A stretch of 64,000 nucleotides of DNA from Paludibaculum fermentans. GTDB lineage: Bacteria; Acidobacteriota; Terriglobia; Bryobacterales; Bryobacteraceae. This document shows, piece by piece, positions 1-64,000 of the stretch (position 1 is the first letter of the stretch; each line of letters opens with the position of its first letter). The translations under genes were made by a program, and so were the position numbers. Below the pieces are notes generated by a model. That model saw nothing but the letters and a program-made list of their open reading frames with translations, was not told where the DNA came from and did not search any database. The stretch covers positions 5,471,501 to 5,535,500 of the forward strand of contig NZ_CP063849.1 in NCBI RefSeq assembly GCF_015277775.1. Direction: 5' to 3'.

Positions 1-156
1 CTGGACGTCGTAGTGCAGGAAGCAGAACGACTGGCCGCCACCGTCGGTTGCGACGGCGAAGAGCATCTGAACCCATTGGAGGGTGGAGTAGCCGTTGACG
101 GTCCGGTAGACGCCATTGAACGTCTGAACGCCGCCGGAGCCGGTTTCGGGCGAGAC
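1..156 (-). repeat. Truncated copy of the GGGQPFC-VHYD module at the end of the RCC1 protein
   Basis: Translation of the last visible codons gives VSPETGSG, then LQWVQMLFAVATDGGGQSFC and FLHYD before the sequence ends. This matches, residue by residue, the start of the module repeated in the two secreted proteins at 48.3-52.1 kb (VSPPSGAG, then LGWAQMLFAVATDGGGQPFC and FVHYD). The first of the two conserved cysteines is at 22-24; the second would lie outside the window. Confidence 0.85.
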
Positions 157-3100
157 CGACATGGTGGTGACCGGCAGAAGGATGCCAGGCTGCAGCAGAC
201 CCTGGACGCCAGAGGTGCTGGTGGCCGGGGAAGCGATGCCGAACTGGCCGAACGAGTTGCTGCCCCAGCCGCGGACGAAGCCGTCCGTCTTCCAGCCGAT
301 GCTGTGCGTGCCGCCGGCCGCGATGGCCAGGCCGCCGTACATGCCGACGGTCATCGTGGGGACAAAGCGAGTGGTGTTGGTGGTGTCGCCCAATTGGCCG
401 CTGGTGTTCAAGCCCCAGGCCCAAACGGAGCCATCCGCCTTCAGTGCCAGACTGTGAGCGTTGCCGGCCGAGATAGCCACAACCCCGGTCAGCCCGTCCG
501 CGCGGGAGAGGGTGACCCGGTTGCTGCTCGTGCCGTCTCCAACCTGGCCGGAAGTGTTGAGACCCCAGCCCCAAACGGTTCCATCGCTTCTCAGCGCCAG
601 TCCGTGGGAAGCGCCGGCTGCGATGGCGATAATGCCCGCGAGTCCGGGGACCTGGACGGGCGTCAGTTTCCTGGTCAGGGTGCCGTCGCCCAGCTGTCCG
701 CTGGTGTTGTTACCCCAGGACCAAACCGTACCGTCGGACTTCAGCGCAAGGCTGAAGCCGTCGCCGGCGGCCACGGAAACCATGCTGGTGAGGCCGGTGA
801 CCTGGACAGGCGCGAGGCGGGTGGACTGAGTGTTGTCTCCGATCGCACCATTTGTGTTCGCGCCCCAGGCCCAAACCGTACCGTCGCTCTTGCGGGCCAA
901 GCTGTGATCCTTGCCGCCGGCAACCCGCGTCACGCCGGTCAAGCCGGTGACGGTGACTGGCGACAGGCGGGTGGTGGAGGAACCATCACCCAACTGGCCG
1001 GTCGAGTTGAGGCCGAAGCTGCGGACCGTTCCGTCCTTCAGAACCACAAGGGTATGTGACCAGCCCGCCGCTACGCCGAGGATGTTGGTCAACCCGGGGA
1101 CCTGCACCGGCGTGGGGCGGTCGGTGGTGGTGCCATCGCCGAGTTCGCCGTTCGCATTGCCGCCACTGCCCCAGAGGGTCCCATCGTTATACAGCACCAG
1201 GGAGTGATCCTGGGCCGCCGCCAGGCGTTGCCCCAGCGTGCTGGGCGTCGGCGCCGGGTAGAAGCAGGGTGTTTCCGCCGCCGTCACGGCGAAGGTGTTG
1301 AAGTAGGGAGTCGCGCTGCCGCGGCCCAGTTCGCCGCGTTCGTTGTCGCCAGCGGTGATGACGCTGCCGTCCGAGAGGCGGATCAGGCTGTGGAAGGCGC
1401 CGGCGCCGGCGGCAACCGCCGTGGTTACGCCGCTGACGGCCGTCGGAACCAGAGCGTCAGAGAAATTGCCCTGTCCGAGAGCGCCGTAGACGCTGTAGCC
1501 CCAAGTCCAGGCGGTACCGTCGGACTTGATGGCAATCGTGTGATAGCCTCCACCGGCGATTTCCGTCGCGCCGGTCAGCGTGCCGGAGCGCACGGGAGCA
1601 GACTTGGCGACCAAAGTGTTGTCGCCCAACTGGCCGTGATTGTTCGCACCCCAGGCCCAGACTGAACCATCGAGCTTCACCGCAATGCTGTGGAAGCTGC
1701 CCGCTGCGACGGTTTCCGCCACGAAGCTGAGAATGGCTTTCGGCGTGAGGCGGGAAGTAGTGGTGCCGTCGCCCAGCTGGCCAACCGTATTGAGGCCCCA
1801 GGCGTAGACCGTGCCGTCGCTCTTGCGCGCCAAGCTGTGGGAGTCGCCGGCGGCGATTGCCGTGATGCCGGTGAGTCCGGAGACCTGTACCGGGCTCTGC
1901 CGCGTGGTGGTCGAGCCGTCACCCAACTGGCCCGCGCCGTTGAAGCCCCAGGCCCAGACGGTGCCGTCGTTCTTCAGCGCCAGGGTGTGATACTGGCCCG
2001 CGGCGACTGCAATGACGCCAGTCAAGCCGGGCACCATAATCGGCACGCTGCGGCTGGTATTGATCGAGGCGCCGTTGCCCAACTGGCCCTGTCCGTCGTC
2101 GCCCCATGTCCAGACCGTTTGATCCGATCTGACGGCCACACTGTGATTGGAGCCAGTGGCGACCGAAATGACGCCAGTGATGGCAACGCAGGTGGGGTCC
2201 AGGCGGGCGTGGACGGTTCCGTCACCCAACTGTCCATACTGATTCTCACCCCAGGCGCTGACCGAGCCGTCGGCCTTCAGCGAGATGCTGTGGTTGGCGT
2301 AGCCGCGGAGTGTGCCGGTGTTCGCACCAATTGCCTTGAGAGGACCACTGGCGGCCGATACCGCGGCCAGCGTAGTACCGTTCGCAGCCAGCGCCCGGTT
2401 GGCCCTGATGGCCGAGGCGGTGGCGTTCTGGGATTCAATCGAGGCCGCATCGGCGGAGATGACCGCCACGGCCCAACCGGCTTTGGCATCGAGTACGACG
2501 CCATCAAACTGATATTCGCTGTTCGTCCCGTCCTGGATGAGGGTCAAGGTGCTGTTCACGGCGGTCACTGACCGCGACGTGAGCGAGTTGCCCAACCATT
2601 TGGCGTCCACCAGGGGGCTCGGATCTTCCTGCTGGAACCGGCGCTTCAGCTCAGCGGAGCTCTTCGTCAGTTCGTCGCCGCCCAGGATGCGAGCGGAGGA
2701 GGATTCAGACCGGCCGTCAGTACCCCAAGCCCAAACTTGGCCCTGCGCGTCACGGGCGTAACCAAGGTTTCCGTACACGGCCACGGCCTCGATGCCGGAG
2801 AGTCCCTTCACCTGCATGGGTGAAGAGATCAGCTTGCGCGACTCGCCGGGGACAATGCCGTTCCAGTTCGAACCGAAGGCCCAGACCGTGCCATCGGCGC
2901 GTAGCGCGATGGAGAAGAGCTGGCCGGCGGCGATCATGCGGACGTTCGTCAACCCGGGGACAACCCCGGGGACAGCGCGATTCGCCAGGGTGCCGCTGCC
3001 GAGCTGGCCTTCCGTGTTCGCTCCCCACGCCAAAATTGTTCCATCCTGCTGCAAAGCCAGGGAGTGCTGGGCACCCGCCGCGACAGCGGTGACGCCGGAA

Positions 3101-3432
3101 ACGCCGGCCACCTGACTCCATGTATTGCGCTGTTGAAGATCTCCAGTTCCTAGTTGTCCCTGGGCGTTGCTACCCCAGGACCAAACCGCCCCGTCCACGG
3201 TTCGAACCAGGATATGACCGCCGGTTTCGGGCACCGCCAGGTTCCGCGCCCCGGCGACTGTCCCGATGGAACGAAACGAGTACTGGGCGTTCTGCCCCGT
3301 ATTTTCCTGTAGAATCTGAATCCGTTCCGCACCTGACGCCTGCACTGATAGCGCAGCCAGTGTGAATACGGTCGCGACGATGCCTCCGGCTGTGGGTAAA
3401 CCCCTGAACAGTAGTGATTTGTGTTTGATCAA
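1..3432 (-). CDS. Secreted RCC1-repeat protein, 3' end beyond the window
   Basis: The frame was read directly from the minus strand in sections and stays open to the left edge, so only the first ~1144 residues are present. The start is a TTG at 3432 with GGAGGAG eight bases upstream. A signal peptide follows (hydrophobic TAGGIVATVFTLAALSVQA). About 18 RCC1 units of ~50 residues can be counted from the recurring WGxNxxGQLG signature, for example AWGENQYGQLGD near 2240. Four units lie N-terminal, a ~130-residue non-RCC1 insertion follows (about 2690-2300), then 14 more, enough for two seven-bladed propellers. The protein then changes into a different module at the left edge (see 1-156). RCC1 propellers are protein-interaction scaffolds; a surface or periplasmic role is inferred. 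Function is unknown. Confidence 0.85.
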   Translation of the reverse strand, partial: MIKHKSLLFRGLPTAGGIVATVFTLAALSVQASGAERIQILQENTGQNAQYSFRSIGTVAGARNLAVPETGGHILVRTVDGAVWSWGSNAQGQLGTGDLQQRNTWSQVAGVSGVTAVAAGAQHSLALQQDGTILAWGANTEGQLGSGTLANRAVPGVVPGLTNVRMIAAGQLFSIALRADGTVWAFGSNWNGIVPGESRKLISSPMQVKGLSGIEAVAVYGNLGYARDAQGQVWAWGTDGRSESSSARILGGDELTKSSAELKRRFQQEDPSPLVDAKWLGNSLTSRSVTAVNSTLTLIQDGTNSEYQFDGVVLDAKAGWAVAVISADAASIESQNATASAIRANRALAANGTTLAAVSAASGPLKAIGANTGTLRGYANHSISLKADGSVSAWGENQYGQLGDGTVHARLDPTCVAITGVISVATGSNHSVAVRSDQTVWTWGDDGQGQLGNGASINTSRSVPIMVPGLTGVIAVAAGQYHTLALKNDGTVWAWGFNGAGQLGDGSTTTRQSPVQVSGLTGITAIAAGDSHSLARKSDGTVYAWGLNTVGQLGDGTTTSRLTPKAILSFVAETVAAGSFHSIAVKLDGSVWAWGANNHGQLGDNTLVAKSAPVRSGTLTGATEIAGGGYHTIAIKSDGTAWTWGYSVYGALGQGNFSDALVPTAVSGVTTAVAAGAGAFHSLIRLSDGSVITAGDNERGELGRGSATPYFNTFAVTAAETPCFYPAPTPSTLGQRLAAAQDHSLVLYNDGTLWGSGGNANGELGDGTTTDRPTPVQVPGLTNILGVAAGWSHTLVVLKDGTVRSFGLNSTGQLGDGSSTTRLSPVTVTGLTGVTRVAGGKDHSLARKSDGTVWAWGANTNGAIGDNTQSTRLAPVQVTGLTSMVSVAAGDGFSLALKSDGTVWSWGNNTSGQLGDGTLTRKLTPVQVPGLAGIIAIAAGASHGLALRSDGTVWGWGLNTSGQVGDGTSSNRVTLSRADGLTGVVAISAGNAHSLALKADGSVWAWGLNTSGQLGDTTNTTRFVPTMTVGMYGGLAIAAGGTHSIGWKTDGFVRGWGSNSFGQFGIASPATSTSGVQGLLQPGILLPVTTMSVSPETGSGGVQTFNGVYRTVNGYSTLQWVQMLFAVATDGGGQSFCFLHYDVQ

Positions 3433-3637
3433 TCTGACTTCTCCTCCGCCCCGCACACTCAAGAACCGCTCTGAGGGTAGGCACACCTCCCCCAGGCAAT
3501 CAGTATAAGGTTAATCGCTGTGCCCGGGCCTGTCAATTGAGGGCCTTACCAGTACGGCACAGTATTCCGCCTAAACAATACGGAGTGAATTCAGAATGAT
3601 CCGGCTTTCGCCGTGGCAGAAATGGCGAAATACCGCG

Positions 3638-5635
3638 TCAGCGGACGCGGCTCCGGCGGCGCACCGGCTCAGGTTCCGTGAGATGGCCATTCATCAGCCA
3701 GAACGAGCAGCCGTCCGCGTTCAAAATCCCCCGGCCGTGCAGAAAATGAACTGGCAAAAACGGCTTCCAACTGGAATTCCAGAGCAGAAAAGCGGCCAGC
3801 ATATACTGTTCGTTGTAGTAACGAATGTCAAAATGCTCGGGGTACTCTTCAGGCAAATAGATATCGTGAACGTGCACCAGCACGCCCTTGGGCAGCATGG
3901 GCATGACGCGCAGGAAGAAGTGCGTGACGTCGGAGTCGTGGAAGCAGATATGGCTGCCGTCGAAGAAGACGAAGTCGCCCGGCTGCAGGCTGGCGAAATA
4001 CTCCAGCGGCGTGGCGATCAGGCTCTCCTCGCGCACCTCGTCGGCCACGGCTTTGATGGACAACCGGGGGGACGGGTCGATGCAGGTGATCTGCGTCTTG
4101 AGCTTCCCGTCGCGAATCGCCTTGCGCAGGAACCGGGTGCTGTTCCCGCTGCCGATCTCGACAATGCGGCCCGGCACGTAGGCCCGTATCAGCGCGTAGG
4201 CGGCGCGCGCGTCCATCCCGGTAAAGAAGATGTTCTTCCAGAACGGCGAGACCTCGTCGGTGGGATCGGCCAATTCGTCGGCTACGTCAGGCAGTTCCAG
4301 GAACGGCTCGAGCCGGGTGTGGAGCTCCTCATACGCCCAGATCCTGGTCTCGAGCAGTGAGGTGATGGCGGCGTAAGGGTCGCGGCCCTTTTCCCGGGGC
4401 ACGACTTCTTCGTAGTCGATTGGGACAATCAGCGCCGGCACATTGGTTTGCGGCATCAACGTACGATTCTGGTAATCGACGAAGCAATAATGCTCCAATA
4501 CCAACGCTTTGATGTAGGCCAACTCCTCCTCGCAAGGGGGACCCGGCGGTACATAGGGTGCAATCTCCTCGGCGGGAGGCTCACCGATCTCAGCCAATTC
4601 GCCCGACTCTCCGACGGACGCTTCCCCTTCGGGCGCGGGCTCCTCGCTGGGTAGGGCAGCTTCTAATATGGGTTCCGGCTCGGGCTCCTCGATGGGGGCG
4701 GGCGGGGGTTCAGGCTCCTGGATGGGCGGGGGGGCTGGTTCAGGGTCCGCGACGGGCGGCGGCTCCGGAGCCGGCTCCTCGACGGGGGTGGGCTCTTCGA
4801 CGGCAGGTTCCTCGACGGCGGGCTCCTCGATTTCGCCAGCCTCCACGGGCGGCGCAACCAGTTCCGGATCCGGTGCGGGATCGTTGAGGTGAACGGCTCT
4901 CAGGTTGAGACCGGATTCGTAGGCGGCAATGACCTCTTCGATGGGGCCATCCATGCGCAGTACGCCCTCGTCCAGCCAGATCGCGCGCTGGCACAGCTCC
5001 CGAACCGTCGCGGCGGCGTGGGAGACGCACAGTATCGTCTTGCCGGCCTGGTGCAGCTTGTAGATGCGTTCGACACATTTGTCCTGGAAGGCGCGGTCGC
5101 CCACGGCAAGAACCTCGTCGATGATGAGGAAGTCCGGGTCGACACAGACGGCGACGGAGAAGGCCAGACGCATCACCATGCCCGACGAGTATGACCGGAC
5201 AGGCTCGTGCACAAAATCGCCGATTCCCGAGAACTCGATGATTTCGTCCATCAGCTCTTCGGTCCGCTGGCGGGAGACACCCAGGACGGAGGCGTTCAGG
5301 TGGATGTTTTCTATCCCGGTCAGGTCGGAATGGAAACCGGAACCGAGCTGTAGCAGGGCGGCACCGCGGCCGTTGACAATGATCTGCCCGGAGTCGGGAT
5401 CGACCAGGCCGGCGACGAGGCCGAGCAGGGTACTTTTGCCCGCGCCATTGCGGCCGATGATGGCGACGCTTTCGCCGGGGTTCACTTCGAACGAGACATC
5501 CCGCAGCGCCTGAAAGCGCTCCGGCCGATGCCGCGTCATCAACTCCTTGAGGTGACTGCGCAATAGCCGCCGGGGCTTGTGCATGACAAAGCTCTTGGAG
5601 ACGTTTCGGACGGTGACAATGGGTGAAGTAGTCAC
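3638..5635 (-). CDS. Polysaccharide ABC exporter ATPase (Wzt-like) fused to a class I methyltransferase
   Basis: The N-terminal ~250 residues are an ABC ATPase: Walker A GRNGAGKST (about 61-69), signature YSSGM (~149), Walker B FLIIDEVLAVGD (~169) and H-loop VSHA. A ~110-residue Pro/Glu-rich linker (~253-363, repeated EEPAVEEP and PEPPP units) follows. Residues ~480-640 resemble a SAM methyltransferase, with motif I VEIGSGNSTRF, an FFDGSH strand and VHVHDI, as in the Methyltransf_24 family. Ordinary Wzt proteins carry a glycan-binding C-terminal domain instead. The GTG at 5635 lies five bases after the permease stop and gives a normal Wzt start; a TTG at 5671, overlapping the permease, is the alternative. 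Neither has a good ribosome site. Likely role: energising glycan export, possibly coupled to chain capping by methylation (inference). Confidence 0.85.
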   Translation of the reverse strand: MTTSPIVTVRNVSKSFVMHKPRRLLRSHLKELMTRHRPERFQALRDVSFEVNPGESVAIIGRNGAGKSTLLGLVAGLVDPDSGQIIVNGRGAALLQLGSGFHSDLTGIENIHLNASVLGVSRQRTEELMDEIIEFSGIGDFVHEPVRSYSSGMVMRLAFSVAVCVDPDFLIIDEVLAVGDRAFQDKCVERIYKLHQAGKTILCVSHAAATVRELCQRAIWLDEGVLRMDGPIEEVIAAYESGLNLRAVHLNDPAPDPELVAPPVEAGEIEEPAVEEPAVEEPTPVEEPAPEPPPVADPEPAPPPIQEPEPPPAPIEEPEPEPILEAALPSEEPAPEGEASVGESGELAEIGEPPAEEIAPYVPPGPPCEEELAYIKALVLEHYCFVDYQNRTLMPQTNVPALIVPIDYEEVVPREKGRDPYAAITSLLETRIWAYEELHTRLEPFLELPDVADELADPTDEVSPFWKNIFFTGMDARAAYALIRAYVPGRIVEIGSGNSTRFLRKAIRDGKLKTQITCIDPSPRLSIKAVADEVREESLIATPLEYFASLQPGDFVFFDGSHICFHDSDVTHFFLRVMPMLPKGVLVHVHDIYLPEEYPEHFDIRYYNEQYMLAAFLLWNSSWKPFLPVHFLHGRGILNADGCSFWLMNGHLTEPEPVRRRSRVR

Positions 5636-5640
5636 AGCGG

Positions 5641-6405
5641 TTACAGGTAGTCGTAGAACTGACGTTTCCAATGCCGGAAGGTGAACGACCCGACGGCTAA
5701 AGTGCCGAATGAGACCAGGGCAAGTTTCAGCAGCAGCTCACCGGACGGAGCCACGCCCTCTAAAAGGATATTCCGGGAAGCAAGCACCAGCGCAGCCACC
5801 GGGTTGTACTGATACAAAGGCTGGAGTTGCGGGGGGATTGCGCTAAACGGGTAGAAGATAGGGACCAGCCAAAACATGACTAGGTTGACTGACTCCACAA
5901 CGTAGCGCGTATCCCGGATGAAGACGGCGAGCGTTCCCGTGATCAGGCCCAGGCCGCAGACAAAGGCGATCTCCAGGCCCCAGACCACCGGCAGCAGGAG
6001 CCAGTAGCGATTGACGCCATAGCCAAAGAACAGGACCAAGGCGAAGAGCAAAGCCACCTGCGCAGCCATGTTCAGCGCCGTCGAGAGCACAGCCGTGAGC
6101 GGGATCATCTCGCGCGGCACATTGACGCGCTTGATGAAATCGGCGCTTTCCACGATGGAGGCGCTGGAGGTGGCCCAGGCGAGGCTGAAGAAGTTGTAGG
6201 GCACCATGCCCGTCAGGACAAAGACCGCGAAATGATCGACGGTCTTGTTCGGGAAGATCATGGTGAAGACAAAGGTGAGAATCCCCATCATCACCAGGGG
6301 ATTCAGCAGGGACCACAACATGCCCAGGGACATGTTGCGATACCTGACCTTGAAGTCCTTCAGGACCAGGTTCCGGACGAGATACAGCAGGTCGCCTCGC
6401 CACAT
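5641..6405 (-). CDS. ABC-2 type polysaccharide export permease (Wzm-like)
   Basis: 254 residues, the usual size for Wzm/KpsM-type permeases. The N-terminus has the amphipathic entry typical of the family (LVLKDFKVRYRNMSLGMLWS), followed by about six hydrophobic segments (e.g. LVMMGILTFVFTMIF and AALNMAAQ-type helices) and a C-terminal basic tail FRHWKRQFYDYL. It sits directly upstream of its ATPase partner. The pair would form an inner-membrane exporter of an undecaprenyl-linked glycan made by the glycosyltransferases upstream in the same direction. The ATG at 6405 has only weak ribosome-binding complementarity. Confidence 0.9.
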   Translation of the reverse strand: MWRGDLLYLVRNLVLKDFKVRYRNMSLGMLWSLLNPLVMMGILTFVFTMIFPNKTVDHFAVFVLTGMVPYNFFSLAWATSSASIVESADFIKRVNVPREMIPLTAVLSTALNMAAQVALLFALVLFFGYGVNRYWLLLPVVWGLEIAFVCGLGLITGTLAVFIRDTRYVVESVNLVMFWLVPIFYPFSAIPPQLQPLYQYNPVAALVLASRNILLEGVAPSGELLLKLALVSFGTLAVGSFTFRHWKRQFYDYL

Positions 6406-6482
6406 AAGTCCGCTAGAGTCCGCTCTTTGGCCCGGTCAGCCTCGTGGTGCCGGGAACCCGGCCGCGCCTCGGCCCGGCGGGG

Positions 6483-7424
6483 CTAGACATTTGAATATCT
6501 CCGGGCTCTGAGGATCGTGAATGCCTTTTTGAGTTCATTGATACCCTCCGGCAGCGAGACCGCCGGCTGGAAGCCAGTGGCTTCAATCTTCGCATTCGAA
6601 ACGATGTAATCACGCTTGTCCGGATCTTCGCCTATGGGCGCCTCCAAATAGGAGAAGCCCGGAATCAGCTTCTTGATCTCCGCGCACAGCTCGAGCTTGG
6701 ACAGATTGGCGTCGCTCAGGCCGACGTTATACGGCTGCTCCTTCATGGCGTCGAAGCGCGCCATCACATGTTGGAAGGCGCGCGCCACATCGCGGATGTG
6801 GATGTAGTTCCGCTTGAAGTGGCCCTCAAAGATCACCAGCGAGCGGTCGGTGACGGCGCGGTGGACGAAGTCGTTCACCAGCAGGTCGATGCGCATGCGG
6901 GGGGAGACGCCGAACACGGTCGCCAACCGCAGGGAGACGCCGTTGCCGGCATCCAGCACCTGCCGCTCGGCTTCCACCTTGTCCCTCGCGTATTGGGAGA
7001 TCGGCTTGAGCGGAGACTCTTCCGTACAGTAATTCGATGCTTCTCCAACTCCGTAACCGCTGTTGGTGCAGGGATAAAGGATCCATTGCTGCTTGGACCG
7101 CAGCTTCAGCAGCGATTGGATGCCTTCCAGGTTGGTGGTCCGGGCCGCAATGCGGTCAGCGTCGCAGACCGGCGCGCCCACCAGGGCCGCCAGGGCGATG
7201 ATGATGTCGGCGGAACCGATGGCGTCGCGCAGCACCCGTTCATCCCGGCAGTCGCCGCGAATGATCTGAAAGTCGGGATGCCAGCAGTTCTCCAGGAGAC
7301 TGGGCTGGCCGTACAGGAAGCTGTCGAGCACCGTGACGGCAAAGCCGGCATTGAGAAGTTGCGGCGTCAAAACCGAGCCGATGTAGCCCGCGCCGCCAGT
7401 GATGAGTACTTTTGCTTGAGCCAT
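6483..7424 (-). CDS. NAD-dependent epimerase/dehydratase (extended SDR)
   Basis: 313 residues. The N-terminal Rossmann motif is ITGGAGYIGSVL (residues ~8-19), followed by DSFLYGQPSL and a GDCRD turn typical of extended SDRs. The catalytic YxxxK is in QYARDKVEAE (~150), with a Ser/Thr-rich NSGYG segment before it. The substrate is presumably a nucleotide sugar, given the glycosyltransferases and exporter on either side; the exact substrate cannot be read from sequence. It lies 21 bases after the glycosyltransferase stop at 7446 and appears to be cotranscribed with the ABC exporter genes downstream. The 77 bases before the permease hold a palindrome (6449-6462, GCCGGGAACCCGGC). Confidence 0.85.
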   Translation of the reverse strand: MAQAKVLITGGAGYIGSVLTPQLLNAGFAVTVLDSFLYGQPSLLENCWHPDFQIIRGDCRDERVLRDAIGSADIIIALAALVGAPVCDADRIAARTTNLEGIQSLLKLRSKQQWILYPCTNSGYGVGEASNYCTEESPLKPISQYARDKVEAERQVLDAGNGVSLRLATVFGVSPRMRIDLLVNDFVHRAVTDRSLVIFEGHFKRNYIHIRDVARAFQHVMARFDAMKEQPYNVGLSDANLSKLELCAEIKKLIPGFSYLEAPIGEDPDKRDYIVSNAKIEATGFQPAVSLPEGINELKKAFTILRARRYSNV

Positions 7425-7445
7425 GGTTGGATGTCATCCGGGCGG

Positions 7446-8552
7446 CTAAATCGAGGCGGGCAGCAGCCTGCGCACCCGCTCGAATTGCCGGTCCCAGTTC
7501 AACTCTTCTTTCATTGCGAGATTGCAGTTCGCGACCATCTCGTCGTATTCCGGCGTGCCATACAGCTGCATGGCCCGGGTGAAGGCATCCAGCATGTCCT
7601 GGAAGCCCCAGCCTTTCATGACGATGCCGCACTTGTAGCGCTCGACAACCTGTTTCGGTTGAGGGTGGGGGGCGGTGATGGGCGGAACGCCGGAGGAGAT
7701 GGATTCGAAGAACTTGCACGGACAGGCGAAGGTCTGGTTTTCGTTGGAGGTCTTCCAGATCGTCAGGCTATAAGCGTAATTCGGCCGGGCGGCTTCCAGG
7801 TACTTGGTATCGACAAAGCCCTTGTAGCGGATCTGGCCCCCGGCGTTCACGAGCACTTTCCGGGTTCTCTCGGGCTCCGACCCGCCGATATAGCCATAGA
7901 TGTCGATAGGGAACAACTGCATCCGCGAGTCCCCGTAGTAGTCGACGAAGGTGGCGTTCACGTCGAGCGCACCCGAGTAGTAGATGCGGCCGTTCCGGTC
8001 GGCCGGGGGGATGGGATCTTCCAGATCGGCCAACCGGGTGGGCGAGTTATACGCCAGGGCCACCGGAATCTTCTCGAACCCGCAGCGGCGAATGTCGATG
8101 GCGGCCCGGTTCTCCTCCGGGAACACCACCACATCGATCCACTGGCGGGCATGGCGGTTGAACTCGGGGTCGAAGTTGCCGTAGTAGGTGGTCGACTCCG
8201 TCGCGTGGTAGATCACGAGCGGCGGCTTCTTCGCCAAGCGGAACAAAACAGGGATGTTCCAGGAGCAGCGGATGATCAGGATGCGCGGCTTTAGTTGATT
8301 GATCCGGGCAGCCACCATGGAGACGAACTCGATGCGTCCGGTGGTGCTGCGGAAGTGCGTGGAGGTGGGGATGCGCTCGACATCCAGCCCGCCTTCCAAC
8401 TGGGAGATCGCCTTGTCCTGCTGATCGGGCTCCAGAATCGTGGCCGGGATGCCGTAGAGGTCGACCAGAGAACGGAGCAGCGACAGCGAGTCGAAATTGC
8501 CCGAGCCGACGCTGATATCGGAGACCTGAACGATGCCGCCGGTCGGGGTCAT
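7446..8552 (-). CDS. Glycosyltransferase, GT-B fold
   Basis: 368 residues without a signal peptide. The C-terminal half has the acceptor/donor pattern of GT4-like enzymes: FFESISSGVPPITAPHP (the Glu-containing donor site) after a YSGALDVN strand. The N-terminal half has a Gly-rich SVGSGNFDS start and a VIYHATE strand. The ATG shares four bases (ATGA, 8549-8552) with the stop of the larger glycosyltransferase upstream, which indicates translational coupling. Sugar and acceptor specificity cannot be deduced. Its role is assembly of the glycan exported by the neighbouring ABC system (inference from context). Confidence 0.8.
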   Translation of the reverse strand: MTPTGGIVQVSDISVGSGNFDSLSLLRSLVDLYGIPATILEPDQQDKAISQLEGGLDVERIPTSTHFRSTTGRIEFVSMVAARINQLKPRILIIRCSWNIPVLFRLAKKPPLVIYHATESTTYYGNFDPEFNRHARQWIDVVVFPEENRAAIDIRRCGFEKIPVALAYNSPTRLADLEDPIPPADRNGRIYYSGALDVNATFVDYYGDSRMQLFPIDIYGYIGGSEPERTRKVLVNAGGQIRYKGFVDTKYLEAARPNYAYSLTIWKTSNENQTFACPCKFFESISSGVPPITAPHPQPKQVVERYKCGIVMKGWGFQDMLDAFTRAMQLYGTPEYDEMVANCNLAMKEELNWDRQFERVRRLLPASI

Positions 8553-10624
8553 GCGGTCACCCGCGCGGCGCCGATCTTCGAACCGCGTTGCTCCTGCCCC
8601 GCGCGGGGCGCTTCAGGGGGAGCTCCGGCGATGGACGTCAGCATCGAAACGAGCCGGCCGGCATTGTGGAAATCGTAAGCGGCGGGGGCGTTGTCCATGG
8701 CCGTATTCCTGTAGTGGTCATAGTGGGCGAGAACCTCCCTTACGGCGGAAGAGAGCTTATCCACATGCGTGTAGGCGACGCCGATTGCGCTCAGGGGGAG
8801 CGGCGCAGCCCCTTCCTGCTGCAGGAGAAAGCCGACTTCAAAGTCAGTGCCGGTCAATTCCACGTCGGCAAAGGCGTGGCGCAGGTTCAGGAGCACCTTG
8901 GTGGTATCCGGCCCCACCGGGACGAGCGCCACGATCTGGGAGCTCGCATAGCCGGGGGACAGAATATCGGAGCCTTCCTCGCACTTACGGCCCGCGCGGT
9001 CGAGACCGGTTGTGCTGACCAGCACGGCGTGCCCCTCCTCGGAGCCCTCGAGGGTCATCCTGACCCAGAGGTATGTCGCTTCCGCGGGGACGCTGATCCA
9101 GGCCTGCGCGGCGCGGTCACCGCCGCCAAAGCTGATCTCCCGGCTGGCGCCGAGGTACCAGGATTTACCCGTGGCCGGCTGCTGCCAGAGTTGGTGGCGG
9201 CGGATGGGCACCACGTCCTCTTCCAGCTTCTGGAGGAGTTGGTTCCGGTAGGCATACACGCCGTCGGCAAACTGCCGGCCCAGCCAGGAGGCGGCGGGGG
9301 CAACGACCGGGATGCCGGCGGTGAGCGCCTCAATCAGGACCCCGGAACTGCGGGCGTAGTAGTTATCACGGTCGTAAGGCAGAATCAGCAGGTCGGCTTC
9401 GCGCAGCACGGCCCGGTATTGCTCAGAGGGCAGAGGCTCCAGAAACAGCTTGACGCCGCCGCCGAGCGCGCCCTGCAGCAGGCAGCGGGCGACCACCGCC
9501 TCGGATTCGCCCTTGGGAATATTGTAATTAGACTGAATCTGGAATTCGACGCGGCCCTTCGCGATGAAATCGCGCCGCAAATCTTCCACCAGAGCCGGGA
9601 AAAAGTGATACCCCTTTTCAGCACGAGCATCGCCCAAATAGACCAGCTGCAAAGGCTTGGCCGGTGTGGCCACGCGTACAGAAGGACACTCGGTGTGGGG
9701 AATCGGGCAGGTGTGGAAGGGCAGTGAAGAGACCCGCTCGTGCTGGATGGTCAGCTCTTCCGTATCTGTGTAGAAGAATACGCGGGCGGCGGAGGCGCGG
9801 CTGCGGAACGAGAGGTACGCATTGCGGAGCGGGGTCAGGTGCGCGTCCTGGTTCGGGTATTCCCACTCGCGTCCATCGTAGAGATTGCGGCGGAACAAGA
9901 GGTGGTAGGTGGCCTTCAAAGCCTCCGGATACTTCTCCCAAACCTCAATCAATCCAATCATTTCCGGGACGCCGAGAGTGGGAATGAAGATCAGGTCGCC
10001 TTCTTCGGGTTTCAGCGCGCGAAGCAGTTCCAGCGTGTCAGCGGCGAACAAACGCGCTTTGCGGCGCTGGAAACGCCACTCCTGGAGAGTACCCCCGCTG
10101 GAGAGGGATTCGAACAGCAGGCCGAGGGCGCCGGTCACGCTGGTCCAGGCGGCATCCCAGATCTGGCGGAAGAAGCCGCGGAAGGGGATGATGGCGGCCA
10201 GGATTCGGAAAATCGCCCGGATTGGCAGAAAGATTACAGCCAGGGCGGCCGCATAACCGATCTTAAATGCCGAATCAAATGGATGCCAGCGCAGGTACTC
10301 AATTGCGTTATTCCGGACAACCCAAAGAAAGCCCAATTGAGAGAAAAACAGGCGCGTCTTGAAAACAAAGAAGTGATGGTACAGGGCGGTGTAGGCGTTC
10401 GCCAGACGCTCGCCCAGCGTCGCCTTCGACATGCGCTTCCAGAAGCCTAGACGATAGGCAGGAAACACCTTCCAGGGCGCTTCTGTGGATTTGAACTCAC
10501 GGTGAGCGGCGAGGACGGGGGTGTGTCCGGCGGCCTGGGCGGCGGAGAGAACATGCTGCGCGTATTCATAATGATGACCGCCGATATCGACAATTGATTG
10601 GTCTATCAATATGAATCTTGACAT
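8549..10624 (-). CDS. Large glycosyltransferase with C-terminal extension
   Basis: 691 residues, about twice the size of a plain GT4. The start (ILIDQSIVDIGGHHYEYAQH) has the GGHHYEY loop common in GT4 enzymes. Residues ~125-185 are strongly hydrophobic (AALAVIFLPIRAIFRILAAI), suggesting membrane association. The donor-site block is DNYYARSSGVLIEALTAGIP (~420-440). After ~470 comes a beta-rich region (ATYLWVRMTLEGSEEGHAVL) and then a helical tail; the extension is of unknown function. First gene of the minus-strand operon running to the ABC exporter; its ATG at 10624 faces the divergent SDR genes. Ribosome site is weak. Confidence 0.8.
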   Translation of the reverse strand: MSRFILIDQSIVDIGGHHYEYAQHVLSAAQAAGHTPVLAAHREFKSTEAPWKVFPAYRLGFWKRMSKATLGERLANAYTALYHHFFVFKTRLFFSQLGFLWVVRNNAIEYLRWHPFDSAFKIGYAAALAVIFLPIRAIFRILAAIIPFRGFFRQIWDAAWTSVTGALGLLFESLSSGGTLQEWRFQRRKARLFAADTLELLRALKPEEGDLIFIPTLGVPEMIGLIEVWEKYPEALKATYHLLFRRNLYDGREWEYPNQDAHLTPLRNAYLSFRSRASAARVFFYTDTEELTIQHERVSSLPFHTCPIPHTECPSVRVATPAKPLQLVYLGDARAEKGYHFFPALVEDLRRDFIAKGRVEFQIQSNYNIPKGESEAVVARCLLQGALGGGVKLFLEPLPSEQYRAVLREADLLILPYDRDNYYARSSGVLIEALTAGIPVVAPAASWLGRQFADGVYAYRNQLLQKLEEDVVPIRRHQLWQQPATGKSWYLGASREISFGGGDRAAQAWISVPAEATYLWVRMTLEGSEEGHAVLVSTTGLDRAGRKCEEGSDILSPGYASSQIVALVPVGPDTTKVLLNLRHAFADVELTGTDFEVGFLLQQEGAAPLPLSAIGVAYTHVDKLSSAVREVLAHYDHYRNTAMDNAPAAYDFHNAGRLVSMLTSIAGAPPEAPRAGQEQRGSKIGAARVTA

Positions 10625-10759
10625 TGAACTGATCTTTTTACCTTTTCAATTGAACACTACGCGAGCATCCGCCTAGCTCGCAGTGCAGCGGGAGAAGGAG
10701 GTCCATGATATCATAATTAACTGTTGCTACCCCACCGCCCTCCGTGGCGGCAGAGCCTC

Positions 10760-11704
10760 ATGCGAATACTTGTCACAGGTAGTGCGGGATTCCTCGGCCG
10801 GCACACGATGCTTGCGCTTCGTGCTCATTTTAGCGGAGTGCAAGTCATAGGGACAACACATTCCGACTTCGATCTTACGGAACCCGCCGCGGTCGAAAGC
10901 ATGTTCCGGCAGCACAAACCGGACGTCGTCGTGCATCTTGCAGGCTATGTGGGCGGCATTGGTGCAAACCGTGCCTATCCGGCGGACTTCTATTACCGGA
11001 ATACCCTCATCACCGCCCTCGTCTTTCACCAGGCAGCCATGGCCGGCGTTCAGAAGCTCGTCTACCCGTTTGGGGGCTGCAGCTATCCGGCGAAAGCGGC
11101 ATCACCCATCGCCGAAGACCAACTCTGGCAGGGCTATCCCCAGCCCGAGAGTGCACCTTACTCCACTGCCAAGATGATGGGCGTGGTGGCCAGCGAGTCG
11201 TACAGGAAACAGTACGGCCTTAACTCTATTCCTCTGATTCCAGGTAACATGTACGGCGAGTACGACAACTTCCGGCAGCATGAGTCGCATGTCGTACCGG
11301 CGCTGGTGCGGCGCGTCCACGAGGCTCGAGAGGCCGGGGCGCCACAGATCGTCGCCTGGGGCTCCGGCAAGCCGGTGCGCGATTTCGTCTACGCGGGTGA
11401 TGTCGCCAGGCTGATCCCGTGGTTCATTGAAAACTACGATTCCAGCCAGCCGGTGAACCTGTCTTCCGGGGTGGCTACCCCCATCCGGACGCTGACCGAA
11501 GCCGTCTGCCGCCTGTCTGATTTCGCCGGCAATCTGGAATGGGACTCGTCCAAGCCGGATGGCCAGATGGTTAAGGTCTTTGACGTCAGCAGGATGCGGG
11601 CGCTGGGACTGGATTGCCCGACGCCACTGGAAGAAGGACTGCAGCGGACAATCTCCTGGTACCGCGAACACAGCGCGGCCGGCACGGACGGAATCCGCCT
11701 ATGA
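10760..11704 (+). CDS. GDP-fucose-synthase-like SDR (sugar-nucleotide reductase/epimerase)
   Basis: 314 residues from the ATG at 10760. A TTG at 10724 would add 12 residues that do not belong to the family. Rossmann motif VTGSAGFLGRH; FGGCSYP and YSTAKMMG (the YxxxK site, S-x-A-K) are the characteristic blocks of Fcl/WcaG-type enzymes, as are the GNMYGEYDNF and RDFVYAGDVAR blocks. Fcl-type enzymes epimerise and reduce GDP-4-keto-6-deoxy sugars. With HddC and HddA downstream the substrate may be a GDP-heptose derivative rather than GDP-mannose (inference). First gene of a plus-strand set of four. A small hairpin (CCGCC/GGCGG) lies just before the start. Confidence 0.8.
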   Translation: MRILVTGSAGFLGRHTMLALRAHFSGVQVIGTTHSDFDLTEPAAVESMFRQHKPDVVVHLAGYVGGIGANRAYPADFYYRNTLITALVFHQAAMAGVQKLVYPFGGCSYPAKAASPIAEDQLWQGYPQPESAPYSTAKMMGVVASESYRKQYGLNSIPLIPGNMYGEYDNFRQHESHVVPALVRRVHEAREAGAPQIVAWGSGKPVRDFVYAGDVARLIPWFIENYDSSQPVNLSSGVATPIRTLTEAVCRLSDFAGNLEWDSSKPDGQMVKVFDVSRMRALGLDCPTPLEEGLQRTISWYREHSAAGTDGIRL

Positions 11705-11723
11705 CCGGCGGGGAGGTCTCCCG

Positions 11724-12497
11724 ATGATCTTCGTGATTGGCGGACGCGGTCTGGTGGGCTCCGGCTTCGTGCGCCTGCTGGAAGCCAGGGGCGACGAGTT
11801 CCAGATTATCGATCGCGCCAACTACGACTCCCTGCGCGGCCAGAAGTGCGAACTGCTGGTGAACGCCAACGGGAACTCCAGGAAACCATTGGCCAAACAG
11901 GCCCCGTTGGAGGAGTTCGACGCGTCGGTCCGGTCCGTCCGGTCGTCGCTGATCGACTTCCCCTGCGAGACCTACGTTCACATCTCCTCCTGTGACGTGT
12001 ACCCGGACTGCACCAGCCCGGAGGTTAGCCGGGAAGACCAGATCCTCAATCCCGCGAAACAGAGTCCGTACGGTTTCCACAAGTATCTGGCCGAGCAGTG
12101 CGTCATGCACGCCGCTCCGCGCTGGATTGTGGCCCGCTGCGGCGGCTTTGTCGGCCCGGGCCTGCGCAAGAATGCGATCTTCGACGCGCTGCACGGCGGT
12201 CCGCTCTGGCTGGACCCGGCCAGCAGCCTCCAGTTCCTCCACACTGACCAGGCCGCCGAGGTCATTCTGAAATTGGCCACCCAGGCGCCGGCCAACCGGG
12301 TGTATAACGTCTGTGGGCAGGGTGTGATTTCCATCGCGGAAGTAATCGAGGCCGTCGGCCAGCCGGTACCCGTTCAGCCGGGCAGTCCGAAAGTGCGCTA
12401 CGAAGTCAGTGTCGAATCGGCTCAGCAGTTTGCGGAGATTCCGGAGACCCGCAAGACGGTGCTGGACTTTGTGCGCGCCCAACTGGAGACTCGGTAA
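11724..12497 (+). CDS. NAD-dependent epimerase/dehydratase (short SDR)
   Basis: 257 residues. ATG at 11724 with GGGAGG eight bases upstream; the open frame extends further 5' but overlaps the preceding gene and lacks any ribosome site. Motifs: VIGGRGLVGSGF (dinucleotide-binding loop), ISSCDVYPD and SPYGFHKYLAE, with Tyr and Lys spaced as in the catalytic YxxxK, and VARCGGFVGPGLRKN. The LHTDQAAEVI segment is typical of epimerases. Shorter than most sugar-nucleotide epimerases (~310), with a condensed N-terminal half. Probably a second modifying step on the same nucleotide sugar as its neighbours (inference). Confidence 0.78.
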   Translation: MIFVIGGRGLVGSGFVRLLEARGDEFQIIDRANYDSLRGQKCELLVNANGNSRKPLAKQAPLEEFDASVRSVRSSLIDFPCETYVHISSCDVYPDCTSPEVSREDQILNPAKQSPYGFHKYLAEQCVMHAAPRWIVARCGGFVGPGLRKNAIFDALHGGPLWLDPASSLQFLHTDQAAEVILKLATQAPANRVYNVCGQGVISIAEVIEAVGQPVPVQPGSPKVRYEVSVESAQQFAEIPETRKTVLDFVRAQLETR

Positions 12498-12501
12498 GTC
12501 C

Positions 12502-13206
12502 ATGCCAACAAGGAGCCTCCTGATTCTGGCCGGCGGCAGGGGGACAAGGCTCCAGGAGGTACATCCGGACCTGCCCAAGCCGATGGTGCCGGTGGCGGGC
12601 CAGCCGTTTCTCGAGTGGATGCTCCGGTTCTGGGAACAGCAGGGCGCAGGCGACGTGGTCGTGTCCACAGGCTATCTTGCTGAGGTGATTGAGGATTTCC
12701 TGAAAGCTCGCGGACGTGGAACGACGGTAAGAGAACGCGAGGCCCTGGGCACGGGCGGCGCGGTCCGTTTCGCGGTAGAGCAGCAGCCGGTGAGTGATCC
12801 CTTCGTGGTGACCAACGGCGATTCCCTCGTGGCGGCCGGCCTGAGCGGCATGTGGGATTTGGCGCCAGGGGTGGAGGCAGCCATCGCGGCCATCGAGGTA
12901 GACGACGCCAGCCGGTTTGGCACTTTGGCGATCGACGACGAAGGCTTCCTGCAGCGGTTCGAGGAAAAAAGGCCGGGGGCCGGGTGGATCAATGCCGGGA
13001 TTTACTGTTTCCGGCGGCATGTGATTGACACATTTCCAATGGGTGCATCGAGCATCGAAATGGACGTATTTCCGTCGCTGCTGGCGGCGGGGGCTCGAAT
13101 TCGTGTGATCCGAGTGAGCGGGCAGTTTCTGGATATTGGCACGCCGGCCAGCCTTTTGCAGGGGGATGCCTTCGTGCAGAAGCTCAAGGAGGTATTGCCG
13201 GCATGA
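12502..13206 (+). CDS. hddC: HddC-like heptose-1-phosphate guanylyltransferase
   Basis: 234 residues from ATG 12502, four bases after the upstream stop. The nucleotidyltransferase signature LILAGGRGTRLQEV and KPMVPVAGQPFLEW opens the protein. VVVSTGYLAEVIEDF, EALGTGGAVRFA and FVVTNGDSLV (metal-binding Asp) follow in the order seen in HddC/WcbM. HddC transfers GMP to D-glycero-alpha-D-manno-heptose 1-phosphate, giving GDP-heptose. The ATGA overlap with the kinase gene that would feed it supports the assignment. A mannose-1-phosphate or other NDP-sugar pyrophosphorylase is the main alternative. Confidence 0.75.
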   Translation: MPTRSLLILAGGRGTRLQEVHPDLPKPMVPVAGQPFLEWMLRFWEQQGAGDVVVSTGYLAEVIEDFLKARGRGTTVREREALGTGGAVRFAVEQQPVSDPFVVTNGDSLVAAGLSGMWDLAPGVEAAIAAIEVDDASRFGTLAIDDEGFLQRFEEKRPGAGWINAGIYCFRRHVIDTFPMGASSIEMDVFPSLLAAGARIRVIRVSGQFLDIGTPASLLQGDAFVQKLKEVLPA

Positions 13207-14249
13207 TCATCACGAGAACGCCGTTCCGCATCAGTTTCTTCGGCGGCGGGTCCGACTATCCGGACTACTTCCGGCAGTACGGCGGCGCGGTCCTGGCCAC
13301 GGCGATCGACAAGTCGGCGTACCACTCGGTGACCCACTTCCACTCCCAGCTCTTCGACTACTCGATCCGTGTCGCCTATCGCCAGGTGGAGTGCGTCTCC
13401 CAACTGGACCAGCTCGAGCACGCGCCTTTCCGCGAGTGCCTGCGCAGTTGTGGCATCACGCAGGACGTCGAGGTGAACTATACGGGCGAGTTGCCCTCGT
13501 TCACTGGCCTGGGGACCTCATCTTCGTTCGTTGTAGGCCTGCTGAACGCCCTGCACAGCTTCCAGGGCCGTAGGCTGGAGCCGCTGGACTTGGCCTATGA
13601 GGCCATCCGCATCGAGCGCGATGTCCTGGGCGAGTGTGTCGGCTGCCAGGATCAGGCGCTGGCTGCCATTGGCGGTTTGGCCATTGTCGAGTTCCTACCG
13701 GACGGCGAGATCCGCCCCCATCCCCTGGTGCTGCGGGGCGAGCGCAAGGAAGAACTGCAGCAGCACATGATGCTGTTCCACACCGGGATTCACCGCCGCG
13801 CGGCCGAGATGGCCCGGCGGCAAATGAGCCGGCTCAGCGAGAATACTGACCGCATCCGGGCTCTGCGGAAACAGGTGGATGAAGGCTACGAGATCCTGAC
13901 GGGCCAAGGCCCGATCTCCTCGTTCGGCGAACTGCTGCATGAGGCGTGGATCCTCAAACAGGAGCTGGACACGCATGTGGGGCCGCCGGTGGTGTGCGAT
14001 ATGTACCATCGGGCGCGCATGGCGGGCGCCCTGGGCGGCAAGCTGCTGGGCGCGGGCGGGGGCGGGTTTCTCCTGCTCTTCGTGCCGCCGGAACGGCAGG
14101 ACAAGGTGCGGCGCGCTTTGCACGACCACCACGAAGTACCCGTGCGGATTGACGCTCCGGGTAGCCACGTCCTCTACTCAACGGAACCTGCGACTTCAGA
14201 CGAGACGGTCGCTCCGGTGCTGCGCGCCAGAACCCAATTCGCTGACTGA
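13203..14249 (+). CDS. hddA: GHMP sugar kinase, HddA-like (heptose-7-phosphate kinase)
   Basis: 348 residues, family length. Start block RTPFRISFFGGGSDYPDYF, ATP-binding motif GELPSFTGLGTSSSFVVG (residues ~98-115) and C-terminal GGKLLGAGGGGFLLLF are the three GHMP-kinase motifs in order. Start overlaps the HddC stop by four bases (ATGA), so the two proteins are probably made in step. HddA phosphorylates heptose 7-phosphate at C1 on the route to GDP-D-glycero-D-manno-heptose. The isomerase (GmhA) and phosphatase (GmhB) of that route are not in the window. L-fucose-type kinases share the fold, so substrate is inferred. Only 12 bases separate its stop from the convergent efflux operon. Confidence 0.75.
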   Translation: MIITRTPFRISFFGGGSDYPDYFRQYGGAVLATAIDKSAYHSVTHFHSQLFDYSIRVAYRQVECVSQLDQLEHAPFRECLRSCGITQDVEVNYTGELPSFTGLGTSSSFVVGLLNALHSFQGRRLEPLDLAYEAIRIERDVLGECVGCQDQALAAIGGLAIVEFLPDGEIRPHPLVLRGERKEELQQHMMLFHTGIHRRAAEMARRQMSRLSENTDRIRALRKQVDEGYEILTGQGPISSFGELLHEAWILKQELDTHVGPPVVCDMYHRARMAGALGGKLLGAGGGGFLLLFVPPERQDKVRRALHDHHEVPVRIDAPGSHVLYSTEPATSDETVAPVLRARTQFAD

Positions 14250-14261
14250 ATCAGACCCGGA

Positions 14262-15359
14262 CTACTTACCTGCCGCACGCCCGGGCAGCGGAGTCCCGTC
14301 GCGCATCTCATCCGTGGCGCGGCGCACCACCTGGTCACCGGCCTGCAGGCGGCCCATCACTTCCACCATGTCCCCGTCGGCCGCTCCCTTCTTCACATCC
14401 ACCCATTCGGCGCGGCCGCCATTGCTGCGCACCACGAAGGTCCGTTCCGTCGTGGTGACGACACTGGTCTTCGGAACAAACAGAGACGGCTTGGGGCGGC
14501 GGACCGGCCACTTCACTGACGGGTACATGCCGGGCGCCAGCGAGGCATCGCCGTTAGCGACATCCAGTTCGACGGGCATGGTGCGGGTAGCGGAGTCGAG
14601 CATATGGGCTGAGCGAGCCACCGTCCCCGCAAACGTCCTCTCTGGAAATGCCGGCACCTTGAAATCGACCCTGGCTCCGTTTGAAATGGCGCCTGTGTAC
14701 TGCTCCGGCACGGCCACCACCAGGCGCAGCCGAGCCAACTGCTGGATACTCAGCAAAACCGGATCACTGCCGGGGCCCACCAGCGCTCCCGGATGAACCA
14801 ACCGTTCCGTCACGACACCGTCGAACGGCGCGGCGATCCGCAGGTACGACTCCAGATCCTTCTGCGCACTCACGGCGGAAGCCGCAGCCTGGCTCGCCTG
14901 TTGCTTGGCCCGCACCAGGGCTTTCAGCGCGTCCACCTGTTTCTTCGCGAGAACCACTTCGTTGCCCGCAACGGCACCCGGAGTCTCGGCGGCCTTGGCC
15001 ATACGCTCCGCCGTGCTCTCGGCCGCGGCGAGCTGCGCCTCTGCCTGAAGCCGCTCGGATTCGGCCGACTGCACCTTGGATTCCGCCTCGGCAATCTGGG
15101 CCTTCATCTCCGGCGCGGAGAGCTCCACTAGCGGCTGGCCCTGCTTCACGAAGCTGCCGCGATCCACCAACACCTTCTCCACATACCCGCGGACCTTGGC
15201 ATGCACGGCTACGCTGAGGAACGGCTGGAACTCGCCCGGTAGCTCGACGGACTGCGAGACCGGCTTGGCCACTACGGGCACGAGGTCACTGGTCTGCGCC
15301 CAGACGGCCGCCATCGACACGAGGAGGGAGGCCAAGGTCAGGATGTTAATGCGCTTCAT
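14262..15359 (-). CDS. RND efflux periplasmic adaptor (membrane fusion protein)
   Basis: 365 residues from ATG 15359, which has GGAGAG eight bases upstream and overlaps the pump stop by 14 bases. Signal peptide MKRINILTLASLLVSMAAVWA ending near AQ. Lipoyl/barrel half-motif VHAKVRGYVEKVLVDRGSFV, a long Ala/Glu/Gln-rich coiled-coil hairpin (~75-160), then APFDGVVTERLVHPGALVG (second lipoyl half). C-terminal barrel segments include SVVTTTERTFVVRSNGG. It would bridge the inner-membrane pump and the TolC-type channel. Last gene of the padR-tolC-pump-adaptor operon. Substrate unknown. Confidence 0.9.
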   Translation of the reverse strand: MKRINILTLASLLVSMAAVWAQTSDLVPVVAKPVSQSVELPGEFQPFLSVAVHAKVRGYVEKVLVDRGSFVKQGQPLVELSAPEMKAQIAEAESKVQSAESERLQAEAQLAAAESTAERMAKAAETPGAVAGNEVVLAKKQVDALKALVRAKQQASQAAASAVSAQKDLESYLRIAAPFDGVVTERLVHPGALVGPGSDPVLLSIQQLARLRLVVAVPEQYTGAISNGARVDFKVPAFPERTFAGTVARSAHMLDSATRTMPVELDVANGDASLAPGMYPSVKWPVRRPKPSLFVPKTSVVTTTERTFVVRSNGGRAEWVDVKKGAADGDMVEVMGRLQAGDQVVRRATDEMRDGTPLPGRAAGK

Positions 15360-18300
15360 AGTATCGGCTCTCCGGATCCATCGGGTTGAGCGATGGCGAA
15401 TTCGTGGACGCTTTGCGCTGCAGGATTGCGTAGATCGACGGCAGGACGGTGAGGGTCGTGAAGGTGGACGCGATGAGCCCGCCGATGACGGCACGGCCCA
15501 GCGGCGCGGACTGCGCCCCGCCCTCTCCGATGCCGATGGCCATGGGCACCATCCCGAAGATCATGGCGGCAGCGGTCATCAGGACAGCACGCAACCGGCC
15601 GGCGGAGCCTTCCTGCGCGGCCTCCAAATGGTCGCGGCCCTCATGCCGGGCGCGCTCAGCGAAGGTGACCAGCAGGATCGAATTGGCCACGGCGATGCCG
15701 ATCGCCATGATGGCGCCCATAAACGACTGCACATTGAGGGTCGTGCCGGTCGCCAGCAGCATGATGGCCACGCCGCAGAGCACAGCCGGGATCGTGAGAA
15801 CGATCGCCAGGGCGAGGCGCACGGATTGGAAATTTGCTGAGAGCAGCAGGAAGATCACCAGCACGGCCAGCAGCAAGCCCAGCCTCAAGCCGGAAAGAGT
15901 CTGCTCGAGTGCGGGCACCTCGCCGCGAAGCTTCACCGTGACACCCTTGGGCGGAGCACCCGCCGCCGCAATCGCCCGGTTGATCTGTATGACCGCCTCA
16001 CCCAGCGTCGGGCCATGCAGGTTCGCCGTCAGGCTGACGACATGCTGGCCGTTGTAGCGCTCGATCATGCCGGGCATGGTGCCCAGCTTGAACGCCGCCA
16101 CATCCGTAAGACGGGGCTGTGAACGGCCATTCTGCATGACAGGCAACTGCCCCAGGCTCTCCACGCTTTGCATCTGGTTCTGGGGCAGTTGGAGTTGGAT
16201 CTGGAAGGCGTTGCCAGAAGCCGGGTCGCGCCAGTAGTTGGGCTGTGTGAAGCGCGAAGATGACGTCGCCGGCACAACGGACCGCACAACATCGGACATG
16301 GTCAGGCCGAACTGGCCGGCACGCTCGCGATCGATATTGATGTCGACCGTGGGGAAGTCCGACGCCTGGGCGATCTGCAGATCCCGCAGAAAGGCCAGCT
16401 TCGCCAGTTCACCCTGCAGCTTGTGCGCGAAGTCGTAGTCCGCCTGCAGGCTGATGCCCTGCACCGCCACCTCCACCGGCGTTGGCGATCCAAAGCTGAT
16501 CACCTGGCTGACGATGTCGGCCGCTTCGAACGATATCCGCACGCCCGGCAAATCCTTGCCAAGCCGCTGGCGCAGCCTTTCCCGCAAAGCTTCGCCGCGC
16601 GGCACACCCGGCTGCAGTGCGACCTGGATGACCGCCTCCTGCGGACCGCTGGTGAACAGGTGGATCAGGTTCACCGGATAGCTGGAAGGCACAATCCCGA
16701 CAAAGTCGCTGGTGATCCGAACGTTGTTCGCGCCGATCTCACCCTGGATCGAATCCAGGGCCCTCAGGACGATGCGCTCAGTCTCCTCAATGCGAGTGCC
16801 CGTGGCCGCCCGCAGCCGCATGCGCAGCAGAGGCGCATCCGCGTCCGGGAAAATCTCCGTGCCCAATCTCGGCAGCAGGAGGTACACGAGGCCGATGCTG
16901 GCGACGAGATACACGGCCGCCAGCGGCCAGCGAACCTTCAGCGTGGCGCGCAGATAGCTTTCGTAGAACGATCGCAGGCGCCCGAACAGGCCCTCGTGCT
17001 CCTCCCCGCGATGGCCTTCCTTCATCAGCCACAGGGAGAAGACCGGCACCAGGCTGCTGGAGAGCAGATATGACGCAATCATCGAGAAGCCGACAGCCAG
17101 CGAGAGCGGGACGAACAACTGCCGGCCCACACCTACCATGAAGAACGAAGGCACGAACACCGCGAGAATGCAGAACATTGATAAAAGCCGCGCCATGGCC
17201 GTGCGGCTGCACGCCTCGAGTACGGCGCGAGCGCGGGATACGCCCGGCAGCATCTGCGAGTGAATGTTCTCGATCTCCACGGTCGCCTCGTCCACCAACA
17301 CGCCCACGGCCAGTGCGAGTCCGCCCAGCGTCATGATGTTGATGGTCTGGCCTGTGGCCCACAGCGCAACCACGGCGGCCAGCAGGGCGAACGGGATGTT
17401 CAGCACGACGATCAGCGCGCTGCGCCAGTCGCGCAGGAACAGCAGCACCATCAGACCGGTGAGCGCGGCGCCCAGCAGCCCCTCCGTCACGAGTCCGTTG
17501 ATGGAGTTGGTGACGTAGGGCGACTGGTCGAACTCCAGCCGCACATCGACACCATCCGGCAGCACCTTGCGGAACTCCGGCAGGTTCGCTTTCACGGCCT
17601 GGATGACGGCCAATGTCGACGCGTCGGCGCGCTTGGTCACGGGGATGTAGACAGTACGCTTGCCGTTTACATGCGCATAGGCGGTAACGATGTCGGTTCC
17701 GCTCTCGATGCTGCCGATGTCGCGTAGGTAGATATTGGTTCCGCTGGCCGGATGGATGGGTGTGCTGAGCAGTTCCGAGAGGTTCCCGCCCAGTGCGGCA
17801 TTGGTCCGCGCGATGCGCTCCACCTTGCCGGTCCACATGTTGCCTGAAGGCATGACCAGCGAAGACTTGCTGACCGCCACAATGGCCTCGTCCGGCGAGA
17901 TCTGGTACTGCTGCAGCTTGGCCGGATTCAGCGTGATCACGATGGTCCGCTGATTCCCTCCGAAGGGCGGTGGAGCGGAAACGCCGGGCAGCGTCGCAAA
18001 CAGCGGCCGGACCCGGTTCAGGGCGAAGTCCTGCAGTTCCCCTTGCGTGTGCGTCGCGCTGCTGAACACCAACTGACCCACGGCCACGCTGCCGGCATCG
18101 AAGCGGGTGATGAACGGCGGCACGGCGCCCGGCGGCATGAACGCGCGGGCCCGATTCACATAGCCCACGGTCTCCGCCATCGCCTGGCTCATGTTCGTGC
18201 CTTCGTGGAAGACCAGCTTCATCAGCGCGGCGCCCTGGACGCTCTTGCTCTCCACGTGATCGATGCCCGTGATGTAGAGGAAGTGATACTCGTAGTAGTA

Positions 18301-18492
18301 AGTGAGATAACCTTCCATCTGCGCCGGATCCATGCCGCCATAGGGTTGCGCCACATAGATCGCCGGGTCGCCCACCTGCGGAAAGATATCCACCGGCATC
18401 CGCTTCACAGCCAGGATGGCGCACAGAGCGACAGTGAGCAGCGCGACGACTACCGTGAGGGGCCGGGACAGTGCGGCTAAAACGATGCGCAT
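15346..18492 (-). CDS. RND efflux pump, inner-membrane permease
   Basis: 1048 residues from ATG 18492; a longer frame begins 75 bases earlier inside tolC but adds no family sequence. Twelve membrane segments are expected; the two halves each have a helix-rich block (TEGLLGAALTGLMVLLFLRD and LRLGLLLAVLVIFLLLSANF). The TM4 proton-relay region reads LVDEATVEIENIH, so the second Asp of the AcrB Asp-Asp pair is Glu here, as in a subset of hydrophobe pumps. LVTFAERARHEGRDHLEAA and the TAAAMIFGMVPMA block mark the second half. Coupled with the adaptor downstream and the outer-membrane factor upstream. Drug or metabolite extrusion is likely; a metal-type CusA function is not supported by any Met-rich motif. 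Confidence 0.92.
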   Translation of the reverse strand: MRIVLAALSRPLTVVVALLTVALCAILAVKRMPVDIFPQVGDPAIYVAQPYGGMDPAQMEGYLTYYYEYHFLYITGIDHVESKSVQGAALMKLVFHEGTNMSQAMAETVGYVNRARAFMPPGAVPPFITRFDAGSVAVGQLVFSSATHTQGELQDFALNRVRPLFATLPGVSAPPPFGGNQRTIVITLNPAKLQQYQISPDEAIVAVSKSSLVMPSGNMWTGKVERIARTNAALGGNLSELLSTPIHPASGTNIYLRDIGSIESGTDIVTAYAHVNGKRTVYIPVTKRADASTLAVIQAVKANLPEFRKVLPDGVDVRLEFDQSPYVTNSINGLVTEGLLGAALTGLMVLLFLRDWRSALIVVLNIPFALLAAVVALWATGQTINIMTLGGLALAVGVLVDEATVEIENIHSQMLPGVSRARAVLEACSRTAMARLLSMFCILAVFVPSFFMVGVGRQLFVPLSLAVGFSMIASYLLSSSLVPVFSLWLMKEGHRGEEHEGLFGRLRSFYESYLRATLKVRWPLAAVYLVASIGLVYLLLPRLGTEIFPDADAPLLRMRLRAATGTRIEETERIVLRALDSIQGEIGANNVRITSDFVGIVPSSYPVNLIHLFTSGPQEAVIQVALQPGVPRGEALRERLRQRLGKDLPGVRISFEAADIVSQVISFGSPTPVEVAVQGISLQADYDFAHKLQGELAKLAFLRDLQIAQASDFPTVDINIDRERAGQFGLTMSDVVRSVVPATSSSRFTQPNYWRDPASGNAFQIQLQLPQNQMQSVESLGQLPVMQNGRSQPRLTDVAAFKLGTMPGMIERYNGQHVVSLTANLHGPTLGEAVIQINRAIAAAGAPPKGVTVKLRGEVPALEQTLSGLRLGLLLAVLVIFLLLSANFQSVRLALAIVLTIPAVLCGVAIMLLATGTTLNVQSFMGAIMAIGIAVANSILLVTFAERARHEGRDHLEAAQEGSAGRLRAVLMTAAAMIFGMVPMAIGIGEGGAQSAPLGRAVIGGLIASTFTTLTVLPSIYAILQRKASTNSPSLNPMDPESRYYEAH

Positions 18493-18514
18493 GGAATGAA
18501 ACCCCTGTGGACGC

Positions 18515-19912
18515 TCACTTGGATGCCTCGGCGAGGAAGGGCTGGAGATCTCCGCCCACTGCGGCAATGGCGAGCAACCCTCGCCAGACGCCGAGCCGGG
18601 CCAGCGAGTCGTCGATCTCCGTCTGAGTCAGCAGCCGCTGTGCGTCGGCGACTTCCGTGATGTTGCCCAGGCCCGACTGGTACCGTGCCGTCGCCTGCTG
18701 CACCGCGGCGCGGGCGGAAGTGAGCTGCACGGGCGTATTCGCGGCGATGCGGCGCGCCCCGTTGATCGTCGCCACCGCGCGGTTCCACTGGGCCCGCAAC
18801 TCGGCGGCCAATTGCTCCGATTTCGCGGCCTGCGAGCGGATCACCGCACTCTGCGCGGCTTCACGGGCGCGAATGGCCGGCAAATCGAGAACCGGGAAGG
18901 TCACGCTGAAGCCCACCGCGTAGTTCTGCACATTCGGGGCCAGGCCGTTCGCGCCACCCAACCGCGTGCCGTCAATCTCCGCCCCTGTGCCTCTGGCGTA
19001 AGCGGCGCCCTGCAGGTAGAACCTGGGGAAGTACGACCGCTCCAAGGCGCGTAGCTGCGCATGGGCCTGCTCCACCGCCGCGCGTTGCTCGGCGACAGCC
19101 GGGTTCGAGGAGATCGTCATCGCCGGCACGTCCGCTTCGGGCGGCAACTTCAACAGGCTCCCCCCCGGAAGCGGCGTCGTGGCGGGCTCACCACCAGTGA
19201 ACTGCGCCAGATTCGCGCGCGCCACATCCAACGCCTGTTGGGCCTGGATGAGTTGGGTCCGGGCAGCCGCCTGCTCGGCCTCTGCCCGGGATTGATCCGC
19301 ACCAGGACGCAACTCGGCCCGAACCTGAGCGGAGATGATCTGGAGCACGGTGCCGGCTCGCTCGACGCCGGCCTGCGCGGCCCGCACGGTCTCCTGCGCG
19401 GCGACGACTGTGAGATAGGCGTCCGCGGCGGTAACCAGCAGGTCGAACTGCGCGCGCTTCAAGGCGGCTTCCGATTGCGCGCGAGTTGCGCTCGCCACGG
19501 CCACATTCGCGCCACGCAGGCCGAAGTCGAAGGGCTCCCAGCTGACACTCGCGCCAACGGCGCTGCCCCACACGCTGCCGAGATTATTCGACCCGATGAC
19601 CGGCCCGGAGATGGACGGCAAGGTGCTTTGCGGCAGCACCGCTCCAAACACGTTGTTGCGGGTGGCTCGGTTCACCTGGGCGATCGCATCCACGCGCGGC
19701 AGATAAGCCGTCCGGGCCAGTGCGATCCCGGCGGTAGCGGCGTTCACCTGCTCCTGCGAGACGCGGATGGACGGGTAGTTCCTGAGCACCGCCTCCATCG
19801 CCTGCTGCATGGTCAGCGGCTGAGCGGCTGCGATCTGCTGCGGCAGTGCGGCGCCGGCGGTCAAGAGCAAACCGGCTGTGATCTGGAGAACGAACTGAGG
19901 CGGAGCCGTCAT
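18515..19912 (-). CDS. TolC-family outer-membrane efflux channel
   Basis: 465 residues. ATG at 19912 chosen; a TTG at 19921 is possible, and neither has a clear ribosome site. Signal peptide (FVLQITAGLLLTAGAALPQQ). Two outer-membrane efflux repeats: LTMQQAMEAVLRNYPSIRVS at the start, and AQSEAALKRAQFDLLVTAAD with long Ala/Gln-rich helices. The second repeat ends with RYQSGLGNITEVADAQRLLT, the classical TolC motif. It lies between padR and the pump, so the operon carries all three parts of a tripartite system. Confidence 0.9.
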   Translation of the reverse strand: MTAPPQFVLQITAGLLLTAGAALPQQIAAAQPLTMQQAMEAVLRNYPSIRVSQEQVNAATAGIALARTAYLPRVDAIAQVNRATRNNVFGAVLPQSTLPSISGPVIGSNNLGSVWGSAVGASVSWEPFDFGLRGANVAVASATRAQSEAALKRAQFDLLVTAADAYLTVVAAQETVRAAQAGVERAGTVLQIISAQVRAELRPGADQSRAEAEQAAARTQLIQAQQALDVARANLAQFTGGEPATTPLPGGSLLKLPPEADVPAMTISSNPAVAEQRAAVEQAHAQLRALERSYFPRFYLQGAAYARGTGAEIDGTRLGGANGLAPNVQNYAVGFSVTFPVLDLPAIRAREAAQSAVIRSQAAKSEQLAAELRAQWNRAVATINGARRIAANTPVQLTSARAAVQQATARYQSGLGNITEVADAQRLLTQTEIDDSLARLGVWRGLLAIAAVGGDLQPFLAEASK

Positions 19913-19925
19913 CGTGTTCAAGGGA

Positions 19926-20264
19926 CTACTCGCCTTCTATGAGCTCACGAAAGAGTTCACGCACCTTGTGTTTCGCCCCCTCCAGGGCCCGTTTGCCCGC
20001 GGGGGTAGCCCGATAGAGTTTGCGCAGGGACTTCCCATTCCGCTCCTCCTTCGACCGCAGGTAGCCCTTCTTTTCCAGTCCATGCAGGATGGGGTATAGG
20101 CTGCCCGGACTGATCCTATAGCCATGCCGCGCCAGCTCCTCCATCATGCCGAGCCCGAAGATGGGCTCCTCTGAGGCGTGGTGAAGGACATGCAGGCGAA
20201 TCAGGCCGGAGTACAAGTCCCGATCGATCGCCGGTTGTTTCCCCTCGGGCTTCGTTTTCGACAT
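19926..20264 (-). CDS. PadR-family transcriptional repressor
   Basis: 112 residues from ATG 20264. Winged-helix pattern of PadR: RLHVLHHASEEPIFGLGMME, ISPGSLYPILHGLEKKGYL and a wing with KLYRATPAGKRALE. The C-terminal helix is short, as in subfamily 2. A longer reading from TTG 20312 is rejected because that TTG is the -35 box of a promoter. First gene of the efflux operon; it probably represses its own transcription and that of the pump until a ligand binds. The 22-bp palindrome over the start codon is a candidate operator. Confidence 0.9.
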   Translation of the reverse strand: MSKTKPEGKQPAIDRDLYSGLIRLHVLHHASEEPIFGLGMMEELARHGYRISPGSLYPILHGLEKKGYLRSKEERNGKSLRKLYRATPAGKRALEGAKHKVRELFRELIEGE

Positions 20265-20280
20265 TCGATTACGAGTGTCG
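20259..20280 (-). promoter_or_regulatory. Candidate PadR operator over the transcription and translation start
   Basis: Imperfect palindrome with arms CGACACTCG and CGAATGTCG around TAAT (8 of 9 arm pairs match). It covers the predicted +1 and the start codon, where a bound repressor would block initiation. PadR proteins bind dyads containing TGT/ACA-type half-sites, which these arms contain. Confidence 0.55.
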
Positions 20281-20282
20281 TC

Positions 20283-20312
20283 AGTATAGGGATCTTCCGG
20301 AGGAACTGTCAA
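20283..20312 (-). promoter_or_regulatory. Sigma70-type promoter of the padR efflux operon
   Basis: On the minus strand TTGACA (20312-20307) is followed by an 18-base spacer and TATACT (20288-20283). Transcription would begin near 20276, leaving a leader of only about 12 bases before ATG 20264. This is the best consensus promoter seen in the window. Confidence 0.75.
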
Positions 20313-20396
20313 ACTGTCGATGGATGGTGGTAGAGAAGGCAGGCGGCGGCCAGGCGCTGATCGCCCGGCCGCCGTGACAAGGCGGGATTCCTGGGA

Positions 20397-21482
20397 TCAG
20401 CGCTTTGTAGCGGGTTCGTGGAAGGTCAAAGCCATCACCGCGAACGAGGTCGCGGCATCGCGCATGAACAGCCCCGGCATGGCCCCTGCCGGGTAGACTT
20501 TGTTCATCGAAGTGGACTCCCAGTAACCCGCCTGCGGATCCTGGTGGGCACGCAGCCACGCCAGCGCCGCCGACATCCGGCGATCGGAAGCGGGCACCCC
20601 GCCGGTCTGCAGCAGGTACGCCGCAACGGCCGTCGCGTAGCTGTTCGCGCCCGCGCCAGGCATCGCATCCGGATGTTCCTTCCAGGGCCCCAACGCCTCA
20701 GTCGACCAGCTGCCGTCGGCGTTCTGCCTCTTGAGCGCCTCCTCGACAATCGCCTTCATCGCCGGCTTCGGCAACAGCCCGGGCAGCTTCCGCGCAGCCC
20801 ACAACAGCATCAGCCGGTTGTGCAGCGGTTGTGCGGCGGAAGCGGCAGCGAAGTAGGCCTTCAGCGCGGCGGTGCCCGCCTTCACCTGCTCCTGGTCACG
20901 ATACGACGCAGGAGTGCTGCCAACGGCCAGCGCCGCCAGCGTCGCGCCGAAGAACGGCGAGTCCGGCGTTTCGTACGGATCGGAATTGAACACGTACCAC
21001 GGCCAGGCGCCCTGCAGTGGGCCGGACTTCTGCTGCAGGCGCCACAGCCGGTCAAAGGCCTGCTTCGTCGCAGGACTCATGCTGCCCGACGCCTCGTCCG
21101 CCCGCGCCAGGCACAGCGCCGCGAAGATCGCCTCCACCCCAATCGCCTGCGAGGCCATGGGCTCCTTTGTGATTCCGGGCGCGTACTCCTTTGCCTCGGT
21201 CTTATCGACCCTGGCTCGCAGCGCGTTCAACAGGCCGTTTTCGTACTCAGCGGGTTGGCCTTCGCCTAATACCCGGCGCAACGAAGGACGTGCGATCAGG
21301 TAGGTGAGACCGGTGTGACAGGACATGCAGGGTCCGCCCATGGATTTCGCGGGTCCCCAGGCAAACCACTCCTTCTGCCGGGTATCGAGATAGTCGGCGG
21401 CCAGCCGCGGGCTCCAATCCGCGGCGATAGCGCAGGTTGCGAGCAAGGTGGCGAAAACAGCCAGGGTAAGGAATATTCTCAT
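20397..21482 (-). CDS. Secreted c-type cytochrome with a cyclase-like alpha-barrel
   Basis: 361 residues from ATG 21482 (GGAAGG seven bases upstream). Signal peptide MRIFLTLAVFATLLATCAIA. One haem-c site, PCMSCHTG (~residue 52). The rest is alpha-helical with repeats of the terpenoid-cyclase/prenyltransferase toroid type: ALKRQNADGSWSTEALGPWK, ATAVAAYLLQTGG and LAWLRAHQDPQAGYWES. No DXDD-type cyclase motif is visible, so a cyclase reaction is not claimed. It follows the cytochrome P460 gene by 25 bases and is presumably cotranscribed, suggesting a periplasmic redox pair. I do not recognise a named family for the combination. Confidence 0.75.
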   Translation of the reverse strand: MRIFLTLAVFATLLATCAIAADWSPRLAADYLDTRQKEWFAWGPAKSMGGPCMSCHTGLTYLIARPSLRRVLGEGQPAEYENGLLNALRARVDKTEAKEYAPGITKEPMASQAIGVEAIFAALCLARADEASGSMSPATKQAFDRLWRLQQKSGPLQGAWPWYVFNSDPYETPDSPFFGATLAALAVGSTPASYRDQEQVKAGTAALKAYFAAASAAQPLHNRLMLLWAARKLPGLLPKPAMKAIVEEALKRQNADGSWSTEALGPWKEHPDAMPGAGANSYATAVAAYLLQTGGVPASDRRMSAALAWLRAHQDPQAGYWESTSMNKVYPAGAMPGLFMRDAATSFAVMALTFHEPATKR

Positions 21483-21507
21483 CGTTGGTCCTTCCAGGAA
21501 GAGTCGA

Positions 21508-22035
21508 CTACGGCCGCAGCTCACTGAACACGAAGTCGTGGTCGCTGCGATTCTTGTGGCACCCGGCGCAACCCTGCCGGCCGCTTTCGTCCAACGTCCC
21601 CTTCGTCACGTCGGAGCCCATAAACCGCTCAAAGCCCCAGCCGCCGGAAGCAGGGAACCGGGCGGCGCTCTTGATCATCACATCGACCCGGAGGCGAGCC
21701 CCTTCCACCGTGACACCCGCCTTCTCGCGCGCCTCCACCAGATCAAAGACCAGCACGGCTCCGTCGGAGTAGTGCCCCGTCTTCAATCCTTCCAGCGCCT
21801 TATCGTTGGCGTAGACATGGTGGATGCCGCCCGACCCCGCGAAGAAGGGGCTCTTCTCGCCGATGAGCTGTGTCTTCACGTGCGTCCAGCTACGGAACTG
21901 CGAGGGGTAGGAGATGACGGCCGGAGGCGACGCCCAAAGGTAGAAACAGCTGGCGGCCAGCGCCGCGAGTTCCGCCGATCGTCCCAGTGGGATACGCCAG
22001 CCCGCAATCGAAGATTTCCGGATCCAGGTCCTCAT
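21508..22035 (-). CDS. Cytochrome P460 family protein
   Basis: 175 residues. A hydrophobic segment LAALAASCFYLWA near residue 30 can serve as signal or anchor. P460 core: YPSQFRSWTHVKTQLI, GGIHHVYANDKALEG, SDGAVLVFDLVEA, and the haem site QGCAGCHKNRSDHDFVFSEL near the C-terminus (CxxCH). P460 proteins oxidise hydroxylamine or bind nitric-oxide species; most acidobacterial members have no tested role. No clear ribosome site precedes ATG 22035, so the start is less certain than the rest. Confidence 0.82.
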   Translation of the reverse strand: MRTWIRKSSIAGWRIPLGRSAELAALAASCFYLWASPPAVISYPSQFRSWTHVKTQLIGEKSPFFAGSGGIHHVYANDKALEGLKTGHYSDGAVLVFDLVEAREKAGVTVEGARLRVDVMIKSAARFPASGGWGFERFMGSDVTKGTLDESGRQGCAGCHKNRSDHDFVFSELRP

Positions 22036-22124
22036 ATTGGACCCAGTGTGCCAGCCGGATGGCCTCCTGGTCGCTCAAAAATGGATGGCCGGATGCAGGA
22101 ACGGATGGAAATGCGGCGGCCGTC

Positions 22125-23006
22125 CTAGCGGCGGCTTTGGCGCAGCACCAGCCCGGGTGAAAAGCCCAGCGAGCGTTTCATGTGGAACGACAGATGGCTG
22201 GCATGCGTGAACCCGCACTCCTGCGCCGCCTGGCTGATGGAACTCGTCCCCTTGAGCAGCAGCGCCCGCGCGCGGTCTACTCGCCGCTCGATCACATACT
22301 GATGCAGCGGCCGGCCCATCGACTGCCGGAACGCAGCCTTGCAGTGGGACACGCTCAGCCCCACGAAATTCGCGATCTCTTCTAACGACAGGTCGCCGCC
22401 GAGATTCTCCTCGATGTAGCAGAGCACCTGCTTCAGGCGGTAGCCCGACAGGCCGCCCTTCGTCTCGCGCGGAGCACCCGACAGGCTGGAATGGTGTTGC
22501 AGCACATGCCCGCTCAGTGCGACAGCCAGGCTCTCGACATACAGCCGGCCGTTCGGATAGCCGGCCTCCAACTCTTCCCGTAAGGCCCAGCCCAGGTGCT
22601 CGATGCGCCCATCACGAACCTGGAAGCGGTTGGCGATCTCGATGGCGCCGCCGCGCAGACCGGACTCTTCCGCCACCGACTGTAGCAGGCTGGTGGAAAG
22701 ACCCATGATCAGCGCCGTGTCCGCTTCCTTCAGGTCCCACCGGCTGGGCTCCCCCACGGGGATGATGTCGACGTCGCCGTGAACACTGCGGCCCCTGTGC
22801 CGCCGGCCCACGCGGTCACAGCCGATCATCACGGGAGCCCCGATGTGCACCACCAACGCGGCGCGCGGGCTACCCGGCGCCAGCAGCACGCCGGCCGGAT
22901 CTGTCTGTACCCGCGCAAAAAACCGCTGGCCGGTCAGTGAATCGGCTGTCACCTTGGGGCGCTCCACCTTGCCAGTATCCACGAGATGAAGCTTTTTGTT
23001 TGTCAC
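22125..23006 (-). CDS. AraC-family transcriptional regulator
   Basis: 293 residues from GTG 23006, preceded by GAGGAGG seven bases away. The frame is open far upstream, but that part overlaps the acyltransferase gene and is not protein-like. The C-terminal ~100 residues form the double helix-turn-helix: LSLEEIANFVGLSVSHCKAA and ISQAAQECGFTHASHLSFHM, ending LGFSPGLVLRQ. The N-terminal part is a ligand-sensing region without a clear cupin signature. It follows the acyltransferase by 20 bases. Candidate target: the cytochrome pair downstream or its own operon (inference). Confidence 0.88.
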   Translation of the reverse strand: MTNKKLHLVDTGKVERPKVTADSLTGQRFFARVQTDPAGVLLAPGSPRAALVVHIGAPVMIGCDRVGRRHRGRSVHGDVDIIPVGEPSRWDLKEADTALIMGLSTSLLQSVAEESGLRGGAIEIANRFQVRDGRIEHLGWALREELEAGYPNGRLYVESLAVALSGHVLQHHSSLSGAPRETKGGLSGYRLKQVLCYIEENLGGDLSLEEIANFVGLSVSHCKAAFRQSMGRPLHQYVIERRVDRARALLLKGTSSISQAAQECGFTHASHLSFHMKRSLGFSPGLVLRQSRR

Positions 23007-23026
23007 AATTCGTCCTCCTCTCGCAC

Positions 23027-24217
23027 TCACAAATAGCGTAGCCACCCCGACTTTCGCGTGCTCTTCAGGCGCCAGTACCACACGCAAACGGGATACAACA
23101 CTGTCACCAGCCCGATCCACACGAGGTAGACGACCCACAAGGGATATCCATAGCCCGCCGGATACAGCGATGCCGGCCCACCCATCGACGGCAGCGGATG
23201 AAACAGGAATGCACCCGAGCCATAACGAACAATCGCCAGCACCACCGCGAGTGCGTGGATCAGGTAGAGGTGGAGAAGGAAGTAGAAAAGCGGCACCCGC
23301 CCGAAGACCAGCAATGGATTCAACGGCCGGAACTGCATTCTGTCCAACAGGCTCAGCACCAGCAGCGCCGGCCCCAGCGTCATCAGCAGGAAGTCCAACG
23401 ACGGCGGATACTTCAGTACGTTCAGGAACGACACCACCGTCATGGCTGCCGAACTCTGGCCCGACCACGGAGCGGGGTTCCCGTAGATGTTCACCCACCT
23501 GATAATGACGAACGCGGCCGTCGCCATAGCCCCAATCCGCACCATCCACCGCCGCCGCAATTCAGGTTCCTGCATCATCACTGAGCCGAAGCAGAAGCCG
23601 GCCGACATCACGGCGAACCACGGGATCAGCGGGTACGCCAGCAGGAAGATGGGCGCCTGCGGAGGAATCACCCCCGGCTGGTGCAGCACGTTCCAGATCC
23701 AGCCGAGCGACTGCAGCAACGCACCCTGCACCGGATCCACCGCATTGTGCAGGAAAATGACTGCGACACTCAATAGCGCCAGTGCGCGGATGGGCAGCCA
23801 GGCCAGCCCACCCAGGAGGATCATCGACCAACCCAGTGCCCACAGCACCTCCAGCACCACCAACCCTTCGGTCAGGCTGAATGAAAAGGCTAGCCGGACC
23901 GCAATCAGCTCCAGCACAATCAGCCAGAGCCCGCGTTTCCAGAGGTACTGCGCCAGCGCGGCCTTGTCACCCAGCCGCCTGAACACCAGGAAGGCGCTCA
24001 TACCGGCCGAGAACATGAACACCGGCGCGCAGAAGTGTGTGATCCAGCGCGTGAAAAATAGGATCGGTGTCGTCCGCGCCAGATCCTCGGGGCTGAAGAC
24101 GAACGCGCCTGCGTGAATGAAGTCGCGGATATGGTCCAGCGCCATGATGATCATGACGGCGCCGCGCAGCGCGTCGATCGAGTCGAGTCGATTTCTGGAG
24201 GTGGTCGGGGCAGGCAT
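23027..24217 (-). CDS. DUF1624/HGSNAT-like membrane acyltransferase
   Basis: 396 residues with about ten hydrophobic segments. The opening RLDSIDALRGAVMIIMALDH with the conserved Asp-His on the first helix is the signature of the DUF1624/heparan-alpha-glucosaminide N-acetyltransferase-like family. Further family blocks are FFTRWITHFCAPVFMFSAGM and GRVPLFYFLLHLYLIH. These proteins are thought to move acyl groups across the inner membrane onto sugars. Substrate unknown. First gene of a minus-strand pair with the AraC regulator; 200 bases of spacer separate it from aroE. Confidence 0.82.
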   Translation of the reverse strand: MPAPTTSRNRLDSIDALRGAVMIIMALDHIRDFIHAGAFVFSPEDLARTTPILFFTRWITHFCAPVFMFSAGMSAFLVFRRLGDKAALAQYLWKRGLWLIVLELIAVRLAFSFSLTEGLVVLEVLWALGWSMILLGGLAWLPIRALALLSVAVIFLHNAVDPVQGALLQSLGWIWNVLHQPGVIPPQAPIFLLAYPLIPWFAVMSAGFCFGSVMMQEPELRRRWMVRIGAMATAAFVIIRWVNIYGNPAPWSGQSSAAMTVVSFLNVLKYPPSLDFLLMTLGPALLVLSLLDRMQFRPLNPLLVFGRVPLFYFLLHLYLIHALAVVLAIVRYGSGAFLFHPLPSMGGPASLYPAGYGYPLWVVYLVWIGLVTVLYPVCVWYWRLKSTRKSGWLRYL

Positions 24218-24417
24218 AGGTTCGGTTGGCTCGAGGGGCCAGCAGATGCGGCCTTGGCAGCGCGCAACATGTCAAAGCACACCGCCTCAACTCGATGAGG
24301 ATATTCTAGCCGCACTCCGCCAACCAGGGGACCATCCCATGCAGAAAAGGACGGTGTTTTTGCAGCCTGCCGTGAAAGCCCCCCCCTCGGCCCCAGTGAT
24401 AGACTCGGTGGTTTCCC

Positions 24418-25251
24418 ATGCGGTTCCTTGTTGGGTTGATCGGCAGCAAGATCGCCGCGTCCGGCTCTCCGGCGATTCATGAAGAAGAGGCCCGAGCGCT
24501 CGGCCACCACCTCCTCTACCAGTTGGTGGACCTGCACCCGCGGGGCCTCTCCGCGGCCGACCTGCCGCGCCTGCTGGATGCGGTGGAACTGCTCGGCTTC
24601 GCGGGCGTGAACATCACACATCCCTGCAAGCAGGCCGTAATCCCGCATCTCCATGAACTCTCCCCGCACGCACGCGCCGTCGGTGCCGTAAACACCGTCG
24701 TTTTCCGCAACGGACGGCGCCTCGGCCACAACACCGACTGGCTGGGCTTCCACGAAGCCTTTCTACGCGGCCTGCCGGACGCCAGTCGCGACTCGGTCCT
24801 GCTGCTGGGCGCCGGCGGAGGCGGTAGCGCCATCTGCTATGCCGCGATGCAACTGGGCATCCAGCGCCTGTTCGTTTTCGACCAGGACCTCAGCCGCGCG
24901 GAAGCCCTGGCACGCCAGTTCGGTGAAGGACGCATCTCCGCAGTCACAGACCCGTTACCCGCGCTCCGTACGGCTAGCGGGTTGATCCACGCCACGCCCA
25001 CCGGCATGACCGGCCAACCCGGCATCGCCATCGCGCCGGAGCACCTGAGGCCCGACCTCTGGGTCGCCGACATCGTCTACTTCCCGCTGGAAACGCAACT
25101 TCTCCGCGAGGCCCGCCTGCGCGGCTGCCGGACCCTGGACGGCGGTGGCATGGCTGTCTTCCAAGCCGCGGAAGCCTTCCGGCTCTTCACCGGCCTCGAT
25201 CCCGACACGGAGCGCATGCTCGCCCGCTTCCGCGAAACCTATCGCGGCTGA
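24418..25251 (+). CDS. aroE: Shikimate dehydrogenase
   Basis: 277 residues, normal length. Substrate-binding start VGLIGSKIAASGSPAIHEEE, catalytic Lys in GVNITHPCKQAV (~residue 66), the Asp of GHNTDWLGF (~104), NADP-loop LLLGAGGGGSAICYA (~125) and C-terminal DGGGMAVFQAAEAF are all in place. It reduces 3-dehydroshikimate to shikimate in the aromatic amino-acid pathway. Stands alone; no other aro gene is nearby. It faces the pectate-lyase-fold gene with only 11 bases between the two stops. The SPAIHEEE segment differs slightly from the usual SPxxHN, so a quinate/shikimate-type paralogue is possible. Confidence 0.88.
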   Translation: MRFLVGLIGSKIAASGSPAIHEEEARALGHHLLYQLVDLHPRGLSAADLPRLLDAVELLGFAGVNITHPCKQAVIPHLHELSPHARAVGAVNTVVFRNGRRLGHNTDWLGFHEAFLRGLPDASRDSVLLLGAGGGGSAICYAAMQLGIQRLFVFDQDLSRAEALARQFGEGRISAVTDPLPALRTASGLIHATPTGMTGQPGIAIAPEHLRPDLWVADIVYFPLETQLLREARLRGCRTLDGGGMAVFQAAEAFRLFTGLDPDTERMLARFRETYRG

Positions 25252-25262
25252 CCCGGACCCGA

Positions 25263-28247
25263 TCAGCGGCCCGCATTCCGCGTTCGCACCGCGTACACGC
25301 TCGATCGCGCCGCAATGAACAACGTCTTCCCATCCTTGCCGCCGAACGACAACTGCACCGGCCGTTCCGGCACATCGATCGTGTCGATCAGCTTGCCGGC
25401 CGGCGTGTACACATAGATCTCACCCGCGGCCAGGTATACGTTGCCTTGCGCGTCCACGGCCAAGCCTTCCGCCGCCTGGTCCACAAACAGCTTCAGGTTC
25501 GTCAACGTGCCTTCCGCATCCACCGTGGCCGAATACGTCTGGTGCTGTTCTTCGTTGCTCACATAGAACGGCCTGCCCGCCGCCGCAGGCGCCAGTCCGA
25601 AGCCGCGGATCACGTCTACCAGCTTCGAGCCGTAGTACAACCGGCCCGTCACAAAGTCCTCGCCCGCCGGCAGAAACGTCGACCCGTCCGGCGTCACATA
25701 CTGCGACGGCTTCCGCACCGGCACGTTCTCCAGGAAATCGTTCTCCAGCCGCCAGTGGGCCACCGGCAGCACCGGCGTCATCCCGGCTCTCGGTGCCGCG
25801 GCCTGCGGCTCCAGCATGCGCACCGGGGCGCCCGGCTTGTCCGGCTGCAGGCAGTACACCACCCCCTTGCCGCCATAAGAGACCACACACAGGTCGCCGG
25901 CTCTGTCGAAGAACAGATTCACCGGCTCCAGCGGAGCATCACTCACCGTCGACAGTTTCCGCTCAGCCGCATTCCAGCGGTGGATCCGCTGCCACTTGGC
26001 ATCGACGAAGTAGTAGTCGCCGGCCGCCGAAACAGCGCCACCCGATACGTTGAAGAACCCCGTGGCCAGCCGCTCCACGTTGACGCCGGGCTCCACGACG
26101 ACACTCGGAGCCTTCACCCGCGCCGCCGGAGCATGCCCGGAAACGTTCATCCAGGCGAATTCGCGCTGCCGCATCTGCACGTCGTGCGACTCGTCGTACA
26201 CCGCACTCTCGAAGGACGCTTTGGCATCGGTGTAGCAGTGTATGTTGCGCAGCTTGATGTCCTTCGAACCCGCAATCCGAATGGCATACGGGAAGGACTG
26301 GAACGCGCTCACCACTCGATACAGATGGAAGTTCGCCACGGTGATATTCGACGAGTCCTCGATCTCCATGGGAATCGCGTATCCGCTCTCACCACGCTCC
26401 TCTTCGGTCTGCGGAGCGTACACCACCCAGTTCGACACACGGTGGAACTGCAGCTCATAGCGCACGTGGTGCTCGCTCGACACGTGATACACACGCCCCG
26501 GAGTCGTTGTGTCCGACACCAGCAGGCCGGCCCGCGCGAACGTGCTCGGGGTCCAGATGTCGACAAACGTCCCGCCTCCGCCATTCGTCACCCACAGGCT
26601 CGGATACTGGCTGTCCCATTTCCGGTTCAGGTTCGGGTCCGCCGTATGCGTGTTGTTGTAGATGTCCTCGCGCGTCCCATCAATCTTCGACGTTCCATGG
26701 CCGCCCAGGAATCGCACATCGTTCATCATTGAATCCCGGCCCGCCATCCAGAGCGCGGCCACCGCACGCGGATTGACGCCGTTCGTGTAGATACCGAGCC
26801 CCGCCACCAGGTTCGTCCCACTCTTCGGAGCCTCCAGCACCGCCACGGGCCCGCCCAAGCCCTGGAATGCGGGCGTCCCATCGGCCAACACCAGCGCGGT
26901 CCTGCTGGGATGCAGGCCCACCAGCACCGTATCCGGCCGCATCGTGATCGTATCGGTGACGCGATACATGCCCATCGGGAAGTACAGCGCCCGATGAGCC
27001 GCGATGGCGCTCCGCAGCGCGGCCGTATCGTCAGTGCTCCCATCACCCTTCACGCCCAGCGTCTGGACATTCACCCAGGTCTCCTGGCCCGGCAAGGCCG
27101 GCAGATCGGCGCGATCCGCAGGCATCGACGAAATCGCCACCGCCTGCAGATCGGTCCGGAAAACACCCGCCGCGCCAACATCGGCATAGTGCAGCCCGTG
27201 GGAGAACGCCTTGACGTGATAGATCGCCGCCGGCCCCGCCACACGCCGCCCGCTCTCACGCAGCAGCGCCAGCACAGGCACATTGCGGCAGTCCAGATCC
27301 TCCAGGTTGATCTCCGTCCGCGGGCTCTTCTCCCGGCTGATCACAATCGCCGGATTGCTGACATTCTCAAACCGGCCGTTCTTGATCCACAGCTCTTCGA
27401 TGTAGCCGTCGTCGATATCGATGGCCGTGGGCACATTGCGGATCACCGGATGAATCAGCGTCAGCCCCGCTTCGTGCGTCCGGATCGCGGCCAGCCTCTG
27501 CCCCTCGAACACGGTGTCCACCAGCGTGAACTGCCAGCCCGGAGACGGCTTCCGCGTGAACACGCCATACTGCCCGCCCACAAAATGCAGATCTTCGCCA
27601 TAATTTCCGCCGTCGTGGATCCCCGCCAGCGCACTGCCCAACCGGAACTCGACGTGAGCCAGGTAGCAATGCTGCGCATACCGCGAACGCACAGCAACTG
27701 CGCCGGCATTCCCCGCCCCGATCTCAAAATCAATGTTGCTCAATGCCGAGTAGAAAGTGCCCGGATTCGCATCCAATGGCTGGCTCAGGTTCGCCTGGTG
27801 CAAGCCGCTGCGGCGCGGTCCCTGCACCGGCTGCTGGCCACTCCCGCCTGGCCGCTGGCCCCGCCCCGGCCGGTTCCCGGTGAAAAACACCATGTAGTTC
27901 TCCTGGGCTGGATCCTGGTACCCCGCAGTGGCATCGGCCAACACCAGCACGGGCCGCTGTGCGCCATACCCCATCAGCCGGATCCCCGGCCACACATGCA
28001 GGGTCCTGGTGATGCGGTACCGCCCCTGAGGGACAAACACTACGCCCTGCCCCGTGCTCTCCTGCACCTTGTCGATTGCGCCCTGAATCGCCTCCGTATC
28101 GTCCGCCACGCCGTCCGCCTTCACAGCGAAGCCCGCGCTCGTCAGATAGACCGCCTTCGGGTCCTCCGGCTTCACCGTGTAATACGAAGCCGCCGGCACG
28201 GGCAAGGCGGACGACAGACAGATCAACACAGACCAGATGCGCTTCAT
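25263..28247 (-). CDS. Secreted pectate-lyase-fold protein with two beta-helix domains and a propeller-like tail
   Basis: 994 residues from ATG 28247 (AAGGAG 12-13 bases upstream). Signal peptide MKRIWSVLICLSSALPVPAA. Two Pectate_lyase_3-type domains begin with GFAVKADGVADDTEAIQGAI and LGVKGDGSTDDTAALRSAIA; each continues through a VVFVPQGRYRIT or LYFPMGMYRVTD strand typical of GH28-related beta-helices. A Gly/Pro/Arg/Gln-rich insert (GRGQRPGGSGQQPVQG) interrupts the first. The last ~250 residues resemble an SMP-30/NHL propeller (EGLAVDAQGNVYLAAGEIYV). Likely acts on or binds an extracellular polysaccharide; lyase or hydrolase chemistry cannot be settled from the sequence. Confidence 0.85.
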   Translation of the reverse strand: MKRIWSVLICLSSALPVPAASYYTVKPEDPKAVYLTSAGFAVKADGVADDTEAIQGAIDKVQESTGQGVVFVPQGRYRITRTLHVWPGIRLMGYGAQRPVLVLADATAGYQDPAQENYMVFFTGNRPGRGQRPGGSGQQPVQGPRRSGLHQANLSQPLDANPGTFYSALSNIDFEIGAGNAGAVAVRSRYAQHCYLAHVEFRLGSALAGIHDGGNYGEDLHFVGGQYGVFTRKPSPGWQFTLVDTVFEGQRLAAIRTHEAGLTLIHPVIRNVPTAIDIDDGYIEELWIKNGRFENVSNPAIVISREKSPRTEINLEDLDCRNVPVLALLRESGRRVAGPAAIYHVKAFSHGLHYADVGAAGVFRTDLQAVAISSMPADRADLPALPGQETWVNVQTLGVKGDGSTDDTAALRSAIAAHRALYFPMGMYRVTDTITMRPDTVLVGLHPSRTALVLADGTPAFQGLGGPVAVLEAPKSGTNLVAGLGIYTNGVNPRAVAALWMAGRDSMMNDVRFLGGHGTSKIDGTREDIYNNTHTADPNLNRKWDSQYPSLWVTNGGGGTFVDIWTPSTFARAGLLVSDTTTPGRVYHVSSEHHVRYELQFHRVSNWVVYAPQTEEERGESGYAIPMEIEDSSNITVANFHLYRVVSAFQSFPYAIRIAGSKDIKLRNIHCYTDAKASFESAVYDESHDVQMRQREFAWMNVSGHAPAARVKAPSVVVEPGVNVERLATGFFNVSGGAVSAAGDYYFVDAKWQRIHRWNAAERKLSTVSDAPLEPVNLFFDRAGDLCVVSYGGKGVVYCLQPDKPGAPVRMLEPQAAAPRAGMTPVLPVAHWRLENDFLENVPVRKPSQYVTPDGSTFLPAGEDFVTGRLYYGSKLVDVIRGFGLAPAAAGRPFYVSNEEQHQTYSATVDAEGTLTNLKLFVDQAAEGLAVDAQGNVYLAAGEIYVYTPAGKLIDTIDVPERPVQLSFGGKDGKTLFIAARSSVYAVRTRNAGR

Positions 28248-28523
28248 GGCGGCGTCAGACTCCTTCTTCGGGCGCCGCGTCACCGCGCGCCCCAATGGCT
28301 CCAGGCCGGACTCGATTCCATCGAAGCCGGCGGCTTCCACCAGGAATTCCAGGCCTGTTGCACCCAATTAGTATCGAACCCCGTCCATAAACACAAGTGC
28401 GGGCGTGGTGCGGCTGTCTTGTGTCCGCCGGAGAATCGGCAACTCCATTTGCGCGCCCAAGCGCACTCCTGCCCAGCCACCCCAAAGGCTAATCCGCGGG
28501 ACCCTAATTCTCGATATTCACAA

Positions 28524-28547
28524 ACGGGATTGCTATACTAATCCCGT
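28524..28547 (+). promoter_or_regulatory. Extended -10 promoter inside a perfect palindrome
   Basis: ACGGGATT (28524-28531) and AATCCCGT (28540-28547) are perfect reverse complements around the 8-base centre GCTATACT. The centre carries an extended -10 (TGCTATACT, 28531-28539); no good -35 box is present. A regulator bound to the dyad would cover the -10 itself. Predicted start of RNA is near 28546, giving a leader of about 98 bases. Confidence 0.6.
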
Positions 28548-28561
28548 AGGCGATTCTATCG

Positions 28562-28643
28562 CTTATGCCTCGGATCGGATCGGCTTTGCCTTGAGGGGGG
28601 AAGAGCTGGATTTGGCAGGATCTTCCGTGCGCGGAGGCATAAG
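28562..28643 (+). promoter_or_regulatory. Structured 5' leader predicted to mask the ribosome binding site
   Basis: CTTATGCCTC (28562-28571) is the perfect reverse complement of GAGGCATAAG (28634-28643), which ends directly at the ATG and contains most of the GGAGG Shine-Dalgarno. A second perfect stem, GGAAGA (28599-28604) with TCTTCC (28621-28626), sits inside. Folded, the leader would hide the ribosome site of the NusG-like gene. This is read from base pairing only; the class, if any, is unknown to me. Confidence 0.6.
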
Positions 28644-29207
28644 ATGAACCGAACCGTCCAAGCTCCAGACTTTCCGCCATTCGCCCCCGATACCTGCGAT
28701 TTCGCTCGCTGTCCGGATGCCTGGTACGCTCTCACGGTTCGCCCCCAGCATGAAAGAGCCGTGGAACTCGCGCTGGCGGCCAGGGGTCTTGCCGCTTATC
28801 TTCCTGTCTTCGCAACTGTCAGAAAATGGTCCGACCGTTTCAAGAAATTGGTCGTGCCGTTATTTCCCGGATATATCTTCTGCCGTTTCGACGCTTCTTC
28901 CCGTGTGCAGGTATTAAAAACCCCAGGAGTGATCTCCATCGTGTCCACAGGACAAACGCCCACCCCCGTACCCGACGCCCAGGTGGAGGCGGTTCAAAAG
29001 ATGCTTGCCTCGGGCTCGCCCGTCGAGCCGTGCGCCTACCTCAAGGAAGGTGAGCGCGTGCGCATTGAGGAAGGACCCATGGCAGGCGTCGAGGGCATCC
29101 TGTTGGAAGTCCGCGACGCCTGCCGCCTGGTCGTGGCCATCGAACTCTTCCAGCGTTCAGTGTCCGTTCAGATCCATCGCGAGAGCGTCGTTCCCGTGCG
29201 AGGCTGA
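28644..29207 (+). CDS. NusG-paralogue transcription antiterminator (UpxY/RfaH-like)
   Basis: 187 residues. The NGN domain runs from CPDAWYALTVRPQHERAVEL through LPVFATVRKWSDRFKK and VPLFPGYIFCRF to TPGVISIVSTGQ. A KOW motif follows in RIEEGPMAGVEGILLEVRDA. This is longer at the N-terminus and less basic than housekeeping NusG and fits UpxY/LoaP-type paralogues, which load onto RNA polymerase to let it read through long polysaccharide operons. Here it lies on the opposite strand at the tail of the exopolysaccharide operon, its last 40 bases overlapping the WecA-like gene. Its target is therefore presumably reached in trans (inference). Confidence 0.85.
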   Translation: MNRTVQAPDFPPFAPDTCDFARCPDAWYALTVRPQHERAVELALAARGLAAYLPVFATVRKWSDRFKKLVVPLFPGYIFCRFDASSRVQVLKTPGVISIVSTGQTPTPVPDAQVEAVQKMLASGSPVEPCAYLKEGERVRIEEGPMAGVEGILLEVRDACRLVVAIELFQRSVSVQIHRESVVPVRG

Positions 29208-30697
29208 CTCATACCGCCCGCCGCGGCGGCCGCCTTAACATGCGTGTCGCGTGGGACATCGCCCGCCGGAGGCATCGTCCGCCGGCCTCGCGTGTCGATC
29301 GCTACCTGCAGCTGCCTCAGCTTCTCGCCCATCCCGCGATTGATCGCATCCGCCAGTTCATCGGCACCGCTGCACGGTATGCGGCTTTCGTTCGTCCGGT
29401 AGAACTCCACGAAGTCCGACCCGCCCACCGGGACCCACAGCCGCCACATCCCTGGCGACACCGCCTCCGGCCCATCGCTAAACCGGGTCCCGCCCAGGCT
29501 CGCCCGCACCGCTGCGAAACCAAATCCGTGATACACACTCAGCACAGCCTGCCAGCAGCCCTCCAACGAGGTCGCCATCGCCAGTTGCCTCCGGAAGCTC
29601 TGCAGGATCAACTGCCGGTTTAGCAGCCGCCGGAAGATCCCCTGCCGCAGCATCCGGCCGGCCTCCCCAAACTCCACGTAATCCAACTTACGGACGCCGA
29701 TCCAGGCCGCCACGCAGAACAGCAGCAGCACCAGCCCGCTGTAGTTCTCCCAAGTGCTGCCCGCCAGCGACAGAGCCGCTCCAAACGTACACACGCCATA
29801 CAGGGTCAGCGTTACTGCCTTTGGGCCCAGCCCCCGGGCCAGCAGCCGGTGATGCACATGCCCGCGATCCGCACCGAAGATCGGCTGCTGCCGCAAATAC
29901 CTCCGCGCAATCGCCAGGGTCGTATCCAGCAGTGGGACGGCCAGCGCCATCAGCGGAGCCGTCATTCCCAGGAACGTCGCCGACATCTGCCCCCACAGGA
30001 TCGCGAGTATCCCTAGCAGGAACCCCAGCGTCAAACTCCCGCAATCCCCCAGGAAGATCGACGCCGGATTGAAGTTGTACCGCAGGAATCCCAGAAGCGC
30101 CCCCGCCAGCGGGATTGTCGCGAACATTAGCGGCTCATTCCCGCGCAACATTGCCGCCGCCAGCGTCGTACACGTGGCGAAGAACCCGATGCCCGACGCC
30201 AGCCCATCTACTCCGTCAATCAAATTGACGGCGTTCGTACACGCCAACAGCCAGACCACGGTGAGCACCAGGCTCAGCCAACCCGGCAACGGATTGCCGC
30301 GAACCCCGGTGATCGCCACGTGCGCGAACCCAATCACCCACACGGACGCCACCAGTTGCCCCAGCAGCTTCTGCCAGGGCCGCAAACCCTTGATGTCATC
30401 CAGCAACCCGACCAGGAACACGAGCGCCACCCCTGGTACGATCCGCAGGATCCCGGGCAGCCATTCCGGCAGCATGGCCCGGTAATGGGGAGCCGCCCCG
30501 AGAACCAGGCACGACGAAGCAACATAGGTGAGCGCGATCGCAATTCCACCCACGCGCGAAATTGGTAGGCGGTGAATCTTTCTCCGGCCATCCGGCTGAT
30601 CCACCAGGCCGATCCGTTTCGACCAGCTCGCCACAATCGGCGTCAACACCAATGAGAGCAGGACGGAAAGCAGTCCCAGAAGTAACAATGAGTGCAT
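29168..30697 (-). CDS. WecA/MraY-like undecaprenyl-phosphate sugar-1-phosphate transferase
   Basis: 509 residues from ATG 30697 (GGAG ten bases upstream; a TTG five codons earlier is possible). Polytopic, with the family motifs VGLLDDIKGLRPWQKLLGQ, TNAVNLIDGVDGLASG, SIFLGDCGSLTLGF and the HVHHRLL loop. It starts glycan synthesis by moving a HexNAc-1-phosphate from UDP-sugar to undecaprenyl phosphate. After the membrane part (~345) there is a soluble extension of ~160 residues (e.g. LEGCWQAVLSVYHGFGFAAV) not needed in plain WecA. Likely the initiating enzyme for the operon upstream. Overlaps the convergent NusG-like gene by 40 bases. Confidence 0.88.
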   Translation of the reverse strand: MHSLLLLGLLSVLLSLVLTPIVASWSKRIGLVDQPDGRRKIHRLPISRVGGIAIALTYVASSCLVLGAAPHYRAMLPEWLPGILRIVPGVALVFLVGLLDDIKGLRPWQKLLGQLVASVWVIGFAHVAITGVRGNPLPGWLSLVLTVVWLLACTNAVNLIDGVDGLASGIGFFATCTTLAAAMLRGNEPLMFATIPLAGALLGFLRYNFNPASIFLGDCGSLTLGFLLGILAILWGQMSATFLGMTAPLMALAVPLLDTTLAIARRYLRQQPIFGADRGHVHHRLLARGLGPKAVTLTLYGVCTFGAALSLAGSTWENYSGLVLLLFCVAAWIGVRKLDYVEFGEAGRMLRQGIFRRLLNRQLILQSFRRQLAMATSLEGCWQAVLSVYHGFGFAAVRASLGGTRFSDGPEAVSPGMWRLWVPVGGSDFVEFYRTNESRIPCSGADELADAINRGMGEKLRQLQVAIDTRGRRTMPPAGDVPRDTHVKAAAAAGGMSQPRTGTTLSRWI

Positions 30698-30803
30698 TTG
30701 CAGTAGCTCCAAAATGGACCGGGCTCATCCGGCAAACCGCCGTTGCGGTGCCGTCCATGCAGGAAATTCGGTCAGGCGCTTCGCCAGTGGAAAGCAGTTC
30801 GGC

Positions 30804-31877
30804 TCAGCGCGTCCGCTCGAGCCGGTCGCGCCACGCCAGGAATGGCTGCTCCACGAATTGATAGGAAATCACCGCGACGCACAACGTGCACACTAGGTTC
30901 AGGGGGAACTGCGCCACAGTCAGACTCGACGTGCGGTCCAGGAACAGCTCCTGCCAGATGTACAGCGAGTAGCTGAGCACGCCGATGCGCATCAGGATCG
31001 CCGAGTTCAGCAACCCGCCGCCAAAGCTGCCCGGGTACCGCACGAAGCGGTCGATCAGCACCGCCACGCCCAGGTGCGCGAGTTGCATGAGGCCAAAGGA
31101 AAGCGCCTGCCGGTCGGCCAAATAGATGCCGGCCGCGGGAACCACCAGCAACAACAGCGGAATCGGCGACCTCAGCATACGCAGGTAGGTCTCCCATCGC
31201 CCCAGGCGCTCACTGACGCAAGCCAGCAGACAGCCGACGGCAATCGCGTCCGCATCCGTTGGCGCCCACCACGCGCCATGTCCGAAGGCCATCTTCGTCC
31301 CCACTCTTAGTAGCGGAGCCGCGACCGCAAACACCAGGCACGCCGCGCCGGCTCTCCGCCAGCCCAGCAGCACCAGGATCACCGGCCAGAGGATGTAGAA
31401 CTGCTCCTCCACCGACAACGACCACAAGTGCCCCACCGCCCAGCTCGGCCCGTCGACGAAGTTCATCGTGTAGGTGGCCGCGTGCACGAAATCGCTCCAA
31501 GCCATTGGGATCGTCCCCAGTGCGGCCAGCACCGCCACCACACTCAGATACACGATCGCCACAGGCAGAATCCGGAACGCCCGCCGCCGGTAGAACGTCC
31601 CCACCCGGATGGACCCGTGCTTGCGCCACTCTGCCTGCAGGATCCGCGTGATCAGGTACCCCGAGATGACGAAGAATACGTGCACGCCGAACTTTGCCAG
31701 CGCCCGCACCGGTTCCGTCACTTCGGAAAACCAGAAGCCTCGTGTGCCCACCAGGTGGCCGAACAGCACCAGCATGATCGAAAGGGCCCTCATCCCATCC
31801 AGGCTGGGAATGCGAGCAGTGGCCACCGCCAATAGACGAGGCCGGAACGGAATTGTGGGGGATGTGGCTGCTTGCAT
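30804..31877 (-). CDS. Acyltransferase 3 family membrane protein (OafA-like)
   Basis: 357 residues, about ten hydrophobic segments. N-terminal family motif RIPSLDGMRALSIMLVLFGH with the catalytic His at its end, then FFVISGYLITRIL and the TFYRRRAFRILP loop. WSLSVEEQFYILWP follows. OafA-type proteins O-acetylate or otherwise acylate polysaccharide units, so this would decorate the repeat unit made by the surrounding genes. It has no fused SGNH domain. Placed between a GT4 gene and the WecA-like gene, all on the minus strand. Confidence 0.88.
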   Translation of the reverse strand: MQAATSPTIPFRPRLLAVATARIPSLDGMRALSIMLVLFGHLVGTRGFWFSEVTEPVRALAKFGVHVFFVISGYLITRILQAEWRKHGSIRVGTFYRRRAFRILPVAIVYLSVVAVLAALGTIPMAWSDFVHAATYTMNFVDGPSWAVGHLWSLSVEEQFYILWPVILVLLGWRRAGAACLVFAVAAPLLRVGTKMAFGHGAWWAPTDADAIAVGCLLACVSERLGRWETYLRMLRSPIPLLLLVVPAAGIYLADRQALSFGLMQLAHLGVAVLIDRFVRYPGSFGGGLLNSAILMRIGVLSYSLYIWQELFLDRTSSLTVAQFPLNLVCTLCVAVISYQFVEQPFLAWRDRLERTR

Positions 31878-31925
31878 GTCTGAGTACGCAATGGCGTCGA
31901 ACGCCGGTTAACCGGATAACGGAAC

Positions 31926-33122
31926 TCAGGCGCTGGCCCGCAACTCCGGACTCAGCCCCTGCATCGCGGCCCGCACACTCGCGTACGTCCGCTCCCAGGA
32001 ATACTCGGTCGCCACCAGCCGCCGGCCCGCAAACGCCAGCGACCGCCGCAGCCCCACATCGTGGAACAGCCGGACGATCTGGTCCGCCGCATGCTTCGGC
32101 GAATGATAGACGAGCAGATCCCGGCCCGGCTTGGCCGCGATCCCCTCTAGCCCGATTGCAGACGTGACGCACGGCAGGCCCAGCGCCAGATACTCGAGGA
32201 CCTTGTTCTGCATCCCCGCCCCGGCCCGCACCGGACAGACGGCGCAGATCGCGCCATCCACGGCATCCGCGATACTCTCCACGCGGCCCGTCACCTCCAC
32301 GCCCTCCAGGCGCCGGAACGCCGCCGCCGCACCCTCGGGAATGTTGCCCACAATCCGGAACACCGCATTCACGCGCTGCCGCACCAGGGGCAGCACTTCC
32401 TGAATGAAGAAGTGGCAGGCATCCAGATTCTGCGCGCTCACCAGGTTGCCGATGAACGCGATCACGTTCCCCTCTTCGGGCAGCCGGAACCGCAACTGGT
32501 GCGTGTCCACGCCGTTCGGGATCACCTCCACCCGTGACGAATCGCTCTCCGTCAGGTACTCCTTATCTACATCGGAAATCAGCCACGTCGAATCGAACTG
32601 CGAGATCACCGTCTGCTCGTACTGCTTCAGCCGCTGCTGCTCCAGCCCGTAGATATACCGCCGCGGACCGCGCGCCCCTGTCAGTTTGCTGAAGCGCTCG
32701 TAGTTCAGCGACACCGCATCCGTCATTTCCAGGATCCGCCGGATCCCCGTGGCGTTCTCGATGTACTGCCCTGTGCGAATCAGGTGCGCCCATACCTGCC
32801 CGTGTGTCGGCAGCAAAGCCTCCACCCGTTCCCTGTATTCCGCTGACTCATAGTACGCAAGCTGGAACGGACGCGATGTCGGCAGCGCCATCAGCGTATT
32901 CCAATACGACTTCCACTTCGGCAAATACACCTTGTGGATCGCGTCAAACAGAGGCTCCGGCTGCTCGCCGTCCATCTCCTCCTGGCTCTGGCAGATGGTC
33001 AGCAGCGTCAGCCGCGACTCCTGCGCCAAGGCCTTGCAGACGTGATACACCCGCAGCCGGTCGCCTCCGATCACGGGGAACGGGAATCGTGAGGTCAAGA
33101 CCAGGGTCCTATTGCTCTTCAT
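31926..33122 (-). CDS. Glycosyltransferase, GT4-like
   Basis: 398 residues. N-terminal TSRFPFPVIGGDRLRVYHVC is the acceptor-side Gly-loop with the IGGDRLR signature of this subgroup; donor side has VIAFIGNLVSAQNLDACHFF and AGAGMQNKVLEYLALGLPCV (donor-binding Glu). Start overlaps the next upstream glycosyltransferase by 14 bases. It would add one sugar to the undecaprenyl-linked repeat unit at the cytoplasmic face. Specificity not inferable. Confidence 0.85.
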   Translation of the reverse strand: MKSNRTLVLTSRFPFPVIGGDRLRVYHVCKALAQESRLTLLTICQSQEEMDGEQPEPLFDAIHKVYLPKWKSYWNTLMALPTSRPFQLAYYESAEYRERVEALLPTHGQVWAHLIRTGQYIENATGIRRILEMTDAVSLNYERFSKLTGARGPRRYIYGLEQQRLKQYEQTVISQFDSTWLISDVDKEYLTESDSSRVEVIPNGVDTHQLRFRLPEEGNVIAFIGNLVSAQNLDACHFFIQEVLPLVRQRVNAVFRIVGNIPEGAAAAFRRLEGVEVTGRVESIADAVDGAICAVCPVRAGAGMQNKVLEYLALGLPCVTSAIGLEGIAAKPGRDLLVYHSPKHAADQIVRLFHDVGLRRSLAFAGRRLVATEYSWERTYASVRAAMQGLSPELRASA

Positions 33123-34266
33123 TCAGATCTCTCCAAAACTCTTGAATCGGACCGGCCACCAGGGCCGGGTGATACTTGCGGGCCTGCTCCAGGCCCAGCC
33201 GTGACATCTCCTTGCGCAGCGAGGGATCCGTCAAAGCGGAGCCCAGGGCGCTCGCCATGTCCTCCACGCTCCGCGGATTGAAGTACAGCGCGGCGCTGCC
33301 GCACACCTCAGGCAGCGACGTACACTGGCTCGTCACCACCGGCGTGCCCGAGGCCATTGCCTCCAGCACCGGAATGCCAAATCCCTCCGATAGCGACGGA
33401 AACAGAAACACCGCCGCTTCCCTGTACAACTGCCTCAGCGCCTCATCGCCGACCCGCGGCAGCATCTCCACCAGCCCGCCGATACCCAGTTGCCTCGCCA
33501 GTTCCTGGTAGTGCCCGTGAAACGGCTCGGAAACACCCACCACTTTCAGCGCATGGCATCCGGGCCGCCCAATCTCGTTGCAACGGGCGAAGGCCCGGAT
33601 CCCATCCGCGAGGTTCTTGTGCGGAGCCTCGCCGGACACACACAGCACATACGGCTCCCGAGCCGCCGCGGATCCGGGCGCCTCATACCAGTCCGTGCTG
33701 AGCGTGTTCGGAATCACGCGAATCCGGCCCGGTCGAATCCGGAACCGCTCCTGAATGCTCTGCGCCGTATGCTCGGATACGGCAATGATCTGGTCCGCCC
33801 GCTCAATCACGCGCGGCACCACGGTCCTTCGATACAGCCGCCCCGCCCGCTGGTACAGCGAGCCGTCCTGCGCACCGCGCTCCTGGTCCTCCAGGAAGAT
33901 CAGGTCATGCACCACCAGCACCAGCCGCAGTCCGGCGGGCAACCGTAGCGGTGCCGTATTGAACGGGCAGATCAACACCTGCAGATCCAACTTCCGCGCC
34001 AGCGCCGGAAGCGAGAACTGCTCCCAGAGCGGGTACATCTGAAACCCGCCGGCCTCCAATCGGAAATCGGCATCCGACTCGCCCGGCGCGCACAAGCCGA
34101 TCAGTTCCTTCTCCCGCCCGGCAATCAGAGTCCTGAGAAACCGCCCCATCCCACGGGTCGAGCCCATCGCCAGCCGCCCGTCAAAGCCAATGCGCAAGCT
34201 GCGCGATCGGCGCCGCGCCGCTGGGACCGTGTGTGGTGAAACCAACGTTGGTGAAGTTTGAGACAT
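33109..34266 (-). CDS. Glycosyltransferase family 4
   Basis: 385 residues. IGFDGRLAMGSTRGMGRFLR is the typical GT4 N-terminal loop, VHDLIFLED and AVSEHTAQSIQERF follow, and the C-terminal donor site is FPSLSEGFGIPVLEAMASGT (the E-x7-E motif). Overlaps the downstream glycosyltransferase by 14 bases. A 119-base gap without recognisable signals separates it from the next gene upstream. Ribosome site before ATG 34266 is poor. Confidence 0.88.
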   Translation of the reverse strand: MSQTSPTLVSPHTVPAARRRSRSLRIGFDGRLAMGSTRGMGRFLRTLIAGREKELIGLCAPGESDADFRLEAGGFQMYPLWEQFSLPALARKLDLQVLICPFNTAPLRLPAGLRLVLVVHDLIFLEDQERGAQDGSLYQRAGRLYRRTVVPRVIERADQIIAVSEHTAQSIQERFRIRPGRIRVIPNTLSTDWYEAPGSAAAREPYVLCVSGEAPHKNLADGIRAFARCNEIGRPGCHALKVVGVSEPFHGHYQELARQLGIGGLVEMLPRVGDEALRQLYREAAVFLFPSLSEGFGIPVLEAMASGTPVVTSQCTSLPEVCGSAALYFNPRSVEDMASALGSALTDPSLRKEMSRLGLEQARKYHPALVAGPIQEFWRDLNEEQ

Positions 34267-34385
34267 GAATTTCTACGTCGAAACAAGGTTTGGGCAATGA
34301 GCATGTATGCACACGGGAAGGCGCCTCTTCGCCGTGCGCGTTGGTTGAGATCTCGACTGGTCTTGTCGCCCGGGGCCGCCACCGC

Positions 34386-35444
34386 CTACGGCAACTGGAA
34401 AACGGCCCGGTACAGCGGAGCCACACGCTCCGCCGTGAAGTGCTCATCGACAATCTGCATGGCCGCTCGTCCCAGCGATTCGGCCTCCTGCGGATTGTCC
34501 CTCAGGTATTGGATCTTCGATCGCAGGTCCAGCGCGTTTCCGCACCGGAACAGCATCGCGCCCGCACCGTCGTTTGAGAGTTCCCGATGCGCCGGCAGGT
34601 CGCTGACCAATGCCGGTAGTCCATGGGACATCGCCTCCATCAGAACCAGGGAAAACCCGTCAGAGTGAGAGGGAGAGATGAAAAGATTCGCCTGTTGATA
34701 GAACTGTTCGGGGTCGTCCTGGAAGCCCCAGAAGGTCGTCTTCGTGCCCGCCGCCAACTGCTCCGCTTCGTCGCGGAAGGGTCCGTCGCCCACCACCCAG
34801 AGCTCCACCCCCTCCAGCCCGTCCATCGCCGCCAGCAGATCCGCCAGCCCCTTCTCGGGCACCAGCCGCCCCACGAAGATGAGCCGGTAGGGAGCTCGAT
34901 CCTCGCGCCGCCGCCCTTCCGCCGCCCGTTTTGCAGGAATCCAGTTCGGGACCACCGCCAGCCGCGTCCTGCGCAGGAAAGGCCTGTGCTGCTGCGCCAG
35001 GTACGACGACACACAGACAATCTCCGTCGCAAACCGCGCATTGAAGCGGTACAGGCGGCGCTTGACCCCACTCGGCTCCAGCGTCAGCGCCGAATGCCGC
35101 GTCACAATCACTCGCTGCAACAGCAGCCGCAGCGGCAGGGCAAAGATCGCCTCCGCCTGCCCGTTGAGATGCACCCGCCGGATCCGCCGCGTCGCCATGC
35201 ACCACAGCATCAGCAGCCACACCGCGGGCAGCCGTAGCAGCGCCGATTTCCGCGCCCACTGCGGCACCTCATACACCGACACCTCCGCGCCGCGCAGCAT
35301 CCTCGCCAACACCGGCGAACACACCACCGCCGCCAGTTCGGCCTCGCCTTCCAGCAGCCGCGCCAGGCGCGTGTAATGAATCTCCGCTCCGCCGTAGATC
35401 CGGCCGAGACTCACCAGCAGCAGCTTTGTCTTGTCATTGTTCAC
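34386..35444 (-). CDS. Glycosyltransferase family 4
   Basis: 352 residues from GTG 35444, overlapping the polymerase gene by 11 bases. N-terminal SLGRIYGGAEIHYTRLARLL, central LIFVGRLVPEKGLADLLAAM, and donor site SPSHSDGFSLVLMEAMSHGL are textbook GT4 blocks. The third glycosyltransferase of the operon. Together with the WecA-like enzyme this suggests a repeat unit of about four sugars unless further transferases lie elsewhere (inference). Confidence 0.88.
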   Translation of the reverse strand: MNNDKTKLLLVSLGRIYGGAEIHYTRLARLLEGEAELAAVVCSPVLARMLRGAEVSVYEVPQWARKSALLRLPAVWLLMLWCMATRRIRRVHLNGQAEAIFALPLRLLLQRVIVTRHSALTLEPSGVKRRLYRFNARFATEIVCVSSYLAQQHRPFLRRTRLAVVPNWIPAKRAAEGRRREDRAPYRLIFVGRLVPEKGLADLLAAMDGLEGVELWVVGDGPFRDEAEQLAAGTKTTFWGFQDDPEQFYQQANLFISPSHSDGFSLVLMEAMSHGLPALVSDLPAHRELSNDGAGAMLFRCGNALDLRSKIQYLRDNPQEAESLGRAAMQIVDEHFTAERVAPLYRAVFQLP

Positions 35445-36819
35445 GCCGGGTCATCTCCATAGCTCTGTGAACTGCGTGCGCCGCCAGCAGCGTGGCCGCC
35501 AGGGCCACCCAGCTCTTGAAGGTCGCTGCGAACGGCTCCACCATGCCCGATCGCGGCATGTAGATCAGGTTCATCATCGCCACCGTCGCAAACGCGCACG
35601 ACGCGCCGCGCAACGACAGGTGCAGCCGGCTCAGCAGCAAGCCGATCAACGCCGACGCAATCGCCACCGCCGGAATTCCGCCCACCACATACGCCTCAGC
35701 CAGGTACGTCGACCCCGTGCCAAAACCCAGGCTCATCGCCTCCGCGTTCAGGAAATTGCTCAGGTCGATCCCGAACAACTGCCCCTCGCCGAATCGGTCC
35801 TGGTGCACAAATACCAGTGGGATCTGGTTCAGGATGTACTCCAGCCCATGTGCCGAGAACAGATGCCGGAACCCCACTGCCAGCGCCGTCACCTGGAACG
35901 ACACGCCTTGCGCCCACAGAAACACCGCCGGAGACGCCGCCGCGCTCTCCCGCATCTCGCGGAACCCGGCCACCAGCTGCGCCACCGCGCCCAGTGTCGT
36001 CACCAGGATCGCCAGCGGCACACCGCGAAAGTGCGAGCCCTGCTTCTTCTTGTAGAGGAACAGGAACGTGAACAGCAGCAGAAACGCCTTGCCGCGCAAT
36101 CCGATCAGCAGTTCCACCACCGTCACCGCGAAGTACGCCACGCAGATCGTCAGCAGCCGCCGCTTGCGCTGCTCGTACACGAAGTACAGCAGGAACGCCG
36201 ATGAACACACCTGCGACAGCACGCGCGCCAGGCTCCCGGCCGCCTCCAGATGCGCGCCGCCATCCGTGTAGATCGCCAGATACCCGCCGTGCGAACGGAT
36301 GTACGACAGGTACTGAACATTCTTGTAGATGTGGAACGGAAACGTGGCCAGGAACAGCAGCAGCAGCGCCTGCGTCAGATCCTCGCCCGGCGGAGCCTCA
36401 AAGCCCGACACCCGGTACGACAGGCTGCAGGGAATGTAGATCGCCACTCCAGACAACAGCAGCAGCCACGTCGCCGTCAGGTTCGCCTCCGTGGGCAAGG
36501 TAAACGGCACAGGCGACTGCAGGTCGATCAAATACGGATCCCCATCCATCCCCATCAGCGCCGCCACCATCCGGCCGCCCTGGAACAGCAGCAGCATCCC
36601 CAGGAACAGCCACACCGGATGCATCCCGCGATGAAACCGCAGCCACGTCATCACCAGCAGGCCCGCCAACCCCAGCGTCACCACCAGGGCGTGTTGCTCC
36701 GTTGTCAGCCATCCGGCCCGGATCGCCAGAAAGTCCAGGCTCACGACAGCCGCCAGTGCGAAACTCTCCATCCAGGCCACTGGAATGGCATTGGGCGCCT
36801 GGACCACCGCCGCCGTCAT
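35434..36819 (-). CDS. O-antigen/exopolysaccharide polymerase (Wzy-like)
   Basis: 461 residues, about eleven hydrophobic segments and one large periplasmic loop (~305-370). The block DLSNFLNAEAMSLGFGTGST followed by YLAEAYVVGG is typical of Wzy polymerases of the PF14296 type. LLIGLRGKAFLLLFTFLFLY is another family-like segment. Wzy joins repeat units at the periplasmic face. Its start shares ATGA with the flippase stop (36816-36819). Confidence 0.82.
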   Translation of the reverse strand: MTAAVVQAPNAIPVAWMESFALAAVVSLDFLAIRAGWLTTEQHALVVTLGLAGLLVMTWLRFHRGMHPVWLFLGMLLLFQGGRMVAALMGMDGDPYLIDLQSPVPFTLPTEANLTATWLLLLSGVAIYIPCSLSYRVSGFEAPPGEDLTQALLLLFLATFPFHIYKNVQYLSYIRSHGGYLAIYTDGGAHLEAAGSLARVLSQVCSSAFLLYFVYEQRKRRLLTICVAYFAVTVVELLIGLRGKAFLLLFTFLFLYKKKQGSHFRGVPLAILVTTLGAVAQLVAGFREMRESAAASPAVFLWAQGVSFQVTALAVGFRHLFSAHGLEYILNQIPLVFVHQDRFGEGQLFGIDLSNFLNAEAMSLGFGTGSTYLAEAYVVGGIPAVAIASALIGLLLSRLHLSLRGASCAFATVAMMNLIYMPRSGMVEPFAATFKSWVALAATLLAAHAVHRAMEMTRREQ

Positions 36820-38366
36820 TGGACCACCTCCGCCGGCTCCACCACGGGCTCCATCTCCGCCGCTGCCGCAAACCCCCGCTGCACAATCGCCAGCGTCACC
36901 GGCAGCACATAGCTCACCGCCACGGCATTGATCAGCACGAACTTCAACGTTGCATTCAGCGCCAGCCCGTCAATCCGTGAGAACACGAAATACACCGGAA
37001 TCGCCAGCACCGCCGCCGCCGCCAGGTTGATCACCTTCTTCAGCAGGAACGCCGGAGCCGGCATGTGAGCCACCGCGCGCGCCACCACAATCGACTTCGC
37101 CAGCACCGCGAAAATCACATTCGTGCCGATGCCGGCCCACAGGATCCCCTCACTCCCCATCCACCGCACCATCACCGCGCCCTGCAGGATGTACTCGGCC
37201 GCCTCCATCAGCGGCAGATAGTAGCCCGGCCGGAACGCGCCGCGCGCCGTGATGAACACGTCATCCACCGTCTTGCTCAAGTTCAGGAACAGCAGCACCG
37301 AGAACAGCGCCACCACCCCTGCACTCAAGCCCCGATCCTCATGGAACAGCGCCGACACAAACGAACCCGCGCTATACCGGAATGCCCCAGCCAGGCAGAA
37401 TGCCGCAAAGTACGCCGCCAGGCACACCGTGCCGTACTGCCGCCGCCGCTCCTCGGGTGACGCCACAATCAGCCGTGCCGCAATGGTCGACGTCATGGAC
37501 GCAAACGCGGCATTGAACAAACCGATCATCCCCGCCGCCAGGTACTGATACTGCGCGTACGTCTTCACCGCCACCAGCGATGCGGCCAGCGACAGGATGA
37601 TGAAGTCGGACTGATAGTAGATCAGCCCGCCCACCTTGTGGAACAGCACGTACTTCGCCTGTGCCCGCAGCTTCAGTGTGTGTTCCGCCAGGTGAAATCC
37701 TTGAAACGCCGGAAACACCGCCCGGAACGTACGCCGCAGCAGGAACACTTCGCCCAGCGTCAGCAGCGCCACCGCCGCCGGCACCGCCAGGTACGAATGC
37801 AGATACACTGCCGCGCTCAGGCCCACTGCCGTCTTCAACAGCGCGCCTCCGCCCAGAATCATGTTCGTCCGGTAGATCTGGCCAGACGCATTCAGGTACG
37901 CCTGGCAGTGCACGGTCACCAGCGTGATCAGCGTGGACGCCGCCACCAGCACCATGCAGCTGAACGCAATCGCCCACGGGATCTCCGAATGCACGGCCCG
38001 CGAATACACATAGATCAGCGGCAGCGACAACGGCGCCGCCACCCACAGGAGCCGCCGGATGTCCCCGCGCAAGGCCGACAACAGCCCCGAGGTCTCCGCG
38101 ACATCGCCTCGCTCCACGGGCTCGTACAGCATCGAGATCGCCGCCGTCGACAACCCCAACTCGGCCAGCATGACGTAATAGATCACCTGGTTCAGAACGG
38201 CGTTCAGGCCCCCGTACTCCGCCCCGATATACTGCGTCACCACCCGCAACTGGATCACCGCGCACACCGCTCGCGCCGCGAAGTAGAACACTCCCGACGC
38301 AAGATTCAGCGTGTGCCGCGATCCCATTACGGACCGTAGTGTCCGCGCCTCAGGCCGTTGGTTCAT
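36816..38366 (-). CDS. Polysaccharide flippase (Wzx/MOP family)
   Basis: 516 residues with about fourteen hydrophobic segments, the length and topology of MOP-superfamily flippases. The start LASGVFYFAARAVCAVIQLR and YIGAEYGGLNAVLNQVIYYV match oligosaccharide flippases (polysaccharide biosynthesis protein family). It would turn the lipid-linked repeat unit to the outer leaflet for the Wzy polymerase encoded next. ATG 38366 overlaps the Wzz-like gene by 17 bases. Confidence 0.88.
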   Translation of the reverse strand: MNQRPEARTLRSVMGSRHTLNLASGVFYFAARAVCAVIQLRVVTQYIGAEYGGLNAVLNQVIYYVMLAELGLSTAAISMLYEPVERGDVAETSGLLSALRGDIRRLLWVAAPLSLPLIYVYSRAVHSEIPWAIAFSCMVLVAASTLITLVTVHCQAYLNASGQIYRTNMILGGGALLKTAVGLSAAVYLHSYLAVPAAVALLTLGEVFLLRRTFRAVFPAFQGFHLAEHTLKLRAQAKYVLFHKVGGLIYYQSDFIILSLAASLVAVKTYAQYQYLAAGMIGLFNAAFASMTSTIAARLIVASPEERRRQYGTVCLAAYFAAFCLAGAFRYSAGSFVSALFHEDRGLSAGVVALFSVLLFLNLSKTVDDVFITARGAFRPGYYLPLMEAAEYILQGAVMVRWMGSEGILWAGIGTNVIFAVLAKSIVVARAVAHMPAPAFLLKKVINLAAAAVLAIPVYFVFSRIDGLALNATLKFVLINAVAVSYVLPVTLAIVQRGFAAAAEMEPVVEPAEVVQ

Positions 38367-39570
38367 CAGGACGAGGCCACTCCATTTTGAAATTCAACAT
38401 GGATCGGAGAATCACCCACGCGCATGCACAGAAGAACGCCACCATCGCCGCCGCCGCGCTCAGCAGCGCCCGCGGAGGCCACGACTTCCTGTCCGGCACC
38501 ACCGCGCTATCCACCACCTGCAATACCGGAGCGCTCTTCGCCTCATCCAGCCTCGCCGCCTCCGACTGCTTCGCCAGCAGCTCGAACAGCGCCTCGTGAT
38601 ACTTCACATCCCGCAGCCGCCGCATATACTCCAACCCCGCCGTCGGCAGGTTGCCCGACGAGATCAGCGCCGAACCAGCGCCGCCCGCGCGTCCTTCCAA
38701 CTGCCTCAACTGCTCTCGCACCGCGGCCTGCTCGCTGCGCAACACCTTGATCTGCGGATTCTGGTCCGTCGCGAAGGTGCTCATCGCCTGCGCCTGCACC
38801 TCCAGTCCGGCCAACTCGGCCCGCGCCTGCGCCTGCGCCCGGATAATCGCCTCCGCCTGGCCCGCCGGCTGGATCATCCCGCTCTTCTCCTGCGCCGTCT
38901 TCAACGCCGTCTCCGCCTCGGCCAGCGCCGACTTCTGCTCCTCCAGCTCCCGCTCAAAGAACAGCCGCCGCTGCGACGCATCCGTCACCGCCAGCCGCCC
39001 GTTCTGCTTCTGCAGCTCCTCGACGTAAGCGTTCGCGATCGCCGCCGCCCGCTTCGGATCCTTGTCTTCCACCGCGATCTCGATCAGTCCGCTCTTCCTG
39101 GACCCGATCTCCGTATGCTCCGCCAGGGCCTTCCGCGTCTCCATCATCGTGCTCTTGCCGTAGACTTCCCTCATCCGGAAGCGCTCGATCACCGAGTCCG
39201 CAATCGTGCGGCCCTCCAGGATGCCGACATACAGATCGCTCGGCGACTTCATCCCCATCAGTTGGGCCGATCCACCCAACCCGGTCAGCGCGCCCAACTG
39301 GCCCATCAGCGCCGACGATAACGATTGCGCCTGCTGCGGAGGCATGATCACCGCCGTCGCGGTGTACCTGCTCGGAATCAGGCTCAACACGCCAAACGCC
39401 GCCGCCGCGGTCAACACGGCCGCGCCGCCGATCAGCCGCCGGTGCGCCACCAGTTCCATCAGCACATCGCGGTGCCGGCCGAACAACATCTGCTGCTCGG
39501 GCGCGGATTCCGTCTTGGCAGCGCGCGCGGCGCGCTTCGCAGTAACAGGATTGCTTCGCGTGGGCGTCAT
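38350..39570 (-). CDS. Wzz/GumC-like chain-length and export protein
   Basis: 406 residues. Cytoplasmic N-terminus, TM1 (LIGGAAVLTAAAAFGVLSLI), an N-terminal Wzz domain with SRYTATAVIMPPQQ, a long coiled coil (~190-330, rich in Ala, Glu and Gln), a GNVR-like segment YMRRLRDVKYHEALFELLAK and TM2 near the C-terminus (AAAAMVAFFCACAWVI). No tyrosine-kinase domain is attached. It would set chain length and connect the Wzy complex to the SLBB outer-membrane protein, whose stop lies four bases upstream of its ATG. Confidence 0.88.
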   Translation of the reverse strand: MTPTRSNPVTAKRAARAAKTESAPEQQMLFGRHRDVLMELVAHRRLIGGAAVLTAAAAFGVLSLIPSRYTATAVIMPPQQAQSLSSALMGQLGALTGLGGSAQLMGMKSPSDLYVGILEGRTIADSVIERFRMREVYGKSTMMETRKALAEHTEIGSRKSGLIEIAVEDKDPKRAAAIANAYVEELQKQNGRLAVTDASQRRLFFERELEEQKSALAEAETALKTAQEKSGMIQPAGQAEAIIRAQAQARAELAGLEVQAQAMSTFATDQNPQIKVLRSEQAAVREQLRQLEGRAGGAGSALISSGNLPTAGLEYMRRLRDVKYHEALFELLAKQSEAARLDEAKSAPVLQVVDSAVVPDRKSWPPRALLSAAAAMVAFFCACAWVILRSMLNFKMEWPRPDEPTA

Positions 39571-39574
39571 AAGG

Positions 39575-41956
39575 TCACCGCAAAATATTGATCGCCGCCG
39601 CGCCCAGCGCCAGTTGGCCGAAGACCTGTGACCAGTCCCTCAGCCCGCGCAGAAACGGCGTCTTGAACATCTGTTGAGGGATCACCAGCGAATCCCCCGG
39701 ATTCAGCCGCGTAGCGTCGAACGCCTTCGTGAACGGGCTGCTCGACCCCTGCTTCGGCACCACACTGCCATCCGCCCGGATGATGAAGATCCGGCCCTTG
39801 TCCGCATTGCGCGTGCACCCGCCGGCCTGCCGCAGATAATCGGCCACTCGCAGGCTGCCCTCGTGGATGAACGAATTCGGGTTGTACACCGCACCCAGCA
39901 CATTCACTGTCGCCGGACGCGGCGGCACCACAAACCGGTCCCCGCCTTCCAGCACCAGCCCCATCAGCTTCGACACATCACTGCCGGCCGGATCCAGCCT
40001 CAGCACGATCCGCCCCGTCGCCTGTGTCGCGCGGAACGCATCCACCATCCGCCGCTCGCTCTCCATCCGCGTCGTCAGCGCCGCCGTATCCTGCGGAGTT
40101 GTCGCCCCGCCCAGCAGCGCCGTACCCGTCTGCTCCACCTCCCGCTGCAGGTCGCGCGTCAGCTCGTCCAGCCTCCGCTGCTGCTCCTTACGCGTCGATT
40201 CCCGCTGGAATTCGGAACCGAACAAGTACGCCTCCGGCATCAGCCCGCCGGCCCGCTCAATCAACTGGCCCAGCGTCTCGCCCGGCCGGATGCTGTACAC
40301 ACCCGCCGCGCGGATCTCGCCCTCCAGCCGCACCGTCCGGTTCTGCTGCGACACAGGCACCCGGATGTCATCCTGCGAAAAGATCGTCACCACGTCGCCC
40401 GGCCGCAGCTCCAGGTTCTGGCTCTCGTCCCGCTCCAGCAGCATCTTGCCCAGGTTGAACGGCAACAGTTCCGGCTTCAGATCCTTCTCGTTCTGCCGCT
40501 CCACCACCGCATAGGCCCAGTTGATCGACGGAGCCGTGACGTCCAGCTTCGTCTCCATGCGCTTCTTCAGCGCCTCCGACTTCGGCTCGCCCGCCACCGC
40601 GTCCTCCGGAGCAACGTAGCCCTGCAGATTTCGCTGGTTCCAGAAATCCCTCGTAATCAGCGACGCCTCATTCGGAATCAGGTCCCGCAGCCGCATCCCC
40701 GGCTTCCACGAGAACCGCCCCGGACTCGCCACATGCCCGCGCAGCGTCACCGCATTCGCGAACTGCGGCAGCACCGTCTGGACCCGCAGCAGGTCGCCAT
40801 CCCTCATCGGCGTCGACAGCCCGCCGCTATCGAGCCCCAGGTCCGTCGTCTCCCGCGCCGCGCGATCCTTGATCCGCTCCAGCACGGCCCGGTGCCCTTC
40901 CGCGATCGACGACAACCCGCCAGCCAGCTTGATGGCATCGCCCGCGTTCGTCTCGCCCCTTAATTCGTAAATCGCCGGATGCTTCACGCTGCCCGCGATC
41001 GCCACTTGAGGCCCGGCAGTCGGGATGTAAATGACATCCCCCGGCAGCAGCCGCGCGTCCTTTGACTGGTCTCCGTTCAGCAGCAGGTCATACAGATCCA
41101 GCTCCGTCACCAGCACCCCGCGCCGCTTCAACTGGATGTGCCGCAGCGAACCCAGCGCCGTCGGCCCGCCCGATGCGAACACCGCATTCAACAGCGTGCT
41201 CAGTGAGTTCACCGTATAGTTGCCCGGCCGCCGGGCCTGCCCCACCACCAGCACCTGAATCGACCTCAGCTGCCCCAGCGTCACGCTGAACTCGAAGTTC
41301 CGGAACACCCTCGACAGCTCTTCGCGCAGGTGCCCCTGCATCTGCTGGTACGTCATGCCCGCGACATTGATGTTGCCCGCCTGCGGCACGTAGATCTGGC
41401 CAGCCCGGTCCACCGTCACATTCAGGTTCTGGTTGATCTGGCCCCACATCCGCAGCACCAGCTCATCACCCGGCCCAATCACGTAATCCATCGTGATCGG
41501 CGACTGCTGGATCGGCGTGATCGGACTGGCCTCACCAGCAAACAGTTCCATCCCGAAGATCGGCAGCGTCTGCCCAAACGACGACGCCACAAATCGCTGG
41601 AACTCGCTCGCCGGCTCCGGCTTCAGTTCCTTCTTTTCGGTCCTGCTATCTTCGGGAGTCTTCTCGTCCTTGCGCTCCGTCCTCGTCGCCGGCCCCTGCC
41701 CGGAGGCCGCATCCTGCTGCGACTTCATCCTCTGCAGCGCCGCCTTGGCTGCCTGGCACTCCGGCAGGTTCTCACTACCCGGAGCCGCGCACTTCTGCGC
41801 CAGCGCCTGCGCATTGTCCTCCTGCGCCGGCCTCGACAGGTCGCCGGGATTCGGAATCCCCTGCGCCCGCAGGCCCGCCGTCATCGCCACCACCAGTACC
41901 GTCGCCTTGCATATGTAGCCGACCGTCTCTCTCCACGCTTCCAAGGACAACTTCAT
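39575..41956 (-). CDS. SLBB-domain polysaccharide export protein (Wza-like)
   Basis: 793 residues, much longer than E. coli Wza (~380). Signal region TVLVVAMTAGLRAQG; a charged Lys/Glu-rich stretch (~90-120); the polysaccharide-export domain begins at YVIGPGDELVLRMWGQINQN. Several SLBB repeats follow, each led by strands such as VLVVGQARRPGNYTVNSLST, VAIAGSVKHPAIYELRGETN, VTLRGHVASPGRFSWKPGM, VRLEGEIRAAGVYSIRPGE and VNVLGAVYNPNSFIHEGSL. No lipobox Cys is seen, unlike Wza. It would form the outer-membrane exit for the polymer. ATG 41956 has GAGG four bases upstream. Confidence 0.9.
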   Translation of the reverse strand: MKLSLEAWRETVGYICKATVLVVAMTAGLRAQGIPNPGDLSRPAQEDNAQALAQKCAAPGSENLPECQAAKAALQRMKSQQDAASGQGPATRTERKDEKTPEDSRTEKKELKPEPASEFQRFVASSFGQTLPIFGMELFAGEASPITPIQQSPITMDYVIGPGDELVLRMWGQINQNLNVTVDRAGQIYVPQAGNINVAGMTYQQMQGHLREELSRVFRNFEFSVTLGQLRSIQVLVVGQARRPGNYTVNSLSTLLNAVFASGGPTALGSLRHIQLKRRGVLVTELDLYDLLLNGDQSKDARLLPGDVIYIPTAGPQVAIAGSVKHPAIYELRGETNAGDAIKLAGGLSSIAEGHRAVLERIKDRAARETTDLGLDSGGLSTPMRDGDLLRVQTVLPQFANAVTLRGHVASPGRFSWKPGMRLRDLIPNEASLITRDFWNQRNLQGYVAPEDAVAGEPKSEALKKRMETKLDVTAPSINWAYAVVERQNEKDLKPELLPFNLGKMLLERDESQNLELRPGDVVTIFSQDDIRVPVSQQNRTVRLEGEIRAAGVYSIRPGETLGQLIERAGGLMPEAYLFGSEFQRESTRKEQQRRLDELTRDLQREVEQTGTALLGGATTPQDTAALTTRMESERRMVDAFRATQATGRIVLRLDPAGSDVSKLMGLVLEGGDRFVVPPRPATVNVLGAVYNPNSFIHEGSLRVADYLRQAGGCTRNADKGRIFIIRADGSVVPKQGSSSPFTKAFDATRLNPGDSLVIPQQMFKTPFLRGLRDWSQVFGQLALGAAAINILR

Positions 41957-41986
41957 GCTTCCTCTTCCTTCATTTCGCTCACGCGC

Positions 41987-44389
41987 TTACCGGAACAGCC
42001 GCAGCCGCGGCTCCCACCGCAACTCCACCCTTCCGCTCAGGTTTCGCTGCGGACCGCCCAGCACCGGCAGCCAGAACCGCTCGTACTGCAACATCACATC
42101 CGCATAGCAGTGCCCCGGTAGTTCCACCGACCCCTTCATCGAGGCATCGCTCTGCGTCCCTCCACCCGGCAGAAATTGCCCGCTGATCTTCCGTTGCCGG
42201 TAGCTGCCTTCCACCTTCGTCCGCGCGTTAAACCAGTACGTCGACCACGCTTGAATCGCCCGCCCGTCGCGGCCCACCGAACTGCCCAGCAGATTGCCGT
42301 AGTTCGTGTTCCCGCTCCGGTATTGGCCGTTGTAGTAAATGAACTGCCCGCCCCGGTCGATCGCCAACGGAGTCGTCGACGACGTCTCCACCCGCAAATC
42401 CAGCTTCGGGACACCCGGAATCCTCGTCAGGTGGATCCCAGGACTGATCGCGGCATGCCTCGGCGCCGCCAGCGGCGACGGATCGTCATCGCTGTACGAA
42501 TCGCTATAGATCGTCACCCAGTCGCGCAACCCGGGAATCCGGTACTTGAAATTGAAACCCGCCTTGCGGTCGCCCGGATCGCGCGGATCCGTCGGCCCAA
42601 TCGCCACCTCGCTCGACGTCGCCGTGAAGTTCCGCACAAAGCTCTTGAACGTAATCGGGTGCCCTTCCCCCCAGAGCATTGACCACCGCGTGAACCCCAT
42701 CTCCAGGTTGTCCGTCAGCTTGAAAGACACCTTCTGCGCGTTGAACCACGGCCGCCAGGTATACGCGTGCCCGCCCAGCTTCCCCATCACGAACTCGCCC
42801 CGGATCTCGCCCAGATGCCCCAGAAACCCGGGCAGCCGGTACGGATGCAGCATCGAGATCTTCGCGTTCTTCGTCGGCTCCGCATTGGTGCTGAACGAGA
42901 GGGGCCCATCCGTCCCCGGCCCCCACCACAGCGCCTGCTTGCCTACCGACAGTTCCAGGTTCGCCAGCCGTACACCCGCATACCCTTCCACCACTCGATA
43001 CCGGTTGGTGTCATCCGCCTCTCGCTCCGGCGGCAGGGGGATCGTGTCCAACTTCGAAATCAGTTGCCGCGTCTCCAGCGAGACCGGCGCCGCCGCGGCG
43101 GCATGCTGGAACTCGCTCCGCACATACCCGAAGAACCGCCCCGACTCCGCCCGCACCGTAAGACCCGTATTCATATTCCAGCCCCGTCCAAACGGACGCC
43201 CGAAGTCGTTCACCCACGTCTGTCCGAAGTGATACCCATCCGTCAGCGCCGGACCCGCGATCCCGCCGTTCCGCACGTACACCGAATCCAGCACCAGCGC
43301 CCCTCCGGCCTGATCCGCTTCATCGAACTCGCGGTGCAGCGCCGCCAGCAGCGGCTGCGCTTGCGACGCCGCGCGCCAGTCGCGGTCCCTGTCGAGCATC
43401 GCCTCATCGGCCTCCGCCAGTTGCCGCCGGCACTCTGCACGGGTCCAGGGCCGCAGTCCCGCAATCTGCGAAGGGATCAAACCCAACCCGGCCAACCGGT
43501 CCAACGCCGGATACACCCAACTGTCCATCGGCACATACACAAACCCGTGAGCCGCCGTGGAATCCGCCGCCCTCCGCTCGCTCGGCGGATCCAGGTACAT
43601 CCGCTGTGATTTCGGCTCCGCGCCCTGCGCCAGGTAATGCCCAATCAGCCACCCCAGCGAACTGCCGATCAGCACATCCGAAGGGAAGTGCTTCTGCCCG
43701 GCCACCCGGCTGAGACTCACTGAGCTAGCCAGCCCGTAAACAGCCACCTTCGTCAGCCACCCCGGATACCGCTCCGCCACCACCGGAGCCACGGCCCAAA
43801 CCATGGCTGAGTGCATCGACGGGAACGACGAGTTCACACCCGAGCCTTTCAGGAACGCGCCCGACCCGTCTCCGTCCAACGGCCTCTGCCTCCGCGCGAT
43901 CAGCTTCACCACCTCGGTCGCAATCATGCTGGCCGCCAGGGCCCGTGTACTCACGGTCGCCGTCGTCGTCGCGTACTCGTCCGAGTGCCGCCACCCGTAC
44001 CACGCCAGATACGCCGGAATCGAAAGCATCACGCCCGTGCCCGCGTTCGCAAACAGCGAGCTCCGATCCTGCGTCAACGGCCCTCCGTGAATTCGATCCC
44101 GCATGTTCCGTTCGTCAGTAGCAAATAGAAAGGAGGTTGCACCCGCCATGGGAACCAGCCAGGCCAGATCCTTTTTGCGAAGCCGCGCCGGACTTGTGAT
44201 GACCTTCTTCTGGTCCAGGAAGAGGTCCTTAGGCAAAGCCGAAATCGGCCGGATATACGCCGGAGACCCGCTCGCCGGGGGCGGTTCCGTGCCGCTCTGT
44301 GCCATGGCCTGCTTAGGCCCCAGCACCACCCCGATCACCAACGCCAACCGCAGCCACAGGGCGCGCCGCCTCCCTGTTCCTACGCTCAA
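41987..44389 (-). CDS. PAP2 phosphatase fused to a Wzi-type capsule assembly barrel
   Basis: 800 residues from TTG 44389 (GGGAG seven bases upstream), which yields a proper signal peptide (ALWLRLALVIGVVLGPKQAMA). A GTG at 44515 would add 42 non-family residues. Residues ~75-260 are a PAP2 phosphatase with all three motifs: KLIARRQRP, PSMHS and SRVAGQKHFPSD. From ~280 to the end lies a Wzi-like beta-barrel (VYPALDRLAGLGLIPSQIAG, VGKQALWWGPGTDGPLSFST, and YERFWLPVLGGPQRN near the end). Wzi helps attach or assemble capsule at the surface; PAP2 enzymes can recycle undecaprenyl pyrophosphate. Having both in one exported protein is unusual. First gene of the exopolysaccharide operon. Confidence 0.85.
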   Translation of the reverse strand: MSVGTGRRRALWLRLALVIGVVLGPKQAMAQSGTEPPPASGSPAYIRPISALPKDLFLDQKKVITSPARLRKKDLAWLVPMAGATSFLFATDERNMRDRIHGGPLTQDRSSLFANAGTGVMLSIPAYLAWYGWRHSDEYATTTATVSTRALAASMIATEVVKLIARRQRPLDGDGSGAFLKGSGVNSSFPSMHSAMVWAVAPVVAERYPGWLTKVAVYGLASSVSLSRVAGQKHFPSDVLIGSSLGWLIGHYLAQGAEPKSQRMYLDPPSERRAADSTAAHGFVYVPMDSWVYPALDRLAGLGLIPSQIAGLRPWTRAECRRQLAEADEAMLDRDRDWRAASQAQPLLAALHREFDEADQAGGALVLDSVYVRNGGIAGPALTDGYHFGQTWVNDFGRPFGRGWNMNTGLTVRAESGRFFGYVRSEFQHAAAAAPVSLETRQLISKLDTIPLPPEREADDTNRYRVVEGYAGVRLANLELSVGKQALWWGPGTDGPLSFSTNAEPTKNAKISMLHPYRLPGFLGHLGEIRGEFVMGKLGGHAYTWRPWFNAQKVSFKLTDNLEMGFTRWSMLWGEGHPITFKSFVRNFTATSSEVAIGPTDPRDPGDRKAGFNFKYRIPGLRDWVTIYSDSYSDDDPSPLAAPRHAAISPGIHLTRIPGVPKLDLRVETSSTTPLAIDRGGQFIYYNGQYRSGNTNYGNLLGSSVGRDGRAIQAWSTYWFNARTKVEGSYRQRKISGQFLPGGGTQSDASMKGSVELPGHCYADVMLQYERFWLPVLGGPQRNLSGRVELRWEPRLRLFR

Positions 44390-44680
44390 ATACCGCTCCC
44401 TAACCGCCGGCCGGTTCCGCCGAAAAATCTCCAATACTGAAGGTAAGTCGTCATTTATCAATCGCTTCGGCGTGATTCGAAAACGTGGCGAATCGCCCGT
44501 CCGGGCATAGCTCACGCTCTGTGAGTCCCGAAATTCCGGCCCGGAACTCGTGGACCGTTTGGGTGGAACCCGTTACGCCTCTTTCACCCAAGCTTGCAAG
44601 TACAGGGCCAAGTCTGGCGTGGACACTGGCGTCGCCTGATCACTTGGAAGCACTCCGGCAAGGCCAGCCAATGGCGTCCC

Positions 44681-44703
44681 CCAAAGGCATGACATGCCTT
44701 GGC
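44681..44703. repeat. Operator-like palindrome
   Basis: AAGGCATG and CATGCCTT are perfect reverse complements around a single A; with one extra A allowed, the arms extend to CCA(A)AGGCATG and CATGCCTTGG. It sits about 290 bases upstream of the Wzi-fusion start on the minus strand and could bind a dimeric regulator of the exopolysaccharide operon. Confidence 0.5.
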
Positions 44704-45126
44704 TTGGTCACCCACTGCGCAACGCTGCTCCTTCAGGCATTATCCATTTCCCGCACAAATACCCGCAACCAAACAATTGTCAATTCTTCATTAATCTGTT
44801 GAATACAATCGTCCAATTCCTGTCATGCAAATGCAGCCGCGCGGCGCCCCCCCGCTCATCCTGGCGGCCCGGAACTACTGCGCGTGATTCTCCGCCCGCA
44901 CCGCCGGGCCGGCCCCCTGTCCGCCCCTTTGGCCTTGATATTGCTTAACTTAGCCCTGGGAGGATGCGGCAGAATGACAACCACGGGAGCACTCGGCCAG
45001 GGCGGCCCCGCCTCGCGCCGTAACCTCTTGAATTAACTTCACTCGTGGTCAACTCATCCCGCCGTCCCCGTGCCCGGCCGGTCGGTTACTGGAATACTAT
45101 GCGATTGGTAAAATTTACTTAATTCA

Positions 45127-45165
45127 AGACTGATTGGAAGTTATTTCCACACTCCCAATTAGTCT
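45127..45165. repeat. Inverted repeat in the AT-rich part of the intergenic region
   Basis: AGACTGATTGG (45127-45137) pairs with CCAATTAGTCT (45155-45165), ten Watson-Crick pairs and one G-U, across 17 bases. Either a regulator site or an RNA hairpin; no T-run follows, so it is not a terminator. Confidence 0.45.
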
Positions 45166-45324
45166 GTCCGGTATTTTACACAGCCCGGCCGCGGCTTCCA
45201 CCCAGTGCTTCAACCCGTCCATCCCCCACCCCGGCTGTCATACACGCCCACCCCGCCCGCGGATCTTCGCCCGTTGCTCACCCCTGCTCTCGCACACCCA
45301 AACTGCCGCCCCGCGTAACCTACT

Positions 45325-45396
45325 TGGGGACAACTGCGCCCGTAATAGATTCAGGTCCATGCCGTAGGCGTGGACTGCGGCCTTACTCTGTCCCCA
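45325..45396 (+). promoter_or_regulatory. Nested-stem leader element before the sugar isomerase gene
   Basis: An outer perfect stem TGGGGACA (45325-45332) / TGTCCCCA (45389-45396) encloses a nine-pair hairpin GTCCATGCC (45355-45363) / GGCGTGGAC (45367-45375) with loop GTA and one wobble pair. The element ends 36 bases before ATG 45433, in leader position. It could be a cis-acting RNA or a composite protein site; I cannot match it to a known riboswitch. Confidence 0.45.
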
Positions 45397-45432
45397 CAGG
45401 CAGGTAGTTTTTAACGTACTGAAAGGACTAAT

Positions 45433-46446
45433 ATGCAGTTCACACGGCGAGACATGGCCAGGTTCGCACTCGCTTCCGCTCCGCTAGCCACGGCACTGGC
45501 CGCAAAGAAGATCAATTCCAAGTTCGGCGGCGTGCAAATCGGCGCTATCACGTACAGTTTCAATCGCATCGCCAGCCCCGACGCCGAAGCCATCATCAAG
45601 GCCTACGTCGAGATCGGCCTCGGCGAAGCCGAACTCATGTCGAATCATTGCGAAGCCCTGGCCGGCGCTCCGCCCATGCCCAACTTCTTCCGCCCGGCCC
45701 CGCCCCGTCCTCCCGCCGGCAGCCCGCCCGCCGCTGCAGCGACCAAAGGACCCGGACCCCGCCCCCAACTCACCCCCGAGCAGATCGCGGAACGCAAGGC
45801 AGCCCAGGAAAAGCTCGTCGCCTGGCGCGGCACCACCACCCCCGCCACCTGGAAGGCCGTCGCCAAGAAGTTCAACGATGCCGGCATCGACCTCGCCCTC
45901 CTCTGCTACAACATGCAGGACTCCATGAAGGACGATGACATCGAGTTCGGCTTCCAGATGGCCAAGGCCCTCGGCGTCAAAGGCATCACCACCAGCACCA
46001 CCCTGACCATGGCCAAGCGCATCGCGCCCTTCGCCGACAAGCACAAGCTCCTGGTCGGCTACCACGGCCACGACGCCACCAACGACCCCAACCAGACCGC
46101 GACGCTCGAGAGCTATCAGACCCTGATGGCCTACGGTAAGTACAACGGCGTCAATCTCGACATCGGCCACTTCACCGCCGCCGGCTACGACGCCGTGGCG
46201 TTCATCAAGGAACACCACGCCAAAATCACCAACCTTCACATCAAGGACCGTAAAAAGGCCCACGGCCCCAATGTCGCGGTCTGGGGCACCGGCGACACGC
46301 CCATGAAGGAAGTCCTCCAGCTCCTCAAAGCGGAAAAGTATCCCATACCCGCCAATCTGGAATTGGAATACCCCATCCCCGAAGGCTCTGATATCATCGC
46401 GGAGGCCAAGAAGTGCCTCGCCTACGTCAAGAGTTGCCTGGCGTAG
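45433..46446 (+). CDS. Tat-exported sugar phosphate isomerase/epimerase-like TIM barrel
   Basis: 337 residues; AAAGGA five bases before the ATG. The N-terminus has a twin-arginine type signal (TRRDMARFALASAPLATALA). Barrel blocks: VQIGAITYSFNRIASPDAEA, LVGYHGHDATND, GVNLDIGHFTAAGYDAVAFI (metal-ligand Asp and His), ITNLHIKDRKK and NLELEYPIPEGSD (Glu). These are the AP-endonuclease-2/xylose-isomerase-like metal ligands. A Pro/Ala/Gly-rich stretch (~residues 84-115) interrupts the fold after the second strand. With the adjoining Gfo/Idh/MocA oxidoreductase, it probably acts on an oxidised (3-keto) sugar or inositol in the periplasm (inference). Confidence 0.83.
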   Translation: MQFTRRDMARFALASAPLATALAAKKINSKFGGVQIGAITYSFNRIASPDAEAIIKAYVEIGLGEAELMSNHCEALAGAPPMPNFFRPAPPRPPAGSPPAAAATKGPGPRPQLTPEQIAERKAAQEKLVAWRGTTTPATWKAVAKKFNDAGIDLALLCYNMQDSMKDDDIEFGFQMAKALGVKGITTSTTLTMAKRIAPFADKHKLLVGYHGHDATNDPNQTATLESYQTLMAYGKYNGVNLDIGHFTAAGYDAVAFIKEHHAKITNLHIKDRKKAHGPNVAVWGTGDTPMKEVLQLLKAEKYPIPANLELEYPIPEGSDIIAEAKKCLAYVKSCLA

Positions 46447-46494
46447 CCGGCGGCTTAAAAACAGTCTGGTTGTAGAATTCCACGGAGAATAAGT

Positions 46495-48078
46495 ATGGCT
46501 CACACAAGACGGCATTTCTTCTACGGCGCACTGCTGGCCGGGGCAGTCCCCACGGCCGGATTCGGCAGCGTTGCTTCCATGAAGTTCGCGGGCTATAAGT
46601 CCCCGAACGAGAAATTGAACTTCGCCGCGATCGGTTCCGGCGGCCAGGGCGCATCCAATCTGGGCGCCGCGGCCCCCACGGAAAACATCGTTGCCCTCTG
46701 CGACGTGGACGACCGCCGCGCCGCTCCCAGCTTCAATCGCTACCCCACTGCCACGAAGTATAAGGACTTCCGGCAGATGCTCGACAAGGAAGCCAAGAAC
46801 ATCGACTCCGTGATCGTGGCCACCCCCGATCACATGCACGCCACCGCAGCAATCTGGTGTATGGAGCGCGGCAAGAACGTCTACGTTCAAAAGCCCCTCG
46901 TCCGCACCATCTGGGAAGCCCGCCAGCTCCGCGCCGCCGCCGCCAAATACGGTGTCGCCACGCAGATGGGCAACCAGGGCTACTCCAATGAAGGCACCCG
47001 CCAGTGCGCGGAAATCGTGTGGAACGGCGACATCGGCGCCGTCAGCGAAGTCCATGCCTGGAGCGATCGCCCCCTCTGGCCCCAGGGCCTCACCGAAATC
47101 CCCAAGGAAGAGCCCGTACCCGCCACCCTCGATTGGGACCTCTGGCTCGGACCCGCGGAAAAGCGCCCCTTCACCGCCGGCGGCGCCACTGAACCCGACC
47201 GTTGGGGCGGCTTCTTCTATCAGCCCTTCAACTGGCGCGGCTTCTACGACTTCGGCTGCGGCGCCCTCGGCGATATGGCCTGCCACATCCTTGGCGCGCC
47301 CAATATGGCCCTCCACCTCTCCAAGCGCAAGATCGTCGGCGTCGAGTGCATTAAGAAGGAAGGCACCAGCCCCTTCATGTTCCCCAAGGTCTCCGTCATC
47401 CGCTACGACTTCGCGGCCTACGGCGACATGCCCGCCCTCAAGATCTTCTGGTACGACGGCCTCAAACAGAACCCCACCGTCCCCGGCGTCCCCGAGGGTG
47501 AGTGGATCGGCGATCCGCCCTCCATCGTCCGCAACCAGCCCGCCGGCGCGCCCGGCGCTGGTGGCCCAGGCGGCCCCGGAGCCCGTCGCCCAGGCGGCGG
47601 CCCCGGCATGATGCGTCCCGCCGGCAACGACTTCCACTCCCCCGGCCGCGTCTTCAACTACGACGACTTCAAGGCCATGAAGGATCCCGAAGCCAAGCTC
47701 CGCTTCCCCACCCCCGACGGCAGCGTCTTCCTCGGCGATAAGGGCGTCCTCACCACCGGCACCTACGGCGAAGTCACCCGTCTCCTCCCCGTCGAGAAGA
47801 TGAAGGACTACCAGATGCCCGCCCCGCTCCTCACCCGTTCGCCCGGCCACATGCGCGACTTCATCCGCGCCTGTAAGGGCGGCGACCCCGCCTGCTCCAA
47901 CTTCGACGTCGCCGCGCCGTTCGTCGAATGGATGCTCCTCGGTGTCATCGCGCTCCGCCACGAAGGCAAGCTCGAATACGACCCCGACAAGATGCGCATC
48001 ACCAATAACGTGGAAGCCAACAAACTCCTCAAGCCCGTCTTCCGCAAGGGCTGGGAATTCCACACCGTCAAGTCCTAA
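46495..48078 (+). CDS. Tat-exported Gfo/Idh/MocA-family oxidoreductase
   Basis: 527 residues, GGAG eight bases before the ATG. Twin-arginine type leader HTRRHFFYGALLAGAV. Rossmann core LNFAAIGSGGQGASNLGAAA, then VALCDVDDRR, SVIVATPDHMHATAAIWCME and the catalytic-Lys block GKNVYVQKPLVRTIWEARQL. C-terminal domain contains GCGALGDMACHILGAPNMAL with the conserved Asp and His. A Gly/Pro-rich insertion (AGGPGGPGARRPGGGPGMM) of ~35 residues sits near 350. It would oxidise or epimerise a sugar with bound NAD(P). 48 bases after the isomerase and ended by a strong hairpin, so the two form an operon. Confidence 0.87.
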   Translation: MAHTRRHFFYGALLAGAVPTAGFGSVASMKFAGYKSPNEKLNFAAIGSGGQGASNLGAAAPTENIVALCDVDDRRAAPSFNRYPTATKYKDFRQMLDKEAKNIDSVIVATPDHMHATAAIWCMERGKNVYVQKPLVRTIWEARQLRAAAAKYGVATQMGNQGYSNEGTRQCAEIVWNGDIGAVSEVHAWSDRPLWPQGLTEIPKEEPVPATLDWDLWLGPAEKRPFTAGGATEPDRWGGFFYQPFNWRGFYDFGCGALGDMACHILGAPNMALHLSKRKIVGVECIKKEGTSPFMFPKVSVIRYDFAAYGDMPALKIFWYDGLKQNPTVPGVPEGEWIGDPPSIVRNQPAGAPGAGGPGGPGARRPGGGPGMMRPAGNDFHSPGRVFNYDDFKAMKDPEAKLRFPTPDGSVFLGDKGVLTTGTYGEVTRLLPVEKMKDYQMPAPLLTRSPGHMRDFIRACKGGDPACSNFDVAAPFVEWMLLGVIALRHEGKLEYDPDKMRITNNVEANKLLKPVFRKGWEFHTVKS

Positions 48079-48103
48079 CCCATTCAGGTCCGGACCTTCG
48101 CAA

Positions 48104-48163
48104 CGGCCGGAGGAAGTCCAGGGCGCCCGCACTCGCGGCGCCCGCTCCCTCCGGCCGCTTTGC
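48104..48163 (+). terminator. Nested hairpin terminator of the isomerase-oxidoreductase operon
   Basis: CGGCCGGAGG (48104-48113) pairs perfectly with CCTCCGGCCG (48148-48157), and inside it GGGCGCC (48121-48127) pairs with GGCGCCC (48137-48143). The T-rich tract after it is short (CTTTGCGTTT). 26 bases after the oxidoreductase stop. Confidence 0.75.
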
Positions 48164-48265
48164 GTTTACTGCCCGATTTCCCGCCAAACTACCTGCGCCG
48201 GAAACCCGGGAATTCGCCAAATCAGGAACTCCTCGCACCGCTGAAGTCCATGCGACGACACTGAG

Positions 48266-48289
48266 TGTGCTATATCAGAGCTTGCATCT
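48266..48289 (+). promoter_or_regulatory. Extended -10 promoter and leader, copy A
   Basis: The 24 bases from TGTGCTATATCA to the TCT at 48289 match the stretch before the paralogous gene (49876-49899) at 21 positions. TGCTATATC fits an extended -10. Since the flanks differ, the conserved block is probably functional and not just recent duplication. Confidence 0.55.
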
Positions 48290-48307
48290 CTGTGGGAGGA
48301 TCGAGGA

Positions 48308-49762
48308 ATGCCTCTGGTCAAGGCTCGAAATTTCTTTTTGTGTGTGATTTGTTTATCCCTTGGGTGTCCTCTATTCGCGCAAAAAGAGCCTGAAAAACGG
48401 CCTTCCGGGCAGACGCTCGCCACTGCGACCATCAACGTATCCCCATACTCTCCCGGCATCTTCACCCTCAGCGGCGACGGCCACGGCCGGGCCAGGGCAG
48501 AGGACGCCGCGGGCTTCGCCCTCACCGACTCCCATCTCGCGGTCCCGGGTTCAGTCGTATCCATCTCCGCGACCGGCTTGGGCCAGACCGTGCCCCCCGC
48601 CGTCACCGGCCAGATCCCCGCGACGCCCCTCACCACCGCCGTCACCCCCCTCGTCTTCGTCGCCGGCCAGAAGGCCACCGGAGTCCTCGCCCAACTCTCC
48701 AGCACCTCCTTCGGCGTCTACAAGGTCACGTTCACGGTCCCTGCCGCGATCGGACCCGGCGAGCAGCCCCTCTTCCTCCAGATCGGCGCCTACTCCAGCA
48801 ACCTCGCGTCCATCCCTGTTCAGGGTGCCCTCGGCCCCATGCCGCCCACCGCCGACTCCGTCACCCCCGCGTCCGGCTCTGGCTCCAACCAGACCTTCTC
48901 TGCAGTCTATTCCGATCCCAACGGCACGCAGGATCTCGCCTGGACCCAACTCCTCTTCGCCGTCGCCCCCAACGGCGGCGGTCAACCCTTCTGCTTTGTC
49001 CACTACGACCGGGCCGGCAACGGCCTGTGGCTCTATGGCGACGGAGGCTTCTTCGTCGGCCCCGTTACGCCCGGCACAGTCTCGGCCGGTTTGAAGAACA
49101 GCGCCTGCGCCGTCAACACCAGCGCCACAACCATCACCCAGTTCGGCTCGGCCCTCACTTTAAACGCGCGCGTCGCCTTCAAGACGGGCTTCGCCGGACC
49201 GAAAAACATCTACCTGCGCGCCTACGACCGCTCCGAACAGGACACCGGTTGGCTCCATCGCGGGACAGTCGACGTCAACAATCCCACCCCGCCCATCCTC
49301 GCGGTCTCCCCACCCTCCGGAGCCGGCTCCGCCCAGATCTTCACCGCCAACTATCCCGACGCCCCCGGCTTCATCGGCCTCAGCCTCGGTTGGGCCCAGA
49401 TGCTGTTTGCCGTTGCCACGGATGGTGGCGGCCAGCCGTTCTGCTTCGTCCACTACGACCGTGCCGGCAACGGGCTCTGGCTCTATGGCGACAGCGGCTT
49501 CTTCCTCGGGCCCGTCACCCCCGGCGTCTCCTCCAACCTTCTCCAGAACAGCAGTTGTTCCATCGATACCGCGGCCACCACCGCGGGCAGCGTCAGCGGC
49601 GCCCTGGAACTCAGGCTCTCCGTTTTCTTCGGGCAGACCATGGCCGGTGCTCGAAACATCTATCTGCGCACCCTCAGCCCCATCGGCCTCGACACCGGCT
49701 TCCTCCCGGCCGGCACCTGGACCTCCACCGTCACAGCTGGCGACCACCCAGCCCCCATTTAG
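48308..49762 (+). CDS. Secreted protein: TIGR03437-like domain plus two GGGQPFC-VHYD modules (copy A)
   Basis: 484 residues; GGGAGGA seven bases before ATG 48308. Signal peptide (FFLCVICLSLGCPLFAQ). Residues ~35-172 match the C-terminal part of the Solibacter TIGR03437 domain (YSPGIFTLSGDGHGRARAED, VPGSVVSISATGLGQTVPP). Two modules follow at 185-321 and 333-471, each with GGGQPFCFVHYDRAGNGLWL, GPVTPG and a second Cys; the Cys pairs are C229/C267 and C379/C417. Compared with the next gene, about 110 residues after the signal peptide are missing. Function unknown; a surface or matrix protein is inferred from the signal peptide and repeats. Confidence 0.85.
   Translation: MPLVKARNFFLCVICLSLGCPLFAQKEPEKRPSGQTLATATINVSPYSPGIFTLSGDGHGRARAEDAAGFALTDSHLAVPGSVVSISATGLGQTVPPAVTGQIPATPLTTAVTPLVFVAGQKATGVLAQLSSTSFGVYKVTFTVPAAIGPGEQPLFLQIGAYSSNLASIPVQGALGPMPPTADSVTPASGSGSNQTFSAVYSDPNGTQDLAWTQLLFAVAPNGGGQPFCFVHYDRAGNGLWLYGDGGFFVGPVTPGTVSAGLKNSACAVNTSATTITQFGSALTLNARVAFKTGFAGPKNIYLRAYDRSEQDTGWLHRGTVDVNNPTPPILAVSPPSGAGSAQIFTANYPDAPGFIGLSLGWAQMLFAVATDGGGQPFCFVHYDRAGNGLWLYGDSGFFLGPVTPGVSSNLLQNSSCSIDTAATTAGSVSGALELRLSVFFGQTMAGARNIYLRTLSPIGLDTGFLPAGTWTSTVTAGDHPAPI
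48860..49720 (+). repeat. Two tandem copies of the 140-residue Cys-pair module
   Basis: Module 1 at 48860-49270 and module 2 at 49304-49720. Each opens with V(T/S)P-x-SG-x-G, goes through the GGGQPFCFVHYD core and GPVTPG, and closes with IYLR and DTG(W/F). Module 1 is closest to module 1 of the next gene and module 2 to its module 2, so the pair was duplicated as a unit. Confidence 0.85.
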
Positions 49763-49875
49763 GCGTACTCTTGCGCTCCCAATCGGGCCGTAAACCTTTG
49801 AAAGGTAAGAGTAGTACCATAATCCACCCTTAAGTCCCACTTAGATTTGAAATGACAGCAAGAAAAAGATCTTTT

Positions 49876-49899
49876 TGTGCTATATCAAAGATTGCGTCT
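49876..49899 (+). promoter_or_regulatory. Extended -10 promoter and leader, copy B
   Basis: Same conserved 24-base block as at 48266-48289 (TGTGCTATATCA, differing at three positions later). It is preceded by a perfect 14-base palindrome AAAAAGATCTTTTT (49863-49876), which copy A lacks. Confidence 0.55.
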
Positions 49900-49917
49900 T
49901 GGAGGAACGGCCGCCCC

Positions 49918-52104
49918 ATGAACCTGCTCAAAGTCCGGAGTGTCGTCCTATGCGCGCTCATCTCCTGCGCGGGCACAGCCCTTCTCGCCCAGTCCGCCGG
50001 CAGCCAATACCAATCCCGCCACTCGGGACCCGTCCCATTCCATCTGCCCACCGCCAACTCGATCAGTGAACAGGCTGCGGCTCTCATCTCCCCCCAGGCG
50101 ACCACCGCCGTCACCTCCGCCGTCAACGCCGCTTCCTTCCAGGACACCCACTCCCCCGGCGGACTCTCCATCCTCTACGGTTCAGATCTCGCTCTGCCCC
50201 TGCCCACCACCATCGTCACCTCGGTCAAGGCCAACGGCGTGGACGCCCCCATCCTCCAGTCCAGCCCCACCCAGATGACCATCCAGATCCCCAGGGAACT
50301 CTCCCCCGGCACCATCGACCTCACCATTCGCCGTCTCGGCCAAACTGTCGCCACCAAGTCCCTCAATCTCGCCCAGTTCTCGCCCGGGTTCTACACCGTC
50401 AATGGCACCGGCCAGGGCCGCGCGATCGCCGAGGATGCCGCCGGCGTTCCCATCACCGACTCACACCCCGCCGTTCCCGGCACCATGGTGTCCCTCTTCG
50501 CCACCGGCCTGGGACCCACCACACCCCCCGTTCCCACCGGCCAGATCCCGCCAACACCCCTCCCCACGACCATCACGCCCATCGTCGGCATCGGCAACCT
50601 CCCGGCCACCGGGGTCCTCATTCAACTCACCAACACCTCCCTCGGTGTCTACAAGGTCAGTTTCCTGGTGCCCGCCGCCACGGGTCCTGGCGAGCAGTCT
50701 GTCTTCCTCGCCAGCGGCGCCGTCAGCAATGTCGTTACCATCCCCGTCCAGGGCTCTCTCGGCCCCATGCCCCCCACAGCCGACTCCATTACCCCCTCCT
50801 CCGGCAGCGGCTCTACCCAGACCTTCACAGCCGTCTTCTCCGACCCCAACGGCGTCCACGACCTCGCCTGGGGCCAGATCCTCATCGCCGTCGCCGAGAA
50901 CGGCGGCGGCCAGCCCTTCTGCTTCATTCACTACGACCGCTCCGGCAACGGCCTCTGGCTCTATGGCGATCAGGGCTTCTTCCTCGGTCCCGTCACCCCA
51001 GGCACCGTCTCCGCCTCCCTCAAGAACAACGCCTGCGCCGTCAATACGAGCGGAGCCACCTTTGACCCCGCCGGCACCAGCCTTCACTTGAGCGTGCCCG
51101 TCTCCTTCAAAACCGGCTTCGCCGGATCCAAGTACACTTACCTCCGCGCCTACGATCACTCCGAACAGGACACCGGCTGGGTCCAGCGGGGAGCTTTCAC
51201 CGTCACCGATCCGCCCACCCCCGCCCTGTCCGTCACCCCCGCCTCCGGCTCCGGTGCGGTTCAAACCTTCACCGGAACTTACCCCGACGCCCCCGGCTTC
51301 ACCGGCATCAATCTCGGCTGGGCGCAAATGCTCTTCGCCGTCGCCACCGATGGCGGCGGCCAACCCTTCTGCCTCGTTCACTACGACCGCGCCGGCAACG
51401 GCCTCTGGCTCTACGGCGACAGCGGCTTCTTCCTCGGCCCCGTCACCCCCGGCTCCGTCTCCAGTTCCCTCCAGAACAGCGCCTGCTCCATCGACACCGC
51501 CGGCTCCTCCGCCGCCAACGTCAATGGGGCACTCGAATGGAAACTCTCCGTCGCCTTTAAGTCGGCTATCCTCGGAGCCCGCAAAATTTACCTGCGCACC
51601 CTCAGCCCCATCGGCCTCGATACCGGCTTCCTCCAATCCGGCTCCTGGACCATCGACGGCACCCCCGGAGCCCAGTCCCTCACACCCGGGTCCGGCACCG
51701 CCCACACCCAGGCCTTCACCGCCAACTTTTACGATCTCGATGGCGGCGCCCAGATCTCCTGGGCCCGCATTATGCTCGGGGCGGCCTCCAACGGCGGCGG
51801 CCAACCCTACTGCCTGGTGCACTACACGCGCGCCACCAACGCCATGTATCTCTTCGGCAGCGACGGCTCCGTGCTCGGCCCAGTCACCCCGGGCTCCATC
51901 GCGGCACCCATCGTGAACAGCGCATGCATGCTCATCCCCTCCGGCTCCGCTGTTTCCGTTTCGGGCAACACGCTCACCGTCACCGCCTCGCTCTCGTTCC
52001 TCTCCGCCATTCCGGCCAGCGTCCAGTCTTATCTGCGAGCCGTCGACGTCAACACGCTCGACAGCGGCTGGCAACTCCGCGGCAGCTTCAACCCCGTACC
52101 GTGA
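49918..52104 (+). CDS. Secreted protein: TIGR03437 domain plus three GGGQPFC-VHYD modules (copy B)
   Basis: 728 residues. ATG 49918 chosen because the signal peptide starts there (MNLLKVRSVVLCALISCAGT); GGAGG is 12 bases upstream, a long spacing. Residues ~60-278 form a full TIGR03437-type unit (AASFQDTHSPGGLSILYGSD, FSPGFYTVNGTGQGRAIAED, VPGTMVSLFATGLGPTTPP). Three modules follow at 291-429, 439-577 and 588-724, with Cys pairs C335/C373, C485/C523 and C632/C670. The third is the most diverged (QPYCLVHYTRATNAMYLFGS). Its stop overlaps the ATG of the ligase-like gene by one base, so the two are translationally coupled. Function unknown. Confidence 0.85.
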   Translation: MNLLKVRSVVLCALISCAGTALLAQSAGSQYQSRHSGPVPFHLPTANSISEQAAALISPQATTAVTSAVNAASFQDTHSPGGLSILYGSDLALPLPTTIVTSVKANGVDAPILQSSPTQMTIQIPRELSPGTIDLTIRRLGQTVATKSLNLAQFSPGFYTVNGTGQGRAIAEDAAGVPITDSHPAVPGTMVSLFATGLGPTTPPVPTGQIPPTPLPTTITPIVGIGNLPATGVLIQLTNTSLGVYKVSFLVPAATGPGEQSVFLASGAVSNVVTIPVQGSLGPMPPTADSITPSSGSGSTQTFTAVFSDPNGVHDLAWGQILIAVAENGGGQPFCFIHYDRSGNGLWLYGDQGFFLGPVTPGTVSASLKNNACAVNTSGATFDPAGTSLHLSVPVSFKTGFAGSKYTYLRAYDHSEQDTGWVQRGAFTVTDPPTPALSVTPASGSGAVQTFTGTYPDAPGFTGINLGWAQMLFAVATDGGGQPFCLVHYDRAGNGLWLYGDSGFFLGPVTPGSVSSSLQNSACSIDTAGSSAANVNGALEWKLSVAFKSAILGARKIYLRTLSPIGLDTGFLQSGSWTIDGTPGAQSLTPGSGTAHTQAFTANFYDLDGGAQISWARIMLGAASNGGGQPYCLVHYTRATNAMYLFGSDGSVLGPVTPGSIAAPIVNSACMLIPSGSAVSVSGNTLTVTASLSFLSAIPASVQSYLRAVDVNTLDSGWQLRGSFNPVP
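50788..52089 (+). repeat. Three tandem copies of the 140-residue Cys-pair module
   Basis: Modules at 50788-51204, 51232-51648 and 51679-52089. All keep GGGQP(F/Y)C, HY, GPVTPG and the second Cys at +38. The last has lost the GNGLWLYGD signature, reading NAMYLFGS instead, which suggests it is the oldest or least constrained copy. Confidence 0.85.
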
Positions 52105-53990
52105 TGGGTCGCCCGCTTTCGACCAAATCCAGGTCCCGCTTCGATCACGACGCCTGCTTCCTCATCGCCTTCGTCCTGCTCGCTCCCCTCGCCTGGGCGC
52201 CCGGCCTGTCCTTCCACTTCGACGCCGCCCCCAAAGCCGTAGCCCTCCAACTCCTCGCCGCCGTCCTCCTCTGCCAGCCAGGCCGCCTCCTCCATCGCCT
52301 CACCGCCCTCTACGCCCGGCCCGCCGGCACACTCCTGCTCCTCCTCTGTGGGCTCTACGCCCTCACTCTCCTCATCGCCACCGCCTTCTCGGAAAACCCG
52401 GCCCTCTCCCTCTACGGCAGCGGCTGGCGGCGATTCGGCGCCCTCTCCCAACTCGCGGTCCTCCTCTGCGGCCTCTATTCCGCCGCCTGCTTTACTTTCG
52501 ACACCCGCTACCTCCGCCTCGCCCTGCGAGCCCTCTGCCTCGCCGGCCTCCTCACCGCCGCCTACGCCGTCTGCCAGGCCATGGGGCTCGACCCCTTCCT
52601 CGACGCCTCCCTCTACGCCCTGCCGCCCCCCGCCAAAACCCTCCGCCCGCCATCCACCCTGGGGCACGCCGCCTACCTCGGCAGCTTCCTCGTCGTAGTC
52701 GCCTTCCTGGGCATAGCCGCGCAGTCGCTGGAAACGTCGAAGTTTTGGCGGACTCTCTGCCTGGCCTCCGTGGCCCTCAGCGCCGCCGGCATCGCCGTCA
52801 GCGGAACCCGCGCCGTCCTGGGTGGCCTGCTCCTCGGAGCTCTTGTGCTGGTCCTGTCCAAGAAAGGCAGCGCCGCCGTCCTCTTCCGCCAACGCACCCT
52901 CCTCTGGACCGCCGCCACCACGGCCTCCATCGCCCTCGCCCTCCGCCTCTCCCCCGCCTGGGCCCCAATGGTCTCGCGAGCCAAAGAATGGACCCTCGAC
53001 CTCTCGGGCGGCACCCGCCTGCCCCTCTGGCTCGACACCCTCAGCCTCATCGGCCGCCGCTGGCCCATTGGATGGGGCCCGGAGACGTTTCCCGCCGTCT
53101 TTCCGCTCTACCAGTCCCTGCGCCTCAGCCAGCTCTACCCGGACTTCTACCACGAGTCCCCACACAGCGTCTGGCTCGACGCCGCTGCCTCCAACGGACT
53201 CGCCAGCCTCCTCTGCCTCCTGGCCCTCTTCCTGGCCGGCTTCTACTGCAGCTTCCGCGCCCGCCGCCTTGGACTCCTGCCCGCCTGCCTCTCCGCGGCC
53301 CTGCTAGCCTTGGCGGTCACCCACTCCTTCTTCGTCTTCACGCTCCCGTCCCTCTGCTGCCTAATGCTGATCCTGGCCGCCCAGTCCTCCCTGGCCGCGT
53401 CTCCAGCCCAAACCGCCCCAACCCTCAGCCCATTCTGGAAACCCGCCGCCGCCCTGGCCGGCTTGGCCCTGGCGATCTGCGCCCTCTCCGTAGCCTGGAC
53501 GGACTCCGCTTACCAGCGCATCCAATCGCACCTGAACGCCGGCAACTGGCAGCCGGCCATCGAGTGGCACGCAAAAGCCCAGCCGTGGCCGGCCAGCCCT
53601 GCCCCGGAGCTCTGGTATTCGCAGCGCATGACGAAGCTGGCCTCCCTCCCCAACCCGGAAGCGACACGCATGGTGATCTGGAAAGAGGCCGTGGACTCCA
53701 GCCGCCTGGCCCTCAGCCGCCCGGGCGAGGACGTGAATCTGGCCTACTACAACGCTGGAGTCCTGGCCGTGCTGGCGCAAAACGGGCCCCAGGCGGAATC
53801 GGACCTCCGGCAGGCCATCCAGCGCGCCCCCAACTGGTATCAGCCCCGCTGGCTCCTCTGCCGCATCCTGGCCCAAACCAACCGCCCCGCCGAAGCCCGT
53901 CCGCAGTGCTCTCAAGCGCTAACCCAACTAGGTGACCAGCACGAAGACCTGCGCAAACTCATCACCCAAACCCTGGAGGCTCAACACTAG
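52104..53990 (+). CDS. O-antigen-ligase-like membrane protein with C-terminal TPR region
   Basis: 628 residues. ATG 52104 lies in the TGATG overlap with the preceding stop; the longer frame further upstream is antisense-free but unlike protein. About eleven hydrophobic segments (residues ~20-450), then a soluble helical tail with TPR-like pairs (LAYYNAGVLAVLAQNGPQAE, PNWYQPRWLLCRILAQTNRP). Wzy_C/O-antigen-ligase features: the VSGTRAVLGGLLLGAL segment and the large loop with GWGPETFPAVFPLY and YHESPHSVWLDAAASNGL (conserved His). Such proteins move glycans onto lipid or protein acceptors. Coupling to a secreted repeat protein suggests that protein as a possible acceptor (inference). Confidence 0.82.
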   Translation: MGRPLSTKSRSRFDHDACFLIAFVLLAPLAWAPGLSFHFDAAPKAVALQLLAAVLLCQPGRLLHRLTALYARPAGTLLLLLCGLYALTLLIATAFSENPALSLYGSGWRRFGALSQLAVLLCGLYSAACFTFDTRYLRLALRALCLAGLLTAAYAVCQAMGLDPFLDASLYALPPPAKTLRPPSTLGHAAYLGSFLVVVAFLGIAAQSLETSKFWRTLCLASVALSAAGIAVSGTRAVLGGLLLGALVLVLSKKGSAAVLFRQRTLLWTAATTASIALALRLSPAWAPMVSRAKEWTLDLSGGTRLPLWLDTLSLIGRRWPIGWGPETFPAVFPLYQSLRLSQLYPDFYHESPHSVWLDAAASNGLASLLCLLALFLAGFYCSFRARRLGLLPACLSAALLALAVTHSFFVFTLPSLCCLMLILAAQSSLAASPAQTAPTLSPFWKPAAALAGLALAICALSVAWTDSAYQRIQSHLNAGNWQPAIEWHAKAQPWPASPAPELWYSQRMTKLASLPNPEATRMVIWKEAVDSSRLALSRPGEDVNLAYYNAGVLAVLAQNGPQAESDLRQAIQRAPNWYQPRWLLCRILAQTNRPAEARPQCSQALTQLGDQHEDLRKLITQTLEAQH

Positions 53991-54019
53991 CCCTGCGCCC
54001 AAGCCCACCCCGTAGGACG

Positions 54020-54055
54020 GCGGACCCCCTGGTCCGCAAGGGGTCCCCTGACCCC
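54020..54055. repeat. Tandem hairpins with identical CCCT loops
   Basis: GCGGACC-CCCT-GGTCCGC (54020-54037) is followed after AA by GGGGTC-CCCT-GACCCC (54040-54055); both stems are perfect. It lies between the convergent ends of the ligase-like gene and the winged-helix gene, where it may end transcription from both sides, or be a dispersed REP-like element. The rest of the 226-base gap shows nothing else. Confidence 0.65.
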
Positions 54056-54216
54056 GCCGCTTCCTACACGCCCAAAGAAAACGCGTGCCACCGCACACCC
54101 GCCCCGCTCACCCAGGCCGTCAACCACTCCAGACACAAACACCCAATCAGAACCAGCGGCCCCATCTTGACCGCCCTCCCCCTCACCCGATTCTGGAGCG
54201 TCAGCTACGGCCCTCC

Positions 54217-55518
54217 TCACTGCGGCGCTGTCGCCGCCGGCAGCCGCCACCCCACAATGCTGAACCGCGGAGCCGCGTTCTTTGCCTGATACTCCACCCG
54301 CAGCAAAGCCTCAAACAGTGGGAAACGCTCCCGCTCGCCCAGCTTCAAGGTTGTCCGCAACATCCGCACCCACGGCTCGCTGGTGATGAACTCGCCGCCC
54401 GCCTCGGTCGCCGCAATATCCGTACCCGAAATCATCAGCACGTGGCTGCCATGCGCCGGATTCCGCAGCAGGGCCACCCGGCAAAAGCCCAGCTTGCCCC
54501 AATCCAGCGTAAACGTCCGGCTCTCCCCCGCCCGCGGCGCCATGTTCTGAAAGTAGACGTAGTCCGGCCGCCCCGGCACCATGCTGCGGAAGTTCAATTG
54601 GTTCTCGAACATCTCCACCCACGGGTTCGACAGCCGGCTACCCAGCAGGATGACATTGTGGGATCGCAGGTAGTCCACGCCAAACTCGCGAGCCGGCACC
54701 ACCTCGGTGCGCGTCCGCTGCGCTGCGTTCAACAGCGTCAGGGTCGCCACCAGTTGGGTGTCCACCACACTGCTGAACTGATACGCGGCCAACCCCTTCG
54801 CAAACTCCCGCTGCACCAGGTCGCTCATTTCGATGCTCGCCACGTGGTTGAAGTCTTTGATCCGGTACTCCGACAGCGTCATCCCGCGCCCCAGCATGTT
54901 CTCGAACAACACCAGCACCGGATCGGACATCACAATGCACGCCGGCTCGCCGTTCTCCAGCAACTGCGCCCAGAAACGGTTCACCGCCGGACCCGTGCCC
55001 GGTGCCGGCAGCAAAGGCGATCGCATCAGCGCCCACACCACCACCCCGCCCAACACGGCCGCCAGGCCTGCGAAACCCGCCGTCCACCAGTTCCACCGCC
55101 GCCGGCTTCGCTCCGCTGGCGCATCCAGCACAACAAGACCGGGCACTGGCTCGGCCACCCTGCGCGGAAATACCGGAGTGTAAGCGCCCCTGGGAATCTC
55201 GATCAGCACCGGCTCGCTCTTGCCTTCCGTCTCAAAGTGCTGCTGCAGCCGTTTCCTTAATTGGGACACCTGCACCCGCACCAGCGGATCCTGCGCCGTG
55301 TCGTAGCCAGGCTGCCGCCCAAACACTTCCGCGCCGATATCGCCCTCGTGAATCACATGGTCCGGGTCGGCCTGCGCGCGCTCGCACAGATAGTACAGCA
55401 ATTCACGCAGCCGGGCCGATTTGCGAAAGGCCGCGCCGGCCACCACACGTTCAATGAGCGCGTCGCGCGAGGCATTCCGGCCATGCTCTCCGGAAGGCGC
55501 GAGACTATCTCCGAGCAT
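54217..55518 (-). CDS. Membrane-anchored winged-helix regulator (CadC/ToxR-like layout)
   Basis: 433 residues. N-terminal ~125 residues are an OmpR-type winged helix (LRELLYYLCERAQADPDHVI, PLVRVQVSQLRKRLQQHFET, VLIEIPRGAYTPVF). One membrane helix at ~145-165 (AGFAGLAAVLGGVVVWALM) separates it from an outside domain of ~260 residues ending VGWRLPAATAPQ. No kinase or receiver domain is present, so signal and DNA binding are in one protein. The outer domain is unfamiliar to me; VILLGSRLSNPWVEMFENQL is its most distinctive part. It is divergent from the TonB receptor, a natural target (inference). Confidence 0.82.
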   Translation of the reverse strand: MLGDSLAPSGEHGRNASRDALIERVVAGAAFRKSARLRELLYYLCERAQADPDHVIHEGDIGAEVFGRQPGYDTAQDPLVRVQVSQLRKRLQQHFETEGKSEPVLIEIPRGAYTPVFPRRVAEPVPGLVVLDAPAERSRRRWNWWTAGFAGLAAVLGGVVVWALMRSPLLPAPGTGPAVNRFWAQLLENGEPACIVMSDPVLVLFENMLGRGMTLSEYRIKDFNHVASIEMSDLVQREFAKGLAAYQFSSVVDTQLVATLTLLNAAQRTRTEVVPAREFGVDYLRSHNVILLGSRLSNPWVEMFENQLNFRSMVPGRPDYVYFQNMAPRAGESRTFTLDWGKLGFCRVALLRNPAHGSHVLMISGTDIAATEAGGEFITSEPWVRMLRTTLKLGERERFPLFEALLRVEYQAKNAAPRFSIVGWRLPAATAPQ

Positions 55519-55574
55519 TGCAGCGTCGAGTGTAGCACAGCCCCGCTAACCCCTTCTTTGCTGGTTAATTCTCG

Positions 55575-55584
55575 GTAAATTTAC
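55575..55584. promoter_or_regulatory. Perfect palindrome between regulator and TonB receptor
   Basis: GTAAATTTAC is its own reverse complement, inside GGTAAATTTACTTG. It lies 91 bases before the receptor start and 57 bases before the regulator start. A near-identical GGTAAAATTTACTT occurs at 45107-45120. Candidate regulator site. Confidence 0.4.
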
Positions 55585-55675
55585 TTGCGGCTCAATGCCT
55601 TCCGGACAAACCATGAAACCGGCCCATGGGCCGCCTTCAGGCCCCATCCCAAGTGAGTTCAGGAGTCTTTCAACT

Positions 55676-58600
55676 GTGAAACGTGTCGTTACAATCGCTC
55701 TGTCCGCGTGGCTTGCCCTCCTCCTCCAAGCCGCTGCCTGGAGTCAGACCGGCAATGGAAGCGTCCGCGGCGTCGTGCGCGATCAGTCCTCGTCCGTCAT
55801 CCCCGGCGCCGAAGTCACCCTCACCAACGCCGAAACCAACATTGAACTTCGTGCCAGGACCAACGAGGCCGGCCTCTACGTCTTCCCCAGCGTCCCGCCC
55901 GGCCCTCAACTGCTCCGCGTCTCCTTCGCCGGCATGGGCGCCTTCGAGGCCCGCCTCACCGTCCGCGTCCAGGAATCCAGCAACGTCGAGGTCCTCCTTC
56001 AGCCCGCTTCCACCTCCACCACCGTGCAGGTAACGGACGTTACTCCCATCGTCGTCGCCGATAACGCCACCCTCGGTCACTCCCTCGAATCCAAACGCAT
56101 CGAGGAACTGCCCATCAACGGCCGGCAGTTGACCAACCTCCTCCTCACCACCCCCGGCATGACGTTCGATAGCAACGGCCGCATCCGCACCATGGGCGAA
56201 GGACCCGCTACCCACGACATCGTCCTCGACGGCTCGCCCCTCACCGACATGGTCTACGGCGAAGGCACCCTCAACCGCCAGCCCAGCCTCGAGAGCATTC
56301 AGGAGTTCCGAGTCGACACCAACGCCAACTCCGCCCGCTCCCCTCGCCCCACCAACATCATCATGACCACCAAGAGCGGCACCAACCAGTTCCACGGCTC
56401 GCTCTTTGAAACCAATCGCGACAATTACTATGGACTCGCCCGCCGCCGCGAGGACGGCAACACCGCCAGCAAGTTCATTCGCAACGAGTACGGCTTCACG
56501 GCCGGCGGCCCCGTCTTCGTCCCCAAGGTCTACAACGGGAAGAGCCGCACCTTCTGGTTCTTCGCCCTGGAAGAGTTCCGCCAATCCACCGGCACCACCG
56601 GAGCGTGGCGCGTCCCCACCGACGCCATGCGCGAAGGCGACTTCAGCGGCCTCACCGACGCGAACCTCGTCCCGCAGCGCATCTATAACCCCTACACCAC
56701 CAACTCCACCACCTTCCAGCGCCAGCAGTTCTCCTACCAGGGCAAGGCCAACGCCATCGACCCCTCGCTTGCCAGTCCCCTCTGGAAATACCTCATGAGC
56801 GAGGTGCCCCACGCCAACCGCCCCGACGTCAATCCCGCCGTCGGCAACAACTACTTCGGCCCCTCCCCGTCCTTCACCAATCAATCCACCTGGTCGCTGC
56901 GCATCGATCAGAAAGTCACCGACAAGGATCAGCTCTTCGCCCGCCTCACCAGCGCGACCCACCACAACAAGTGGAACTCCGGCGGCGTCCCCTCCACCGA
57001 CGGCATCGTCGGCTATCGCGCCTACGACTCACCCAACAAAACCCTCTCCGTCAATTGGACCCGCTCCGTCACGCCCACCCTGGTCAACGAGTTGCTCGTC
57101 AGCGGTACTCGCACCATCAGCTCCTCTGGCATGGGCAACGGCGACAACAGCCGCCTGTGGGCCACGGAACTCGGCCTGCCCAACCCCGCCCTCCAGTCCG
57201 GCTTCCCCGTCATCGGCAGCCTCGGCATCAACGGCAGCGGCAACTTCTGGAACACACCCCTCGTGCGCGGCGAGTTCTTCTCTTACTTCGTCCTCGACGA
57301 CAACGCCACGAAAATGGTGGGCCGCCATGAACTCCAGTTCGGCTTCCACGGCCGCCGCGACCTGCTCAACTACCTGCCCCAGCAGCAGCGCAGCGGCGGA
57401 GCCCTCACCTTCCCCGGCGTCACCACCGCGCTCTACGACCCCAACTACCCCGACCGCAGCGTCGCCACCGTCAACACCGGCTCCGCCATGGCCGCCGCCT
57501 TTCTCGGCACCGCCAATTACGAGTACCGCGTCGTCAAGGGCAAATACTACATGCGGCGCAACGAGTTCGCCGGCTACCTCCAGGACAACTTCAAGGTCTC
57601 GCAGCGCCTCACGCTGAACCTCGGCCTCCGCTGGGACTTCAATCCCATCCCCACTGAGAAGAACAACGTCTTCACCTCCTACGACCGCAAAACCGGCGCC
57701 ATCGTCCTGGGCCGCGACATGAACACCCTCTACAACCTCGGCGCCGTCTCGCGGCAGTACATCGCCGCCACCCAGGGCGTCGGCGTCACCTACGAGACGC
57801 CTGATCAGGCGGGGCTGCCTTACCACATGGTCAACAACAACTGGCGCGACGTCAGCCCCCACCTCGGCCTCGCCTATCGGGCCCTGGAAGGCAAACGCTC
57901 CTTCGTCGTGCGCGCCGGCTACTCCGTCAACTACTACCCCATCCCCATGTACGGCTGGAACGATAGCTTCAAAATGAACACTCCGTTCTACGCCGTCTAT
58001 ATCAACCAGACCCTCACCTCGCGCGCCATGTCGCCCGACGGCCTGCCCAACTACGGCCTGGTCTCCAGCCCCTCGATCATCGCCGGCAAGAACAGCAGCA
58101 ACGCCATCAGCTTCGACAACCTCAGCCCCGGAGCCCTCGGCCTCGGCAGCAACTTCCAGGCCGCCTACTTCGACCCCAATCAACCCAGCTCCCGCGCCCA
58201 CACCTGGAACTTCACCCTGGAAAAGGAAGTGCTCGCCAACACCGTCGTGCGCCTCAGCTACAACGGCAATCACGGCGCCCATCTGGAAAGCTATCAGGAC
58301 CTCAATCAGTCCCTGCTCAGCTACGGCACCTACAACTGGTACAAACGCACCGGCAACCCGGTGCCGGAAGGCGATACCGCCTCCATGCTCACCAACGCCA
58401 TTCCAACCAGCCCGCTCGGCACCACGCAACTCTGGGGCAAGGACGGCTGGTCCAACTCGCACGGCATCACCGCCGAGGTCGAGCGGCGCTACGCCAAAGG
58501 CATCGGCTTCCAGGCGTTCTATCAATTGACCAACGCCAACCGTGCCGCCGGCGAAGGCTGGTATGTCGGCACTGACCTGCCGGAAGCCTACCCCACCGGA

Positions 58601-59392
58601 CAGCTCCCCTCGGACCTGCACCAGCGCATGCGGCTCCTCAACTATGGCCGCGACACCCAGATCCCCCAGCACGAGATCCGCTTCAACTGGAGCGTCGAAG
58701 TCCCCGTCGGCCGCGGCAAAGCCCTCGGCCACAATATGCCCAAGGCCTTCGATGCCATCGCCGGAGGCTGGCAGGTGGCGGGCATGGGCCGTTTCTACAG
58801 CAACTACCTCTCGCTGCCCACTGACATGTGGCCGACAGGCCAGAAGGTGGAATACTACGGTCACAAGTACCCCATCCAGGACTGCCGCAGCGGCACCTGC
58901 GAAGCCGGCTACCTGCTCTGGAACGGCTACATCCCGGCCTACCTCATCAACCAGCCCAACGGCATCATGGGCGTCCCGGCGAACTACAAGGCCGCCGCCG
59001 CTCCCACCAGTGCTTTCCCCGCCAACTTCCTCAGCCTGCAGGGAGACGACCCCAGCGCGCCCAACTACGACCCCAACTACTCCTTCTACGGAACGAGCGA
59101 CCTCACGATGAAACTCTCGGACGGCTCCGTGGCCCGCACCACCAAGGCCGACCTGAATCCGTTCCGCAACACCTACCTGCCCTCCACCTGGCTCTCCACC
59201 ACCGATGCCTCGATCTTCAAACTCTTCCGGTTTGGCGAGCGAGCCAACCTCAAGGTGAAGTGCGATTTCTTTAATGTGTTCAACCAGCCCGGCATGGCCT
59301 TCAACCCGGGCGATGGCACTGGCATCGTGACGAAACAGTACAGTCAGAACTCGCCGCGGCAGCTACAACTCTCCGCCCGGTTCTCCTGGTAA
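55676..59392 (+). CDS. Oar-like TonB-dependent receptor with carboxypeptidase-regulatory domain
   Basis: 1238 residues from GTG 55676 (AGGAG ten bases upstream). A longer frame begins at 55595 but adds sequence before the signal peptide (VVTIALSAWLALLLQAAAWS). Residues ~30-120 are a carboxypeptidase-regulatory-like beta domain (GSVRGVVRDQSSSVIPGAEV). Then a plug domain (RIEELPINGRQLTNLLLTTP, IQEFRVDTNANSARSPRP) and a large beta-barrel (NEYGFTAGGPVFVPKVYNGK, RLTLNLGLRWDFNPIPTEKN), ending LQLSARFSW with the terminal aromatic of outer-membrane barrels. Such receptors are abundant in acidobacteria and are thought to import glycan fragments or siderophores. Ligand unknown. Confidence 0.92.
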   Translation: MKRVVTIALSAWLALLLQAAAWSQTGNGSVRGVVRDQSSSVIPGAEVTLTNAETNIELRARTNEAGLYVFPSVPPGPQLLRVSFAGMGAFEARLTVRVQESSNVEVLLQPASTSTTVQVTDVTPIVVADNATLGHSLESKRIEELPINGRQLTNLLLTTPGMTFDSNGRIRTMGEGPATHDIVLDGSPLTDMVYGEGTLNRQPSLESIQEFRVDTNANSARSPRPTNIIMTTKSGTNQFHGSLFETNRDNYYGLARRREDGNTASKFIRNEYGFTAGGPVFVPKVYNGKSRTFWFFALEEFRQSTGTTGAWRVPTDAMREGDFSGLTDANLVPQRIYNPYTTNSTTFQRQQFSYQGKANAIDPSLASPLWKYLMSEVPHANRPDVNPAVGNNYFGPSPSFTNQSTWSLRIDQKVTDKDQLFARLTSATHHNKWNSGGVPSTDGIVGYRAYDSPNKTLSVNWTRSVTPTLVNELLVSGTRTISSSGMGNGDNSRLWATELGLPNPALQSGFPVIGSLGINGSGNFWNTPLVRGEFFSYFVLDDNATKMVGRHELQFGFHGRRDLLNYLPQQQRSGGALTFPGVTTALYDPNYPDRSVATVNTGSAMAAAFLGTANYEYRVVKGKYYMRRNEFAGYLQDNFKVSQRLTLNLGLRWDFNPIPTEKNNVFTSYDRKTGAIVLGRDMNTLYNLGAVSRQYIAATQGVGVTYETPDQAGLPYHMVNNNWRDVSPHLGLAYRALEGKRSFVVRAGYSVNYYPIPMYGWNDSFKMNTPFYAVYINQTLTSRAMSPDGLPNYGLVSSPSIIAGKNSSNAISFDNLSPGALGLGSNFQAAYFDPNQPSSRAHTWNFTLEKEVLANTVVRLSYNGNHGAHLESYQDLNQSLLSYGTYNWYKRTGNPVPEGDTASMLTNAIPTSPLGTTQLWGKDGWSNSHGITAEVERRYAKGIGFQAFYQLTNANRAAGEGWYVGTDLPEAYPTGQLPSDLHQRMRLLNYGRDTQIPQHEIRFNWSVEVPVGRGKALGHNMPKAFDAIAGGWQVAGMGRFYSNYLSLPTDMWPTGQKVEYYGHKYPIQDCRSGTCEAGYLLWNGYIPAYLINQPNGIMGVPANYKAAAAPTSAFPANFLSLQGDDPSAPNYDPNYSFYGTSDLTMKLSDGSVARTTKADLNPFRNTYLPSTWLSTTDASIFKLFRFGERANLKVKCDFFNVFNQPGMAFNPGDGTGIVTKQYSQNSPRQLQLSARFSW

Positions 59393-59396
59393 CAGG

Positions 59397-59431
59397 AAAG
59401 GGGGGACGAGCCGCCGGGTCGTCCCCCCTTT
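59397..59431. terminator. Bidirectional terminator hairpin
   Basis: AAAGGGGGGACGA (59397-59409) pairs perfectly with TCGTCCCCCCTTT (59419-59431), nine-base loop. Four bases after the receptor stop; on the other strand it follows the DUF1501 gene by about 130 bases. The tract between it and 59562 holds nothing I can identify. Confidence 0.8.
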
Positions 59432-59562
59432 CCAACTCGCTCGAAATCCCCGCGCTCACACGGTGAACTGGTCCACTTTCGACCGCAAATCGGCCACTAA
59501 AATCCACCGTGTTTCCGGTCATGCCTGCCGACCAGTCGGCATCTGCCGAAATCCCGCCAATC

Positions 59563-61086
59563 CTATGCTAGGACGTCATGTAAAACGTTGCCCGCTACGT
59601 CCGTCAACCGGAAGTCGCGGCCACTGTACCTGTACGTCAGCTTTGTGTGATCGATACCCAAAAGGTGAAGTATCGTCGCGTGAATGTCGTGAACATGAAC
59701 GGGCTTGTCCACCACCTTGAACCCGAAGTCGTCCGTCTGCCCGTAGATCGTCCCGCCCTTCACTGCTCCGCCCGCCAGCCACATCGTGAAGCCGAAGGGA
59801 TTGTGGTCGCGGCCCTTCTTCGCATTGCCGCCGCCGCCGCCCACCTCCCTCACCGGCGTTCGGCCGAACTCCGAACCGCACACGACCAGCGTGTCTTTCC
59901 ATAACCCGCGTGCTTTCAGGTCTTTGACCACCGCTGTGAACGCCTGGTCGGAGTTCTTCGCATTCACCTTGTGCGCCATGATGTCGCCATGCGCATCCCA
60001 TGGGTCGCCCTTCGAGTAGTAAAGCTGCACCATCCGGACGCCTTTTTCCAGTAAGCGGACGCCCGTCAACGCGCCACGCGCCACCGGTCCGGGGCCGTAC
60101 AAATCCAGCGTCGCCTGCGACTCCTTGCGCACATCGAAGACCTCGGGGGCCTCGGTCTGCATGCGGTAGGCGATCTCCATCGACTTGATCACCGCTTCCA
60201 CCTGCGGGTCCGTACCCTGTTCGGCACTGCGGATTTTCTCAAGCTTTTCAACGAGATCCAGCTCGCGGCGCTGCTCGGTCAACTCGAACTTGGGATTGTT
60301 GACGTAACTGACAAGCTTCTTCGGGTCGAAGTTCTTTTCAACCACGACTTTCTTCATCTTCTCGTCAGGCTTGCCGTCGGCCGTCATCGGCTCCATCGGC
60401 GGCGCCTCGCCCTCGGGAACCTGTACCTTGTTGGAGATATAGGTGCCCTGGTGAATCGCCGGCAGGAAGCCGTTGCTCCACAGCGGCGGCCCCACCGTCG
60501 TCGGCACATCGGGACAAAGCACGACGAAACCGGGCAGATTCTGGTTCTCTGAGCCCAAACCGTAAGTGATCCAGGCGCCCAGCGACGGCCGGCCCGCCTG
60601 GTTGGCGCCCGTGTTCATCATCAGGCACGACGGTTCATGATTCGGGATCTCGGTGTAAACCGAGCGGATCCAACAGATATCGTCGACCACCGTGGACAGG
60701 TGAGGCCACAGATCGCTCACATCCATGCCGCACTGGCCATGCCTTTTGAACGTGTACGGTGATTTCATCAGTTCACCGGTACGGCGCTCGGTTTTCACCT
60801 GGTTTCCAGGCAGCGGCTGACCGTCGTACTTGTCCAAAGCGGGTTTCGGATCGAAGCTGTCGATGGTGGACAGGCCGCCGTTCATGAACAGGAAGATGAC
60901 GCGTTTCACTTTCTGCGGGTGATCCAGTTTGTAGCTGGCCATCGACCCATCGGCACCCAGGACGGCCCCGGCACGTGCCATCGATTCGCCGAGCATTCCG
61001 GCGAAAGCCATCATTCCAAAGCCATTACCGACCCGGCGCAACGCCTCGCGGCGCGTAGTTGGATTGCGGGACTTATGATCTGACAT
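59563..61086 (-). CDS. DUF1501 family protein, Tat-exported
   Basis: 507 residues. Twin-arginine type leader (TTRREALRRVGNGFGMMAFA). DUF1501 core: VKRVIFLFMNGGLSTIDSFD, HEPSCLMMNTGANQAGRPSL, VVCGSEFGRTPVREVGGGGG and HDIHATILHLLGIDHTKLTY. The fold is alkaline-phosphatase/sulfatase-like, though no sulfatase Cys/Ser signature is seen. In planctomycetes and acidobacteria it almost always adjoins a PSD1 cytochrome-domain protein, as here (19-base gap, same strand). Function unproven; the pair is commonly linked to extracellular glycan use. Confidence 0.9.
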   Translation of the reverse strand: MSDHKSRNPTTRREALRRVGNGFGMMAFAGMLGESMARAGAVLGADGSMASYKLDHPQKVKRVIFLFMNGGLSTIDSFDPKPALDKYDGQPLPGNQVKTERRTGELMKSPYTFKRHGQCGMDVSDLWPHLSTVVDDICWIRSVYTEIPNHEPSCLMMNTGANQAGRPSLGAWITYGLGSENQNLPGFVVLCPDVPTTVGPPLWSNGFLPAIHQGTYISNKVQVPEGEAPPMEPMTADGKPDEKMKKVVVEKNFDPKKLVSYVNNPKFELTEQRRELDLVEKLEKIRSAEQGTDPQVEAVIKSMEIAYRMQTEAPEVFDVRKESQATLDLYGPGPVARGALTGVRLLEKGVRMVQLYYSKGDPWDAHGDIMAHKVNAKNSDQAFTAVVKDLKARGLWKDTLVVCGSEFGRTPVREVGGGGGNAKKGRDHNPFGFTMWLAGGAVKGGTIYGQTDDFGFKVVDKPVHVHDIHATILHLLGIDHTKLTYRYSGRDFRLTDVAGNVLHDVLA

Positions 61087-61105
61087 GCGGGAAACCGGGG
61101 CTCCT

Positions 61106-64000
61106 TCAGTTAATAAACAGGAATTCGTTCGAGCTCATCAGGACCTTCACATAACGGCCCCAGGCGCTCGGCTGGTACTTCGGTTCGTTGGACCCCGCCC
61201 CGCCGGGTCCACGCCGGCCTCCGGGCATCACGCCGCCCATCATGCCCATGCCCATCATCTCGGGGGCGGGCATGGCGTCGGCACCTGCCGCGGGCGCGGG
61301 CATCTGGTCTGCCCCCGCTCCACCGGTCTGCGCCTCAGGCATGTCGGTTGCTGTCTCCATGGGCGCAGGTTCTTTCTTTTCAGTATCTTTAGCGTCGCCT
61401 TCGGCTTTGGCCGGAGCGCCTCGCTTAGGCTTCTCCTTGGCCTTGTCCGCCTCGCGCTTTTTGGCCTCTTCGTACTCCGTCAGAGGCTCCTTCTTGAGGT
61501 AGTCGAGCGCCAGCGTGACTTCATCCAGCTTCGGTTCGCGTCCATAGACGATCTGGTACGCTTTGCGCACCCGGGCCTTGTTGTCGGCTTCGTTGGCGAC
61601 CTTCTTGACCACCTCTTCCGCTTCCACTTGAACGAAGTCGCTATTCATCATGAACAAGCGCTGAAGTGGAACGGTAGTCGTGAACCGCTTCTCGGCGCTG
61701 ATGGCCGGCGTCGGGAAGTCGAAAAGCTGCAAATACTGGTCGAGCTTATAGCGGCTCACCTTGCCATAAACGGTGCGCCGCGTGACAGCGGGGGTCAGGT
61801 CGACGGAGGGTCCGCCGAGAGAATCGTCAAGATTTCCGGCGACAGCCAGAATGGAATCGCGCAACTGTTCCGAGTCGAGCCGTTTCTTGTTGGCGCGCCA
61901 GTAAAGGCGGTTGCCGGAGTCTTTCGCGGCCGCGACAGTGTCGTTCTCGGTGCTCAACTGGTAGACCGAGCTGAGCATGATCTGGCGGTGCAACTTCTTG
62001 ATGGATAAGCCGTCCTTCACGAACGAGTCGGCCAGGTACTCCAGCAGTTCGGGGTTCGTCGGCCGCTCGCCGGTGATGCCGAAGTTGCTCGGACTGTCGA
62101 CCAGGCCGGTGTCGAAGTGCGACTTCCAGATGCGGTTGGTGATGACGCGCATCGCAATGGGCTGCCTGACTATGTCTTCTGCCAACTCGAGGCGGCCACT
62201 GCCCTTGGAATAGGGCTTCGGATCCGTTGGAGTCAGGACTGAGAGGAAGTGGCGGGAGACCTTGTCGCCCAGGTTGAAGGGGTCGCCGCGCTGCGCCACC
62301 TGGAGGTCGATGGGGCTGTCAGAATCTTTAACACCATGGAGATAGGGGTAATGGGGCTCCAGCTTCTTGCGCTCGGCCGTGAGGTCGTTGCGCAGCATTT
62401 CGAGCCGGGCGCGGGCTTCGCCACCGATGCGCGACTCCAGGCCCCAGCCCCGGAACAGCAGCACGCCGGGCTTGCCGAAGCGGCCCGAGGCAGCCATGGC
62501 GGCCGGGTCGTCGGCTTCGCTGAGCTCGCGCTGGAAGATCTCGGTCCAGAACGCGTTGGTCTCTTCGGGCAGGGATTTCAACTGTAGGGCGCAGCCCGGA
62601 CAGAAGTCTTCGTTGGTGACGAAATTGGACGGCTTGTTCGTCCGTTTCTTCGGCTTGGTGCCCTCCATCGCCTTGCTGGCAATGACTTTGTTCTCTTCGT
62701 TGATCTCGTTGCGGGCCAGCATGACGGCGACCACATCCTGCTGGAACTTCTCGGCCGCGGCCTTGGCGGCTTGGGGGGTGCCGCCCTTCTTCATCATTTC
62801 CTGCCAGGCGGTCTTCTGCTTGTACTTGTCGCTGACCTTGCCCATGTAGGCGATCCAGCGATCCAGCAACTCGTAGTCGAGCTTGCGGGCGTCGACGACC
62901 TGCGACTTTTCCTTCTTCTGCGGACCCGTAACTTCCCAGACACCTTGCAGATAGTTGGCTGTCTGCAGCGCCAGGGTCTGCGAGAGCTGGGTGCTCTGGT
63001 CGCCCTGGAACTCTCCCAGCATCTTCTGTTTCTTATCGAGCTCGTCCTCGAGCTTCGCGTATTGATCGACCACCGACTTCGGGGCGCGCGGGTACTCTTC
63101 GTAGATCGTGTTCTGGAAGATGCCGGCCAGCGAGTAGTAGTCGGTCGTCGGGATGGGATCGTATTTGTGATCGTGGCAGCGGGCGCAGGCGACGGTCATG
63201 CCGAGGAAGCCGCGGGTGACGACGTCGACACGGTCGTGGCGCTCGTCGGCGCGGGTCACTTCGGTGGAGCCGTTGTCGTAGTACCAGGGGCCGAGGCCCA
63301 GGAAACCGGTGGCGGGCAGCGTCTTGTGGCGGACCGCGGGGTCCATCAGATCGCCCGCGAGCTGGGCCTTGACGAACTGATCGTAAGGAAGATCGTCATT
63401 AAAGGCCTGAATCACCCAATCGCGATAGACATGGGCGTTTGGATACGGGTTGAGGCCGCGGCGCATGGGGTCGAGACTGCGGTAGTCGTCTTCGCCGTAG
63501 CGGGCGACGTCGAGCCAGATGCGGCCCCAGCGCTCGCCGTAGGCGGGCGAAGCGAGCAGGCGGTCGACGATCCTGGCGAAGGCGTCGGGGGACGGGTCCT
63601 TCTCAAACGCCTGGATTTCCTCGAATTTCGGGGGCAGGCCGGTGAGGTCGAGGTAGGCGCGGCGGATGAGGTCGCGCTTCGAAGCCGCTTTGACTGGCTT
63701 CAGGCCTTCGCGCTCGAGGTGGGCGAGGATGAAGCGGTCGATCTCGGTTTTGGCCCACTTGGTGTCTTTGACAGCCGGCGCCGGCGTGGGGTGGATGGGC
63801 TGGAACGACCAGAAGGCGCGCTGTTCGGCGCGGATATTGTACTTGCCGGACTCGGTTTTAGAAGTAGTGGTGGGGGCGGCGGACTTGGGCCAGACCGCGC
63901 CTTCCTTCACCCAGGCGACGAGGGCGCTGATTTCGGCGTCTTTCAATTTGCCGCCCATCGGCATCTTATAAGCAGCGTCTTCGTGGCGGACGGCCTTGAT
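61106..64000 (-). CDS. PSD1/DUF1549-DUF1553 protein with cytochrome-type N-terminus, 5' end beyond the window
   Basis: The frame is open through the right edge (IKAVRHEDAAYK directly before the first internal Met), so the N-terminus, including the expected CxxCH haem site, is outside. The end of a planctomycete-type cytochrome domain is visible (MPMGGKLKDAEISALVAWVK). DUF1549 follows (KTEIDRFILAHLEREGLKPV, CARCHDHKYDPIPTTDYYSL, with a CxxCH in it), then DUF1553 (RVITNRIWKSHFDTGLVDSP, SPSNFGITGERPTNPELLEY, and the terminal LMSSNEFLFIN). A ~100-residue Lys/Glu then Gly/Pro/Met-rich insertion (GMMGGVMPGGRRGPGGAG) sits just before the end. Operon partner of the DUF1501 gene downstream. Confidence 0.9.
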   Translation of the reverse strand: MKAVRHEDAAYKMPMGGKLKDAEISALVAWVKEGAVWPKSAAPTTTSKTESGKYNIRAEQRAFWSFQPIHPTPAPAVKDTKWAKTEIDRFILAHLEREGLKPVKAASKRDLIRRAYLDLTGLPPKFEEIQAFEKDPSPDAFARIVDRLLASPAYGERWGRIWLDVARYGEDDYRSLDPMRRGLNPYPNAHVYRDWVIQAFNDDLPYDQFVKAQLAGDLMDPAVRHKTLPATGFLGLGPWYYDNGSTEVTRADERHDRVDVVTRGFLGMTVACARCHDHKYDPIPTTDYYSLAGIFQNTIYEEYPRAPKSVVDQYAKLEDELDKKQKMLGEFQGDQSTQLSQTLALQTANYLQGVWEVTGPQKKEKSQVVDARKLDYELLDRWIAYMGKVSDKYKQKTAWQEMMKKGGTPQAAKAAAEKFQQDVVAVMLARNEINEENKVIASKAMEGTKPKKRTNKPSNFVTNEDFCPGCALQLKSLPEETNAFWTEIFQRELSEADDPAAMAASGRFGKPGVLLFRGWGLESRIGGEARARLEMLRNDLTAERKKLEPHYPYLHGVKDSDSPIDLQVAQRGDPFNLGDKVSRHFLSVLTPTDPKPYSKGSGRLELAEDIVRQPIAMRVITNRIWKSHFDTGLVDSPSNFGITGERPTNPELLEYLADSFVKDGLSIKKLHRQIMLSSVYQLSTENDTVAAAKDSGNRLYWRANKKRLDSEQLRDSILAVAGNLDDSLGGPSVDLTPAVTRRTVYGKVSRYKLDQYLQLFDFPTPAISAEKRFTTTVPLQRLFMMNSDFVQVEAEEVVKKVANEADNKARVRKAYQIVYGREPKLDEVTLALDYLKKEPLTEYEEAKKREADKAKEKPKRGAPAKAEGDAKDTEKKEPAPMETATDMPEAQTGGAGADQMPAPAAGADAMPAPEMMGMGMMGGVMPGGRRGPGGAGSNEPKYQPSAWGRYVKVLMSSNEFLFIN

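Follow-up and report, generated by a model that had tools for sequence, protein, structure and literature searches.

In the genome of Paludibaculum fermentans (9,532,094 bases, two contigs), a domain bearing the motif GGGQPFC is a near-fixed two-domain cap at the C-terminus of 28 mostly secreted-looking multi-domain proteins. Twenty-seven of these proteins have exactly two copies of the domain, and one (49852-52104) has three. The domain family is undescribed in the libraries and papers searched. It is of a known kind, the Ig-like domains of bacterial secreted proteins, and the paired C-terminal use of such domains is unusual.

Domain copies in the window

The window, that is, the whole stretch of 64,000 nucleotides that was analysed (C1:5471501-5535500), contains five complete copies of the domain, all on the + strand at 48857-52092, and one copy cut by the window edge (Table 1). 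These had been picked out from the letters of the window by the original prediction, and all five complete copies were recovered; the two Cys residues are 38 residues apart in each of the five, exactly as predicted. The module described there does recur, but it is the central third of a larger domain of about 140 residues that extends from S-V-x-P-x-S-G-S-G to G-T-W-T. The predicted core, GGGQPFCFVHYDRAGNGLWL, is found unchanged in both copies of protein 48308-49762, but the three cores of protein 49852-52104 (FCFIHYDRSGNGLWL, FCLVHYDRAGNGLWL and YCLVHYTRATNAMYL) are variants that depart from it at one or more positions. The cut copy (GGGQSFCFLHYDVQ) has 53 residues and carries the first Cys only. 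It had been placed at the end of an RCC1 protein, where it indeed lies; the full gene in the genome (L042:6791-11011, minus strand) continues to a C-terminal end made of two complete copies.

Table 1. Domain copies in the window and the genes that carry or adjoin them
Feature	Position	Strand	Remarks
Domain copy 1, protein 48308-49762	48857..49273	+	Cys codons 48992, 49106
Domain copy 2, protein 48308-49762	49301..49723	+	Cys codons 49442, 49556
Domain copy 1, protein 49852-52104	50785..51201	+	Cys codons 50920, 51034
Domain copy 2, protein 49852-52104	51229..51651	+	Cys codons 51370, 51484; modelled by AlphaFold2 (window:51223-51657)
Divergent third copy, protein 49852-52104	51676..52092	+	Cys pair present
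Start of copy 1, RCC1 protein, first 53 residues	1..159	-	HMM match 1-53 of 139, i-E 2.6e-18
RCC1-repeat protein, cut at window edge	1..3486	-	Pfam RCC1 families; leader-like N-terminus (by eye)
Module protein, partial TIGR03437 unit, then copies 1 and 2	48308..49762	+	Hydrophobic leader (by eye)
Module protein, TIGR03437 unit, then copies 1, 2 and divergent third	49852..52104	+	Leader-like stretch (by eye)
Wzy_C (O-antigen ligase-like) protein, neighbour gene	52104..53987	+	Pfam PF04932, 37.4 bits vs cut-off 31.7

Occurrence and partners in the genome

With one copy as the query, 64 matches were obtained in the genome at E <= 0.01. The strongest, leaving aside the query itself, had an E of 5.4e-70, and such recurrence far exceeds what chance would give. 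Iterated HMM searches of the fetched stretches found 65 domains in 31 ORFs, where the 65th domain is the cut copy of the window and lies in the same gene as L042:6791-11011. Besides the proteins with the GGGQPFC (GGG) form, these ORFs include one with six copies of a related form lacking the GGG motif (L041) and one of 100 aa that is a remnant. No more than 5 residues separate the last copy from the stop codon in 29 of 30 module ORFs and in 27 of the 28 GGG proteins; the exception is protein 48308-49762, in which 12 residues follow it.

The N-terminal parts are varied. Matches at E <= 1e-5 were obtained for Flg_new_2 (InlB-like repeats) in 15/28 proteins, RCC1_2 in 14/28, DUF11 in 9/28, and DUF7948 and SBBP in 3/28 each; the tally covers 27 of the 28 GGG proteins together with L041, and leaves out L038, the N-terminal part of which was too short. 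With 150 of 261 candidates scored, eight RCC1 loci were counted in the genome, and the module was present in six of them. The N-terminal leaders of the module proteins were judged by eye only; L038 carries the pair and has no evident leader. Thus the prediction that the module is attached to different partners, RCC1 among them, was borne out, but the TIGR03437 unit also named as a partner appears incidental, with 2 of its 39 matches in the genome inside module proteins, and a specifically TIGR03437-linked module was rejected on that count. This Solibacter C-terminal domain (Soli_cterm) adjoins the module in the two window proteins as a separate domain: there its profile matched only residues 34-172 and 91-300, stretches that precede the copies, and it matched none of 134 aligned copies.

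No shared neighbour gene was apparent in 19 stretches when the starts of their ORFs were read by eye and ten neighbours were tested with Pfam. In the window, the ATG of the Wzy_C gene overlaps the stop of module gene 49852-52104 by one base. The Wzy_C product was considered as an O-glycosylating partner of the module protein and set aside, as the same inspection by eye revealed no other instance; a functional link between the two genes is putative.

Predicted fold and library searches

An AlphaFold2 model of the single domain, built with an alignment of 134 family members, had a mean pLDDT of 97.1, a pTM of 0.91 and eleven strands of 3 or more residues. The model is all-beta, with the Cys residues at positions 50 (strand 50-55) and 88 (strand 88-90) of 145. 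In the canonical Ig domain the disulfide joins strands B and F. The model of the pair had a pLDDT of 95.6 and a pTM of 0.85, and these values suggest that the two domains are held in a defined mutual orientation.

When the single-domain model was compared with the PDB using Foldseek, none of 1753 matches reached E <= 0.001. The 50 best were mostly antibody-type Ig domains, with three YcnI matches and one sulfite dehydrogenase among them. These V-type domains (antibody and T-cell-receptor variable) share 6-18% identity with the Paludibaculum domain; the best match had an E of 3.7e-3, and TM (query) ranged from 0.26 to 0.54 among the 50. No match to viral proteins was found at E <= 0.001 (best 1.6e-3). 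The pair gave 690 matches at E <= 0.001, the best at 1.2e-6; among the 50 best, most were two-domain antibody chains, with TM not exceeding 0.31. On these models, the domain is probably an Ig-like sandwich and its fold probably not new. A new fold, named beforehand as something that would support the claim, was set aside in view of the Ig domains that mostly fill the top Foldseek ranks, though no single-domain match attains E 0.001.

It had also been stated that no named domain could be recognised, and this held: Pfam and NCBIfam gave no consistent match across the 134 family members and no proper match for the window copies. The confident hit to an already described Pfam domain that would have counted against the claim was thus not obtained. 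Big_9 (PF17963) and its kin are likewise Ig-like domains of secreted bacterial proteins, and Big_9 matched 14 of the 134 members weakly (best E 0.0045), but the Paludibaculum domain differs in its conserved Cys pair and GGG-clade residues. Whole-protein scores above the Big_9 cut-off of 23.6 were seen only in two arrays, L041 (25.5 bits) and L086 (33.8 bits). The best match in L041, residues 1271-1329, straddles the boundary between the copies at 1154-1289 and 1302-1437, and that in L086 covers 34 of 89 profile positions. A sequence search of the PDB returned nothing for query A1 and, for A4, two weak talin matches (E 0.044 and 0.18). The talin matches, and other weak profile or sequence matches such as SMI1_KNR4 and cupin, were taken as chance. 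Literature searches with the domain motif and with TIGR03437/Soli_cterm retrieved no paper, the titles and opening lines of abstracts among the papers listed contained nothing on the domain, and the terms looked for in PMC3174227 gave no match there.

The Cys pair

Conservation was assessed in 150 distinct, nearly full-model copies, taken from this genome, from other Acidobacteriota and from a phage. Duplicates and partial copies were left out, including the copy cut by the window edge, the remnant L047:9129-9428 and the first copy of the phage; the 134-member set (A6) is a subset of the 150, from which 16 were omitted to keep it small. Both Cys residues are present in 148 of the 150 copies, so the loss of the pair in most homologues that was named beforehand as counting against the module did not occur. 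One copy, in L061, has neither Cys, and one, in L038, has the second only. Exactly two Cys are found in 147 of 150 copies. The most common spacing among the 134 aligned rows is 38 (63 rows), followed by 39 (42 rows) and 37 (22 rows); 6 rows have some other value. Two Cys residues joined in a disulfide would be expected to persist or to disappear together, and each domain probably has a single internal disulfide, judging from this pattern of conservation. The first L038 copy has five Cys; its counterpart in G538 (L110), likewise with no evident leader, keeps the pairs and has three Cys per copy.

The pair as an evolutionary unit

Within a wider family, the GGG motif is the mark of a single clade. 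When the profiles of the GGG form and the other form were compared, the probability was 99.9 (E 8e-35). In a tree of the 150 copies over 144 columns, in which many forks are unresolved and the bootstrap unsettled, the GGG copies formed one clade of 64 rows (100/100). Tandem arrays occur in the wider family, with 1-7 matches usually about 146 aa apart. Within the GGG clade, copies 1 and copies 2 fall into separate clades of 29 rows (98/98) and 32 rows (100/99), respectively. The copies 1 of both window proteins form their own branch (100/88), and the third window copy stands apart. Copy 1 is no closer to copy 2 of the same protein (41% identity) than to that of different proteins (40%), compared with 51% and 55% within positions, yet the distances among copies 1 and among copies 2 are correlated across the 27 two-copy proteins (r 0.658; none of 2000 shuffles as high). 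Separate clades that co-vary indicate that the pair was the unit that spread. Most likely, one duplication created the pair, and from then on the two domains were spread together.

Residues specific to the GGG clade

Eight columns, including both Cys, are kept in the 64 GGG-clade copies and in the other 86 copies alike. In a further 18 columns, one residue reaches 85% or more in the GGG clade and stays below 50% in the other 86. In HMM positions, used here throughout, H49 and R121 are found in 64/64 GGG-clade copies, D51, W58 and F66 in 63/64, D129, Y60 and W29 in 62/64, and K109 in 60/64; in the other 86 copies the commonest residue at H49, R121, D51, W58, F66, D129, Y60 and K109 does not exceed 29%. 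Both positions of the pair are alike in this respect: in this genome H49, D51 and R121 are present in 28/28 copies 1 and 28/28 copies 2, D129 in 27 and 27, and K109 in 28 and 26. Seven GGG-clade copies from other genomes and the phage all have H49, D51, W58, Y60, F66, R121 and D129, with K109 in 6/7 and the GGG triplet in 4/7. Outside the 64, the first phage copy has a His in place of R121 and the G538 copy L114 lacks K109, both as judged by eye. Since these mainly polar and aromatic residues are conserved here and vary freely in relatives, their near-invariance suggests a putative binding site. The clade also provides a natural control, because the relatives share the Cys pair but not the site residues.

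Distribution beyond this genome

At E 1e-5, profile A1 was matched in at least 118 of 200 genomes of the family Bryobacteraceae and at least 14 of 396 of the phylum, and profile A4 in at least 46 of 250 of the class. The genomes were sampled from larger groups and the best 20 (family), 10 (phylum) or 16 (class) candidates were scored in each, so copy numbers are minimum values and some genomes with the domain may have gone undetected. In the genus, profile A3 at 1e-10 was matched in 7 of 9 genomes, with high scores only in G000 (a total of 63 matches), G538 (48 matches, 42 of them above 110 bits) and G493 (two above 130 bits). The two high-scoring G493 copies lie within the GGG clade, but the motif is absent from them; GGG-clade copies also occur in two proteins of G530, a genome from another genus. 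A scan of genome contigs with peptide patterns gave 10 loci titled Bryobacteraceae, Bryobacterales, Terriglobia or Acidobacteri(ot)a; the patterns are narrow, and the scan therefore does not bound the taxonomic range. One of these loci, L080, has the same array as G427. Similar domains may also occur in other phyla; the searches genome by genome covered Acidobacteriota. Plasmids gave no match with two queries.

Among 35 further proteins with the stop in view, the last copy lies within 5 residues of the end in 21, 6-20 residues from it in 7 and more than 20 in 7. In one G493 protein (L111), a divergent pair without GGG is at the N-terminus and is followed by a beta-helix domain. The C-terminal position is thus partly inherited, and in this genome it reflects the expansion of one pair.

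A single viral contig, IMGVR_UViG_3300044821_000062 (41,078 bp), had a confirmed relative in the scans of viral contigs; two queries of the form without GGG yielded none. The contig encodes a partial terminase large subunit from its start and, three genes further, a protein of 628 aa with a leader-like N-terminus and copies 1 and 2 at its end. Portal, head protease and major tail matches follow, with a weaker tape-measure match, in the roughly 28 of 41 kb examined, and the contig was taken as a tailed phage. The N-terminal part of the 628-aa protein had no relative at E 1e-5 in the 200 family genomes, in a search run with no positive control. The presence of the pair here indicates that it is able to travel and that a protein encoded by a phage, and probably exported, can carry it.

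Proposed function

We favor a reading, at odds a little short of even (about 0.45), in which the C-terminal pair retains many exported proteins together by binding a shared ligand. Each module protein would leave the cytoplasm complete with its N-terminal part (RCC1 propeller, InlB-type repeats, DUF11 or TIGR03437); once outside, the pair would fold and each of its domains would form one internal disulfide. Both domains would then recognise a single kind of ligand on the surface or in the matrix, probably a glycan, presumably through one shared His-Asp-Trp-Tyr-Phe-Lys-Arg-Asp patch, and many different proteins would thereby be held at the same place. L038 and L110, which carry the pair with no evident leader, do not fit an exclusively extracellular role.

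The conserved residues could instead serve folding and interdomain packing in a generic Ig-like stalk or spacer, which would extend and protect the C-terminus of long secreted proteins. The Ig-like fold, the tandem arrays of the wider family and the confident relative orientation predicted for the pair would all suit such a role. However, H49, D51, R121, D129 and K109 are near-fixed in both copies and are not kept by relatives of the same fold, and the C-terminal placement in nearly all GGG proteins is not required of a spacer; we regard a stalk as possible but on the unlikely side. A narrower version of ligand binding is unlikely and remains speculative: the pair may be a new surface-attachment device of the Bryobacteraceae, made of two disulfide-locked Ig-like domains with a conserved site in each, that docks some 30 unrelated secreted proteins per genome to a common envelope or matrix glycan, and that the phage captured to display its own protein on the host.

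A rigid Ig-like spacer is in turn likelier than a C-terminal sorting signal for a dedicated export or anchoring machine, which we consider improbable. The model for such a signal is the T9SS C-terminal domain (Por_Secre_tail, TIGR04183), a C-terminus common to many unrelated secreted proteins. Here too unrelated proteins share a C-terminus, the pair is inherited as a unit, and the protein stops just past its final strand; in this genome, 25/29 terminal copies but 0/34 internal ones have [VIAL]P immediately behind the domain. That difference is nevertheless confounded with the split between copies 1 and 2, and it is not significant in other genomes (14/23 terminal versus 24/60 internal copies, p 0.14). 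Furthermore, some proteins carry domains downstream of the copies, and a pair of complete Ig-like domains would make a bulky signal, the TIGR04183 profile being a single short domain of 72 positions. A T9SS tail proper was rejected on the absence of any TIGR04183 match in the genome, in a search for which the control matched 2 of 14 named genomes, one over the cut-off. Least probable is a selfish-like spread, in which a host- or phage-borne C-terminal cassette recombines harmlessly onto secreted genes and has no common function. The pair on a tailed-phage contig, and a large expansion seen among the searched genomes in G000 and G538 alone, are in keeping with such a cassette, but specific residues and both Cys have stayed near-fixed while the copies average 40-55% identity.

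Most surface proteins of Acidobacteriota are not known to have an assigned role. Acidobacteriota are described as abundant in soils. With 28 proteins of a single genome capped by it and no Pfam, NCBIfam or PDB-sequence entry of its own, as searched, the domain could allow these proteins to be grouped and tested together, and under the ligand-binding reading a single assay on one pair would be informative about every module protein. A natural control for such an assay is present in the window itself: the third copy of protein 49852-52104 keeps the Cys pair, H49, R121 and D129 but has lost most of the site residues (D51, W58, Y60, D62, F65, F66 and K109).

Genomic context and variant forms of the module

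The three-copy module gene and the Wzy_C (O-antigen ligase-like) gene overlap by one base (TGATG): the stop codon of the former ends on the base with which the latter starts, an arrangement that suggests translational coupling of the two genes. A gene for an outer-membrane barrel also lies near the window's module genes.

The tailed-phage contig IMGVR_UViG_3300044821_000062 (stretches L090, L115 and L118) encodes a 628-aa protein bearing the copy-1/copy-2 pair. Its gene is located three genes past terminase and is a candidate cargo gene that would alter the host surface.

In G493 the usual order is reversed: a divergent pair is N-terminal, and a right-handed beta-helix domain follows it. The short L038 protein of P. 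fermentans has lost one Cys and acquired additional ones, and its G538 counterpart (L110), also short, has extra Cys. The RCC1 + module gene at L043 is apparently split into frames of 561, 252 and 876 aa, which appears to reflect a frameshift or sequencing error.

Coordinates of module genes, variants and neighbors
Feature	Location	Strand	Remarks
Wzy_C gene	window 52104-53987	+	directly 3' of three-copy module gene
Carboxypeptidase-regulatory-like domain + OMP_b-brl_4 barrel	window 55595-59389	+	
Phage pair-bearing protein	L090:2254-4137	+	leader-like N-terminus
Divergent pair + beta-helix	L111:1878-4334	-	G493
Almost nothing but pair	L038:4260-5324	+	leader not evident
Almost nothing but pair	L110:1346-2350	-	leader not evident
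RCC1 + module gene, several frames	L043:3598-7970	-	chromosome about 5944.6-5949.0 kb
Domain remnant, copy-2-like, 100 aa	L047:9129-9428	-	adjoins intact module gene
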